Below, piece after piece: positions 1-45,725 of a stretch of DNA of 45,725 bases. Source of the stretch: Verrucomicrobiota bacterium. GTDB lineage: Bacteria; Verrucomicrobiota; Verrucomicrobiia; Chthoniobacterales; Terrimicrobiaceae. Each line of letters starts with the position of its first letter. The first letter of the stretch is position 1. A program made the translations under genes and the position numbers. The DNA is taken from positions 1-45,725 of the forward strand of contig JAGWWS010000023.1 in assembly GCA_018970255.1 (NCBI GenBank), in the 5' to 3' direction. The notes under the pieces are model-generated. The model saw only the letters and a list, made by a program, of their open reading frames with translations, had not been told where the DNA came from and made no database searches.

Positions 1-450
1 GAAATGGATGGAAGCCCCGCCCGTGTCGTCGATGGCTTCGAATTCCGGGTGTTCCATCACGACCTTGCCCGAGCGCTCGCGCGGCCGGCCGTAAACCACC
101 AGCAACTGCCCTCCCGAAACCGCATTTTGCACCCACGGCATGTTGAACCACCGGCAAGTGAGCGACGGCGTGAGCACATCGCCCGCCTCGTCCTCCAACC
201 GCACCTCGAAAATCCGGCGCGGTCCGAACCTCCGGTAAGTCGTCTTTTTCACGATTCCGAAAAGGCAAAGCGGCCGGTCGCATGCCTGGTCGGGAAACCT
301 GTCGAATTTCCTGCGGTCCTCGTGCCTCCTGGGAAAATGCCGCAACAAATCCGCGAGTGTATTCAGCCCGAGCCTCGCAAGGGGTGCCTGCCGGTTGCGG
401 GGCACCCAGTCGAGCGAGGCGAGGGGCGTATCGGGCGCAAGCCGGCTCAT
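1..450 (-). CDS. recG: ATP-dependent DNA helicase RecG, N-terminal part (cut by window edge)
   Basis: The first 150 codons are present and the reading frame runs off the window. The translation opens with a RecG-like start: a short helical segment with 'LGLNTLADLLRHFPRRHEDR' (RecG proteins carry LGI.T..DLL.hfPrrYeDR here), followed by the OB-fold wedge domain, in which 'LCLFGIVKKTTYRRFG' and 'LTCRWFNMPWV' fit the family pattern. RecG unwinds branched recombination and stalled-fork DNA. The helicase motifs lie outside the window. Its ATG overlaps the recJ stop in an ATGA junction, so the two are probably translationally coupled in one repair operon. Confidence 0.85.
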   Translation of the reverse strand, partial: MSRLAPDTPLASLDWVPRNRQAPLARLGLNTLADLLRHFPRRHEDRRKFDRFPDQACDRPLCLFGIVKKTTYRRFGPRRIFEVRLEDEAGDVLTPSLTCRWFNMPWVQNAVSGGQLLVVYGRPRERSGKVVMEHPEFEAIDDTGGASIHF

Positions 451-2135
451 GCCGCGGCCCGGATTTCCACGATTCGCATCTGCGCTTCCGCCCGCCCCTG
501 CCACACATTCCAATCCAGCGTGAACGCCACATCCCATGGCGGCCGCGGCAGCGAACCGACCGGCGCATTGAAATACACCGCCTTCACCCGCCGCCGCCCG
601 CATTGGAATTCGAGACCGAGGTGCTTGTCCTTCATCAACCGCGGCTCGCCGCATGGCGCCACCGCCCTTGAAAACAAGACCGGCTGCGGGTTCGAGGCGC
701 CGAACGGCTCCAACCTGTCCTGCGCGTCGAGCAAATCCCCGCCGACCTCCGCGAGACCGAGTTCGCCGTCGAGCGCGAGCCGAGGCGTCAGGATTTCCTC
801 CGTTGCCACGCCGCGCGCCGCCTCCTCGAACGCATCGCGGAACACGCCCAAATTTTCCTCCTTCAGCGAAATCCCCGCAGCCATGTCGTGGCCGCCGAAT
901 TTTTCCAAATGCCCGGCGCAATCCCTCAGCAACCCGACCAGCGAAATCCCCTCGATGCTCCGCCCGCTCCCCGTTCCGGCGCCATCGCCGTTGAAGCCGA
1001 TGACGAATGTCGGCCGGTTGAAGCGCCGCATGATCCTCGAAGCCACCACGCCGAGCACGCCGATGTGCCACTCGCGGCTGCCGGCGACGATGGTCGCATT
1101 GCTTGCGGGGTCGAAATTCTTCGCGGCCCAGTCCTCGGCTTCCTGCGCCACGCGCCGTTCCACGCCCTGCCTCTCGCGGTTGTGCTGGTCAAGCCCCGCC
1201 GCCAGTTTGGCAGCCTCCCGCCGGTCATCGGTGAGAAGCAGCGCGAGCGCCTCGCTCGCCGGCCCCAAGCGCCCGGCCGCATTGATGCGCGGACCCATTC
1301 GGAAACCGATGTCCGAAACGCGCACAGGCGTGGAAACCCCCGCCACATCCCGCAGCGCCGCAAGCCCGGCCCAGCGCGTGTGCTCCATCCGCTTCAACCC
1401 ATGCGAAACAAAAATCCGGTTCTCGCCCACCAGCGGCACGATGTCGGCCACCGTCGCCAGCGCGACCAAATCCAGGAAATCGCGCAAATCGAGCCCCTCC
1501 ACCGGCGATGCCTTCACCAACGCATGCGCGATTTTGAAAACCACACCCGCACTGCAGAGGTAATGGAAATCGGACCCCGCCTTGGGGTTCACCAGCGCCG
1601 TGCAATCCGGCCGCACCGGCCCGGGCTCATGGTGGTCGAGCACCACCACATCCACCCCCCGCGCACGCAGCAGCCCGATTTCGCGGACAGAATTCGTCCC
1701 GCAATCCACCGCCACCAGCAAACCCGGGCGGTGCGCCTCCACGCAACGCTCGACCCCGGCCGCACTGAGCCCGTAGCCCTCGCCCTCGCGCATGGGCAGG
1801 AAGCACTCCACATCCGCGCCGAACGCTTTCAAAACCCTCGCCAAAATCGCGAGCGAGGTGATGCCGTCCACATCGTAGTCGCCGTAGAGCACAATCCTCT
1901 CCCGCCCGCGGATTGCGGCCAGGAGCCGCTCCACAGCCTTCCCGGCATCGGGCAGCAACTCGGGCGCCGAGAGCGAGCGCAGCTTGGGGTTCAAATACGC
2001 TTCCGCCCCGGCCGGCTCCGCAAACCCCCTCCGCACCAGCAGCGATGCCAGGAACCCCGGCAGGCCGAGTTCACCGCGGACCCTCGCCACGGCGCCGTGG
2101 TCGGCATCGACCGGGAAAATCCAGCGGCGTTGCAT
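447..2135 (-). CDS. recJ: Single-stranded-DNA-specific 5'-3' exonuclease RecJ
   Basis: This 562-residue protein has the usual RecJ length and DHH-phosphoesterase architecture: DYDVDG at about residues 86-91, VDCGT at 143-147 and the signature DHH at 167-169 coordinate the catalytic metals. The DHHA1-like part holds 'GRSIEGISL' and 'GGHDMAAG', and an OB-like C-terminus follows. RecJ degrades 5' single strands in RecF-pathway recombination and mismatch repair. I chose the ATG at 2135 because the family homology begins there and a GAGG sits about 7 nt upstream; an upstream extension of the frame has no homology and would run into the preceding gene. The gene starts 10 nt after the preceding stop and overlaps recG by 4 nt, forming a three-gene minus-strand operon. 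Confidence 0.93.
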   Translation of the reverse strand: MQRRWIFPVDADHGAVARVRGELGLPGFLASLLVRRGFAEPAGAEAYLNPKLRSLSAPELLPDAGKAVERLLAAIRGRERIVLYGDYDVDGITSLAILARVLKAFGADVECFLPMREGEGYGLSAAGVERCVEAHRPGLLVAVDCGTNSVREIGLLRARGVDVVVLDHHEPGPVRPDCTALVNPKAGSDFHYLCSAGVVFKIAHALVKASPVEGLDLRDFLDLVALATVADIVPLVGENRIFVSHGLKRMEHTRWAGLAALRDVAGVSTPVRVSDIGFRMGPRINAAGRLGPASEALALLLTDDRREAAKLAAGLDQHNRERQGVERRVAQEAEDWAAKNFDPASNATIVAGSREWHIGVLGVVASRIMRRFNRPTFVIGFNGDGAGTGSGRSIEGISLVGLLRDCAGHLEKFGGHDMAAGISLKEENLGVFRDAFEEAARGVATEEILTPRLALDGELGLAEVGGDLLDAQDRLEPFGASNPQPVLFSRAVAPCGEPRLMKDKHLGLEFQCGRRRVKAVYFNAPVGSLPRPPWDVAFTLDWNVWQGRAEAQMRIVEIRAAA

Positions 2136-2145
2136 CGCCAAAACC

Positions 2146-3549
2146 TCAGGCGGCCTTGCGCCCGGCCTGCGAAACCAACCGACCGTAGAGCGAGTCCAGG
2201 CGCGCCACCGCAGCCTTCCACGAAAAATCCGATTCGCGCGACCTGCCCGAGAGCAGCTCCCTTTCCCCGCACCGCAGCGCCATCGCGCGGCAGAGCGTGT
2301 CGCAAAGCGCCGCAGCACCCTTGCGGTAAAAAACCAACCCGTTCCCCGTCCCGTGCACCTGGTCGTAATCCCGCACCATTTCGTGCAGCCCCGGGCACTG
2401 CGCCGCGATTGGCACCAATCCGTTCACCAGCGCCCGCATCATAAAAACCGACTGCGGCTCGAGCGGACCGGGCGCCAAAACAAAATCGCAAGCCGCGAGC
2501 ACGCTTTCCACACAGCCCGCGTTCGGCTCCGCAAAATGCACGAACCGCTTCGCATGGCGCCTCACCGCGATTTCGAATTCCATCGCCAACGCCGCAGGCA
2601 CTTCCCCGAGCAGCGCGATGTGCACCGGCGCCGCACCCAGCCGGTCCAGCGCCTCGAAAACCAAACCCAACCCCTCGCCCGCCGTGGACGCCGCATCCAG
2701 CGCCACGAACACCGCATTCCCGCCCGCGGCCGCCCCCGGAAAAACCTTCGCCCGCGCAGCCGCCTGGGCCTCCGGCGTCCGCGAAACCAGTCCCAATGCG
2801 GATTCCGGAACCCCCGGCGCGATGCCCTCGAGCTTGTCCGCATGCTGCCGCAGCACATTTTCCAAGCCGCACCCGTGCGCCGCCGTTTGCATCTCCGCCA
2901 CGGCCCGCGCGCCCGGCAGCACGACCGCATCGGAAAACACGATGCCCGCCTTCAGGAAATTCATGCTCCCGTAGAATTCGAGGCCCGCCGCCGAGAAATA
3001 CTGCCCCGGCAGGTTGGTCAGTGCGAAATCATGGCTCCAAAAGTTGCCTTGGAATTCGAGCGAGAACGGCGTCAGCACCGTCGGCACGCCGCCGCCCGCC
3101 TCGCGCAGGAAAACCGCTGCCAGCGCGGGTTGCCAGCCGAGCAGGTGCAGCACATCCGCGCGCCGCTGCCTCGCCGCCTCCGCCACCGCCTTCGCGAAAA
3201 AAATGAAACGCGCCGCGTTGTCGGAGTAGTCCTGGCCGTCCATCCCATACAGCCCCGTGCGGTCGAAATACTCGTCCCGCCCCATGAAAAGGAGCTTCAC
3301 GCCGCCCGCGCCCGCCGCCTCCCACACATCGCACGGCAGCCTCGAGGAGCCGACCTGCACCGGGAATTTCAGCTTCGTCCGCCGCGCGCCGAGCCCCGCA
3401 TTTTCCCTCACGCAGCGGTAAAACGGCAGCGCCACCGCGACCGAGTGCCCCGCCGCCGCGCTCCGTTCCGCCAATTCCCTCACCGAATCCGCAAAATCCC
3501 CCGTCCGCGCGAACGGCGCCATCTCGCTCGCTGCAATCAAAATTTCCAT
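2146..3549 (-). CDS. Glycogen/starch synthase (GT5)-fold protein with degenerate active site
   Basis: The 467-residue product has clear GlgA architecture: N-terminal 'MEILIAASEMAPFARTGDFA' matches the family start with its KTGGLAD motif, 'GLEFYGSMNFLKAGI' matches the GlgA segment around HGLEFNGQISFLKAG, and the end 'FSWKAAVARL' matches FSW..AA..Y. The catalytic positions have drifted: the ADP-glucose-binding Lys of KTGG is Arg and the second Gly is Asp, HAHDWH became HLLGWQ, the SRL.xQKG loop lacks its Arg and Lys, and EPCGL is EPQSV. It is therefore probably not an active ADP-glucose transferase and may be structural or regulatory, or bind another ligand. It heads the recJ-recG operon. An alternative start near 3669 adds residues without GlgA similarity; the ATG at 3549 is preferred. 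Confidence 0.8.
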   Translation of the reverse strand: MEILIAASEMAPFARTGDFADSVRELAERSAAAGHSVAVALPFYRCVRENAGLGARRTKLKFPVQVGSSRLPCDVWEAAGAGGVKLLFMGRDEYFDRTGLYGMDGQDYSDNAARFIFFAKAVAEAARQRRADVLHLLGWQPALAAVFLREAGGGVPTVLTPFSLEFQGNFWSHDFALTNLPGQYFSAAGLEFYGSMNFLKAGIVFSDAVVLPGARAVAEMQTAAHGCGLENVLRQHADKLEGIAPGVPESALGLVSRTPEAQAAARAKVFPGAAAGGNAVFVALDAASTAGEGLGLVFEALDRLGAAPVHIALLGEVPAALAMEFEIAVRRHAKRFVHFAEPNAGCVESVLAACDFVLAPGPLEPQSVFMMRALVNGLVPIAAQCPGLHEMVRDYDQVHGTGNGLVFYRKGAAALCDTLCRAMALRCGERELLSGRSRESDFSWKAAVARLDSLYGRLVSQAGRKAA

Positions 3550-3880
3550 CCCCGAATCATGCGGACCGCCCCGCCCCGAAGTCGAACCAAAACACGCCCG
3601 CCCGACCCGGTCCACCCCGCCCGCCCACCGCGAAAAATCCGCCCGTTTTTGCAACCGATTCATCTTCAAACAGCATACTTTTGGCGCGATTTATGCTTTG
3701 CCGAAAACCACAATATATGGTGGTCAAAAAAAATTTCACCACTACATGATGTTTTTATTTGACGATTCTTCGGGAAAAGCGATTCTCACGCCCACTTGCG
3801 CCGGGAGGGCGGCCTTGGCGGGAAGAAAACCGCGATCCGCCGTCCCCCCGACCCAGAAAAACACCAACACCCAACCCGCC
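3550..3880. promoter_or_regulatory. Divergent intergenic region between the GT5-like gene and nrdB
   Basis: These 331 bp hold no convincing gene. The segment 3660-3765 is markedly more A+T-rich than its surroundings and carries the two NrdR-box-like palindromes described separately; it should contain the promoters for nrdBA on the plus strand and for the GT5-like-recJ-recG operon on the minus strand. I could not assign -35 and -10 hexamers with confidence. Confidence 0.6.
3707..3755 (+). promoter_or_regulatory. Tandem NrdR-box-like operators upstream of nrdBA
   Basis: Box 1 at 3707-3724 reads ACCACAATATATGGTGGT, a near-perfect palindrome close to the known NrdR consensus ACACWATATATWGTGT. 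A weaker second copy, ACCACTACATGATGTTTT, begins at 3738, exactly 31 bp after the first, i.e. three helical turns, which is the spacing typical of NrdR box pairs. NrdR is an ATP-cone Zn-finger repressor of ribonucleotide reductase genes; its gene is not in this window. The boxes lie about 126 bp before the nrdB start. Confidence 0.8.
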
Positions 3881-4975
3881 ATGTCCAGCACCACCACCAT
3901 CACCCTCGGAGACCGCCAATTCGTCCTCGACCGCGACAAGGCAGAGGCCGCCTACTCCGCCAAGCGCGTCATCAACGGCCGCCAGACCATGTTCTTCAAC
4001 ATCCTCCCCCTGAAATACACCTGGGCCTACGACATCTACAAAAAGATGAAGGCGAACCACTGGGAGCCCGAGGACATCCAGATGCAGAAGGATTGCGAGC
4101 ACTGGCGCGACACCACCGGCTCCATTTCCGATGTGGACCGCTGGATCATCAAAATGGGCATCGGCTACTTCTCCGCGGCCGAAGGCATCGTCGGCGACAA
4201 CATTCTCCATGTCATCCGCGAGGCCGTCACCGCGCCGGAACTCAAGCTCGCCCTCGGCCGCCACGCCCAGGAGGAAAACATCCACGCCGATTCTCTCGTC
4301 TACATGATCAGCTCGCTCGGCATCAACCCGCACGAGTGCGAGGCCATGTTCGAGGACATCGCCACCATCAAGGACAAAACCGATTTCGTCGTCTCAAACA
4401 GCCGCGCCCTCCGCGGCGACACCGACTTCTCCGACCCCGCCAACAAGGCCGCGCTCGCGAAAAACATGTTCCTCTTCGGCCAATGCATGGAGGGCACCCA
4501 ATTCTACGGCCTCTTCGGCATGATCCTCGCCCTCTACCGCCAGAACAAATTCCCCGGCATCGGCCAGATGATCAGCTACACCCTCCGTGACGAGTCGAAC
4601 CACATCGAACTCCTCCGCCAGCTCTTCCAGGACCTCGTGGACGAGAACCCCGAGATCTGGACCGAGGAATTCCGCGAAGACCTCCGCTCCACGATGGCCG
4701 AGGCCATACGCCTCGAGAAACAATTCATCCGCGATTGCCTGCCCGTCGCCGCCGTCGGGCTCACCGTGGACGAGTTCTGCGGCTACATCGACTACATTGG
4801 CGACCGCCGCCTCGTCGGCGTGGGCCTCGAGCCGCTCCACAAAAACCTCGCGAACCCGCTCCCATGGCTCTCCGAAATGATGGAGATCAAAAAGGAAACG
4901 AATTTCTTCGAAGGCCGCGTCACCGAATACCGCCGCGGCGTCGACCTCGCCGGTGTCTCCGACGACGAATTGTAA
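3881..4975 (+). CDS. nrdB: Ribonucleoside-diphosphate reductase beta subunit, class Ic-like
   Basis: The 364-residue ferritin-like R2 subunit has all six metal ligands visible: E101 (SAAEGIVGDN), E132 and H135 (EENIHADSL), E204 (CMEGTQF), E238 and H241 (RDESNH). The residue that is the radical Tyr in E. coli NrdB (four after the first His) is Leu139, and the first ligand is Glu rather than Asp. Both features characterise the Chlamydia-type class Ic group, in which a Mn/Fe cofactor replaces the tyrosyl radical. Y141 corresponds to the Tyr that lies two residues after the Phe in the chlamydial protein. The subunit generates the radical used by NrdA for dNTP synthesis. The ATG at 3881 starts homology; gene order is nrdB before nrdA. 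Confidence 0.93.
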   Translation: MSSTTTITLGDRQFVLDRDKAEAAYSAKRVINGRQTMFFNILPLKYTWAYDIYKKMKANHWEPEDIQMQKDCEHWRDTTGSISDVDRWIIKMGIGYFSAAEGIVGDNILHVIREAVTAPELKLALGRHAQEENIHADSLVYMISSLGINPHECEAMFEDIATIKDKTDFVVSNSRALRGDTDFSDPANKAALAKNMFLFGQCMEGTQFYGLFGMILALYRQNKFPGIGQMISYTLRDESNHIELLRQLFQDLVDENPEIWTEEFREDLRSTMAEAIRLEKQFIRDCLPVAAVGLTVDEFCGYIDYIGDRRLVGVGLEPLHKNLANPLPWLSEMMEIKKETNFFEGRVTEYRRGVDLAGVSDDEL

Positions 4976-4989
4976 TTTCCGCCAAACCC

Positions 4990-5022
4990 CATTCCGCATT
5001 TCGCATTCCCCCATTTCGAATT
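4990..5022. repeat. Short tandem heptamer repeat in the nrdB-nrdA spacer
   Basis: The 59-bp spacer contains consecutive CATTCCG, CATTTCG and CATTCCC units followed by CATTTCG and AATTCC, i.e. about four imperfect copies of a 7-bp unit (CATTYCN). Such heptamer arrays are known from intergenic DNA of several phyla; here it separates two cotranscribed genes. No ribosome-binding role is evident. Confidence 0.55.
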
Positions 5023-5034
5023 CCATAAAAAACC

Positions 5035-8000
5035 ATGCCACGCCTACTCTCCCTTGACGAAGACCTCGCCCTGAAGCGCCTGGTCACCATGCCCCGCGAC
5101 CAGAAGCCCGACTTCTCCTGGCGCGAACACATCACCACCCCGCCCGCCCAGGCGCTCTCGGACATCATCGTCACCCGCCCGGACGGCCAGGAACAATCCT
5201 TCAGCCTCTCCGATGTCGCCGACGAAGTGGGCGAAGCCCTCACCGACCTCCTCCTCTCCCGCGAGGAAAAGGACATCTTCAACGAACAAAACCGCGGCTT
5301 CGTCGCGAATGTCGCCCACTCCGTCTCCCTAAGCCTCGCCGAGCAATCCGAAAAAACCGGCTCCCTCCGCCTCTCCGAGAACGACCTTTCGCTCCTCATC
5401 GAAAAGGCGCTCATCGAAAACGACGCCCACGATGTCGCGAAGAGCCTCGTCTTCAAACGCTCCGTCCGCACCGGCAAAGCCCCGGCGGACGACCACCTCG
5501 CCTCCGCCCCCATGGCCGTCCGCCTCATCCGGCGCAACGGCACCGTCGTCCCGTGGATGGAATCGAAAATCGAGCACGCCTGCCGCCGCGCGTTCCTCGA
5601 CATGAAGGAAAACGCCGAGGCCGCCGCCACCATCGCCCGCTCCGTCACCGAGCGCGTCCGCGCCCGCGAATCCGCCTTCGTCCACATCGAGGATGTCCAG
5701 GACCTCGTCCAGGAGGAACTCATGCGCCAGGGCTATTTCAAGGTCGCCGAGAGCTACATCCTCTACCGCGCCCACCGTGCCAGCCAGCGCGAGGAAAACT
5801 CCCGCGCCGAAGTCGAGGCCGCCTCGAACGACCTCCAGGAGTCGCTCATCATGGTCACCCAGCGGAACGGCCAGAACACCCTCTGGGACGGCTCCGAACT
5901 CAAAAAACGGATCCAGTTCGCCATGATCGGCCTCGACCTCAACCTCGACGCCGCCCAGATCGAGCGCGAACTCCGCCGCTCCCTCGCCAGCGAGGTGACC
6001 GAGGACATCCTGAAAAACACCGTCATCCTCAACGCCCGCACCCTCATCGAGCGCGACGCCGATTTTGCGAAGTTCGCAGCCCGCATCCTCCTTTCATATA
6101 TCTATGAGGAAGTCCTCGATTGGCGCATCGCCCGCGACGGCATCGAAGGCCTCCGCGAAGCCCACCGCAAAGCCTTCAAGGGCTACCTCCGCACCGGCGT
6201 CGCCATCGAACGCCTCTCGCCGAAACTCCTCGGCTACGACCTCGACGCCCTCGCCGACGCCATCGACCCCACTGCGGACATGGACTTCGACTACCTCGGC
6301 ATCCAGACCCTCTACGACCGCTACCTCATCGTCGACAAAACCAAGAAACCCGCCCGCCGCCTCGAGACGCCGCAGTTCTTCTGGATGCGCGTCGCCATGG
6401 GCCTCTTCATCGAGGAAGGCGCGAAAAAAGCCGACTGGGTCGTCCGCCTCTACAACCTCTACAAATCCCGCCGCTTCTGCTCCAGCACGCCGACCCTCTT
6501 CAATTCCGGCACCCTCCACAGCCAGCTCTCCAGCTGCTACCTCTACAAGGTCGACGACTCCATCGAGTCGATCATGCAGCGCGGCATCGCCGAAAACGCC
6601 TACCTCTCGAAATGGGCCGGCGGGCTCGGCGGCTCATGGACAGCCGTGCGCGGCACCGGCAGCTACATCAAGGGCACCAACGGCGAATCCCAGGGCGTCA
6701 TCCCGTTCCTGAAGCTCCACAACGACCAGCTCGTCGCCGTCAACCAGGGCGGCAAGCGCCGCGGCTCCGGCTGCGCCTACCTCGAGACCTGGCACAACGA
6801 CATCGAGGACTTCCTCCAGCTCCGCCGCAACACCGGCGACGACCGCCGCCGCACCCACGACCTCAACACCGCGAACTGGGTCCCCGACCTCTTCATGAAG
6901 CGCATGGAGGCCCGCGAAAACTGGACCCTCTTCCGCACGAACGAAGTCCCCGACCTCCACGACGCCTACGGCCGCAAGTTCGAGGAACGCTACAGCCACT
7001 ACGAGGAACTCGCCCGCCAGGGGAAAATCACCGGCAAGGAAGTCCCCGCCATCGAGGTCTGGAAGCAGATGCTCAAAATGCTCCTCGAGACCGGCCACCC
7101 CTGGATCACATTCAAGGACCCCTGCAACCTCCGCAGCCCGCAGGACCACGCCGGCGTCATCCACTCCTCGAACCTCTGCACCGAGATCACGCTGAACACC
7201 AGCGAGGACGAAACCGCCGTCTGCAACCTCGGCTCCATCATCCTCGACACCCACATCAAGGCCGACGGCTCCCTCGACCACGAGATGCTCAAGGAGACCA
7301 TCCATGTCGCCATCCGCGCCCTCGACAATGTCATCGACATCAATTTCTACCCCACCGAGGCCGCCAAGCGCTCGAACCTTCGCCACCGCCCGGTTGGCCT
7401 CGGCGTCATGGGCCTCCAAAACGCCCTCTTCAAGCGCGGCATCGGCTTCGCCACGCCGGAAGCCGTCGAATTCAACGACGAATTCATGGAAGCCATCGCC
7501 TTCCACGCCTACTCCGCCTCCAGCGACCTCGCCGCCGAGCGCGGCCCCTACTCCAGCTACCGCGGCTCGAAATGGGACCGCGGCCTCCTCCCGCAGGACA
7601 CCATCGACCTCCTCGAGCGCGAGCGCGGAGTGAAGATCGACGTCCCCCGCGGCGGCCGGCTCGACTGGACCCCCGTGCGCGAAAAAATCAAGCGCCAGGG
7701 CATGCGGAACTCGAATGTCCTCGCCATCGCCCCCACCGCCACCATCTCGAACATCACCGGCACCACGCCCTGCATCGAGCCGAACTACAAAAACCTCTAC
7801 GCCAAGGAAAACCTCGGCGGCAAATTCACCATCCTCAGCACCGAGCTCGTCCGCGACCTGAAGAAAATCGGCAAGTGGGACAACCGAATGCTCGAACAGC
7901 TCAAATACTTCGAGGGCGAACTCGCGAACATCGAGGAAATCCCCGAAGCCATCCGCGAAAAGCACCGCACCGTCTTCACCATCGGCCACGAGTTCGTCAT

Positions 8001-8301
8001 CGACGCCGCCGCGCGCCGCCAAAAGTGGATCGACCAGTCGCAATCCGTGAACCTCTTCATCGGCGAGCCGGACATGCGCGTCGTCAGCAAAATGTATCGC
8101 CGCGCCTGGCACACCGGCCTGAAGACCACCTACTACCTCCGCACCTTGGGTGCCTCCAGCATCGAAGGCCCCACCACGAATGTGAAAAAGGAACTCCGCG
8201 GGGTCGTCGCCGGTCCCAAGCAGGAATTCACCGCCGAGCAAAAACTCGTCTGCTCCCTCGAAGCCATGCGCAACGGCGGCGAGTGCGAAGCCTGCCAGTA
8301 A
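5035..8301 (+). CDS. nrdA: Ribonucleoside-diphosphate reductase alpha subunit with three ATP-cone domains
   Basis: This 1088-residue catalytic subunit is longer than E. coli NrdA (761) because it carries about three N-terminal ATP-cone segments: a divergent one at roughly 40-145, a clear one at about 160-255 ('RNGTVVPWMESKIEHA' to 'VAESYILYR') and a third at about 270-360 ('RNGQNTLWDGSELKKRI'). The barrel has the active-site cysteine pair: SSCYLY near residue 501 and VCNLGSI near 729, plus NLCTEI near 715 (thiyl Cys and Glu). TTYYLRTLG near 1033 holds the Tyr pair of the radical pathway. It ends CEACQ, a C-terminal CxxC that is reduced by thioredoxin or glutaredoxin. It follows nrdB and should share the NrdR-regulated promoter. 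Confidence 0.95.
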   Translation: MPRLLSLDEDLALKRLVTMPRDQKPDFSWREHITTPPAQALSDIIVTRPDGQEQSFSLSDVADEVGEALTDLLLSREEKDIFNEQNRGFVANVAHSVSLSLAEQSEKTGSLRLSENDLSLLIEKALIENDAHDVAKSLVFKRSVRTGKAPADDHLASAPMAVRLIRRNGTVVPWMESKIEHACRRAFLDMKENAEAAATIARSVTERVRARESAFVHIEDVQDLVQEELMRQGYFKVAESYILYRAHRASQREENSRAEVEAASNDLQESLIMVTQRNGQNTLWDGSELKKRIQFAMIGLDLNLDAAQIERELRRSLASEVTEDILKNTVILNARTLIERDADFAKFAARILLSYIYEEVLDWRIARDGIEGLREAHRKAFKGYLRTGVAIERLSPKLLGYDLDALADAIDPTADMDFDYLGIQTLYDRYLIVDKTKKPARRLETPQFFWMRVAMGLFIEEGAKKADWVVRLYNLYKSRRFCSSTPTLFNSGTLHSQLSSCYLYKVDDSIESIMQRGIAENAYLSKWAGGLGGSWTAVRGTGSYIKGTNGESQGVIPFLKLHNDQLVAVNQGGKRRGSGCAYLETWHNDIEDFLQLRRNTGDDRRRTHDLNTANWVPDLFMKRMEARENWTLFRTNEVPDLHDAYGRKFEERYSHYEELARQGKITGKEVPAIEVWKQMLKMLLETGHPWITFKDPCNLRSPQDHAGVIHSSNLCTEITLNTSEDETAVCNLGSIILDTHIKADGSLDHEMLKETIHVAIRALDNVIDINFYPTEAAKRSNLRHRPVGLGVMGLQNALFKRGIGFATPEAVEFNDEFMEAIAFHAYSASSDLAAERGPYSSYRGSKWDRGLLPQDTIDLLERERGVKIDVPRGGRLDWTPVREKIKRQGMRNSNVLAIAPTATISNITGTTPCIEPNYKNLYAKENLGGKFTILSTELVRDLKKIGKWDNRMLEQLKYFEGELANIEEIPEAIREKHRTVFTIGHEFVIDAAARRQKWIDQSQSVNLFIGEPDMRVVSKMYRRAWHTGLKTTYYLRTLGASSIEGPTTNVKKELRGVVAGPKQEFTAEQKLVCSLEAMRNGGECEACQ

Positions 8302-8322
8302 TAAGGGTTCAGGCACCACCAA

Positions 8323-8371
8323 ACCCAGGAGGGCGCTGCTTGTCAGCGCCGCCCACGGCGGTCCCCGCCGC
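8323..8371 (+). repeat. Dispersed palindromic repeat, copy A, with a second hairpin
   Basis: After the nrdA stop, GGCGCTG-CTTGT-CAGCGCC (8332-8350) is a perfect 7-bp stem, followed by CGGCGG-TCC-CCGCCG (8357-8371). The 24 bases from 8323, beginning ACCCAGGAGGGCGCTG, recur identically from 19405, and a third copy lies at 41555. There is no U-tract, so it is better called a repeat than an intrinsic terminator, although it sits where transcription of nrdBA might end. Confidence 0.75.
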
Positions 8372-8417
8372 CAAACTTGGCTTGGCATCCCGCAGAACCA
8401 TTGTCCACGCTGTGCCC

Positions 8418-10223
8418 ATGCTCCCATCCCGCCTCGCGGCCGAAAACCTCCCGTCCGCCGACACCGCCCTCATCGAACTCCTCCTTGCCTCCGGCCAGTC
8501 CCACCTCTTCGCCGATTGGGACCCCGCCGGAACCCACACTGATGCCAAGCGCGCGTTCCTCGACTCGCTCCAAACCGCCCACCAATCCTACCCCGGCGGC
8601 CTGCCGGCCTACATCGCGAACGCCCGCAAACTCCTCGCCGAGGCCGCCGCAGGGGCGAACCCCTTCGAATGCTACACCCCCGAGCAACCCGACCTCGTCG
8701 ACCTCTCCGCCTTCGGCCCCGAATACGATGAAGCCGAAGCCGCCGGCCTCGCCGCCTTTGCGCACACAGCCGTCGTCCTTGTCGCAGGCGGGCTCGGCGA
8801 GCGCCTCGGCTACCACGGCATCAAACTCGACATCCCCGTCGAAACCGTCGAATCCACCAGTTACCTCGCCCACTACGCCTCGTTCCTGCTGGCCGCCGGC
8901 CGCCGCCTCGGCTGCCAAATCCCGCTCGTTATCATGGTCAGCCGCGACACCGATGCCGGCACACGCGCCTCGCTCGAATCGCACAGCCACTTCGGCCTCG
9001 ACCCCGCGCAAGTCACCATCCTCCGCCAAGAACTCGTCCCCGCCCTCTCCGATATCCAAGCCACACTCGCGCTCGATGGAAAATACCGCCTCGCCCTGAA
9101 GCCCCACGGCCACGGCGATATCCACATGCTCCTCCACACGAGCGGCACCGCCCGCCGCCTCGCCGCCTCCGGCATCCGCCACCTCCTCTTCATCCAGGAC
9201 ACAAACGGCCAGGTCTTCAACGCCGCCCTCGCCGCCCTCGGCACTTCCGTGAAAAAAGGCTACGACTTCAACTCCATCGCCGTGAACCGCATCCCCGGCG
9301 AAGCCGTCGGCGGCATCGCCCGCCTGAAAAAACCCGGCGCGCCCGACCTCACGCTCAATGTCGAATACAACCAGCTCGACCCACTCCTGCGCGCCACCGT
9401 CAGCCCCGAAGGCGACACCCCCGACGCCCGCGGCTTCTCCCGCTTCCCCGGCAACATCAACCTCCTCGCCATCCGCATGGAGCCCTACCTCCGCGTCCTC
9501 GAAAAATCCTCGGGCATCATCGCGGAATTCGTGAACCCCAAGTTCGCCGACGCCACCCGCACCACATTCAAAAAACCCGCCCGCCTCGAAACCATGATGC
9601 AGGACCTCCCGAAACTTTTCCACTCGGGCGAAAAAACCGGCGTCACCGTCTTCGACCGCACCTGGTGCTTCAGCGCGTGCAAAAACAACCTCGCCGAAGC
9701 CGCCGCCAAAGTTTCCCAAAACGGGCCGCCCGAAAGCGCCTCCAGCGCCGAAAACGATTTCTACCTCGCCGGCCGAGAAAAACTCCGCATGGCCGGCATG
9801 GCCGTCGAAGACGCCCCCGCCACCACCATCCGCGGCATCCCGCTCGTCCCCGGCCCCCGCGCTATCCTCCGCCCGTCCTTCGCCCTCACGCTCGCCGATG
9901 TCCGCCAGCGCATCCACGGCGGAAAAATCTCCGGCGACGCCACCCTCGTCCTCGACGGCGACATCCACTTGGAAAACTGCACGCTCCCCCCGGGCTCCTC
10001 CCTCCTCATCCACGCCGCCCCCGGCGCCAAGGTCGCTGTAAAAAACCTCACCGTCTCCCCCGGTGCCCGCTACGAACTCGAACCTCTCACCGATTCCGAG
10101 TTGGACTCCGCCGAAGTCCCCGAGTTCCTCCGCATCCGCGGCTACCGCCTCCTCAACCAAGGCGCCAAGCTCCACCGGTTCGAAACCCCCGGCCACTGGA
10201 CCCTCGATTCCACCTCTCTGTAG
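8418..10223 (+). CDS. UDP-sugar pyrophosphorylase, plant USP type
   Basis: The 601-residue product aligns through its whole length with plant UDP-sugar pyrophosphorylase rather than with the bacterial GalU. The nucleotide-binding motif is VAGGLGERLGYHGIK at 122-136 (plants: VAGGLGERLGYNGIK); further blocks are KPHGHGDIHMLLHTSG, FIQDTNGQVFNA, VEYNQLDPLLRA, GFSRFPGNIN and EFVNPKFADATRT. The family converts UTP and various sugar-1-phosphates into UDP-sugars. It is monocistronic, flanked by repeat DNA and a tRNA, and could supply nucleotide sugars to the epimerase cluster farther on. The ATG at 8418 is chosen because the conserved N-terminal region begins just after it. Confidence 0.88.
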   Translation: MLPSRLAAENLPSADTALIELLLASGQSHLFADWDPAGTHTDAKRAFLDSLQTAHQSYPGGLPAYIANARKLLAEAAAGANPFECYTPEQPDLVDLSAFGPEYDEAEAAGLAAFAHTAVVLVAGGLGERLGYHGIKLDIPVETVESTSYLAHYASFLLAAGRRLGCQIPLVIMVSRDTDAGTRASLESHSHFGLDPAQVTILRQELVPALSDIQATLALDGKYRLALKPHGHGDIHMLLHTSGTARRLAASGIRHLLFIQDTNGQVFNAALAALGTSVKKGYDFNSIAVNRIPGEAVGGIARLKKPGAPDLTLNVEYNQLDPLLRATVSPEGDTPDARGFSRFPGNINLLAIRMEPYLRVLEKSSGIIAEFVNPKFADATRTTFKKPARLETMMQDLPKLFHSGEKTGVTVFDRTWCFSACKNNLAEAAAKVSQNGPPESASSAENDFYLAGREKLRMAGMAVEDAPATTIRGIPLVPGPRAILRPSFALTLADVRQRIHGGKISGDATLVLDGDIHLENCTLPPGSSLLIHAAPGAKVAVKNLTVSPGARYELEPLTDSELDSAEVPEFLRIRGYRLLNQGAKLHRFETPGHWTLDSTSL

Positions 10224-10237
10224 CCCACAGTTTTTTT
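10218..10237 (+). terminator. Weak candidate intrinsic terminator after the pyrophosphorylase gene
   Basis: CTGT-AGCCC-ACAG forms a 4-bp stem overlapping the stop codon and is directly followed by seven T. The stem is short, so efficiency is doubtful, but the position fits. Confidence 0.4.
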
Positions 10238-10304
10238 GAGACTTTCAAAATCCGCTCCCAAAACTACGTTGAAGCTCTCGGAGCGCTAAACAGCGACCGA
10301 ATCC

Positions 10305-10392
10305 GGAGGGGTGGCAGAGTGGTCGATCGCGCCGGTCTTGAAAACCGGAGGGCCGCAAGGTCCCGTGGGTTCGAATCCCACCCCCTCCGCCA
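10305..10392 (+). tRNA. tRNA-Ser (anticodon UGA)
   Basis: The 88-nt cloverleaf has the acceptor stem GGAGGGG / CCCCTCC (10305-10311 with 10382-10388), discriminator G and an encoded CCA at 10390-10392. The anticodon arm CCGGT-CTTGAAA-ACCGG gives TGA at positions 34-36. The long variable arm (GGGCCGCAAGGTCCC) and the T arm with GGTTCGAATCCC confirm class II tRNA-Ser. It decodes UCA and other UCN codons. Confidence 0.97.
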
Positions 10393-10514
10393 TAAAATCG
10401 CGAAGCGAATACACTCTTTTTGTGTGTGGGATGAGAACGCAGTTCGAGCGCCGCGCAGCGGCACAGACCGCGCAATGCGCGGCCTCGCAGAGGCGGAGGC
10501 TGTAAGCCGAATTC

Positions 10515-10533
10515 AATCCCACCCCCTCCGCCA
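10515..10533 (+). repeat. Duplicated 3' end of tRNA-Ser (attachment-site-like or tRNA remnant)
   Basis: AATCCCACCCCCTCCGCCA repeats exactly the last 19 nt of the tRNA (10374-10392), 141 bp downstream. Preceding bases (GGAGG, CTGTAAGCC) loosely resemble the variable arm, and the sequence after each copy shares GCGAAGCG. Either integration at the tRNA 3' end left a direct repeat, or a second tRNA gene copy has decayed. No intact anticodon arm can be folded here. Confidence 0.65.
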
Positions 10534-10562
10534 CAAACCGAGCGAAGCGCGAGTCCGAATCC

Positions 10563-11690
10563 GTGCGTGACGCCGCGAATCTGAAGCGCGAGCATTTTCA
10601 CGTGAAAGCGCCGGTGAATCTTTTCGAGTTTGAGGATGTGGCGAGGGGGAAATTGCGGGCGGAGGCTTATGAATACTACGCCGGCGGGGCGAATGATGGG
10701 ATCACACTTCGCGAGAACCGGAATGCCTATGAACGATTACGGCTGCGTTACCGCGTTCTGCGGGATGTTTCTTTGCGGGATTGTTCCACGACCGTGCTGG
10801 GTCAGCGGATTGCGTTTCCCGTGATGGTCGCTCCGACGGCTTTTCACAAAATGGCTTGCGGGGCAGGGGAGTGTGCGACGGCGCGGGCGGCCGGGCGCGC
10901 GGGAACTATCATGGTGATGAGCACGCTTTCGAATACGCTCATCGAAGATGTGGCCGCCGCAGCGACGGGGCCTCTGTGGTTTCAGCTCTACATTTACAAG
11001 GACCGCGGAGCCACGCTGGATTTGATTCGGCGGGCGGAGGCGGCGGGTTTTCAAGCGCTCGTGCTGACCGTGGACGCCCAGGTGTGGGGACGCCGCGAGG
11101 CGGATGTGCGAAATGGATTCAAACTGCCCGATGGATTGACGGTCGTAAATCTGGCCGAGCATGCGAAGGCCGCGTTTCCCGACGGCGTTTCGGGCTCCGG
11201 GCTCGCGGCGTATGTGGCGAAGATGCTCGATCCATCACTCACTTGGGATGATCTCGAGTGGTTGCGCGCTCAAACGAAACTGCCGGTTCTTGTGAAAGGC
11301 ATCGTGCGCGGTGATGACGCCGCCTTGGCGATCAAACACGGCGCGGCAGGAGTGGTCGTTTCGAACCATGGCGGACGCCAGTTGGATACGGCTCCTGCGA
11401 CCATCGAGGTATTGCCCGGCGTGGTGGATGCTGTTGCGGGTAAGGCTCCGGTTTTTGTGGACGGCGGCGTGCGGCGCGGGACGGATGTGATCAAAGCGGT
11501 GGCCCTGGGTGCGACGGCCGTGATGGTGGGTCGGCCGATCCTGTGGGGATTGGCGGCGGATGGTGAGGAGGGCGCGCTGGCTGTGCTCGAAATGCTGGCG
11601 GCGGAGTTCGATCTCGCCATGGCACTCTGCGGTGCGCGAAGCGTGAGTGAAATTCGCGGAGACCTTGTGGATTCCGCTCTCGCTCGCTGA
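10563..11690 (+). CDS. FMN-dependent alpha-hydroxy-acid oxidase/dehydrogenase (lactate or glycolate oxidase family)
   Basis: The 375-residue TIM-barrel flavoprotein shows the family's features: 'YYAGGANDGITLRENRNAY' near the N-terminus, 'PTAFHKMA', the FMN-binding and catalytic block SNHGGRQLD with the active-site His, and DGGVRRGTDVIKA-ALGA-AVMVGRP. It should oxidise an L-2-hydroxy acid to the 2-oxo acid; substrate (lactate, glycolate or longer) cannot be decided. The start is GTG at 10563 or GTG at 10602; neither has a strong Shine-Dalgarno. Codon use (many GCG, GGG, TTG, TTT) differs from the C-ending preference of the neighbours, and it follows a duplicated tRNA end, both suggesting acquisition. 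Confidence 0.9.
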   Translation: MRDAANLKREHFHVKAPVNLFEFEDVARGKLRAEAYEYYAGGANDGITLRENRNAYERLRLRYRVLRDVSLRDCSTTVLGQRIAFPVMVAPTAFHKMACGAGECATARAAGRAGTIMVMSTLSNTLIEDVAAAATGPLWFQLYIYKDRGATLDLIRRAEAAGFQALVLTVDAQVWGRREADVRNGFKLPDGLTVVNLAEHAKAAFPDGVSGSGLAAYVAKMLDPSLTWDDLEWLRAQTKLPVLVKGIVRGDDAALAIKHGAAGVVVSNHGGRQLDTAPATIEVLPGVVDAVAGKAPVFVDGGVRRGTDVIKAVALGATAVMVGRPILWGLAADGEEGALAVLEMLAAEFDLAMALCGARSVSEIRGDLVDSALAR

Positions 11691-11695
11691 GCCAA

Positions 11696-13507
11696 TCAGG
11701 AAGTCTTTTTCAGTTCCGGCAACAGCGTTTTCAATTCCCCCACGCGGCGCGCAAAGAGGTCGAGCGTGGCCTGGACGGGAGCGGGGTCTGCCATGTCGAC
11801 GCCGGCTTCGCGGAGGGTCTCGACCGGAAACTTGCTTCCGCCACTTGAGAGGAAGCCGAGGTATTTTTCGGCGTCTCCGGATTGGAGCACCTGCGTGGCA
11901 AGCGCGACGGCGGCCGAGAGCCCGGTGGCGTATTTGTAAACATAGAACGCGCTGTAGAAATGCGGGATGCGCAGGCACTCGAGTTCGAGTTCGTCGTCGA
12001 GCGAGAAGCGCGGGCCGAAGTAGGCATCGAGGAGGGCGCGGTAGGTTTTCCGCAGGGAATCGAGCGTGAGCGCGCGGCCGGACTCCTCGTCGGCGTGGGT
12101 GTCGCGTTCGAACTCGGCGAACATGGTTTGCCGGAAGAGCGTGCCGCGGATGTCGTCGAGTTGGCGGTTGATGATGAACGCGCGCATCGCGGGGTCCTTC
12201 GTTGTGGCGAGGAGGTGTTCGGTGAGGAGGACTTCGTTGAAGGTGGAAGCAACCTCCGCGAGGAAGATGGGGTAGTGGTGGTTTTGGAAGGATTGCGCGC
12301 GGCAGGAGCGCAGAGTGTGCATCGAGTGCCCGGCCTCGTGGGCGAGCGTGTAGACATCCGAAAACACATCCGCCTTGTAGTTCATCATGATGTAGGGCGG
12401 GCTCGTGTAGGTGCCGTGGGAAAAGGCGCCGCTGCGTTTGTTTTTGTTTTCGTAACGGTCGCACCAGCGCCCTTCCAGCAATCCATGGCGGAGCGTGGCG
12501 GTGTATTCGGCCCCGAGCGGCGCGAGGGATTGCACGACAAGGTCCACCGCCTCGTCCCATCCGACGCGGGTTTTCACGCCGCCGACAATCGGGACATAGG
12601 TATCGTAGTGGTGGATTTCCGGCAGTCCGAGCGCGGTGCGGCGCAACTCGAAGTAGTCGAACAGGGCGGGCAGGTTCGCCCGGACGGTCGAGATGAGGTT
12701 GTCGTAAATCGCAACCGGGATGTCGTCGGAGAAGAGGGCGGCTTCGCGGGCGCTGGCGTGGTTGCGCGCGCGGGCGTGGAAAATGTCGGCGCGCACGGAT
12801 GCCGCCAGCGACGAGGCGAGCGTGTAGCGGTGGGCGGAAAACTCTTCGTAGAATTGGTGGAAGGCGGCCTTGCGCACGGCGGGTTCGCGGTCCTGCAGGA
12901 ATGAGGAGAAGGAACTCTGCGTGAGTTCGCGTTCGCGCCCCTGGCCGTCGCGGAGCGTGCCGAAGCGCATGTCCACATTCGTGAGCTGCGAAAACGTTTC
13001 GCCGTGCCCGCGGATGGCGGAAGCCCCGAGCGCCAGCAGGCGTTCCTCTGCGGGGCCGAGGGTGTGTTTTTTCAGCCGCCGCAGCTTGCGGAGCGGAATC
13101 GTCCAATCCGCAAGGGCGGGGTCCGCGAGATAATCAGCGAAGCGGTCGTCGGGGATCGCTTGAATTTCGGGAGAGAGGAACGAGAACGCTTCGCCGACAT
13201 GGACGAGGAGGTTGTCGAGGCGCGCCTCGCAATCGAGAGCGGCTGGGTCCGCGCTGTCACCGGCGACGCGGAGCGAGGCGAATTGGCTAAGTCGCTCGAC
13301 GCGCTGGTCGATGGACTTTTCGAATTCCAGGCACTCGGCCAGGACGGCCGCCCCTTCGTTCAGGCGGCCGCGGAAACGCGAGATGGTGGCGTATTCCTCT
13401 TTGAGGGCCGCGAAGTCGGTTTCCCAATCCGCCTCGGAGGTATAAAGTGGCGTGAGGTCCCATTTGTCGGACTCGGGAACTTCGGAGCGGAGCGGCGTGG
13501 TTTGCAT
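11696..13507 (-). CDS. pepF: Oligoendopeptidase F (M3B metallopeptidase)
   Basis: This 603-residue protein has the typical PepF length and order: an N-terminal helical domain starting 'SDKWDLTPLYTSEADWETD', then the catalytic domain with LAHEAGHSMH (HExxH zinc motif) and a downstream FLAEVASTFNE segment carrying the third ligand Glu. It hydrolyses oligopeptides in the cytoplasm. The ATG at 13507 is preferred over an upstream TTG at 13552 because homology begins at the former. Its 3' end is only 5 bp from the convergent oxidase gene, leaving little room for a terminator. Confidence 0.93.
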   Translation of the reverse strand: MQTTPLRSEVPESDKWDLTPLYTSEADWETDFAALKEEYATISRFRGRLNEGAAVLAECLEFEKSIDQRVERLSQFASLRVAGDSADPAALDCEARLDNLLVHVGEAFSFLSPEIQAIPDDRFADYLADPALADWTIPLRKLRRLKKHTLGPAEERLLALGASAIRGHGETFSQLTNVDMRFGTLRDGQGRERELTQSSFSSFLQDREPAVRKAAFHQFYEEFSAHRYTLASSLAASVRADIFHARARNHASAREAALFSDDIPVAIYDNLISTVRANLPALFDYFELRRTALGLPEIHHYDTYVPIVGGVKTRVGWDEAVDLVVQSLAPLGAEYTATLRHGLLEGRWCDRYENKNKRSGAFSHGTYTSPPYIMMNYKADVFSDVYTLAHEAGHSMHTLRSCRAQSFQNHHYPIFLAEVASTFNEVLLTEHLLATTKDPAMRAFIINRQLDDIRGTLFRQTMFAEFERDTHADEESGRALTLDSLRKTYRALLDAYFGPRFSLDDELELECLRIPHFYSAFYVYKYATGLSAAVALATQVLQSGDAEKYLGFLSSGGSKFPVETLREAGVDMADPAPVQATLDLFARRVGELKTLLPELKKTS

Positions 13508-13656
13508 GGGTTCATGTAAATTCGAAACCAGGCGTGCGATCAAACTTTCCAAAGGCCCTTTTTGTTTCCACGGAACCTTCGGCTCTGCGAAGAATGGAGT
13601 ATTGAAGATGAGTTGCCCGCTCCGCCTGCGCTTGTGCGCTTTCAGATTCCCCGTTC

Positions 13657-14304
13657 ATGCTTGAGCAGTGGACCGAGTGGATGCGCCAGGCGATGGCGTG
13701 GATCGAACAAACCGGCCCGGTTGGCTGGGTGATCTTCATCGCTCTCTACGCGCTTTCCTGCGTGCTGTTTCTGCCTGGTTCGGTGCTGAGCTTCGGAGCC
13801 GGTGCTGTTTATGGATTTTGGGGTGGGGCGGTTCTGGTTTCGGCCGCCTCGGTCGTCGGGGCCTTGGCAAACTTCCTCTCCGCGCGGTTTTTGTTGCGGG
13901 GCTGGATGGAGAAAAAATTCGCCGGGAGCAGAAAATTCCAGGCCCTCAATCATGTCGCCACGAAGGACGCCTGGCGCATGATCATTCTCACGCGGATTTC
14001 ACCGATTCTTCCGCACAGCTTGGTGAGTTGTGCGTTTGGTTTGTCGCGGATCGGCCTAGCGCGATTCACGGTTGCATCTTGGATCGGGTTTCTCCCAATC
14101 AGTGCGGCTTATTCCTACGGAGGTTCGATTCTCGGCCACATGGCCAAGGGAGGTCTTCATCAAGGCCCATGGGCCTGGCTCGCCTACACGCTGGAAATCG
14201 GCCTGACGGTGGCAATCACGCTTTGGATCACCCGCGCCGCCCACCGTGCACTCAAATCCACCTCACCGGAGGTTGTGGACGAGAGCGCCGGTTCTCCGAG
14301 TTGA
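13657..14304 (+). CDS. TVP38/TMEM64 (VTT/DedA-like) membrane protein
   Basis: The 215-residue product has about five to six hydrophobic segments (roughly 22-45, 46-72, 105-125, 130-155, 175-195) and the VTT signature: 'ALYALSCVLFLPGSVLSFGA' early, then RFLLRGWMEKKF and 'LTRISPILPHSLVSCAFGLS', i.e. the F/RxxPxxPxxxxNYxxG-like motif with S/C in place of N. Members of the superfamily include lipid scramblases and transporters; the substrate here is unknown. It is divergent from pepF, with 149 bp between them, and convergent with recA. Confidence 0.82.
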   Translation: MLEQWTEWMRQAMAWIEQTGPVGWVIFIALYALSCVLFLPGSVLSFGAGAVYGFWGGAVLVSAASVVGALANFLSARFLLRGWMEKKFAGSRKFQALNHVATKDAWRMIILTRISPILPHSLVSCAFGLSRIGLARFTVASWIGFLPISAAYSYGGSILGHMAKGGLHQGPWAWLAYTLEIGLTVAITLWITRAAHRALKSTSPEVVDESAGSPS

Positions 14305-14325
14305 GGCCGACCAGCGTTCGCCGGT

Positions 14326-15354
<1,029 letters not shown>

Positions 15355-15479
15355 GGTTTTGAAAAGGTTGGGGCACGACTATGCCCCCCCCGAAAACCCC
15401 GGGGAACAAAAATCCGCCCAGCCTGCCGAAAAACCCCACCGCGCTTGATTGGGGGCGGCGCTTCCCCCATCGTTCCACC

Positions 15480-16421
15480 ATGACTGCGGCACCCACGACC
15501 GACCTCATTTCCGAAATCCTCGAACTCAAGCGGGCCCGCAACGCCGTGATCCTGGCCCACAATTACCAGATCGCAGCCATCCAGGAGGTCGCCGATTTCG
15601 TGGGCGACTCCCTCGGCCTCAGCCAACAAGCCGCCGCCACGGACGCCGAGGTCATCGCCTTTTGCGGCGTCCACTTCATGGGCGAAACCGCAAAAATCCT
15701 GAACCCGAAAAAAACCGTCGTCATCCCGGACATGGCGGCCGGTTGTTCGCTCTCCGATTCCTGCCCGGCGGAAAAACTCGCCGCGTTCCTCGAGGCGAAC
15801 CGGGAAAAAAACTACTACACCATCGCCTACATCAATTGCAGCGCGGGCGTGAAGGCGCTCGCCGATGTCATTGTCACCAGCGGCAACGCCGTGAAAATCG
15901 CCAACGCCGCCCCCGCCGGCCGCAACATCCTCTTCGTCCCCGACCAAAACCTCGGCGCGTGGGTCATCGAAAAAACCGGCCGGCCGATGGACCTCTGGCA
16001 GGGCAGTTGCTATGTCCATGTCGAGTTCACGCGCGACAGCATCCACCGCATCAAGTCGCAGCACCCCGGCGCCGTCACCGTCGCCCACCCCGAGTGCACG
16101 CTCGCCGTCCGGATGCTCGCCGACGAGGTTTGCTCGACCGAGCGCATGGTCACCTACTGCCGCGACAGTGCCGCGAAGGATTTCATCATCGTCACCGAGA
16201 GCGGCATGCTCCACCGCCTGCGCCGCGAACTCCCGCACAAGAACTTCATCCCCGGCCCCACCGACGCCTGCGCCTGCGCGGATTGCCGCTACATGAAAAT
16301 GAACACGCTCGAAAAACTGCGCGACTGCCTCGCGAACCTCGAGCCGCAAATCCACATTCCCGAGGACATCCGCGCGCGCGCCGAACGCTCCGTCCGCCGA
16401 ATGCTCGAACTTTCCAAATAG
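15480..16421 (+). CDS. nadA: Quinolinate synthase NadA
   Basis: The 313-residue protein has the three-fold NadA architecture: 'AHNYQIAAIQEVADFVGDS' at the N-terminus, 'CGVHFMGETAKILNP', 'CSLSDSCPAEKL', 'YINCSAGVKALAD', the HPEC motif and C-terminal DACACADCRYM. Three conserved cysteines bind a [4Fe-4S] cluster. It condenses iminoaspartate with dihydroxyacetone phosphate to quinolinate in NAD synthesis. No nadB or nadC lies nearby. The downstream metal ATPase begins 11 bp after its stop, so the two are probably cotranscribed. Confidence 0.95.
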   Translation: MTAAPTTDLISEILELKRARNAVILAHNYQIAAIQEVADFVGDSLGLSQQAAATDAEVIAFCGVHFMGETAKILNPKKTVVIPDMAAGCSLSDSCPAEKLAAFLEANREKNYYTIAYINCSAGVKALADVIVTSGNAVKIANAAPAGRNILFVPDQNLGAWVIEKTGRPMDLWQGSCYVHVEFTRDSIHRIKSQHPGAVTVAHPECTLAVRMLADEVCSTERMVTYCRDSAAKDFIIVTESGMLHRLRRELPHKNFIPGPTDACACADCRYMKMNTLEKLRDCLANLEPQIHIPEDIRARAERSVRRMLELSK

Positions 16422-16432
16422 CGCCCACGCCC

Positions 16433-18793
16433 TTGCCCAAGGAACCCGACATCGAGGAAAGCCTCCGCGAAACCACCCGCTCGATTGCGGGGCATGCCGG
16501 CGTCGTCGGCGTGAAGCCCGTCCCGGGGAAATCCGCCATCGAAATCGAGTTCGACCCGGCCGCCCTCAGCGAGGCCGAACTCCGCCGCATCGTCGGCAGC
16601 CACACGCCGGACGCCACACTCCAAAAACGCACTCTGCGCCTCGATGGCAAAGCCTGCGAAGCCTGCGCGATCCGCCTCGAGGACAAGGTCAAAAAAATCC
16701 CCGGAGTGCGGAAAGCCACCGCCACCTACATCGGCCGTGTGCTTTGCCTCACCTTCGACGAGCGCGCAGGCGACGAACAAACCCTTCTTGAAAAAATCCG
16801 CTCCATCGGCGCAAAGGTCCGCCCCTACACGGTGGAATTGCCCGCCGCCGGCGAAACGCTCTGGAACCGCATCAAGTCGGGTTCGCTGAACGAGGAAATC
16901 TCGGTCGCCCTCGGCCTCCTCTTCCTCATCGCCTCGTTCATTGCCGAGCACGCGCACGGCCGCGACACCGCCCTCACCGGAATCCTCTACGCCGGCGCCT
17001 ACATTTTTTGCGGACAGCAAGGGGTGCGCTCCGCCATTGCCTCCATCCGCGGCGGCGTCCTCGATGTCGATGTGCTCATGGTCCTCGCCGCCATCGGCGC
17101 CGGGATTGTCGGGCAGCCATTCGAAGGAGCCCTGCTGCTCTTCCTCTTCGCCTTCTCGAATGTGCTCCAGAGCTACGCACTCCAGCGCACCCAAAAAGCC
17201 ATCCACTCGCTCCTGAAGCTCCGCCCCGAGAAAGCGCTCGTCCGCCGCAACGGCTCGACCGAACTCGTCCGCGTGGAAGACCTGCAAGTCGGCGAGGTCG
17301 TCCTGTTGCGCCCCGGCGAGCATGTGCCCGTGGACGGCACGGTGGTCGAAGGCTCCGGGCATGTGGACGAATCCAGCCTCACCGGCGAATCCATGCCGGT
17401 CAGCAAAACCGCTGGCAGCCCGCTCTTCGCCGGAACGCTGAACCAAAGCGGTGGCATGGAAATGAGCGTCGGCAAGCGCGCCGAGGATTCCACGCTTTCC
17501 CGGATGGTGAAGCTCGTCGAAGAAGCACAGGCGGAAAAATCCAAGACCCAGCGCTTCCTCGAACACGCTGAGCAATACTACGCCACCGGCGTGATCGCCT
17601 TCACGGCACTCGTCTTCCTCGTTCCGTTCCTCGCGGGCTGGTCGCCGTTCGACGAGGCGTTTTACAAGGCAATGACCGTGATGGTCGTCGCCTCGCCCTG
17701 CGCGCTTGTCATCAGCACCCCCGCAACCGTCCTCTCCGCCATCGGCGGCGCCGCCCGCCGGGGCATCCTGATCAAAGGCGGCTCGCACCTCGAAAGCACC
17801 GCGCAAATCGACATCGTCGCCTTCGACAAAACAGGAACCCTCACCGCCGGAAAGCCCGTTGTTACGCACATCGCCGACGCCACGGGCGCCCATGCCCTCG
17901 ATGGAAAACTCGCGCCCGCGCTCCTCGAAACCCTCGCCGAAGCCGCCGCGCTCGAATCGAAATCCGAACACCCGCTCGCCCACGCCATCGTCCGCAGCGC
18001 GGGCGCACTGGGTTTGCAAATCCCCGAAGCTACCGTTTTCCAATCCACCGCCGGCAAGGGCGCCGAAGCCACCGTCCGCGGAAAACGCCTCGTCGCTGGC
18101 AGCGAGAGGTTCTTCACCGAACTCGGCGCTGCAAACATGGAGCCCACCGCCACCCACGCCGCCCCGCTTGCGAAGAAAGGGCGCACCTGCGTTTGGATCG
18201 GCTCGCGCGAGGGAGACAAAGTCACCGTCCTCGCCGTCCTCGCACTCGCAGACACCCTTCGCTCCGGGGCCGCCGAGATGGTCGCCCGCCTCCACCGCAC
18301 CGGCGTGAAAAAAGTCGTCATGCTTACGGGTGACCAGCGCGCGGTTGCCGAATCCATTGCCGAAGAAGCGGGTGTGGACGAGGTCCGCGCCGGCTTGCTG
18401 CCCGCCGACAAGGTTGCCGCCATCAAGGAACTCAAAAAATCCGGCCGCGTGATGATGGTCGGCGACGGCGTGAACGACGCGCCAGCCCTCGCCACGGCCG
18501 ACATCGGCCTCGCGATGGGCGCCGCCGGAACCGACATCGCCATGGAAACCGCCGATGTGGTCCTGATGGGCGACAAGCTTGAGAACATCCCGCTCCTCCT
18601 CGGCATGGCGCGCCACGCCAAGCGGGTCCTCATCCAAAACCTCACCTTCGCAGGCGGCGTGATCGTCGTCCTCCTCATCGCGGCCTTTGGAATCAATCTC
18701 CCGCTCCCCATGGGCGTCATCGGCCACGAAGGCAGCACGGTCCTCGTCTGCCTGAACGGCCTCCGCCTACTCGCTTACAAACCCAAGAGTTGA
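16433..18793 (+). CDS. P1B-4-type heavy-metal-transporting P-type ATPase (Co/Fe/Zn group)
   Basis: About 786 residues: two N-terminal HMA-like segments (about 12-60 without cysteines, and about 64-135 with ACEAC near residue 74), transmembrane helices, the actuator TGES loop ('[13 protein letters not shown]'), transmembrane SPC (ASPCAL, near 420) instead of CPC, DKTGT (near 464), SEHPL and [11 protein letters not shown]. The last membrane helix carries HEGST near 764, which with SPC marks the P1B-4 group that exports Co2+, Fe2+ or sometimes Zn2+. No ATG fits; the TTG at 16433 precedes the first domain and lies 11 bp after nadA. Its 3' end overlaps the convergent copper ATPase by 19 bp. Confidence 0.88.
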
Positions 18794-20835
18794 GCGCGCC
18801 GCAGGCGCAGGGCGTTGAGCACGACCGAGAGCGAACTCAGCACCATCGCGAGCCCCGCCACCATCGGGTTCAAAAGGATTCCGAAAGCCGGATAAAAAAC
18901 GCCCGCTGCCAGAGGGATTCCGAGCGTGTTGTAGGCGAAGGCAAAAAACAGGTTTTGGCGGATGGTGCGCATCATGGCACGGGAGAGTCGCACCGCCCGC
19001 GCTATTCCGCCGAGGTCGCCTTTCACCAGTGCCATGCCTGCGCTCTCGATGGCGACATCCGTCCCATTTCCCATGGCGATTCCTACATCTGCCGCTGCCA
19101 GTGCCGGGGCATCGTTGGTGCCATCGCCAGCCATTGCCACGGTCCGCCCGCCGGATTTCAGCCCGGCGACGATTCGGTTTTTTTCCGCTGGCAAAACGGC
19201 GGCGTGGACTTCTTCGATGCCCAACTCGCGGGCAACGAGGTTCGCAGCGGCGGGTTGGTCTCCCGTCACAAGGACAATTCGAATGCCCAAATCGCGAAGC
19301 CCGCGCACAGCCTCGGCTGCTCCGGGCTTCAAGGAATCCGCAACTTCCAGGAAACCTGCGAAGCGGCCATCGATGGCCACAAAAAGAAAAGTTCCTGCCG
19401 TAGGACCCAGGAGGGCGCTGCTTGTCAGAGCCGGGTCGGTTTTCGCAAACACACCAGTCCGGCTCTGACAAGCAGAGCCCTCCTCGCCAAGCGTAACGCC
19501 GAGCGATTCGAGGAAATTAAATTTCCCGATGGCAACATCACGCCCCTCCACCACCCCGCGGATTCCCATACCGGTCGTGGACACAAAATCCACCACCCTC
19601 GGCGGTGCGCCCGCGAATGCCTCCACCACGGCGCGCCCGAGCGGATGCTCGCTTGCCGACTCCAAGCCCGCCGCAAGCCGCAGGATTTCGCCTTCCGAAA
19701 ATCCCGGCTCACCATGGCACCGCACCAAGCGCGGCTTCCCGGCGGTGAGCGTTCCCGTTTTGTCGATGGCGAGGACCGTGGCTTTCGCGAGGTTCTGCAT
19801 GGCGGCTGCGTTGCGGATGAGGATTCCCGAGGAAGCACCGCGCCCGATTCCCGCCACCACGGCCACCGGGGTCGCCAATCCCAGCGCGCAGGGGCAGGCA
19901 ATGACCAAGACGGAAACCGCATTCGAAACCGCCAAGGGCAGGCTGAATGCCAGCCACGCAAAAAATGTCACCACCGCCGCCACCAGCACCGCAGGCACGA
20001 ACCAAGCGGAAACCTTGTCTGCAAGGGCCTGCATGGGCGCCCGGCTCCGCTGGGCTTCACCAACAAGCGAGACGATTTGCGCAAGGACCGTTTCCGCCCC
20101 GACTTTCGATGCCCTCATCACAAACGACCCGTTTATGTTCATGGTTCCGCCAGTGGCGTGGTTGCCCAGTCGCTTGTCCACCGGGAGGGGTTCTCCGGTG
20201 AGCATCGATTCGTCCACGGTTCCCGAGCCTTCTACAACCACGCCGTCCACCGGCACCTTCTCCCCCGGCCGCACCCGCAAGAGGTCGCCGGGTTTCGCAT
20301 CCGCAAGGGGGATGTCGCGTTCGCCCGATTCCGAAACGAGCCGCGCGGTCTTTGGTGCGAGCGAAACCAGCGAACGGATGGCTTCCGAGGTTTTTCCCCG
20401 CGCGCGCAGCTCGAGGACTTGCCCGAGGAGGACGAGCACCGTGATGACGGCAGCCGATTCGAAATAGAGGTCTGGCGCACCACCATGCGCCCCGGCCGGG
20501 AACGCCCATGGAAAAAGGACGGCGGCTTCGCTGTAAACCCACGCCGCGCCGACCCCGAGCGTGGTGAGAGCGAACATGTCGGGCGAGCGGTTCAGGAACG
20601 ATTCCCAGCCCGCCTTCCAAAGCGGCGCGCCGCACCAAAGCACCACCGGCAGGCTGAGCAGCATCTGCGCAATCCTGGCGCCGTTCCCGTGAACCCACTC
20701 GGCACCGTGGAACCACGGAAGCATCGGCGCCATTGCCAAAAAGAAAATCGGCACCGTGAAAACCATGCCCACGGCGAAGCGCCGTGAGAAATCGGGGAGT
20801 TGGGATTCCCCGCCGCCGTGGCAGCACGCGGCCAT
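18775..20835 (-). CDS. Copper-type P1B-1 P-type ATPase with an in-frame repeat insertion
   Basis: The 686-residue protein has TGEP ([13 protein letters not shown]), the transmembrane [11 protein letters not shown] metal site near 315, DKTGT near 360, [11 protein letters not shown] and [16 protein letters not shown], as in Cu+ exporters (CopA/SilP). The N-terminus is short, starting [10 protein letters not shown], and lacks an HMA domain. Residues about 450-477 are encoded by an inverted pair of the dispersed repeat (19405-19486), in a variable loop before [11 protein letters not shown]; the frame stays open. Its ATG overlaps the cdd stop (TGATG), so cdd and this gene are probably coupled. Its 3' end overlaps the P1B-4 gene. 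Confidence 0.9.
19409..19484. repeat. Inverted pair of the dispersed palindromic repeat inside a coding region
   Basis: The 26-bp arm at 19409-19434 (AGGAGGGCGCTGCTTGTCAG then AGCCGG) is repeated in inverse orientation at 19459-19484 with one mismatch, separated by 24 bp. The left arm, with four preceding bases, matches 24 bases of copy A from 8323. The pair lies within the copper-ATPase gene and keeps its frame. Confidence 0.9.
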
Positions 20836-21230
20836 CAGGGCTTGTCGAGGATTCCCGTCGAGGCGCGGGGCAGTAGCTGGTCGAGCGTGAACTCCTCGGT
20901 CTTGCCGCCGAGCGTGGAGAGAATGATGGGGAGCGACGGGTTGAATTCCGCCATCACCTGCCGGCAGGCGCCGCAGGGGCTCACCGGCTCAGAGGTGTCC
21001 GCAGCCACGGCGATGCAGCGGAAGTCGCGCTTGCCCGCCGCCACGGCTGCTCCGATGGCAACGCGTTCGGCGCAAATCGTGAGGCCGAAGCTGAGGTTTT
21101 CCACATTGCAGCCGGTGAAGACCGAACCGTCCGCGCACTCGAGTGCAGCACCGACGAAAAAATTCGAATACGGCGCGTGGGCGTGGAGGCGCGCCGCTTT
21201 GGCGGCTTGGACAAGGGAATCGCGGTCCAT
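20835..21230 (-). CDS. cdd: Cytidine deaminase
   Basis: The 131-residue protein matches the homotetrameric cytidine deaminase size. It has '[14 protein letters not shown]', the catalytic [10 protein letters not shown] (zinc Cys and proton-shuttle Glu) and PCGACRQV with the other two zinc cysteines. It deaminates cytidine and deoxycytidine in pyrimidine salvage. The ATG at 21230 begins homology; farther upstream starts would run through a region overlapping the divergent small gene's promoter. It is followed, with a 1-bp overlap, by the copper ATPase. Confidence 0.94.
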
Positions 21231-21320
21231 GCCCGCAACATCGTCCGACACCCCGCGCCCGTCGATTTTTTTCCAAACCCCCCGTTGCATACTGAGCGGC
21301 GATGTGTTTATTGCGGCAGC

Positions 21321-21632
21321 ATGAAGCGGAAAGCCGACGACGCATTGCCGACGCGGGCCGTGGTGGCGGAACTCTCGAAATTCCGCAAGGTCGCCCGCGC
21401 GTCCATCGACGCCCACCGCCGGCGGGTGGAAGCCGAACTCGACGCGGTCCGCCAAAAAGTCGAGGCGCTCGCGGAGGCGAACAAAACCTCCGATGGCCGC
21501 GGCCGCGACCTCCGCGACATGCTCACGCTGCTGCGCTCCCACAAAATCGACCCCACCAAGGGGCGCCGGAAGGATTTGAAAAAAATCGAATCCCTCGCGG
21601 AAGACCTCTCCATGCTGTGCGAACGGTGGTGA
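21321..21632 (+). CDS. Small basic coiled-coil protein of unknown function
   Basis: The 103-residue product is rich in Lys, Arg, Glu and Ala, with a long predicted coiled-coil stretch at about 15-60 (many Ala/Leu/Val heptad positions) and a basic tail (KGRRKDLKKIE). I do not recognise a named family. It has no signal peptide and no membrane segment. Its stop overlaps the GTG start of the following msrA in GTGA, which supports real translation and coupling. Start ATG at 21321. Confidence 0.6.
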   Translation: MKRKADDALPTRAVVAELSKFRKVARASIDAHRRRVEAELDAVRQKVEALAEANKTSDGRGRDLRDMLTLLRSHKIDPTKGRRKDLKKIESLAEDLSMLCERW

Positions 21633-22195
21633 GGCTGGTTTGCGCGGCGCTGGTTTTCGGGGCGTCGCTGTGTTTTGCTGAAGGTATGGAAGAACAACAC
21701 GCGGTGCTGGGCGGTGGCTGTTTTTGGTGCGTCGAGGCGGTTTACGAGGGCGTGCCCGGCATCAAGTCCGTCGAGAGCGGCTACGCGGGCGGGCGCACGC
21801 CGAACCCGACCTACGAGGAAATTTGCACCGGAAAAACCGGCCACGCGGAAGTGGTGCGGATCGCTTTCGACCCGGCGGTGGTTTCCTATGAAAAAATTAT
21901 CGACCTCTTTTGGGATGCTCACGACCCGACGACTCTGAACCGGCAGGGCGCCGATGTGGGCACGCAATACCGCTCCATCATCATCGCGGCGGACGAAGCC
22001 CAGCGCGCCGCAGCCGAGAAATCCAAAGCTGCCGCGAAAGCGCGCTTCGACGACCCGATTGTCACGGAGATCACCGGACCCGCGGAGTTTTTCCCCGCCG
22101 AGGAATACCATCAGGATTTTGCCTCGCGGAATCCGGGGCACCCGTATGTGCGGGCTGTGATTGCGCCGAAGCTTGGAAAAGTTCGGAAGGAGTAG
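21629..22195 (+). CDS. msrA: Peptide methionine-S-sulfoxide reductase MsrA, apparently exported
   Basis: The catalytic domain starts 'EEQHAVLGGGCFWCVEAVY' with the nucleophilic Cys in GCFWC; 'GYAGGRTPNPTYEEICTG', 'GHAEVV', 'DVGTQYRS' and 'EEYHQDF' follow. It reduces methionine-(S)-sulfoxide. With the GTG at 21629, which overlaps the previous stop, the protein is 188 residues and gains a signal peptide (RLVCAALVFGASLCFAEG), implying periplasmic action. The internal ATG at 21686 would give a 169-residue cytoplasmic form. The hydrophobic in-frame leader and the GTGA overlap favour the long form. Confidence 0.92.
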   Translation: MRLVCAALVFGASLCFAEGMEEQHAVLGGGCFWCVEAVYEGVPGIKSVESGYAGGRTPNPTYEEICTGKTGHAEVVRIAFDPAVVSYEKIIDLFWDAHDPTTLNRQGADVGTQYRSIIIAADEAQRAAAEKSKAAAKARFDDPIVTEITGPAEFFPAEEYHQDFASRNPGHPYVRAVIAPKLGKVRKE

Positions 22196-22208
22196 GCTTC
22201 CCTACTCC
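22189..22208. terminator. Hairpin between convergent msrA and the small membrane-protein gene
   Basis: GGAGTAGG-CTTC-CCTACTCC is a perfect 8-bp stem covering the msrA stop and lying between the two convergent stops. There is no U-tract on either side, so a bidirectional barrier is possible but not proven. Confidence 0.45.
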
Positions 22209-22519
22209 AGCGCGAGCGAAAGGAGGGAGGGTTCCTCCACGGTGACCAGAAGGTCGATGCCCGCTGCGGAGTCGAAAACTTCGGCGTAGGCGAGTTCGGT
22301 GGACGGGGTGGGGGATTCGAGGAGGCTCATGGCGAATGCCGCTGCGAGCAAGGCGAAGGCGGCGGAGGGAATCCAGCGGGGGAGGCTAAAAAGCGGGGCG
22401 GGGGACGAATTGCGGATGGCGCGGGCGACATTGCGCGCGAAAAATGGCGACGGCTCCACGGCGGTGGAGCGGCCGAGCAGGCGCCAGAGGGCGTCGTTTT
22501 CCGGGAATTCGCCGTTCAT
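22202..22519 (-). CDS. Small single-span membrane protein, unknown function
   Basis: The 105-residue protein has a soluble N-terminus (ENDALWRLLGR, then PSPFFARNVARAIRN), one hydrophobic helix at about 48-66 (WIPSAAFALLAAAFAMSLL) and an acidic C-terminal tail. I do not recognise a named family; the layout resembles small anti-sigma-like or membrane-anchored regulators, which is only a suggestion. It starts 41 bp after the rpoD stop and is the last gene of the dnaG-rpoD operon. Confidence 0.65.
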   Translation of the reverse strand: MNGEFPENDALWRLLGRSTAVEPSPFFARNVARAIRNSSPAPLFSLPRWIPSAAFALLAAAFAMSLLESPTPSTELAYAEVFDSAAGIDLLVTVEEPSLLSLALE

Positions 22520-22560
22520 GCGGGATCAAACACGGCAAACGCCCGGAAGTTGCGCGGAAA

Positions 22561-24673
<2,113 letters not shown>

Positions 24674-24693
<20 letters not shown>

Positions 24694-26449
24694 CCGCCAC
24701 GCGGATTTTCAGGTCAAGGATTTGTTTTTGGATGGTTTGGCGCTCGGCGGCGGGCACGGAGGGGTCGGCGAGGCGGCTTTTCAGCCCCTCCATGCGGGCG
24801 GCGAGGGATTGGATTTGGAAGCCGCGGTGGGTGGTCATGGCGCGTTCGAGCGGGTTCGCAATGGCATGGCGCTGGTCGAGCCCGGCCAGCAGGCGTTCCT
24901 CGGCGGCAGTGAGGTTCGCGGCGGCTGAGGCGGGCAGGGGCGCGCCGTCGGGGAATTCGGCGCGGGCGATTTTGTCGACGAGCGAACCGGCGCTTTCAAA
25001 AGTGGAGGCGGGTTCTTGCGTGCGGAGCCATTCGCGGACTTCGGCGCTGGCGAGCGCGGTGCGGCAGAGGACGGCCATGGCGGGCGTCATTTCGAGGGCC
25101 TCGGCGGCGGGCTGGGAGGGTTCGTTTTTGTCGGAAGTTTCCTGGGTGTTCGGCGCCTTCATCGAGGCGCGGATGGCGGATTGGGGCAGCGCGAGGCGGG
25201 CGGCGATGTCGCCGATGGTGGACTCGCGCAGGGCGGCGTCCTTGATGAGCGCCAGGGCGGGGCCGATCCGGCGGACGAACCGGGATTTGCCCGCCGAGTC
25301 GGAGAGCTCGGTGGCGGATTCCGCAAGGGAGTGTTCGAAGTAGCCTGCGGCCGCCGCAACGAGGCTGGAAAAGGCTTCGGCGCCGTTTTTGCGGATGAGC
25401 GAATCGGGGTCCTCGCCGTCGGGCAGTGCGGCGACCTTGACTTGCAGCCCTTGCGAAAGGAGCGAGAGGACCGAGCGCTCTGCGGCTTTTTTGCCCGCGG
25501 GGTCGGAGTCGAAACAGAGCACGACGGTTTCGACATAGCGCTTGAGGGTGCGCGCCTGGTCGGCCGTGAAGGCGGTGCCCTGCGGGGCGATCACATTTTT
25601 CACGCCGGCGCCGTGGGCGGAGATGAGGTCGATTTGCCCTTCGCAAACAATCGCGGAATTCGCGGCGACGAGGTCGCGCTTGGTTTTGTCGAGGCCATAG
25701 AGGACGCGGCCCTTTGTGAACAGCGGCGTTTCGGGGGAGTTCACATACTTGGCGGCTTTCGGGTCGGCGGAAAGCGTGCGGCCGCTGAAGGCGATGGTTT
25801 CCCCGATATCGTTCCGGATGGGGAACATGATTCGGTCGCGGAAGCGGCTGTAGAGCGGGCTGGACGGCTGGTCGTCCTTCGCGGAGGCGAGGCCGCTTTG
25901 CGCGATTTCGCCTTCGGTGAATTTGCGCGAGCGGAGGTGGTCGAGCGCGGCATCCCAGGAGTCGGGCGCGTAGCCGAGTTGCCAGGCTTTTGCGGTTTCC
26001 GCGCCGAGTCCGCGCGACTTCAGGTAGTCCCGGGCGCGTGCGGCTTCGGGGGTTTTCAGGAGGTTGTTGTGGAACCAGGCGGCCGCTTCCTCATGCAGTG
26101 ATAGCAACCGCCGGCGGAGGTCGTGCCGCTTCGCTTCGTCGGGGGAGGGGGCTTCCTCGACAATCGGGATGCCTGCGCGCTGGGCAAGCCTGCGGACCGC
26201 CGTGGGGAAATCCACATGCTCGTAGTCCATCACGAACCGCAGCACGCCGCCGCCGGCCCCACAGCCGAAGCAATGGTAGGATTGCCGCGAGGGCGTGACA
26301 TGGAAGGACGGCGTCTTTTCGCGGTGGAACGGGCAAAGCGCGCGGAAGCTCGTCCCGGCGCGCTTCAGCGGGAAATACGAGCCGATCAAATCGACGATAT
26401 CGGTGGCGTCGGCAACGCGCTGGATTGTTTCCTCCGAGATGAAACCCAC
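24674..26449 (-). CDS. dnaG: DNA primase DnaG
   Basis: The 591-residue primase has the N-terminal zinc-binding domain ([17 protein letters not shown] then YHCFGCG; C39, H42, C60, C63), the RNA-polymerase domain with [13 protein letters not shown], and a TOPRIM fold with '[15 protein letters not shown]' and [11 protein letters not shown] as metal-binding acidic motifs. The usual EGYMDV motif reads EGQIDL; the catalytic Glu and Asp remain. The C-terminal DnaB-interacting part is divergent. It makes RNA primers for replication and precedes rpoD with an overlap. Confidence 0.96.
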
Positions 26450-26500
26450 GGGCGGAAATTACCTTGCGGGGGCATGCGGTGCGAGTGAGATTTCCGTGCC

Positions 26501-27883
26501 GTGAAAACGCTCGCAGCCATACTCGCCATCCTGCTCGCGATGCCCGCCGCCCGCGGGGAGGAAGCCAAAATCGAGACCGGGTCCGTGGTTGTCGTGCCCG
26601 TGGAGGGCATGGTCAGCGAGGCGCAGTTTTTCTTCCTGAGGCGGGTGTTGAAAAAGGCGGAGTCGGTCGCGGCGGCCGGGATCATTTTCGACATGGACAC
26701 ACCCGGCGGGGACCTCAAGGCGACGGAAAAAATCGTGCAGATGCTTTCGAAAAGCCCGGTGCCGGCGTTCACCTATGTGAACACCAACGCCGGTTCGGCC
26801 GGCGCGTTGATCGCGATGGGGACGAAGAAAATCTACATGGCGCCCGTCAGCGCGATCGGGGCCGCGGCGCCTGTGGCGGGTTCGGGGCAGGAAATCCCCG
26901 AGACGATGAACGCGAAGATCGTATCGTATTTTTCCGGCTACTTCCGGAGCGTGGCGCAGAAAAACGGCTACCACCCCGAGTTGGTGGACGGGTTTATGAA
27001 CCTCGACAAGGAGGTGAAGGTCGGCGGCGAGGTCATCAACCCCAAGGGCGCCCTCCTCACGCTCAGTGCGCAGGAGGCGACGCGTGTCATCGAGGGCAGA
27101 CCGCTCCTGGCGAGCGGAATCGCCGCCGATGTGGAGGAGGTCGCTGCGCTCTGCGGTTTGGCGAAGGACAAGATTGTCAAAGTCGAGCCCTCGGGTTTCG
27201 AAACCCTCGCCCAGTGGATCACGATGCTCGCACCGATCCTTCTGCTCGGCGGCGTGGTCGGCGCCTACCTGGAATTCAAAGCGCCGGGCTTCGGCGTGGC
27301 GGGGATCATCTCGGCGATCTGCTTCGCGCTGTTCTTCGGCGGGCATTACATCGCCGGGCTGACCGGGCTCGAAATGGTGGCGATCTTCGTCCTGGGAATC
27401 GTTTTCATCCTTTTGGAATTCCTGCTTTTCCCGGGGGTGGTCGTCCTCGCACTCGGCGGAGCGCTGATGGTCCTGGTGGCGCTCTTTTTCGCGATGGCAG
27501 ATTTCTATCCCGCCCAACCTGTGGACCTTTCCTTCGACTTCCTGCTCGTTCCGATGATGAATATTTCGATTGCCCTCATCGGTGCGGTTTTCGTGGTTGC
27601 ATTCCTCGCCCGGTTCCTTCCCGAAATGCCGCTGATGCGGCGGTTGTTCCTTTCCTTCACCCAGCCAAAAACCCAATCCGCCGTTGGTGCTGCGATCCCG
27701 CCCCCACGAGTGGCGCCTGGCGACACCGGTGTTGCCTTGACCATCCTCCGCCCCGCCGGGCGTGCGGAGATCGGCGGCTCGGTGGTCGATGTCTTGACCG
27801 GCGGCGATTTTATCGAAGCAGGAACGCGCGTGCGGGTTCTGTCCGCCAGCGGTCCGAGCGTGGTTGTCGGGCGCGATGTTTGA
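26501..27883 (+). CDS. NfeD-family membrane-bound serine protease (ClpP-class)
   Basis: This 460-residue protein has a signal peptide (about 1-19), a ClpP/SppA-like protease domain with 'GIIFDMDTPGGDL' and the nucleophile Ser99 in NAGSAGA, about four to five transmembrane helices (roughly 232-250, 258-282, 290-335 and 345-370) and a C-terminal soluble OB-fold NfeD domain (about 395-460). Full-length NfeD proteins are linked to membrane quality control, often beside a stomatin/flotillin gene; none is seen here. The start is GTG at 26501. It is divergent from dnaG with 51 bp between the starts. Confidence 0.88.
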   Translation: MKTLAAILAILLAMPAARGEEAKIETGSVVVVPVEGMVSEAQFFFLRRVLKKAESVAAAGIIFDMDTPGGDLKATEKIVQMLSKSPVPAFTYVNTNAGSAGALIAMGTKKIYMAPVSAIGAAAPVAGSGQEIPETMNAKIVSYFSGYFRSVAQKNGYHPELVDGFMNLDKEVKVGGEVINPKGALLTLSAQEATRVIEGRPLLASGIAADVEEVAALCGLAKDKIVKVEPSGFETLAQWITMLAPILLLGGVVGAYLEFKAPGFGVAGIISAICFALFFGGHYIAGLTGLEMVAIFVLGIVFILLEFLLFPGVVVLALGGALMVLVALFFAMADFYPAQPVDLSFDFLLVPMMNISIALIGAVFVVAFLARFLPEMPLMRRLFLSFTQPKTQSAVGAAIPPPRVAPGDTGVALTILRPAGRAEIGGSVVDVLTGGDFIEAGTRVRVLSASGPSVVVGRDV

Positions 27884-27943
27884 ACCGCTGAGCCCTGCCT
27901 GCGCTATTGCGTCGGGGCGCCGCTTGTGGGATTGGGAATCCGA

Positions 27944-28990
27944 ATGAAAACCCTCGTCACCGGCTCCTCCGGCCTCATCGGGTCCGAGGTTTCGATTTTC
28001 TTCGCGAAACAGGGCTGCGCCATCCACGGCGTGGACAACAACCAGCGCGCCGAGTTTTTCGGCCCGCAAGGCGACACGCGCTGGAACCAAAAGCGCCTGC
28101 TCGAAGCGATCCCCGGCTTCACCCACCACGAACTCGACATCCGCAACCGCCAGGGCGTCCTCGACCTCGTCGCCTCGCTCAAGCCCGACATCATCATCCA
28201 TACGGCCGCCCAGCCCTCGCACGACCGCGCCGCAGCGATCCCGTTCGACGATTTCGACACCAACGCCGTAGGCACATTGAACCTTCTCGAAGCCACCCGC
28301 CGGTCCTGCCCCGAGTCCCCGTTCGTGCACATGTCCACGAACAAAGTTTACGGCGACAGGCCGAATTCCATCCGCTTGAAGGAACTCGAAACGCGCTGGG
28401 ACTACGACGACCCTGCCTACGAACACGGCATCGCCGAGGATTTTTCCATCGACCAGTCGAAGCACTCGCTCTTCGGCGCATCGAAGGTCGCCGCCGATGT
28501 CATGGTCCAGGAATACGGGCGCTATTTCAATATGCCCACCTGCTGCCTGCGCGGCGGTTGCCTCACGGGGCCGAACCACTCCGGCGTCGAACTCCACGGG
28601 TTCCTCAGCTACCTCGTCAAATGCAACCTCGAGGGGCGCGAATACAAGGTCTTCGGCTACCAGGGCAAGCAGGTCCGCGACAACATCCACAGCGAAGATG
28701 TCGCGCGCTTCATGTGGGAATTCTGCAAGGCCCCGCGCTCCGCGGAAGTCTACAACCTCGGCGGCGGCAAACAAAATTCCTGCTCGATCCTCGAGGCCTT
28801 CCAAACCGCCGAATCGTTCACCGGGAAAAAGCAGGTTTTCACCTATGTGGACCAAAACCGGATCGGCGACCACATCTGCTACTACAGCGATCTCCGGAAA
28901 ATGAAATCCCACTACCCCGCCTGGGACATCACGGTCACCCTCGAAGAAACGATCCGCCAAATCGTCGAAGCCTGGAAAACCCGCGGCTGA
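27944..28990 (+). CDS. NAD-dependent sugar epimerase, CDP-paratose 2-epimerase-like
   Basis: The 348-residue SDR enzyme has the NAD-binding TGSSGLIG at residues 5-12, STNKVYGD, '[20 protein letters not shown]', '[19 protein letters not shown]', and [16 protein letters not shown], a pattern of the CDP-paratose/CDP-tyvelose epimerase branch. The SDR catalytic Tyr of YxxxK is Phe in FGASK. It probably converts a nucleotide-diphosphate sugar, but substrate is unknown. It opens the plus-strand sugar cluster; the ATG at 27944 directly begins the Rossmann strand. A second epimerase lies beyond the small gene pair downstream. Confidence 0.85.
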
Positions 28991-28998
28991 TTTCCGCC

Positions 28999-29253
28999 AT
29001 GCGCCAATACCGCCCGAACATTGAACGGCAAAAACTGCTTTATTCCCGGATGAAATCGCGGGCTTTGTTGCGGCGCTTGCAGGGCAAGCCGCCCGTCAAC
29101 ACGGCGGTTGCGGAAGGGCGCCGACAAATCCCCGACAATTCCCAACCCTGGCTGCCCGGCGGGGTGACTTGCCTGGCAGATGCGATGTGGGTCTCGGACC
29201 GAATCAAGGAAGACATGGAACGATGGAACCCCCCTCTGCAACGGACCAATTGA
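28999..29253 (+). CDS. Small basic protein, putative antitoxin partner of the downstream nucleotidyltransferase
   Basis: The 84-residue product is Arg-rich (MRQYRPNIERQKLLYSRM...) and I do not recognise its family. It starts 8 bp after the epimerase stop and overlaps the next gene's start by 31 bp in another frame. The small-gene-then-nucleotidyltransferase arrangement with overlap is typical of toxin-antitoxin pairs, so an antitoxin role is inferred from context only. Codon use here is less biased than in the flanking epimerases. Confidence 0.55.
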   Translation: MRQYRPNIERQKLLYSRMKSRALLRRLQGKPPVNTAVAEGRRQIPDNSQPWLPGGVTCLADAMWVSDRIKEDMERWNPPLQRTN

Positions 29254-29912
29254 TTCGCCGCGTCGCATCCAAAGGCCGTGTCTTGTCGCTCGGCGGCCTT
29301 GCTGTCATCGCCCACGGACTGCCGCGCAACACCCACGATGCCGACATTTGGATAGACCCCATGGAATCGATTGCCAAATGGGCGTCGTTTGTTGGTTCGA
29401 TCGTCTATTCGACCGAAGGTGCCAAGCCTGTTGCGATGGCGGTTTGGACGCCAATTGCCGAAACGGATTTCGAACAGGTCGTTGCCCGGGATGGTGCATT
29501 CAGGATCAATGGGCTGGACCGTCCCTTGGACATTTTCCGCGAACCCAACGAACTTCCAATCGAGGAGTTTGATGCGGCTTGGGGACGGGCCGCCGAACTC
29601 GCCGATGGCACGAGGTTGCCCGACGAAATCGACCTGTTGATGACGAAACAACTCACGAACCGTGCCAAGGACGCCATGGACATCGAATTCCTCGAAAACA
29701 AAGCGGAGGCGCGTTTCCTTGCCGAAATCCCTGGTGCTACAGAAGGGCGCGCATTTGAAATGCTAGGACGCTTCCTCACGCCCAAAGTTGCGGAGGCGGC
29801 GCTCGCGCACCCATCCAAGTCGGTTCGGGAACTCGGGCACCGGTATTTGCGTGAACTCGCCGCCGACGGGGACCCCTTCGCAGCCGACATTTTGAAAAAC
29901 CTTTCCAACTGA
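29223..29912 (+). CDS. Nucleotidyltransferase-fold protein (MNT/AbiEii-like), candidate toxin
   Basis: The 229-residue protein carries an N-terminal polymerase-beta-type nucleotidyltransferase signature: 'LSLGGLAVIAHGLPRNTHDA' followed by DIWID, i.e. GG-x9-R.T.D.D with the two metal-binding Asp. A later KQLTNRAKDAMDIEFL matches the K..R.KD..D helix shared by the family. The C-terminus is helical and Ala/Arg-rich. Related proteins are toxins (AbiEii, MenT) or antitoxins (MNT). It lies between two epimerases, has lower G+C and overlaps the preceding small gene, suggesting a mobile pair inserted in the sugar cluster. Confidence 0.68.
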   Translation: MEPPSATDQLIRRVASKGRVLSLGGLAVIAHGLPRNTHDADIWIDPMESIAKWASFVGSIVYSTEGAKPVAMAVWTPIAETDFEQVVARDGAFRINGLDRPLDIFREPNELPIEEFDAAWGRAAELADGTRLPDEIDLLMTKQLTNRAKDAMDIEFLENKAEARFLAEIPGATEGRAFEMLGRFLTPKVAEAALAHPSKSVRELGHRYLRELAADGDPFAADILKNLSN

Positions 29913-29913
29913 C

Positions 29914-31044
29914 ATGCCCCTTCCCGCAAAAAGGTCCCCGGCTTCGTCTTCGCGCGCGGGTTTGAAGGTTCTGGTCACCGGCATCTGCGGGTTTGCGGGT
30001 GCCGCCATCGTGCGTTCCCTGCTCGGGCACCGCCAAGGGATCCGCATTGCCGGCCTCGACAACCTTTCGCGGCGCGGCAGCGAGACGAACATCGAACCGC
30101 TGCAACAACTCGGTTGCGAAATCCACATCGGCGATGTGCGCGACCGCAGGCTGCTCGAATCCCTGCCGCCCGCGGATTGGATCATCGATTGCGCCGCGAA
30201 CCCGAGCGTGTTGGCCGGCGTGGATGGGTCGTCCAGCCGCGACCTGGTGGACCAAAACCTCTACGGCACCGTCAACCTCCTCGAACTCTGCAAAACCTGG
30301 AAAGCCGGCTTCACCCTGCTCTCCACCAGCCGCGTTTATTCCATCCCCGCGCTGGCTTCGCTTCCGATCCAGGAAACCGGCGAACGATTCGCCCTCCCGC
30401 CCGAGGCGAAGGGCCCCGGTTGGTCGCACCGCGGCATCACCGAGGAATTTTCCACCACCCCACCGGTGAGCCTCTACGGGAGCACGAAGCTTTGCTCCGA
30501 GTGGCTCGCGCTCGAATACGGCGACGCGTTCGGTTTCCCCGTTTGGATCAACCGCTGCGGCGTCCTTGCCGGCGCGGGGCAGTTTGGCAAGGCGGACCAA
30601 GGGATTTTTTCCTACTGGATCCATTCGTGGGCCGCGAAGCGCCCGCTCAAATACATCGGCTTCGGCGGCTCGGGGCTCCAGGTCCGCGATTGCCTGCACC
30701 CGCGAGACATTGCCCCGTTGCTGCTCCTGCAAATCGACTCGCCCACAGAGGGGCGCCCGCGCATCGTGAACCTTGCCGGGGGGCTGGAAAACTCGATGTC
30801 CCTGCGCGAACTCTCCGCCTGGTGCGCCTCGGCGCTGGGTCCCGCGGCGGCGTTCAACGACCCTGCAAAAATTTCCACCGCGCGCTCGGGGCGCCCGTTC
30901 GATATCCCCTGGGCGGTCCTCGACTCCTCGCTCGCCGCGTCCACATGGGATTGGCGCCCGGCCACGCCGCTCGCGGAAATCCTCGCGGAAATCCGCCTCC
31001 ATGCGGAACAAAACCCCGCTTGGCTGGACCTCGTGGCCGCCTGA
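29914..31044 (+). CDS. NAD-dependent epimerase/dehydratase (second sugar epimerase)
   Basis: The 376-residue SDR enzyme has TGICGFAGAA near residues 22-31, a 'DNLSRRGSETNIEPL' NAD-ribose loop like CDP-paratose epimerase, STSRVYS, and the intact catalytic YGSTK. Later blocks are GSGLQVRDCLHPRD and LAGGLENSMSLREL. It belongs to the same branch as the epimerase at 27944 but is only distantly similar. It starts 1 bp after the nucleotidyltransferase stop. The two epimerases may act in succession on one nucleotide sugar; the substrate is unknown. Confidence 0.82.
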   Translation: MPLPAKRSPASSSRAGLKVLVTGICGFAGAAIVRSLLGHRQGIRIAGLDNLSRRGSETNIEPLQQLGCEIHIGDVRDRRLLESLPPADWIIDCAANPSVLAGVDGSSSRDLVDQNLYGTVNLLELCKTWKAGFTLLSTSRVYSIPALASLPIQETGERFALPPEAKGPGWSHRGITEEFSTTPPVSLYGSTKLCSEWLALEYGDAFGFPVWINRCGVLAGAGQFGKADQGIFSYWIHSWAAKRPLKYIGFGGSGLQVRDCLHPRDIAPLLLLQIDSPTEGRPRIVNLAGGLENSMSLRELSAWCASALGPAAAFNDPAKISTARSGRPFDIPWAVLDSSLAASTWDWRPATPLAEILAEIRLHAEQNPAWLDLVAA

Positions 31045-31054
31045 CAACGCAACG

Positions 31055-32257
31055 ATGATTGCCATCGCCGGTGCAGGACTCTCGGGACTCTCCTGCGCCC
31101 TCGCCCTCCACCGCCGCGGCAAAAAATGCACCGTCTTCGAGGCCTTGGGCTCCGTCGGCGGGCGCCAACGCACGGCACGGCACGGCGGGTTCACCCTCGA
31201 CCACGGTTTCCAAGTCGTCCTCGATTCCTACAAGTCCGTTTCCGCCGTTTGCGAAATTCCCACGCTCGACCCGCGCCATTTCGAGTCGGGCGCCATCGTG
31301 CATGCTTGCGGGCGCACGATGCGGCTCCGCAGCCCGATGGAAAACCCGGCCGCGGCAGCCTTCTCGCCCGTCCTGCCTTTCCCCGACAAACTCCGCCTCG
31401 CGCTCCTGGGCCTCGAAATCCTCTGCACTCCCGATTCCAAGCTGCTCGCCCGTTGCGCATCGCCCAGCGACCAATCCACCCGCGACTTCCTCTCCGGCCG
31501 CGGTTTTTCACCGGCATCCATCGGGCGGTTTTTCCAACCCTTCTTCGGCGGGGTGCTCCTCGACAACGCCCTCTCATCGAGCGCCGGGCTTTTCCTCTAC
31601 TACCTGAAAAAATTCTGCACCGGCCGCGCGTGGGTCCCCGCCGGGGGCATCCAAGCGCTCCCCGAGTCCATCGCCGCCCAGCTCCCGGCGGGAACCATCC
31701 GCTTCCACAGCCGCGCCATGGAAATCCGCGGAAACACGCTCCTCCTCGAATCCGGCGAACGCATCGAATTCGACCAAGCCGTCCTTGCCCTCGACGAACC
31801 CTCGCTGCACCGGCTCCTGCGCCTGCCAGCCCCGCCGCCGGCGCCGGGCGTTTCGGTGGTTTATTTCGAGTCCAGCGAATCCCTCTACCCGCAGCGCTGC
31901 ATCGTCCTGCCTGCGGGGGCGGACCGGCTCGTCCGCCATTTCGTCCAAACCACAAACATCGCCCCGGAATTCGCCCCGCCCGGCAAGCACCTCATTTCCG
32001 CCACAGTCCTCGGCCCCGAATGCAACCCCGAGGCCGCCCTGCGCGAAATCGCCGAAGTTTTCCCGAAAGCCGCTTCCTGCCTCCGCCACCTTGAAACCAT
32101 CCGCGTGCCATATGCGGTCCCAGCCCAGCCGCCCGGCTTCGCTGCGAAAACGCCGCCGCCGCTTCCCCCGAATGTCCACGCTTGCGGCGACTGGCGGAAC
32201 GGGGCGAGCATTGAAACAGCCATCCGCTCGGGGCTCGAACTGGCGGAACGACTATGA
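31055..32257 (+). CDS. FAD-dependent amine-oxidase/phytoene-desaturase-like oxidoreductase
   Basis: The 400-residue protein opens with the Rossmann FAD motif (MIAIAGAGLSGLSCALALHR), the FEA..VGGR ribose contact, and 'GFTLDHGFQVVLDSY', as in protoporphyrinogen oxidase and phytoene desaturase relatives. The C-terminal VHACGDWRNGASIETAIRSG binds the FAD pyrophosphate. It probably oxidises or desaturates a small substrate linked to the cluster's sugar or lipid product. The start is 10 bp after the epimerase stop and its own stop overlaps the next gene in ATGA. Confidence 0.83.
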   Translation: MIAIAGAGLSGLSCALALHRRGKKCTVFEALGSVGGRQRTARHGGFTLDHGFQVVLDSYKSVSAVCEIPTLDPRHFESGAIVHACGRTMRLRSPMENPAAAAFSPVLPFPDKLRLALLGLEILCTPDSKLLARCASPSDQSTRDFLSGRGFSPASIGRFFQPFFGGVLLDNALSSSAGLFLYYLKKFCTGRAWVPAGGIQALPESIAAQLPAGTIRFHSRAMEIRGNTLLLESGERIEFDQAVLALDEPSLHRLLRLPAPPPAPGVSVVYFESSESLYPQRCIVLPAGADRLVRHFVQTTNIAPEFAPPGKHLISATVLGPECNPEAALREIAEVFPKAASCLRHLETIRVPYAVPAQPPGFAAKTPPPLPPNVHACGDWRNGASIETAIRSGLELAERL

Positions 32258-33165
32258 CCCCCGCACTCTCCACATGCTGGAACTCATGGCGCCACAACGA
32301 CGGCCGCCCGATGATCGAGGAAATCCTCCAACTCGGTTTCGACACGATTGAAATCAGCCATGGCATCCGCTCCTCGCAGCTCGAAGGCATCCTGCAGGCC
32401 CGCGAGCGCCACAAATTCCGGATTTCGAGCGTCCACAATTTCATGCCCATGCCGATCGAGGTGCAGACCGACTCGCCGGATTGCTACGAATTCACCTCGC
32501 ACCGCCCGAAGGACCGCGAACGCGCGCTGCGCCTCACGCTCGCCACCATCGATTGGGCGGCGAAACTCGAAGCCCCGTTCGTGGTCGTCCACACCGGCCG
32601 CATCCGCTCGCTCAACCTCACCGCCGGCCTGCGCAAATCCATCGAGAAGGGCAGGGTCCACACCCGCCGCCATGTCCGGGAAAAACTCGCCGCCCTCCGC
32701 GCCCGCGAGGCCGTTGCCGAGGCCCACAACGCCCGCGTGCTCGAGTTCCTCGTCGAAGCCGCCGACCACGCCGGCAAGCGCGGCGTCAAGCTCGGCATCG
32801 AGAACCGCGAATACTACGAGGCCGTCCCGCTCGAGCGCGAATTCGCGAATTTCCTCCAGCGCCTTGAGTCGCCCCACGCCGGCTATTGGCACGATTTCGG
32901 CCACGCGCAGATCAAGCACAACCTCGGCCTCATCGACCACGCCCAGCACCTCGCCGCCATGTCCCCCATGCTCCTCGGTTGCCATGTGCACGACACGCGC
33001 TGGCCGTTCCGCGACCACTGCCCGCCCTTCACCGGCCAGACGCCCTTCGAGCGCCTCGTCCCGCTCCTCCCCGCAAAAACCACCGTCGTTTTCGAGATGT
33101 CCCCGCGCACCGAGACGGCCGACCTGCTCCAGGCCGCCGCCGAGTGGAAGCGGCGCTTTTGCTGA
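32254..33165 (+). CDS. Sugar phosphate isomerase/epimerase-like TIM-barrel protein
   Basis: The 303-residue product has a xylose-isomerase/AP-endonuclease-2 type barrel: 'LQLGFDTIEISHGIR', 'ISSVHNFMPMP', 'FVVVHTGRI', 'GVKLGIENREYYEA', 'GYWHDFGHAQIKHN' and CHVHDTRW, with His, Glu and Asp at positions that usually bind divalent metal. It could be an isomerase or lyase acting on a sugar or lipid intermediate. It overlaps both the FAD oxidase (ATGA) and lies 55 bp before the flippase-like gene, so it belongs to the same operon. Confidence 0.78.
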   Translation: MTPALSTCWNSWRHNDGRPMIEEILQLGFDTIEISHGIRSSQLEGILQARERHKFRISSVHNFMPMPIEVQTDSPDCYEFTSHRPKDRERALRLTLATIDWAAKLEAPFVVVHTGRIRSLNLTAGLRKSIEKGRVHTRRHVREKLAALRAREAVAEAHNARVLEFLVEAADHAGKRGVKLGIENREYYEAVPLEREFANFLQRLESPHAGYWHDFGHAQIKHNLGLIDHAQHLAAMSPMLLGCHVHDTRWPFRDHCPPFTGQTPFERLVPLLPAKTTVVFEMSPRTETADLLQAAAEWKRRFC

Positions 33166-33220
33166 ACTCCTCCTTGCCGCGCGGCGCGGCCCTGTGGTTC
33201 CCTGCACGGTCCGCGATTCC

Positions 33221-34261
33221 ATGAAACGCCACCTCGCCACCGCGCTCCAGGCCGCCGTCACCATCTGCCTCCTCTGGTGGATTTTCCGCAACCCCGCGCA
33301 AAACCAAAAAATGCTCGAGGCCCTTGGCGAGGCGGACGCCTGGTGGCTCCTGCCCGGGCTCGTGGCGCTGCTCTGCGGCCTCCTCCTCCAGGCACAGCGC
33401 TGGATCATCCTCCTCCGCGTGCAGGGCATTTTCATCGGCTATCTGCGAAGCCTCCGCATCCTCCTCGTGGGAATGTTCTTCAACCTCTTCCTCCTCGGCT
33501 CCACCGGCGGCGACATCATCAAAATTTTCCTCATCATGCGCGAAGCCCCGGAGAAAAAAGCCGGCGCGTTCCTGAGTGTTTTCATCGACCGGGTGGTCGG
33601 CGTCCTCGCGCTGGCGGCGGTCTCGGCCGTGGTGATCCTCCTCCGCTGGGACGACCTCATGGCGCACAATGTCACGCGCTACGGGGTCGCCACCGCCGGC
33701 GCCATCCTCGGCGGCTCGATCGGGTTCATCGTCGCCGCATGGTTCACCGGCCGCTTCAACCTGGCCTCGAAGCTCCCGCGCTGGCTGCCCGCCCACGACA
33801 AGCTCGTCGAAGCCGCCGGGGCGTTTGTCGAATACGCCCGTGCCGGCGGCGCCGTCGGCAAGGCGTTCCTCCTCTCGCTGCCCGCCCACATCCTTATGTT
33901 TTCCACATTCTGGTTCGGTGCGAAGGCGTTCGAATCCGGGCTCAACCTCCTCAGCATTTATTGCGTGATGCCCATCGTCGCCACCGTCACGGCACTGCCC
34001 ATCAGCATCGGCGGCGCTGGGCTCCGCGAGGGGCTGTTCATCGAAATCCTCGGAGCGCTCTATTCCACGCCCGAGCCCGTCGCCACGCTTGTGTCGCTTT
34101 CGGGCTTCATGATGCAGGTCTTCTGGAGCCTTGTCGGCGGTGCCGTTTACCTCGGCTACCGCTCGTCCCAAAAGGCCCCGCTCGCCGACATGGAAGCCTC
34201 CGTTGCCGAACTCGGGCACGGCATCGAGCGCGATATCGAGCAGGGCCGCCGCCCCGAATGA
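33221..34261 (+). CDS. Lysylphosphatidylglycerol synthase TM-like / flippase-like membrane protein
   Basis: The 346-residue protein has about eight hydrophobic segments and the LPG_synthase_TM (AglD/MprF N-terminal flippase) pattern: 'LQAQRWIILLRVQGI', 'FFNLFLLGSTGGDIIKIFLI', 'VFIDRVVGVLAL', and LPISIGGAGLREGLF. The family moves or helps synthesise lipid-linked products across the cytoplasmic membrane. In this cluster it is the natural candidate for exporting or flipping a lipid-linked sugar. Its stop overlaps the next start in ATGA. Confidence 0.84.
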   Translation: MKRHLATALQAAVTICLLWWIFRNPAQNQKMLEALGEADAWWLLPGLVALLCGLLLQAQRWIILLRVQGIFIGYLRSLRILLVGMFFNLFLLGSTGGDIIKIFLIMREAPEKKAGAFLSVFIDRVVGVLALAAVSAVVILLRWDDLMAHNVTRYGVATAGAILGGSIGFIVAAWFTGRFNLASKLPRWLPAHDKLVEAAGAFVEYARAGGAVGKAFLLSLPAHILMFSTFWFGAKAFESGLNLLSIYCVMPIVATVTALPISIGGAGLREGLFIEILGALYSTPEPVATLVSLSGFMMQVFWSLVGGAVYLGYRSSQKAPLADMEASVAELGHGIERDIEQGRRPE

Positions 34262-34971
34262 CCGGAAAAAAACCAGCCCTCCCGCGCATCGCGGCCCACA
34301 TGGCCGCCACGGCCGACGGCAAAATCAGCACCCGCCGTTTCACCCCGTCCCAATTCACTTCCCCCGCCGACAAAGCGCGCCTGCATGAAATCCGCGCCGC
34401 ACACGATGCCATCCTCGCCGGCCGTGGAACGGTGGCCGCCGACACCATGTCCATGCGGCTCTCGAATGAAAAACTCCGTGCCGCCCGCATCCGCCGCGGG
34501 CTTCCCGCCGAGCCATTGAGGGTGGTGGTGTCGAATGCCGGCCGCCTCGACCCCGCCTGGAAAATCTTCCAACACCGCGGCTCGCCCCTCGTGGTTTTTT
34601 CCACCACGCGCATGCCCGCCCAAACCCGTTCCGCCATCGCCCCGCTCTGCGACCTGTATTTGTTCGAAGCCCCCGCGGTGCCCCTCCGTGCCGCAATGGC
34701 ATTGCTGCGCCCAGCCTACGGGGTGCGCTCGCTCGTTTGCGAAGGCGGCGGGGAACTCCTCCGCTCGCTGGCGGAAGGCGGCATGCTCGACGAAATCCAC
34801 CTCACGGTGGCGCCCGTGGTCTTCGGCGGCTCCGGCGCACCCACGCTCACGGGATTGCCCGGCGGGTTCCTGCCGAACCCCATGGAATTCCAAATCGCCC
34901 GCCTGCGCACCATCGGGGACGAATGCGTGCTGCACCTGGTCCGCGGAAAAAAGAAGCGGACCCGCGTGTGA
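34258..34971 (+). CDS. RibD C-terminal (DHFR-like) reductase
   Basis: The 237-residue product has the RibD_C fold: 'IAAHMAATADGKISTRRF' at the start, 'AHDAILAGRGTVAADTMSMR', 'LVCEGGGELLRSLAEGGMLD' and 'TVAPVVFGGSGAPTLTG'. The stand-alone reductase domain reduces 5-amino-6-ribosylaminopyrimidinone phosphates in riboflavin or deazaflavin synthesis, or unrelated substrates with NADPH. No rib genes are near; here it more likely serves the cluster or was recruited. It is convergent with the response-regulator gene and its 3' end contains the terminator for that operon. Confidence 0.85.
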   Translation: MTGKKPALPRIAAHMAATADGKISTRRFTPSQFTSPADKARLHEIRAAHDAILAGRGTVAADTMSMRLSNEKLRAARIRRGLPAEPLRVVVSNAGRLDPAWKIFQHRGSPLVVFSTTRMPAQTRSAIAPLCDLYLFEAPAVPLRAAMALLRPAYGVRSLVCEGGGELLRSLAEGGMLDEIHLTVAPVVFGGSGAPTLTGLPGGFLPNPMEFQIARLRTIGDECVLHLVRGKKKRTRV

Positions 34972-34987
34972 GGGCCGCGGATCCGCT
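34945..34987 (-). terminator. Intrinsic terminator of the kinase-regulator operon, inside the reductase 3' end
   Basis: Read on the minus strand, AGCGGATCCGCG (34987-34976) pairs with CGCGGGTCCGCT (34966-34955), 11 of 12 positions, with a 9-nt loop, followed by TCTTTTTT. The stem thus overlaps the last codons and stop of the plus-strand reductase gene. It lies about 170 bp after the response-regulator stop. Confidence 0.68.
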
Positions 34988-35154
34988 CTGGCGCAGCCTT
35001 GTTGCCAACGCTTGCGCAGTGTCCGCGTAAAACCTTCCGCCCCGTCCGGTCAACCGCATCCCGCCAAGCTTGTGCGAATCGACACGGAAATTTGCGAATC
35101 CACCGCTCTTGCCCTTTTTCGCAACGCAAGGCCCCGCCCCGCCCTCCCGGCCCC

Positions 35155-35850
35155 TCACCAATCCATAAACGCCGCGAGCCTCTCCCTTGCGGCGCGGCCG
35201 AGTTCGATGGTCGCCGCCGAGTGTTTCAACCCCACCAGCGCCCCCACGCCGTGGGGCCTCACCGAGTCGATGTGGTCCAGCCTCAGCAGTGTCGAGCGGT
35301 CCAGCCGCTCCACGCCGAATTCCCCCAGCAGCCCGTGCCACCCGCGGATCCTGCGGTGGTCCGGGTATTCGCGGCCTCCCGAGTGGACGAGCGAGTAGTT
35401 GCCCTCGGCAAGGACGGCGGAAACCGATTCGAGCGTGAGGTAGTGGCGCGCCGACCCGCTGCGGTGGACGGGCACTTTTGCGAGACCCCTCACATCGCTG
35501 TCGAGCGCCTTCGCCGCCCTTTGCAGCGCCCGCATGAGCCTCTCCTCCGTCACCGGCTTCACGATGTAGTCCACCGCATCGCCATCGAACGCCTCGCCGC
35601 CATGGCCGGTGTGCACGGTTGTAAAAACCACCGCCGCCCGCCCGCGCAATTCCTCGAGCAGGTCGAAACCGTTTTCCCGCCCGACCTCGATATCGAGGAA
35701 AACCAAATTCGGCGCCTCCTCGCGGACCAGCCTCCTCGCTTCCTCCAATCCCGCCGCCTCCCCCGCGGTGTGGATGCCCGGCAGCCTTTTCAACATCGCC
35801 CGCAGCGCATCGCGGTCGGGCTTGCTGTCCTCGACGATGAGCGCCCTCAT
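35155..35850 (-). CDS. LytTR-family response regulator
   Basis: The 231-residue protein has an N-terminal receiver with acidic VED at 6-8, phosphoacceptor D53 (FLDIEVGRENG), FTTVH and the conserved Lys in YIVKP, and a C-terminal LytTR DNA-binding domain (about 125-225; 'VLAEGNYSLVHSGGREY', 'RIRGWHGLLGEFGVERLDRS', LRLDHIDSVRP). LytTR regulators usually bind short direct repeats near target promoters. Its start overlaps the histidine-kinase stop in ATGA, so the kinase is its likely partner. Confidence 0.9.
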   Translation of the reverse strand: MRALIVEDSKPDRDALRAMLKRLPGIHTAGEAAGLEEARRLVREEAPNLVFLDIEVGRENGFDLLEELRGRAAVVFTTVHTGHGGEAFDGDAVDYIVKPVTEERLMRALQRAAKALDSDVRGLAKVPVHRSGSARHYLTLESVSAVLAEGNYSLVHSGGREYPDHRRIRGWHGLLGEFGVERLDRSTLLRLDHIDSVRPHGVGALVGLKHSAATIELGRAARERLAAFMDW

Positions 35851-37454
35851 GCCGCACCCCCCGCATCCACCGGCGGCAATTCCACCACGAACTTCATGCC
35901 CGTCGGCTCCGCCAGCCCCGCCCGCACCGAGCCGCCCAGCAATTCCACATTCTTCTTCACGATCGCCAAACCCAGCCCGATGCCGCGGTCCGCCCCCCTC
36001 GGCACCGGCGAGCCTTGCGCATATTCCCCGAAAAGCCCGTCGATGCGCGCGGGGTCGATCCCAGGCCCCTGGTCCTCCACGGAAATCCCCAGCCGCCCGC
36101 CCTCCATCGAAACCCCGATGGACACCACCGCGTTCGGTTTGATGGAAAACTTCACCGCATTGTGGGCCAGGTTCAGGACGATTTGCGTGAGCCGCACCTG
36201 GTCCGTGCGGAAGCGCGCCTCGGGATCGGCCGGCAACACCCACTCCAAGCGCACCCCCCGCGCCTTCGCAATCGGCGCGAGGATTCCCGCCACATCCTCC
36301 GCCCAATCCCCGATGTAGAAATCCCGGCAATGCATCGCCGTGTTCCCGCCCTCGATGGCCGAGAGGTCCAGCAGGTTCGAGAGGATGAGGTTCAGGTATT
36401 GCCCGCCCGCCCTCACGCTCTCGAGGTGCTGCGAATAAACTTCCGGCAACGGGTGCCCCTCGGCCTCGAGCAGCATCGAATTCGCCAGCGACACCAGCGC
36501 GCTCAACGGCGTCCGGATTTCATGGCTCACGCTCGCCAGGAAGCGGCTCTTTTCCTCGTTCTCCCGTTCCGAGCGCGCGAGCGCCTGTTCCAGCGCCCCG
36601 CGGATCTCGCGGTCCCCCGTGATGTCGAATTCGATCCCCGTCAACCTCAGCGGCTTCCCGCCCGAATCGCGCGCAATGTGGAATTTCGAGCGGATCCACC
36701 GGATGGCGCCATCGGGGCGGACGATGCGGAAATCCATTCCCTGGCCGTTCCCGCCGCTTGCCAGTGCCCCGTCGATGCTGCGCAATGCCGCCCCGAGGTC
36801 CTCCGGGTGCACCCGGTTTTCCCAAACGCCAAAATCCCCTCCCTCCGCCACCCCGTAAATCCTGTGGATCTGCGTATCCTGGGTTTCCAGGCCGGTTTCG
36901 AAATCGTATTCCCAAAAACCCACGCCGGCCAGGTCCGCAGCCAATTGCCGCCGCGTGTTCGATTGCTCCCGCTCCAATTCCTGCTGCCGCCGCCCCGTGA
37001 TGTCCTGGAACGCCACCAGCACATGGGCCTCCAGCACCATCGCATTCAGGATCGCATCCACATCGCGCCCGTCCTTGGCGCGGATCCTCACCTCGCGCGA
37101 ACGCACCAGCCCCGGCTCGGCGATGCTGTTGGCGAGCATTTTCAGCCACCACCCGATAATTTCCGCGCGGTAAACGGGGTCTGGGTATGCCAGCGGCATC
37201 CATTCGGCAATCGTCGGCACCTCCTCCCTCCGGTAGCCGAACAACCGCACGTATTCGCGGTTCATGAAAACCAGCCGCGGCACCTCCTCGAGGGTCCCCA
37301 CCACGAGCGGCATTGGGATATGTTCGAGGATGGCATTCCAGCCCAGCTCTCCTTGCGCCTGCGCGCCCGGGTCGGCAATGCGTGCCGGCTGGAAAACAAC
37401 CAGTGGTTCCGGGGCGGACTCAACCATGCGCGCAAAAATCCCCGCTTTGGGCAT
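35847..37454 (-). CDS. PAS-domain sensor histidine kinase (HisKA type)
   Basis: The 535-residue kinase is apparently soluble. Two or three PAS/PAC sensor segments lie at about 35-150 and 165-290 (ILEHIPMPLVVG, 'FGYRREEVPTIAEW', WENRVHPEDL, 'DFRIVRPDGAIRWI'), followed by HisKA with SHEIRTPLSAL (His near 309) and HATPase_c with NLAHNAVKF, DQGPGIDPA and GIGLGLAIV. PAS domains can bind flavin, haem or small ligands; none is diagnosed. Pairing with a LytTR regulator is atypical for a HisKA kinase. Start ATG 37454. Confidence 0.9.
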   Translation of the reverse strand: MPKAGIFARMVESAPEPLVVFQPARIADPGAQAQGELGWNAILEHIPMPLVVGTLEEVPRLVFMNREYVRLFGYRREEVPTIAEWMPLAYPDPVYRAEIIGWWLKMLANSIAEPGLVRSREVRIRAKDGRDVDAILNAMVLEAHVLVAFQDITGRRQQELEREQSNTRRQLAADLAGVGFWEYDFETGLETQDTQIHRIYGVAEGGDFGVWENRVHPEDLGAALRSIDGALASGGNGQGMDFRIVRPDGAIRWIRSKFHIARDSGGKPLRLTGIEFDITGDREIRGALEQALARSERENEEKSRFLASVSHEIRTPLSALVSLANSMLLEAEGHPLPEVYSQHLESVRAGGQYLNLILSNLLDLSAIEGGNTAMHCRDFYIGDWAEDVAGILAPIAKARGVRLEWVLPADPEARFRTDQVRLTQIVLNLAHNAVKFSIKPNAVVSIGVSMEGGRLGISVEDQGPGIDPARIDGLFGEYAQGSPVPRGADRGIGLGLAIVKKNVELLGGSVRAGLAEPTGMKFVVELPPVDAGGAA

Positions 37455-37493
37455 CGGAATCCAGCGCGATTTTCCTCCTCACAAAGAGGCTGA

Positions 37494-37513
37494 CAAAAAT
37501 CCGTATATTTTTG
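37494..37513. promoter_or_regulatory. A+T-rich inverted repeat in the kinase/FecR-protein divergent region
   Basis: CAAAAAT-CCGTAT-ATTTTTG has perfect 7-bp arms and lies 41 bp upstream of the kinase start and 64 bp before the FecR-domain gene, in the only strongly A+T-rich stretch nearby. It could be an operator for either gene; no regulator is identified. Confidence 0.35.
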
Positions 37514-37576
37514 ATTGCGCCGGCGCGCTCAGGCGCTGATATTATTACGTTTCCTTGCGGTGAAACCATTCTCTCC

Positions 37577-38620
37577 ATGTTTAAGAACCCTCTTCTTCTC
37601 CTCAGGGCGTTGATCCTTTTCGCGCTCCTCGCACCCGCAGCCTTCGCTCAGTCCGACACTTCTGAAACCGAAGAAACATCGGGCGACGGCGACAAAAAAC
37701 CCGGCATCACCGTCATCGTCAGCATCACCGGCTCCGCAGAAGTCTTCGAAGCAGAGGGACAGCCCGGAAAGCCGGCGGTCAAAGACATGCAGTTGGCGGT
37801 TGGCTCCACCCTCGTCACCGGCCCCGGTTGCACAGTCGATCTCGCCCTGTCGAACGGCGCGCTTTTCCAAATTCAGGAAAATTCCCAATTCGGAATCGGT
37901 GAGTTCGAACAGGAGTCCTACCAATTCGTTTTCAATAACGGCGCTGTCTTGAGGCCCCAAGCGGCAAAAAATTTCGAAGGCGGTGAGGCTACTATCACCC
38001 AATTGGATGCCAGTGCCGAGGCATTCAACGAGCTGGAAAACGAACCCACCACATCTTCCGCCAAATTCTCGCTCGGCTATGGCACAATGGTAGGCTTCTC
38101 GAAAAAACTCGCCCCCGGCTCAGCGATGGAAATCACCACGCCAGTGGGTGTTGCCGGCATTCGCGGAACCATATTTAGGCTCACCATCCAGCGCACCGGT
38201 CCCCCGGGATCCAATCAGTTCTCCGTCCGCCTCGATGTTCCAGAAGGTGTTGTCCAGTTCGGAAACTCTGATGGAACCCGTGCCGTTACGGTCAATCGTG
38301 GGTTCACCCTCCAAGCCAACGCTATCGTCGACGCTCCTGGGCAAGTTCGGATTCAAAATTTGACGAACAATCCGATGTCCGCAGAAGCTATGGCTTTATT
38401 GACTGATATCGTAACCCAAGTGCGTCAAGTTCAGACAACCTTCACCGCAATCCAAGGCACACCCGATATTCTGAGACGCGTCGAGGCGGCCGTCCAAGCG
38501 GCACAGCAAGGCGATACCGGCACTGGAACCGGCCCGGTAAATGTTCCTAATGTCATTCCCCCGCCTTTCGTCCCAGGTGGTAGCGGTGCGGTTGTTCCGC
38601 CGGTTACCTCGCCGCGATAA
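37577..38620 (+). CDS. Secreted FecR-domain protein
   Basis: The 347-residue protein has a signal peptide (MFKNPLLLLRALILFALLAP, cleavage after AFA-Q), a FecR-like beta domain ('ITGSAEVFEAEGQPG', 'TGPGCTVDLALSNGALFQIQ', 'ITTPVGVAGIRGTIFRL') and a Pro/Gly-rich C-terminal tail. Such proteins in PVC bacteria lie at the cell surface or in the periplasm; a classical anti-sigma role needs an N-terminal cytoplasmic part, which is absent. Its base composition and codon use are less G+C-biased than its neighbours. It precedes the Fe3+-type ABC genes by 89 bp. Confidence 0.8.
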   Translation: MFKNPLLLLRALILFALLAPAAFAQSDTSETEETSGDGDKKPGITVIVSITGSAEVFEAEGQPGKPAVKDMQLAVGSTLVTGPGCTVDLALSNGALFQIQENSQFGIGEFEQESYQFVFNNGAVLRPQAAKNFEGGEATITQLDASAEAFNELENEPTTSSAKFSLGYGTMVGFSKKLAPGSAMEITTPVGVAGIRGTIFRLTIQRTGPPGSNQFSVRLDVPEGVVQFGNSDGTRAVTVNRGFTLQANAIVDAPGQVRIQNLTNNPMSAEAMALLTDIVTQVRQVQTTFTAIQGTPDILRRVEAAVQAAQQGDTGTGTGPVNVPNVIPPPFVPGGSGAVVPPVTSPR

Positions 38621-38709
38621 AAGACCTCTCGGAATCCCGCCGAAAAATTCACACAAAAAGGTTCGCCCTTCCGTCGTCCCCCCGATAGGCACCTCGGGCT
38701 CAGCGCCCG

Positions 38710-39780
38710 ATGATACCCATCACCATCGAGAACCTCGTCAAGAAATTCGGTGATGTCGCCGCATTGCGCGGCGTTTCGCTCCGCATCGAAAAAGGCGAAC
38801 TCTTCTTCCTCCTCGGCCCGAGCGGTTGCGGGAAAACCACGCTCCTCCGCAACATCGCCGGGTTCTACATCCCCGATTCCGGCCGCATCCTGTTCGGCGA
38901 CGACGATGTCACGCGCGTGCCGCCCCACCGCCGCAACACCGGCATGATGTTCCAGAGCTACGCGCTTTGGCCCCACATGACCGTCGCCAAGAATGTCGCC
39001 TTCGGCCTCGAGGAGCGCCGCGTCCCCTCCGCCGAAATCAAATCCCGCGTCCACGAGGCACTCGCCTCGGTCCAGATGGAATCCTACGCGGACCGCAAGA
39101 TCGCCCAACTCTCCGGCGGCCAGCAGCAGCGCGTCGCCCTCGCCCGCGCCCTTGTCATCCGCCCACGCTGCCTGCTCCTCGACGAACCCCTCTCGAACCT
39201 CGACGCGAAACTCCGCCTCGAGATGCGCACCGAAATCCGCCGCGTTTGCAAGGAGTCCGGCCTCACCGCCATCTATGTCACGCACGACCAGAAGGAGGCG
39301 CTCTCCATCTCCGACCGCATGGCGATCCTCGAATCCGGCACCATCGCGCAGGTCGGCACGCCCGAGCAGGTCTACCGGCGCCCGCGCACCAGGGTCGTGG
39401 CCGACTTCATCGGCGAAACCAATTTCCTTGAAGGAAAAATCCTCTCCTCCGACGGGGCCACGGGTGCCGTCGAGACCCCCTTCGGCCGCTTTGAAGGGCA
39501 TTTCGGCGACCCGGATTGGAAGCCCGCCGCGGGCTCCCCGGCCGTCCTCTCCATCCGCCCCGAGAGTTGGGCGCTCCGCGAAGAACCCGCAGCCCGCAAC
39601 TCCATCCCGGGCGAAATCCGCGATTCCATCTACCTCGGCGAAGTCGCCCAATACCAGTTCGCCGCAGCCTCCACCCCGCTGAAAATTTTCGAACTCAACC
39701 CCCACCTCGCCGGCCGCGAAAACGGCCACAAATGCCACGCCGTTGCGGACCCCGGGGATGTCGTCATCCTCCAGCCCTGA
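38710..39780 (+). CDS. ABC transporter ATP-binding protein, Fe3+/spermidine (FbpC/PotA) family
   Basis: The 356-residue ATPase has Walker A GPSGCGKTTL near 37-46, Q-loop MFQSYALWPHMTV, signature LSGGQQQRVALARAL, Walker B CLLLDEPLSNLD, switch His in YVTHDQKEAL, and a C-terminal TOBE-like regulatory domain (about 240-356) as in FbpC/PotA. It powers import by the permease and binding protein encoded next. The substrate (iron, polyamine or other) is not determined by the sequence. Confidence 0.92.
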   Translation: MIPITIENLVKKFGDVAALRGVSLRIEKGELFFLLGPSGCGKTTLLRNIAGFYIPDSGRILFGDDDVTRVPPHRRNTGMMFQSYALWPHMTVAKNVAFGLEERRVPSAEIKSRVHEALASVQMESYADRKIAQLSGGQQQRVALARALVIRPRCLLLDEPLSNLDAKLRLEMRTEIRRVCKESGLTAIYVTHDQKEALSISDRMAILESGTIAQVGTPEQVYRRPRTRVVADFIGETNFLEGKILSSDGATGAVETPFGRFEGHFGDPDWKPAAGSPAVLSIRPESWALREEPAARNSIPGEIRDSIYLGEVAQYQFAAASTPLKIFELNPHLAGRENGHKCHAVADPGDVVILQP

Positions 39781-39796
39781 CGCCGCCGCGCCTCCC

Positions 39797-41416
39797 ATGA
39801 AGACGCAAGACCGCCCGGTGAGCCTGCGCGTCCTGGCCGTCGGCATCGCGCTCGCCATCGTCATCGGCCTGCCCTTCGCGCTGAAGCCGCGCAACGACCT
39901 CCTCGCCTCCGCCGACGAAACGCTCACCATCATCACCCCGCACAACGAAGCCGTCCGCCACGAGTTCGCCACCGCCTTCGCCCGCCACTACCGGGAAAAA
40001 ACCGGCCGCACCATCCGCATCGATTGGCGCATGCCCGGCGGCACCAGCGAAATCTCGCGCTACCTTGCCGGCGAATACCTCGCCGCCTTCGAGGCAGAAT
40101 GGAAAAAATCCGGCCGCGATCCCTCGCCCGAAGCCTCTTCGTCGTTCGACAGCCCCTCGGTAAAACTCCCACCCGACCCCGCCTCCGACACCACCGCGCA
40201 AGCCGCCCGCCGTTTTTTCCTCTCGTCGAACACCGGCATCGGCATCGACCTCTTCTTCGGCGGTGGCGCCTACGATTTCGACCAACAAGCCGCCGCCGGC
40301 CGCCTTGTCCCCTCCGATGCCATCCGCAACCACCCTGCGTGGTTCACGGAAAACTCCATCCCCCAATCCGTCTCGGGCGAAATCTTCTACCAGCCCGACG
40401 GCACCTGGATCGGCGCCTGTCTCTCCTCGTTCGGCATCTGCTACAATACCGACTCGCTCCGCCGCCTCGGCATCGAAACCCTCCCCGCCTCCTGGCAGGA
40501 CCTCACGAACCCAGCCTTCCAGCGCCAAGTCGCCCTCGCCGACCCCACCAAGAGCGGCTCCGCGGCGAAAGCCTTCGAAATGGTCATCCAGCAGCAAATG
40601 CAACAACTCACCGCCGCCGGCGGGGGCGAACACGAGGCCCTCGTCGCCTCCGGCTGGATCCGCGGCCTGCAAATCATCCAGGCCGCCTCCGCAAACGCCC
40701 GCTACTTCACCGACTCCGCCGCGAAAATCCCCATCGATGTCTCGCTTGGCGACGCCGCCATCGGAATGTGCATCGACTTCTACGGCCGCTTCCAGAGCGA
40801 AGCCGTGAAGGTCGGCAGCGGCGAATCCCGCTTGCAATACTTCACCCCCGCCGGCGGCAGCTCGGTCGGCGTGGACCCCATCGGCCTCCTGCGCGGCGCG
40901 CCGAACCGCCCCGCCGCCGAGGAGTTCATCGCCTTCACCCTCTCGCTCGAAGGGCAAAAACTGTGGAACTTCAAGCCCGGCACACCCGGCGGACCAGAAA
41001 AATACGCCCTCCGCCGCCTCCCCATCCGCAAAGAACTCTACGCCCCCGAATACGCGCAATACCGGTCCGACCCCGAAGTCCAACCCTACGAGGAGGCGAA
41101 GCTCTTCACCTACCACCCCGCCTGGACCGCCCCGCTCTTCCGCGTGATCGCCTTCATCGTCCGCGTCATGTGCCTCGACCTCCACCACGAGCAGGCCGCC
41201 GCCTGGCAGGCGCTCGCCGCCGCCGGCTTTCCCCGAGAGGCCTACAAAAAATTCACCGACCTCTCCGCCGTGGACTACGAAACCTCCCGCAACACCCTCA
41301 AGCCCGCGCTCGCCTCGAGGAACCGCATCGACGAAGTCCGCCTCGCCAAGGAACTCTCCGACAAATTCCGGGCCCAATACCGCGAAGCCACCCGCCTCGC
41401 CAAGGAGGGCAAATGA
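39797..41416 (+). CDS. Extracellular solute-binding protein of an Fe3+-type ABC importer
   Basis: At 539 residues it is longer than usual for family-1 binding proteins (about 340). An uncleaved or weakly cleaved N-terminal helix (about 10-28, VLAVGIALAIVIGLPFA) may anchor it. 'LTIITPHNEAVRHEFATAF' begins the periplasmic fold; 'IGACLSSFGICYNTDSL', 'VALADPTKSGSAAKAFEMVI' and 'AAIGMCIDFYGRF' are family blocks. An extra C-terminal helical region (about 410-539) has no clear counterpart. It lies between the ATPase and the permease genes. Confidence 0.86.
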   Translation: MKTQDRPVSLRVLAVGIALAIVIGLPFALKPRNDLLASADETLTIITPHNEAVRHEFATAFARHYREKTGRTIRIDWRMPGGTSEISRYLAGEYLAAFEAEWKKSGRDPSPEASSSFDSPSVKLPPDPASDTTAQAARRFFLSSNTGIGIDLFFGGGAYDFDQQAAAGRLVPSDAIRNHPAWFTENSIPQSVSGEIFYQPDGTWIGACLSSFGICYNTDSLRRLGIETLPASWQDLTNPAFQRQVALADPTKSGSAAKAFEMVIQQQMQQLTAAGGGEHEALVASGWIRGLQIIQAASANARYFTDSAAKIPIDVSLGDAAIGMCIDFYGRFQSEAVKVGSGESRLQYFTPAGGSSVGVDPIGLLRGAPNRPAAEEFIAFTLSLEGQKLWNFKPGTPGGPEKYALRRLPIRKELYAPEYAQYRSDPEVQPYEEAKLFTYHPAWTAPLFRVIAFIVRVMCLDLHHEQAAAWQALAAAGFPREAYKKFTDLSAVDYETSRNTLKPALASRNRIDEVRLAKELSDKFRAQYREATRLAKEGK

Positions 41417-41478
41417 AAACTCCCGCACTGGAACCTGTGTCCCTCGGCAACTTGGACCTAACACTACAAAACAAGGGG

Positions 41479-41499
41479 GCATGGCCGTCCCGGCCGTGC
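41479..41499. repeat. Hairpin in the spacer between binding-protein and permease genes
   Basis: GCATGGCCG-TCC-CGGCCGTGC pairs at eight of nine positions. It is followed 55 bp later by a copy of the dispersed palindromic repeat. No U-tract follows, so it is unlikely to be an intrinsic terminator; it may moderate expression of the downstream permease. Confidence 0.5.
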
Positions 41500-41554
41500 G
41501 GAGACTGTTCCACCTCCACACTCCCCGCCCCCAACCCCACAACACCGCTCCAAC

Positions 41555-41580
41555 AGGAGGGCGCTGCTCGTCAGCGCCGC
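41555..41580 (+). repeat. Dispersed palindromic repeat, copy C
   Basis: AGGAGGGCGCTGCTCGTCAG followed by CGCCGC differs from copy A by one base in the loop. The stem GGCGCTG/CAGCGCC is kept. It occupies the 292-bp spacer between the solute-binding-protein and permease genes, which otherwise holds no convincing gene. Confidence 0.8.
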
Positions 41581-41708
41581 CGCGGCTCCCAAAAACACAC
41601 AGGCCCTGCCCTTAGAAACCCCGTGCGCCAGCGGATCCACTCAATCAAAATCTGGAAGGTCCATCCCGCATGGGCAACCACAACGCTCCGCGCGGGCAAC
41701 ACACCTGA

Positions 41709-43403
41709 ATGAGCCGCCCCTTCGCCAAACTCGTCTTCCTCCTCACCGCCGCGTTCTTCGCGCTCTTCTTCCTCTGGCCCATCGCCGAAACCATCCGCGG
41801 CGCGTTCATCGGGTCGGACGGCCGGTTCACCCTCGACTACATCGGCGAGGTTTTCCGGAACCCCATCTACCTCGAGGGACTCTGGAATTCGCTCCAAATG
41901 GGCGTCTGGAGCACCCTCCTCACCGCGCTCATCGCCATCCCGCTCGCGTGGATTTCGGACCGCTTCCTCTTCCCGGGGAAAACCCTCCTCGGCGCACTCG
42001 TCCTTGTCCCCATGATCCTCCCGCCGTTTGTCGGTGCGATCGGCATCAAGCAAATCCTCGGTCAGGAAGGCGCGCTCAACGCCCTGCTCGCCTCCATCGG
42101 CCTCCTCGACCCGTCCGCGCCCATCGATTGGCTCGGCGAAGGCCGCCTGTGGGGCGTCATCGCCCTCAACGCCCTCCACCTCTACCCCATCCTCTACCTC
42201 AATGTCCTCGCCGCGCTCGCGAATGTGGACCCCGCGATGGAGGAGGCCGCCGAGAACCTCGGCTGCACCGGCCTCCGCAAATTCCGCCGCGTGACCTTTC
42301 CCCTCATCATGCCGGGTGTCTTCGCGGGCGGCACCATCGTCTTCATCTGGTCGTTCACCGAACTCGGCGTGCCGCTCATGTTCGACTTCACCCGCGTCAC
42401 CTCGGTCCAAATTTTTTACGGCATCAAGGACATCGGCGGAAACCCCTTCCCCTTCGCGCTCGTCGTCGTCCTTCTCGCCTCCACGGTCCTCATGTATGCC
42501 GCCGGGAAATTTTTCTTCGGCCGCGACTCCCACGCCATGATGGCGAAAGCCACGAGCCAAGGCGGTCCGCGCCCGACCAGCCCCGCCACCGGCTTGCTTT
42601 GCACCGCGCTCTTCAGCCTGGTGACCTTCCTCGCGGTGCTCCCCCACATCGGCGTCGTCCTCGTCGCATTCTCCACCGATTGGTATCAATCCATCCTCCC
42701 CAGCGGCTGGACGCTCTCGCACTTCGAAGCCGCGCTCGGCCACAACCTCACGCTCCCCTCGATCCAAAACAGCCTCAAATACGCGGCCCTCGCCACGCTC
42801 GTGGACCTCGTCCTCGGCATCGCCATCGCCTATGTCGTCGTCCGCAGCAACCTCCCCGGCCGCCAGGTCCTCGACGCCATGTCGATGATGCCCCTTGCGG
42901 TCCCCGGCCTCGTCCTCGCCTTCGGCTACCTCGCGATGACGCAGGAAGGGAAGTTCTTCCATTTCCTCAACCCCACCACCGACCCGCTCGCGATCCTCGT
43001 CATCGCCTACTCCGTGCGCCGCCTGCCCTATGTGGTCCGCTCCGCCGCGGCGGGCTTCCAACAAACCAGCGTCGCACTCGAGGAAGCCGCGCAGAACCTC
43101 GGCTGCCCGCCGCTCAAGGCGCTCCGCAAAATCACCATCCCCCTCATCGCAGCCAACCTCCTCGCCGGCGGGTTGCTCGCATTTTCATTCGCGATGCTCG
43201 AGGTCAGCGACTCCCTGATCCTTGCGCAAAAGCAGCAGGATTTCCCGATCACGAAAGCCATCTACGAACTCTACCAACTCCTCGGCGAAGGCCGCTTCGT
43301 CGCCAGCGCCCTCGGCGTCTGGGCGATGGCATTCCTTGGGGTCACGATCATCGGCGCCAGCATCATCCTCGGCAAAAAACTCGGCGCCATCTTCCGGGTC
43401 TGA
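41709..43403 (+). CDS. ABC transporter permease, fused two-domain Fe3+ type (FbpB-like)
   Basis: The 564-residue membrane protein has about twelve transmembrane segments in two homologous halves, each with the ABC permease EAA loop: 'EEAAENLGCTGLRKFRRVTF' near 178 and 'EEAAQNLGCPPLKALRKITI' near 458. Both halves contact the ATPase. The fused arrangement is usual for Fe3+-type importers. It follows the ATPase and binding-protein genes but is separated from them by a repeat-filled spacer, which may uncouple its expression. Confidence 0.92.
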   Translation: MSRPFAKLVFLLTAAFFALFFLWPIAETIRGAFIGSDGRFTLDYIGEVFRNPIYLEGLWNSLQMGVWSTLLTALIAIPLAWISDRFLFPGKTLLGALVLVPMILPPFVGAIGIKQILGQEGALNALLASIGLLDPSAPIDWLGEGRLWGVIALNALHLYPILYLNVLAALANVDPAMEEAAENLGCTGLRKFRRVTFPLIMPGVFAGGTIVFIWSFTELGVPLMFDFTRVTSVQIFYGIKDIGGNPFPFALVVVLLASTVLMYAAGKFFFGRDSHAMMAKATSQGGPRPTSPATGLLCTALFSLVTFLAVLPHIGVVLVAFSTDWYQSILPSGWTLSHFEAALGHNLTLPSIQNSLKYAALATLVDLVLGIAIAYVVVRSNLPGRQVLDAMSMMPLAVPGLVLAFGYLAMTQEGKFFHFLNPTTDPLAILVIAYSVRRLPYVVRSAAAGFQQTSVALEEAAQNLGCPPLKALRKITIPLIAANLLAGGLLAFSFAMLEVSDSLILAQKQQDFPITKAIYELYQLLGEGRFVASALGVWAMAFLGVTIIGASIILGKKLGAIFRV

Positions 43404-43409
43404 CCCAAA

Positions 43410-43503
43410 GGTAGGGTCGGCCCTCCGGGCGGACCCAAGCTTCAGGCGCTGCAAGCGCCGTCTGCGTAAAAAAATCACGCGGCTCGGAGATCCGCGCCTA
43501 CCC
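43410..43503 (+). repeat. REP-like element, left copy flanking the RAYT gene
   Basis: The 94-bp element starts GGTAGGG and ends CCTACCC, and contains three hairpins: GGGTCgGCCC-TCC-GGGCgGACCC, GGCGCT-GCA-AGCGCC and CGCGG-loop-CCGCG, the last preceded by seven A on this strand. Read on the minus strand that last hairpin plus T-run has the form of an intrinsic terminator. It begins 7 bp after the permease stop and is about 88% identical to the right copy. Confidence 0.88.
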
Positions 43504-43579
43504 TGGGTTTTCGGTGGCGCTGCCGCACCATTCATTTTTGTGGTTCTTTTCGAAATCCCGTTTACCGGAAAATCCATCC

Positions 43580-44026
43580 ATGGACGCTGGCCGAAAGTCC
43601 CTCCCTCACGATCCCCCGCTTTGGCTCGACCTCCGCGGCGCCATCTTCTTCATCACGTGTTGCGCCAGGGACCGTGACATCAAACCTTTCGCCAAGCCGG
43701 AAACGGCAGCCGCCCTTTTGGAATCGATCCGCCACCAAATGCTATCGCGAATCTGGCGCGTCCACACCGCCACCATCATGCCCGACCATGTCCACCTGGT
43801 TTTGGAATTCCCGCGGGAAGCCGATGTGGCAAAAAGTGTGCGCGATTGGAAACGCTGGACGGCGCGGAACCTGGGATTCCGATGGCAGCGCGACTTTTTC
43901 GAGCACCGTTTGAGAAAAGAAGAAAGCTTCGATGAGAAAACCCGGTATGTCCTCGAGAACCCCGTCCGCGCCGGATTGGTCCAGGATTGGCGCGAGTGGC
44001 CCTACACGATTTCCTCCAAAAGGTAG
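43580..44026 (+). CDS. REP-associated tyrosine transposase (RAYT, Y1/HUH family)
   Basis: The 148-residue protein shows the RAYT pattern: 'FFITCCARDRDIKPF' at the start, the HUH-like MPDHVHLVLEF (H70, H72), DWKRWTARNLGFRWQRDFFE, HRLRKEES and the catalytic Tyr123 in YVLENPVRAGLV, ending WPYTISSKR. RAYTs cut and join single-stranded REP DNA and are thought to spread REP elements while being immobile themselves. It is flanked on both sides by REP-like repeats, and its TAG stop is the TAG in the GGTAGGG start of the right repeat. Its start ATG is 43580. The gene looks intact. Confidence 0.92.
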   Translation: MDAGRKSLPHDPPLWLDLRGAIFFITCCARDRDIKPFAKPETAAALLESIRHQMLSRIWRVHTATIMPDHVHLVLEFPREADVAKSVRDWKRWTARNLGFRWQRDFFEHRLRKEESFDEKTRYVLENPVRAGLVQDWREWPYTISSKR

Positions 44027-44112
44027 GGACGGCCCTCCGGGCTGACCCAAGCTTCAGGCGCTGCAAGCGCCGTCTGCGCGAAAAAATAGGGCGTCTCGGA
44101 GATCCGCCCCTA
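44022..44112 (+). repeat. REP-like element, right copy flanking the RAYT gene
   Basis: This 91-bp copy has the same orientation as the left one. Its first bases give the RAYT stop (TAG at 44024-44026) and its last bases, read on the other strand, give the TAG stop of the MscS gene (44112-44110). On the minus strand, GGGCG-loop-CGCCC followed by TATTTTTT is a good terminator just after mscS. The outer stem pair changed from CGCGG/CCGCG to GGGCG/CGCCC compared with the left copy, a compensated change. Confidence 0.88.
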
Positions 44113-45546
44113 ACCCAAAGGGCGCGTGAGCTTGCGGCGGTCGTCGATGAATTGGCTGATCTCGAGTGCGAAGCGGGGGAGGCGCTGGACGAGTTGGTTG
44201 ATGGCGGTGGGCTCGATGCGCAGCACCGTGGCGGTTTCCACCACCCTGGCCGTGAACGGGCTGGCCTCTCCCGAGAGGAGGACCATTTCGCCAAGGAAGT
44301 CGCCTTCGGTGAGTTGTGCGATGGGCTGATCGGCGGAGGGGGGCAGGAGGGCGACGCGGCCGGAGAGGACGACGAAAAAGGCTTCGTCGGGTTCGCCGGC
44401 GCGGACGATGTTTTCCCCGGAGCCGAACATCTCGAAGGAAGCCGAGGCGGCGAGTTGGTGGATGGCGGGCTCGTCGAGGTGGGAGAAGAGGGGCTGTTTT
44501 TTCAGCGAGGCGGCGAGGCGGGCTTCGCGGGCGGGGGCTTCCTGCGGGGCGGGGGCGGTGCGTTGTTCGATGCGTTCGGGGTAGGCGAGCGACATGCCGG
44601 CGCGGCGCATGGCGTAGTAGGCGCGGCGGAGGAATTCGTCGCTGATCGGTTCGGACTTCGAATACTCGGTGACGAAAAACCGGATTTCGTAACGGATGGT
44701 GGCGTTCCTGTATTCCATCGGGTCCACCTCGGGTTCGGGCTTGGCGAGGACGCCTTCGATGCCGAGGAGGACCTTGAGCAGGGTGTCGCGGACGAGGTCG
44801 GGGTGGTCGGCGCTGGAGAGGTCTATTTTGAGCCGGATGGCGTGGAGGGGATCGTCGAGGACGAAGTTGACGATCTTTTCCTTCCCGAGGTTGCCGTTCG
44901 GGATGACGACGACATCGCGGTCGATGGTGCGGATGCGGACGGCGCGCCAATTGATTTCGATGACTTCGCCTTCCACATCGCCGACGCGGATCCAATCGCC
45001 GACCTTGAATGGGCTTTCGATGATGAGGAGGAAGCCTGAGACGAGGTTGCTGAGGGTGTCCTGCAGGGCGAGGGCGATGACGAGCGAGCCGATGCCAAGG
45101 GTGCCCATGATTTTCGAGACATCGATTTTCCAGACCGAGGCGAGCAGGTAGGTGAGGGCGCCGAAGACCAGCAGTGCGCGGACGAGCTGGAACAGGAGGT
45201 TCGGCATGATGATTTGCCAGCTCGTTTTGCGGTCCGTGCCCGAGGAGACGATGTTCCGGAAGACAAGTAGCGCGGTGTAGGTGAGGGAAATCCAGAAAAG
45301 TGTGCGGACGATTTGCAGGGCGGTGCCATCGTTCGGGGCGGAAAAAAACCTGGTGGCGATGAACCATGCGGCGAGCAGGGGGACGAGCAGTGTGCGCGTG
45401 GCGGAGACGGCGCCTGCGAACGGGCTTCCCGAGCGGCGGAGGCGGTGGACGAGTTCGCCCAGGGCGATCACCAGCAGCGGCAGGCCGATGATGAGGGCGA
45501 GGCCTTCGAAGATCAGGGCGTTGGCTGGGCCGGGTTCGGCGGGCAT
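44110..45546 (-). CDS. MscS-family mechanosensitive channel with C-terminal cyclic-nucleotide-binding domain
   Basis: The 478-residue protein has about four to five N-terminal hydrophobic helices, the pore-lining and MscS beta domain ('GTLGIGSLVIALALQDTLSN', 'SGFLLIIESPFKVGDWIRVG', VIPNG), the MscS C-terminal alpha/beta part, and from about 345 a cNMP-binding domain ('LFSHLDEPAIHQLAASASFE', 'GEPDEAFFVVLSGRVAL', EGDFLGEMVLLSGEASPFTARV). The canonical phosphate-binding FGE(x)ALL..RxA is here LGEMVLLSGEASPFTARV; the Glu and Arg are present. This architecture is known as a cyclic-nucleotide-gated MscS-like channel. It starts 2 bp after the cyclase stop. Confidence 0.9.
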   Translation of the reverse strand: MPAEPGPANALIFEGLALIIGLPLLVIALGELVHRLRRSGSPFAGAVSATRTLLVPLLAAWFIATRFFSAPNDGTALQIVRTLFWISLTYTALLVFRNIVSSGTDRKTSWQIIMPNLLFQLVRALLVFGALTYLLASVWKIDVSKIMGTLGIGSLVIALALQDTLSNLVSGFLLIIESPFKVGDWIRVGDVEGEVIEINWRAVRIRTIDRDVVVIPNGNLGKEKIVNFVLDDPLHAIRLKIDLSSADHPDLVRDTLLKVLLGIEGVLAKPEPEVDPMEYRNATIRYEIRFFVTEYSKSEPISDEFLRRAYYAMRRAGMSLAYPERIEQRTAPAPQEAPAREARLAASLKKQPLFSHLDEPAIHQLAASASFEMFGSGENIVRAGEPDEAFFVVLSGRVALLPPSADQPIAQLTEGDFLGEMVLLSGEASPFTARVVETATVLRIEPTAINQLVQRLPRFALEISQFIDDRRKLTRPLG

Positions 45547-45548
45547 GG

Positions 45549-45725
45549 TCAATCGTTGCGGGAATCCGAGAGGATCCAGGCGGCGGGGCTGCCGCCGATG
45601 GCCGGTGCGGGCTCGAACCGGAAGACATCCTTCACCCGCTCGCAAACGGCATCGCCTGCGAGGATGGAACCGGCCGGGGCTGCGGCGGCAAGGGCGCGGG
45701 CGCCGTCGATGGCGGGTCCCCAGAC
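45549..45725 (-). CDS. Probable class III adenylate/guanylate cyclase, C-terminal end (cut by window edge)
   Basis: Only the last 58 codons are present. The translation 'VWGPAIDGARALAAAAPAGS' followed by ILAGDAVCERVKD-FRFEP resembles the class III cyclase segment (VWGdaVN.AaRl...a..G.IlvS...). The Asn that usually follows V (in VN..AR) is Asp, and only the Arg of AR is retained among catalytic-loop residues that are visible. The gene ends 2 bp before the cyclic-nucleotide-binding MscS gene, supporting a cNMP-related role. Identification is tentative because the core motifs lie outside. Confidence 0.55.
   Translation of the reverse strand, partial: VWGPAIDGARALAAAAPAGSILAGDAVCERVKDVFRFEPAPAIGGSPAAWILSDSRND

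What the first reader, a model, noticed from the sequence alone, without database searches (positions are those of the whole stretch)
1..45725. GTAC is absent from the whole window
A hand search of both GTA and TAC contexts found no GTAC in 45.7 kb, while composition at about 64% G+C predicts roughly 150. Neighbouring words are common (CTAC, ATAC, GTAG, GTAT, GTAA). Synonymous choice appears to avoid it: Tyr TAC follows GAA, AAA or CAA (GAATAC, AAATAC, CAATAC) rather than the G-ending codon, and after G-ending codons Tyr becomes TAT (CTGTAT at 34655, CGGTAT at 43946). GTAC is the RsaI-type site. Avoidance could reflect long exposure to a restriction system or a host mark.
Basis: partly seen in the sequence, partly recalled or inferred. 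Interest (0 to 1): 0.82.

Follow-up and report, generated by a model that had tools for sequence, protein, structure and literature searches.

The report
Bacteria and phages purged of GTAC
A group of lake bacteria, and phages that probably infect them, have lost almost every copy of the four-letter DNA word GTAC outside their ribosomal RNA genes, most likely because a DNA-cutting activity not yet identified attacks that word.

Summary
The window has 0 GTAC, 55.6 expected. In 1.74 Mb of the same genome (about 68%) there are 10, 2,026 expected. Predicted genes hold 5, against 1,992 by synonymous shuffling, and all three codon phases are depleted. The organism is a Spartobacteria-type verrucomicrobial bin. 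In its genus 7 of 16 genomes are near zero and 8 clearly are not; the same contrast recurs in other genera of the class. Ribosomal RNA keeps the word: 14 of 15 GTAC in one congener stretch lie in 16S/23S genes. Two unrelated phage families, found through a phage contig in this bin, are purged too: 139 of 160 loci have none, 1,273 expected; five outside phages are not depleted. Best reading: selection against the word by DNA restriction, active or ended very recently, since about 67 sites should return per 1% synonymous change. The enzyme was not found. No PabI relative was found in this genome, and no methylase family tested (D12, C5; PF01555 in fewer genomes) runs through the near-zero genomes. 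One near-zero genome of the order, G029, carries a PabI gene with no methylase motif on its 20 kb.

The parts
1..45725 (.). Whole window: contig C11 of the assembly, without a single GTAC on either strand (the word is its own reverse complement)
   Evidence: count 0, expected 55.6 by maximal-order Markov; contig identity
5035..8301 (+). Ribonucleotide reductase gene, used only to place the organism and to rank its congeners; an ordinary housekeeping gene
   Evidence: PF02867 E 1.3e-184; relatives

Best explanation
The lineage, and phages that probably infect it, live under a DNA-level restriction activity aimed at GTAC, and in part of the lineage also at ACGT. Each GTAC carries a small cost in the host, presumably occasional cleavage of an unprotected site. 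In a very large population even a small cost removes nearly every site that can be lost without harm and blocks new ones, so sites survive mainly where RNA function forbids change. Incoming phages are attacked at the same word and have purged it too. Shown here: the purge, its presence in all codon phases, the rRNA refuge, the purge in related phages, the contrast among congeners. Inferred: that the agent is a Type II-like restriction activity, that it is still in the population, and that the phages infect this lineage. Not shown: which gene it is, and whether a methylase protects the sites that remain.
For: Genome: 10 against 2,026; genes 3, 0, 2 by codon phase against 91, 314, 1,587. Deamination cannot empty phases where C-to-T or G-to-A changes the protein, and changes at the central T or A cannot empty the Tyr phase, so no single kind of mutation explains it (inference). 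Refuge: 14 of 15 GTAC of a 20 kb G010 stretch in rRNA genes; 7 in 2.5 kb of 23S in G029 against 0 of 34 expected in 23.6 kb elsewhere. Phages: 28 against 782 and 51 against 810 in two unrelated families, 139 of 160 loci with none; five outside phages 0.80-1.06 of expectation. The two most avoided words in the phages, GTAC and ACGT, are palindromes, as are 13 of the 14 most avoided hexamers listed. Internal example: AGATCT is the most avoided hexamer listed in host and phages, and congener G015 has a BglII-family pair (that BglII cuts AGATCT is recalled). Contrast among congeners. Ongoing: about 67 sites per 1% synonymous change would return, 5 are present in the genes.
Against: No GTAC-specific enzyme was found. 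Of 23 near-zero genomes tested with a PabI profile only G029 matched clearly; D12 methylases matched 9 of 23 and C5 methylases 12 of 23; G015 (99% complete) has only a BglII-type pair among the families tried. Gamma-type methylases were not searched for. About a third of this genome was not read. Counts among relatives are graded as well as near zero (for instance 25, 28, 40), so the switch is not strictly on/off. The phage-host link is weak: binning uses tetranucleotides, and the second terminase's top cultured relatives infect Microcystis, Rhodoferax and Pelagibacter.
Confidence: 0.78

Rival explanations
1. Footprint of a restriction system that an ancestor had and that is now lost.
For: Traces of lost systems are documented (PMC4687349, abstract and passages); no cognate gene was found here; half-depleted congeners look like decay of an old purge.
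Against: About 67 sites would return per 1% synonymous change in the genes in hand, 5 are present (rough rate model). Related phages are purged at present.
Confidence: 0.09
2. Mutational decay of methylated sites (deamination of a methylated C, or error-prone repair of an excised A), without selection against the word.
For: TAT replaces TAC after G, which deamination would also give.
Against: All three codon phases are emptied, including those where each such change alters the protein; phages are purged too; the rRNA copies persist.
Confidence: 0.04
3. An RNA-cutting toxin that cleaves GUAC in messages, sparing folded rRNA.
For: rRNA keeps the word; phage and host genes lose it.
Against: GTAC and ACGT are palindromes, and palindromes dominate the other avoided words, which points to enzymes that bind DNA symmetrically; GTAC is also scarce outside predicted genes (3 against 109.3 in 96.5 kb, two of the 3 in rRNA).
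Confidence: 0.04
4. The phages encode a GTAC-specific nuclease that destroys host DNA, and both sides have purged the word.
For: Phages are as fully purged as the host for GTAC, and many loci more so for ACGT.
Against: Losing a few of 2,000 sites would hardly protect a host, so stepwise selection is weak; two unrelated phage families would both need the enzyme. I did not search the phages for one.
Confidence: 0.03

Closest known systems
GTAC rarity with PabI-family restriction glycosylases in Helicobacter and Campylobacter (PMC10273834; passages and section 4.2 seen)
   Same: Same word, rare in the host genome, ascribed there to long-term inheritance of a toxic GTAC-specific restriction enzyme.
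   Different: No PabI relative found in this genome or in 22 of 23 near-zero genomes tested. I did not measure Helicobacter here, so I cannot compare the degree.
Restriction-site avoidance in prokaryotic genomes (PMC4687349; abstract and passages seen) and in their viruses (PMC6286503; listing and start of abstract only)
   Same: Loss of a palindromic Type II word from host and phage DNA.
   Different: Here the loss is near complete over a genome (0.5% of expectation), with rRNA genes as the main place where the word stays; no cognate system is identified.
RsaI system of Rhodobacter blasticus, m4C methylation of GTAC (PMC6256690, whole text read)
   Same: Shows that phosphodiester-type GTAC systems with an m4C methylase exist.
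   Different: No RsaI sequence was at hand; whether the unknown enzyme is related was not tested.

Membership tests
Restriction-site avoidance (Type II) | The word is far below expectation and palindromic | tested here: met
   10 against 2,025.9 in 1.74 Mb
Restriction-site avoidance (Type II) | Depletion is word-level, in all codon phases | tested here: met
   3, 0, 2 against 91, 314, 1,587
Restriction-site avoidance (Type II) | Phages of the host avoid the word as well | tested here: inconclusive
   139 of 160 related phage loci have none, but their host is inferred, not shown
Restriction-site avoidance (Type II) | A cognate endonuclease (with methylase) in the genome or a close relative | tested here: inconclusive
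   None found in 68% of this genome with PADLOC scans and motif scans; gamma-type methylases in relatives not searched
PabI-family restriction system | R.PabI homologue in the genome | tested here: not met
   No match in G000 by PF09522, by protein and by a four-row profile; the search covers the whole assembly, which is 93.4% complete
PabI-family restriction system (G029, a relative, not this genome) | Methylase gene beside the R gene | tested here: not met
   No [DNS]PP[YFW] motif in any open frame of 100 aa or more on the 20 kb held; G029 has three PF01555 methylases elsewhere, targets unknown
Any GTAC modification system | Methylated GTAC in the genome | not testable with these tools
   No long-read modification data

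The most novel reading that the evidence does not exclude
Self and non-self are told apart by absence of the word instead of by methylation: a GTAC-specific restriction agent without a cognate methylase is tolerated because the chromosome has almost no sites outside rRNA genes, which are somehow spared. G029, with a PabI gene among housekeeping genes, no methylase motif within the 20 kb held and GTAC confined to rRNA in the stretches seen, would be one concrete instance; the window's lineage would use a different, unknown enzyme. Against it: G029 has three unlinked PF01555 methylases, and the rRNA copies would need protection or repair.
Probability: 0.18. Interest if true: 0.88.

Novelty: new variant of a known kind. 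Interest (0 to 1): 0.64.

Why it matters
Here a tetramer is almost extinct in whole genomes and in phages that probably infect them, with the rRNA operon as its main refuge. That is a clean natural measurement of how strongly restriction can shape genomes; the word count becomes a quick marker for an undiscovered GTAC-specific enzyme in a group of lake bacteria, and a clue for matching phages to these uncultured hosts. If the agent has no methylase, the genome itself would be the antidote. Six searches of the held paper library (listings only, apart from the papers named in this report) showed no report of this in Verrucomicrobiota; subscription papers are mostly not held.

Tried and rejected
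PabI as the agent in this genome: no match in three searches; weak matches in G002 (E 0.008, 34 residues, a stop inside) and G102 (E 0.8) were taken as chance. Against a simple PabI story: G338, a congener of the PabI carriers G184 and G210, has no match at E 0.01 yet is equally depleted (23 against 316). The orphan PF01555 methylase on contig C26 (L171 7296-8423): full-length relatives in G005, G010, G024 and G026, none in the near-complete near-zero genomes G003 and G015, so not the common cause. The ParB-methylase and both C5 hits of this genome lie on phage contig C79. D12 methylases match 9 of 23 and C5 methylases 12 of 23 near-zero genomes; PF01555 was run on 9 near-zero genomes and matched 7, with no methylase common to G003, G010 and G015. 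A PADLOC 'Type II nicking endonuclease' hit was traced by eye to a MutY-like protein (L256:3721-4665), not confirmed by a scan of its own. Motif scans for GIY-YIG, HNH and PD-(D/E)XK enzymes gave one UvrC-like protein (by eye), no HNH and many unspecific PD-(D/E)XK strings. Paper searches without useful new result.

Limits. Maximal-order Markov expectations use trimers that are themselves depleted. The within-gene shuffle keeps protein and codon use but not dinucleotides across codon junctions, so the middle phase (314) is overestimated: other words with T|A at that junction run about 0.3-0.5 of their shuffle value. GATC, taken along as a word, is 0.67 of its shuffle value. My gene finder is home-made; 'outside genes' includes missed genes (residual GTAC L100:19678 looks coding by eye). 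PADLOC scans covered 974 of 1,327 predicted proteins (those of 110-900 aa with fewer than two membrane-like segments, outside C79) plus 16 phage proteins; the cut-off was 1e-4 and 1e-12 in the others, and two of seven lists were truncated (25 of 63 families, 25 of 28). Some of the 160 phage loci are near-duplicates. The near-zero tally was read from the table by eye. Several short contigs of the assembly read as N.

Full report
What was checked. The window holds no GTAC; 55.6 are expected from its own trimers, and it is the most depleted of 256 tetramers. The window is contig C11 of a 2.56 Mb, 88-contig assembly, 93.4% complete. The ten genes scanned are ordinary or unassigned: ribonucleotide reductase, cation ATPase, histidine kinase, transporter, epimerase, FMN dehydrogenase, TIM-barrel protein, peptidase, two without a family. 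The closest named relatives of its ribonucleotide reductase are Spartobacteria, Chthoniobacter and Terrimicrobiaceae metagenome bins, so the organism is an uncultured verrucomicrobial bacterium; that these are largely lake plankton is my inference from the isolate names.

Genome scale. I obtained 1,737,546 unmasked bases in 132 stretches, about 68% of the assembly. They hold 10 GTAC against 2,025.9 expected, 0.5%; next come CTAG (0.19) and ACGT (0.19). Two of the ten lie in 23S rRNA, one of them in what I recall as the sarcin-ricin loop; five lie in predicted genes and five outside, the two rRNA copies included.

Selection against the word, not one kind of mutation. In 1,327 predicted genes GTAC is seen 3, 0 and 2 times in the three codon phases, against 91, 314 and 1,587 when synonymous codons are shuffled within genes. 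The control words CATG, TGCA and TCGA come to 1.08-1.09 of their shuffle totals; GATC is 0.67, CTAG 0.38 and ACGT 0.12. Loss by deamination cannot empty phases where C-to-T and G-to-A alter the protein, and loss at the central T or A cannot empty the tyrosine phase, yet all are nearly empty. Codon choice shows it: after a G-ending codon tyrosine is TAT 622 times and TAC twice, after a C-ending codon TAT 922 and TAC 5,123 times.

The refuge. In a 20 kb stretch of the near-zero congener G010 14 of 15 GTAC lie in the 23S (9) and 16S (5) genes. In G029, another near-zero genome of the order, 2.5 kb of 23S holds 7, while 23.6 kb of other sequence holds none with 34 expected. So single sites are survivable, and the word persists where RNA function demands it.

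Contrast among relatives. I counted SSGTACSS against the reversed control SSCATGSS in 39 genomes. In the genus 7 of 16 genomes have at most 10 (controls 1,005-2,286), one has 25, and eight have 94-246. In 387 genomes of the phylum 16 have at most 10 with a control of at least 250, all in the window's class; some genera contain both states, for instance 0, 0, 1 and 289 in genus g35 (read by eye). Intermediate counts are common as well (for instance 28 of 2,462 and 40 of 1,752), so the picture is a wide range with a cluster at zero. Among 80 named loci around the reductase gene, 9 of the 78 with at least 7 expected have none.

Phages. Contig C79 of the bin carries two large terminases, two major head proteins, portal and tape measure genes and has 0 GTAC against 43.9 and 4 ACGT against 81.1. 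I took the best 80 IMG/VR relatives of its portal gene (85 found) and of its second terminase (167 found). GTAC is 28 against 782 and 51 against 810; 71 of 80 and 68 of 80 loci have none; ACGT is 0.13 and 0.24 of expectation, CTAG 0.60 and 0.56. Some loci keep ACGT and part of their GTAC (for instance L379, L396, L401, L413, L428-L431, L456), which suggests other hosts. Stretches of five outside phages have 0.80-1.06 of expected GTAC. The portal's first-listed cultured relative infects Akkermansia, also a verrucomicrobial host (24% identity), but that phage is not depleted and the second terminase's nearest cultured relatives infect Microcystis, Rhodoferax and Pelagibacter. So the host link rests on binning and shared word loss, and binning itself uses tetranucleotides. 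ACGT is a separate case: congener G005's locus L009 has 0 GTAC but 41 ACGT against 34.8, while L006 (G015) has 0 against 22.8.

Who does it. PabI-family enzymes attack GTAC and go with its rarity in Helicobacter and Campylobacter (PMC10273834, passages and section 4.2). Of 387 genomes 4 carry one over the cut-off, and their SSGTACSS counts are 0.056-0.086 of control; each has a gene with an NPPY or NPPW motif beside it, and the R gene is broken by a frame change in G156 and G230. G338, a congener of two of them without a match, is equally depleted (0.073), so the link is not exclusive. G029 carries a PabI gene (E 4e-19 to a solved R.Pab1-family chain) among housekeeping genes, with no methylase motif on 20 kb, though three PF01555 methylases lie elsewhere in that genome. 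This genome has no PabI relative, and of 23 near-zero genomes only G029 matched clearly. D12 methylases match 9 of those 23 and C5 methylases 12; G015, 99% complete, has only a BglII-type pair among the families tried. A PADLOC scan of 974 of 1,327 predicted proteins of this genome, plus 16 phage proteins, showed no Type II endonuclease apart from one hit that I assign to MutY; two of seven lists were truncated.

Still acting, or very recently. With 17,450 one-step synonymous routes into GTAC in the genes in hand, about 67 sites would return per 1% synonymous change if selection stopped (rough rate model); 5 are present. Traces of lost systems are documented (PMC4687349, abstract and passages) and may explain the half-depleted congeners, but fit the near-zero genomes poorly.

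Verdict. The finding is real and stronger than stated. It works like restriction avoidance carried almost to extinction of the word, in host and likely phages alike. The agent is unknown; naming it is the open question.

Noticed in passing
L136 940-1761 and L180 9940-10788 (genome G029, contig C49): PabI-family gene between a gene read by eye as polX-like and one like arfB, no methylase motif on the 20 kb; possible N-terminal hydrophobic extension ahead of the conserved start.
   Followed up: partly
L177, L302, L303 (own contig C79, 56.8 kb): Phage contig with two terminases and two major head proteins, that is two phages in one contig (tandem prophages or an assembly or binning joint), with a ParB-fused methylase and two C5 methylase matches.
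   Followed up: partly
L322-L481 (IMG/VR loci): Besides GTAC, many loci lack ACGT almost wholly and as a set avoid many six-base palindromes (AGATCT 33 against 325, GTCGAC 78 against 707, CTGCAG 49 against 350): several restriction pressures at once.
   Followed up: partly
L171 7296-8423, minus strand (own contig C26): Orphan DNA methylase with a TSPPF motif (m4C-like by recall) with relatives in G005, G010, G024, G026; target unknown.
   Followed up: partly
L147 78-1507 (genome G015, contig C58): Methylase plus BglII-family endonuclease pair (PF09195); AGATCT is the most avoided hexamer listed in the window's own genome and in the phages.
   Followed up: partly
own genome and L006, L019 against L009: ACGT is depleted in this genome (0.19) and near zero in G015 and G002 loci, but normal in the G005 locus although GTAC is zero there: a second, separately varying target.
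   Followed up: no
L268, L269 (own contigs C78, C80): Several genes look phage-like by eye (ligase-like, Cas4-like, helicase-like proteins); not scanned against PHROGs.
   Followed up: no
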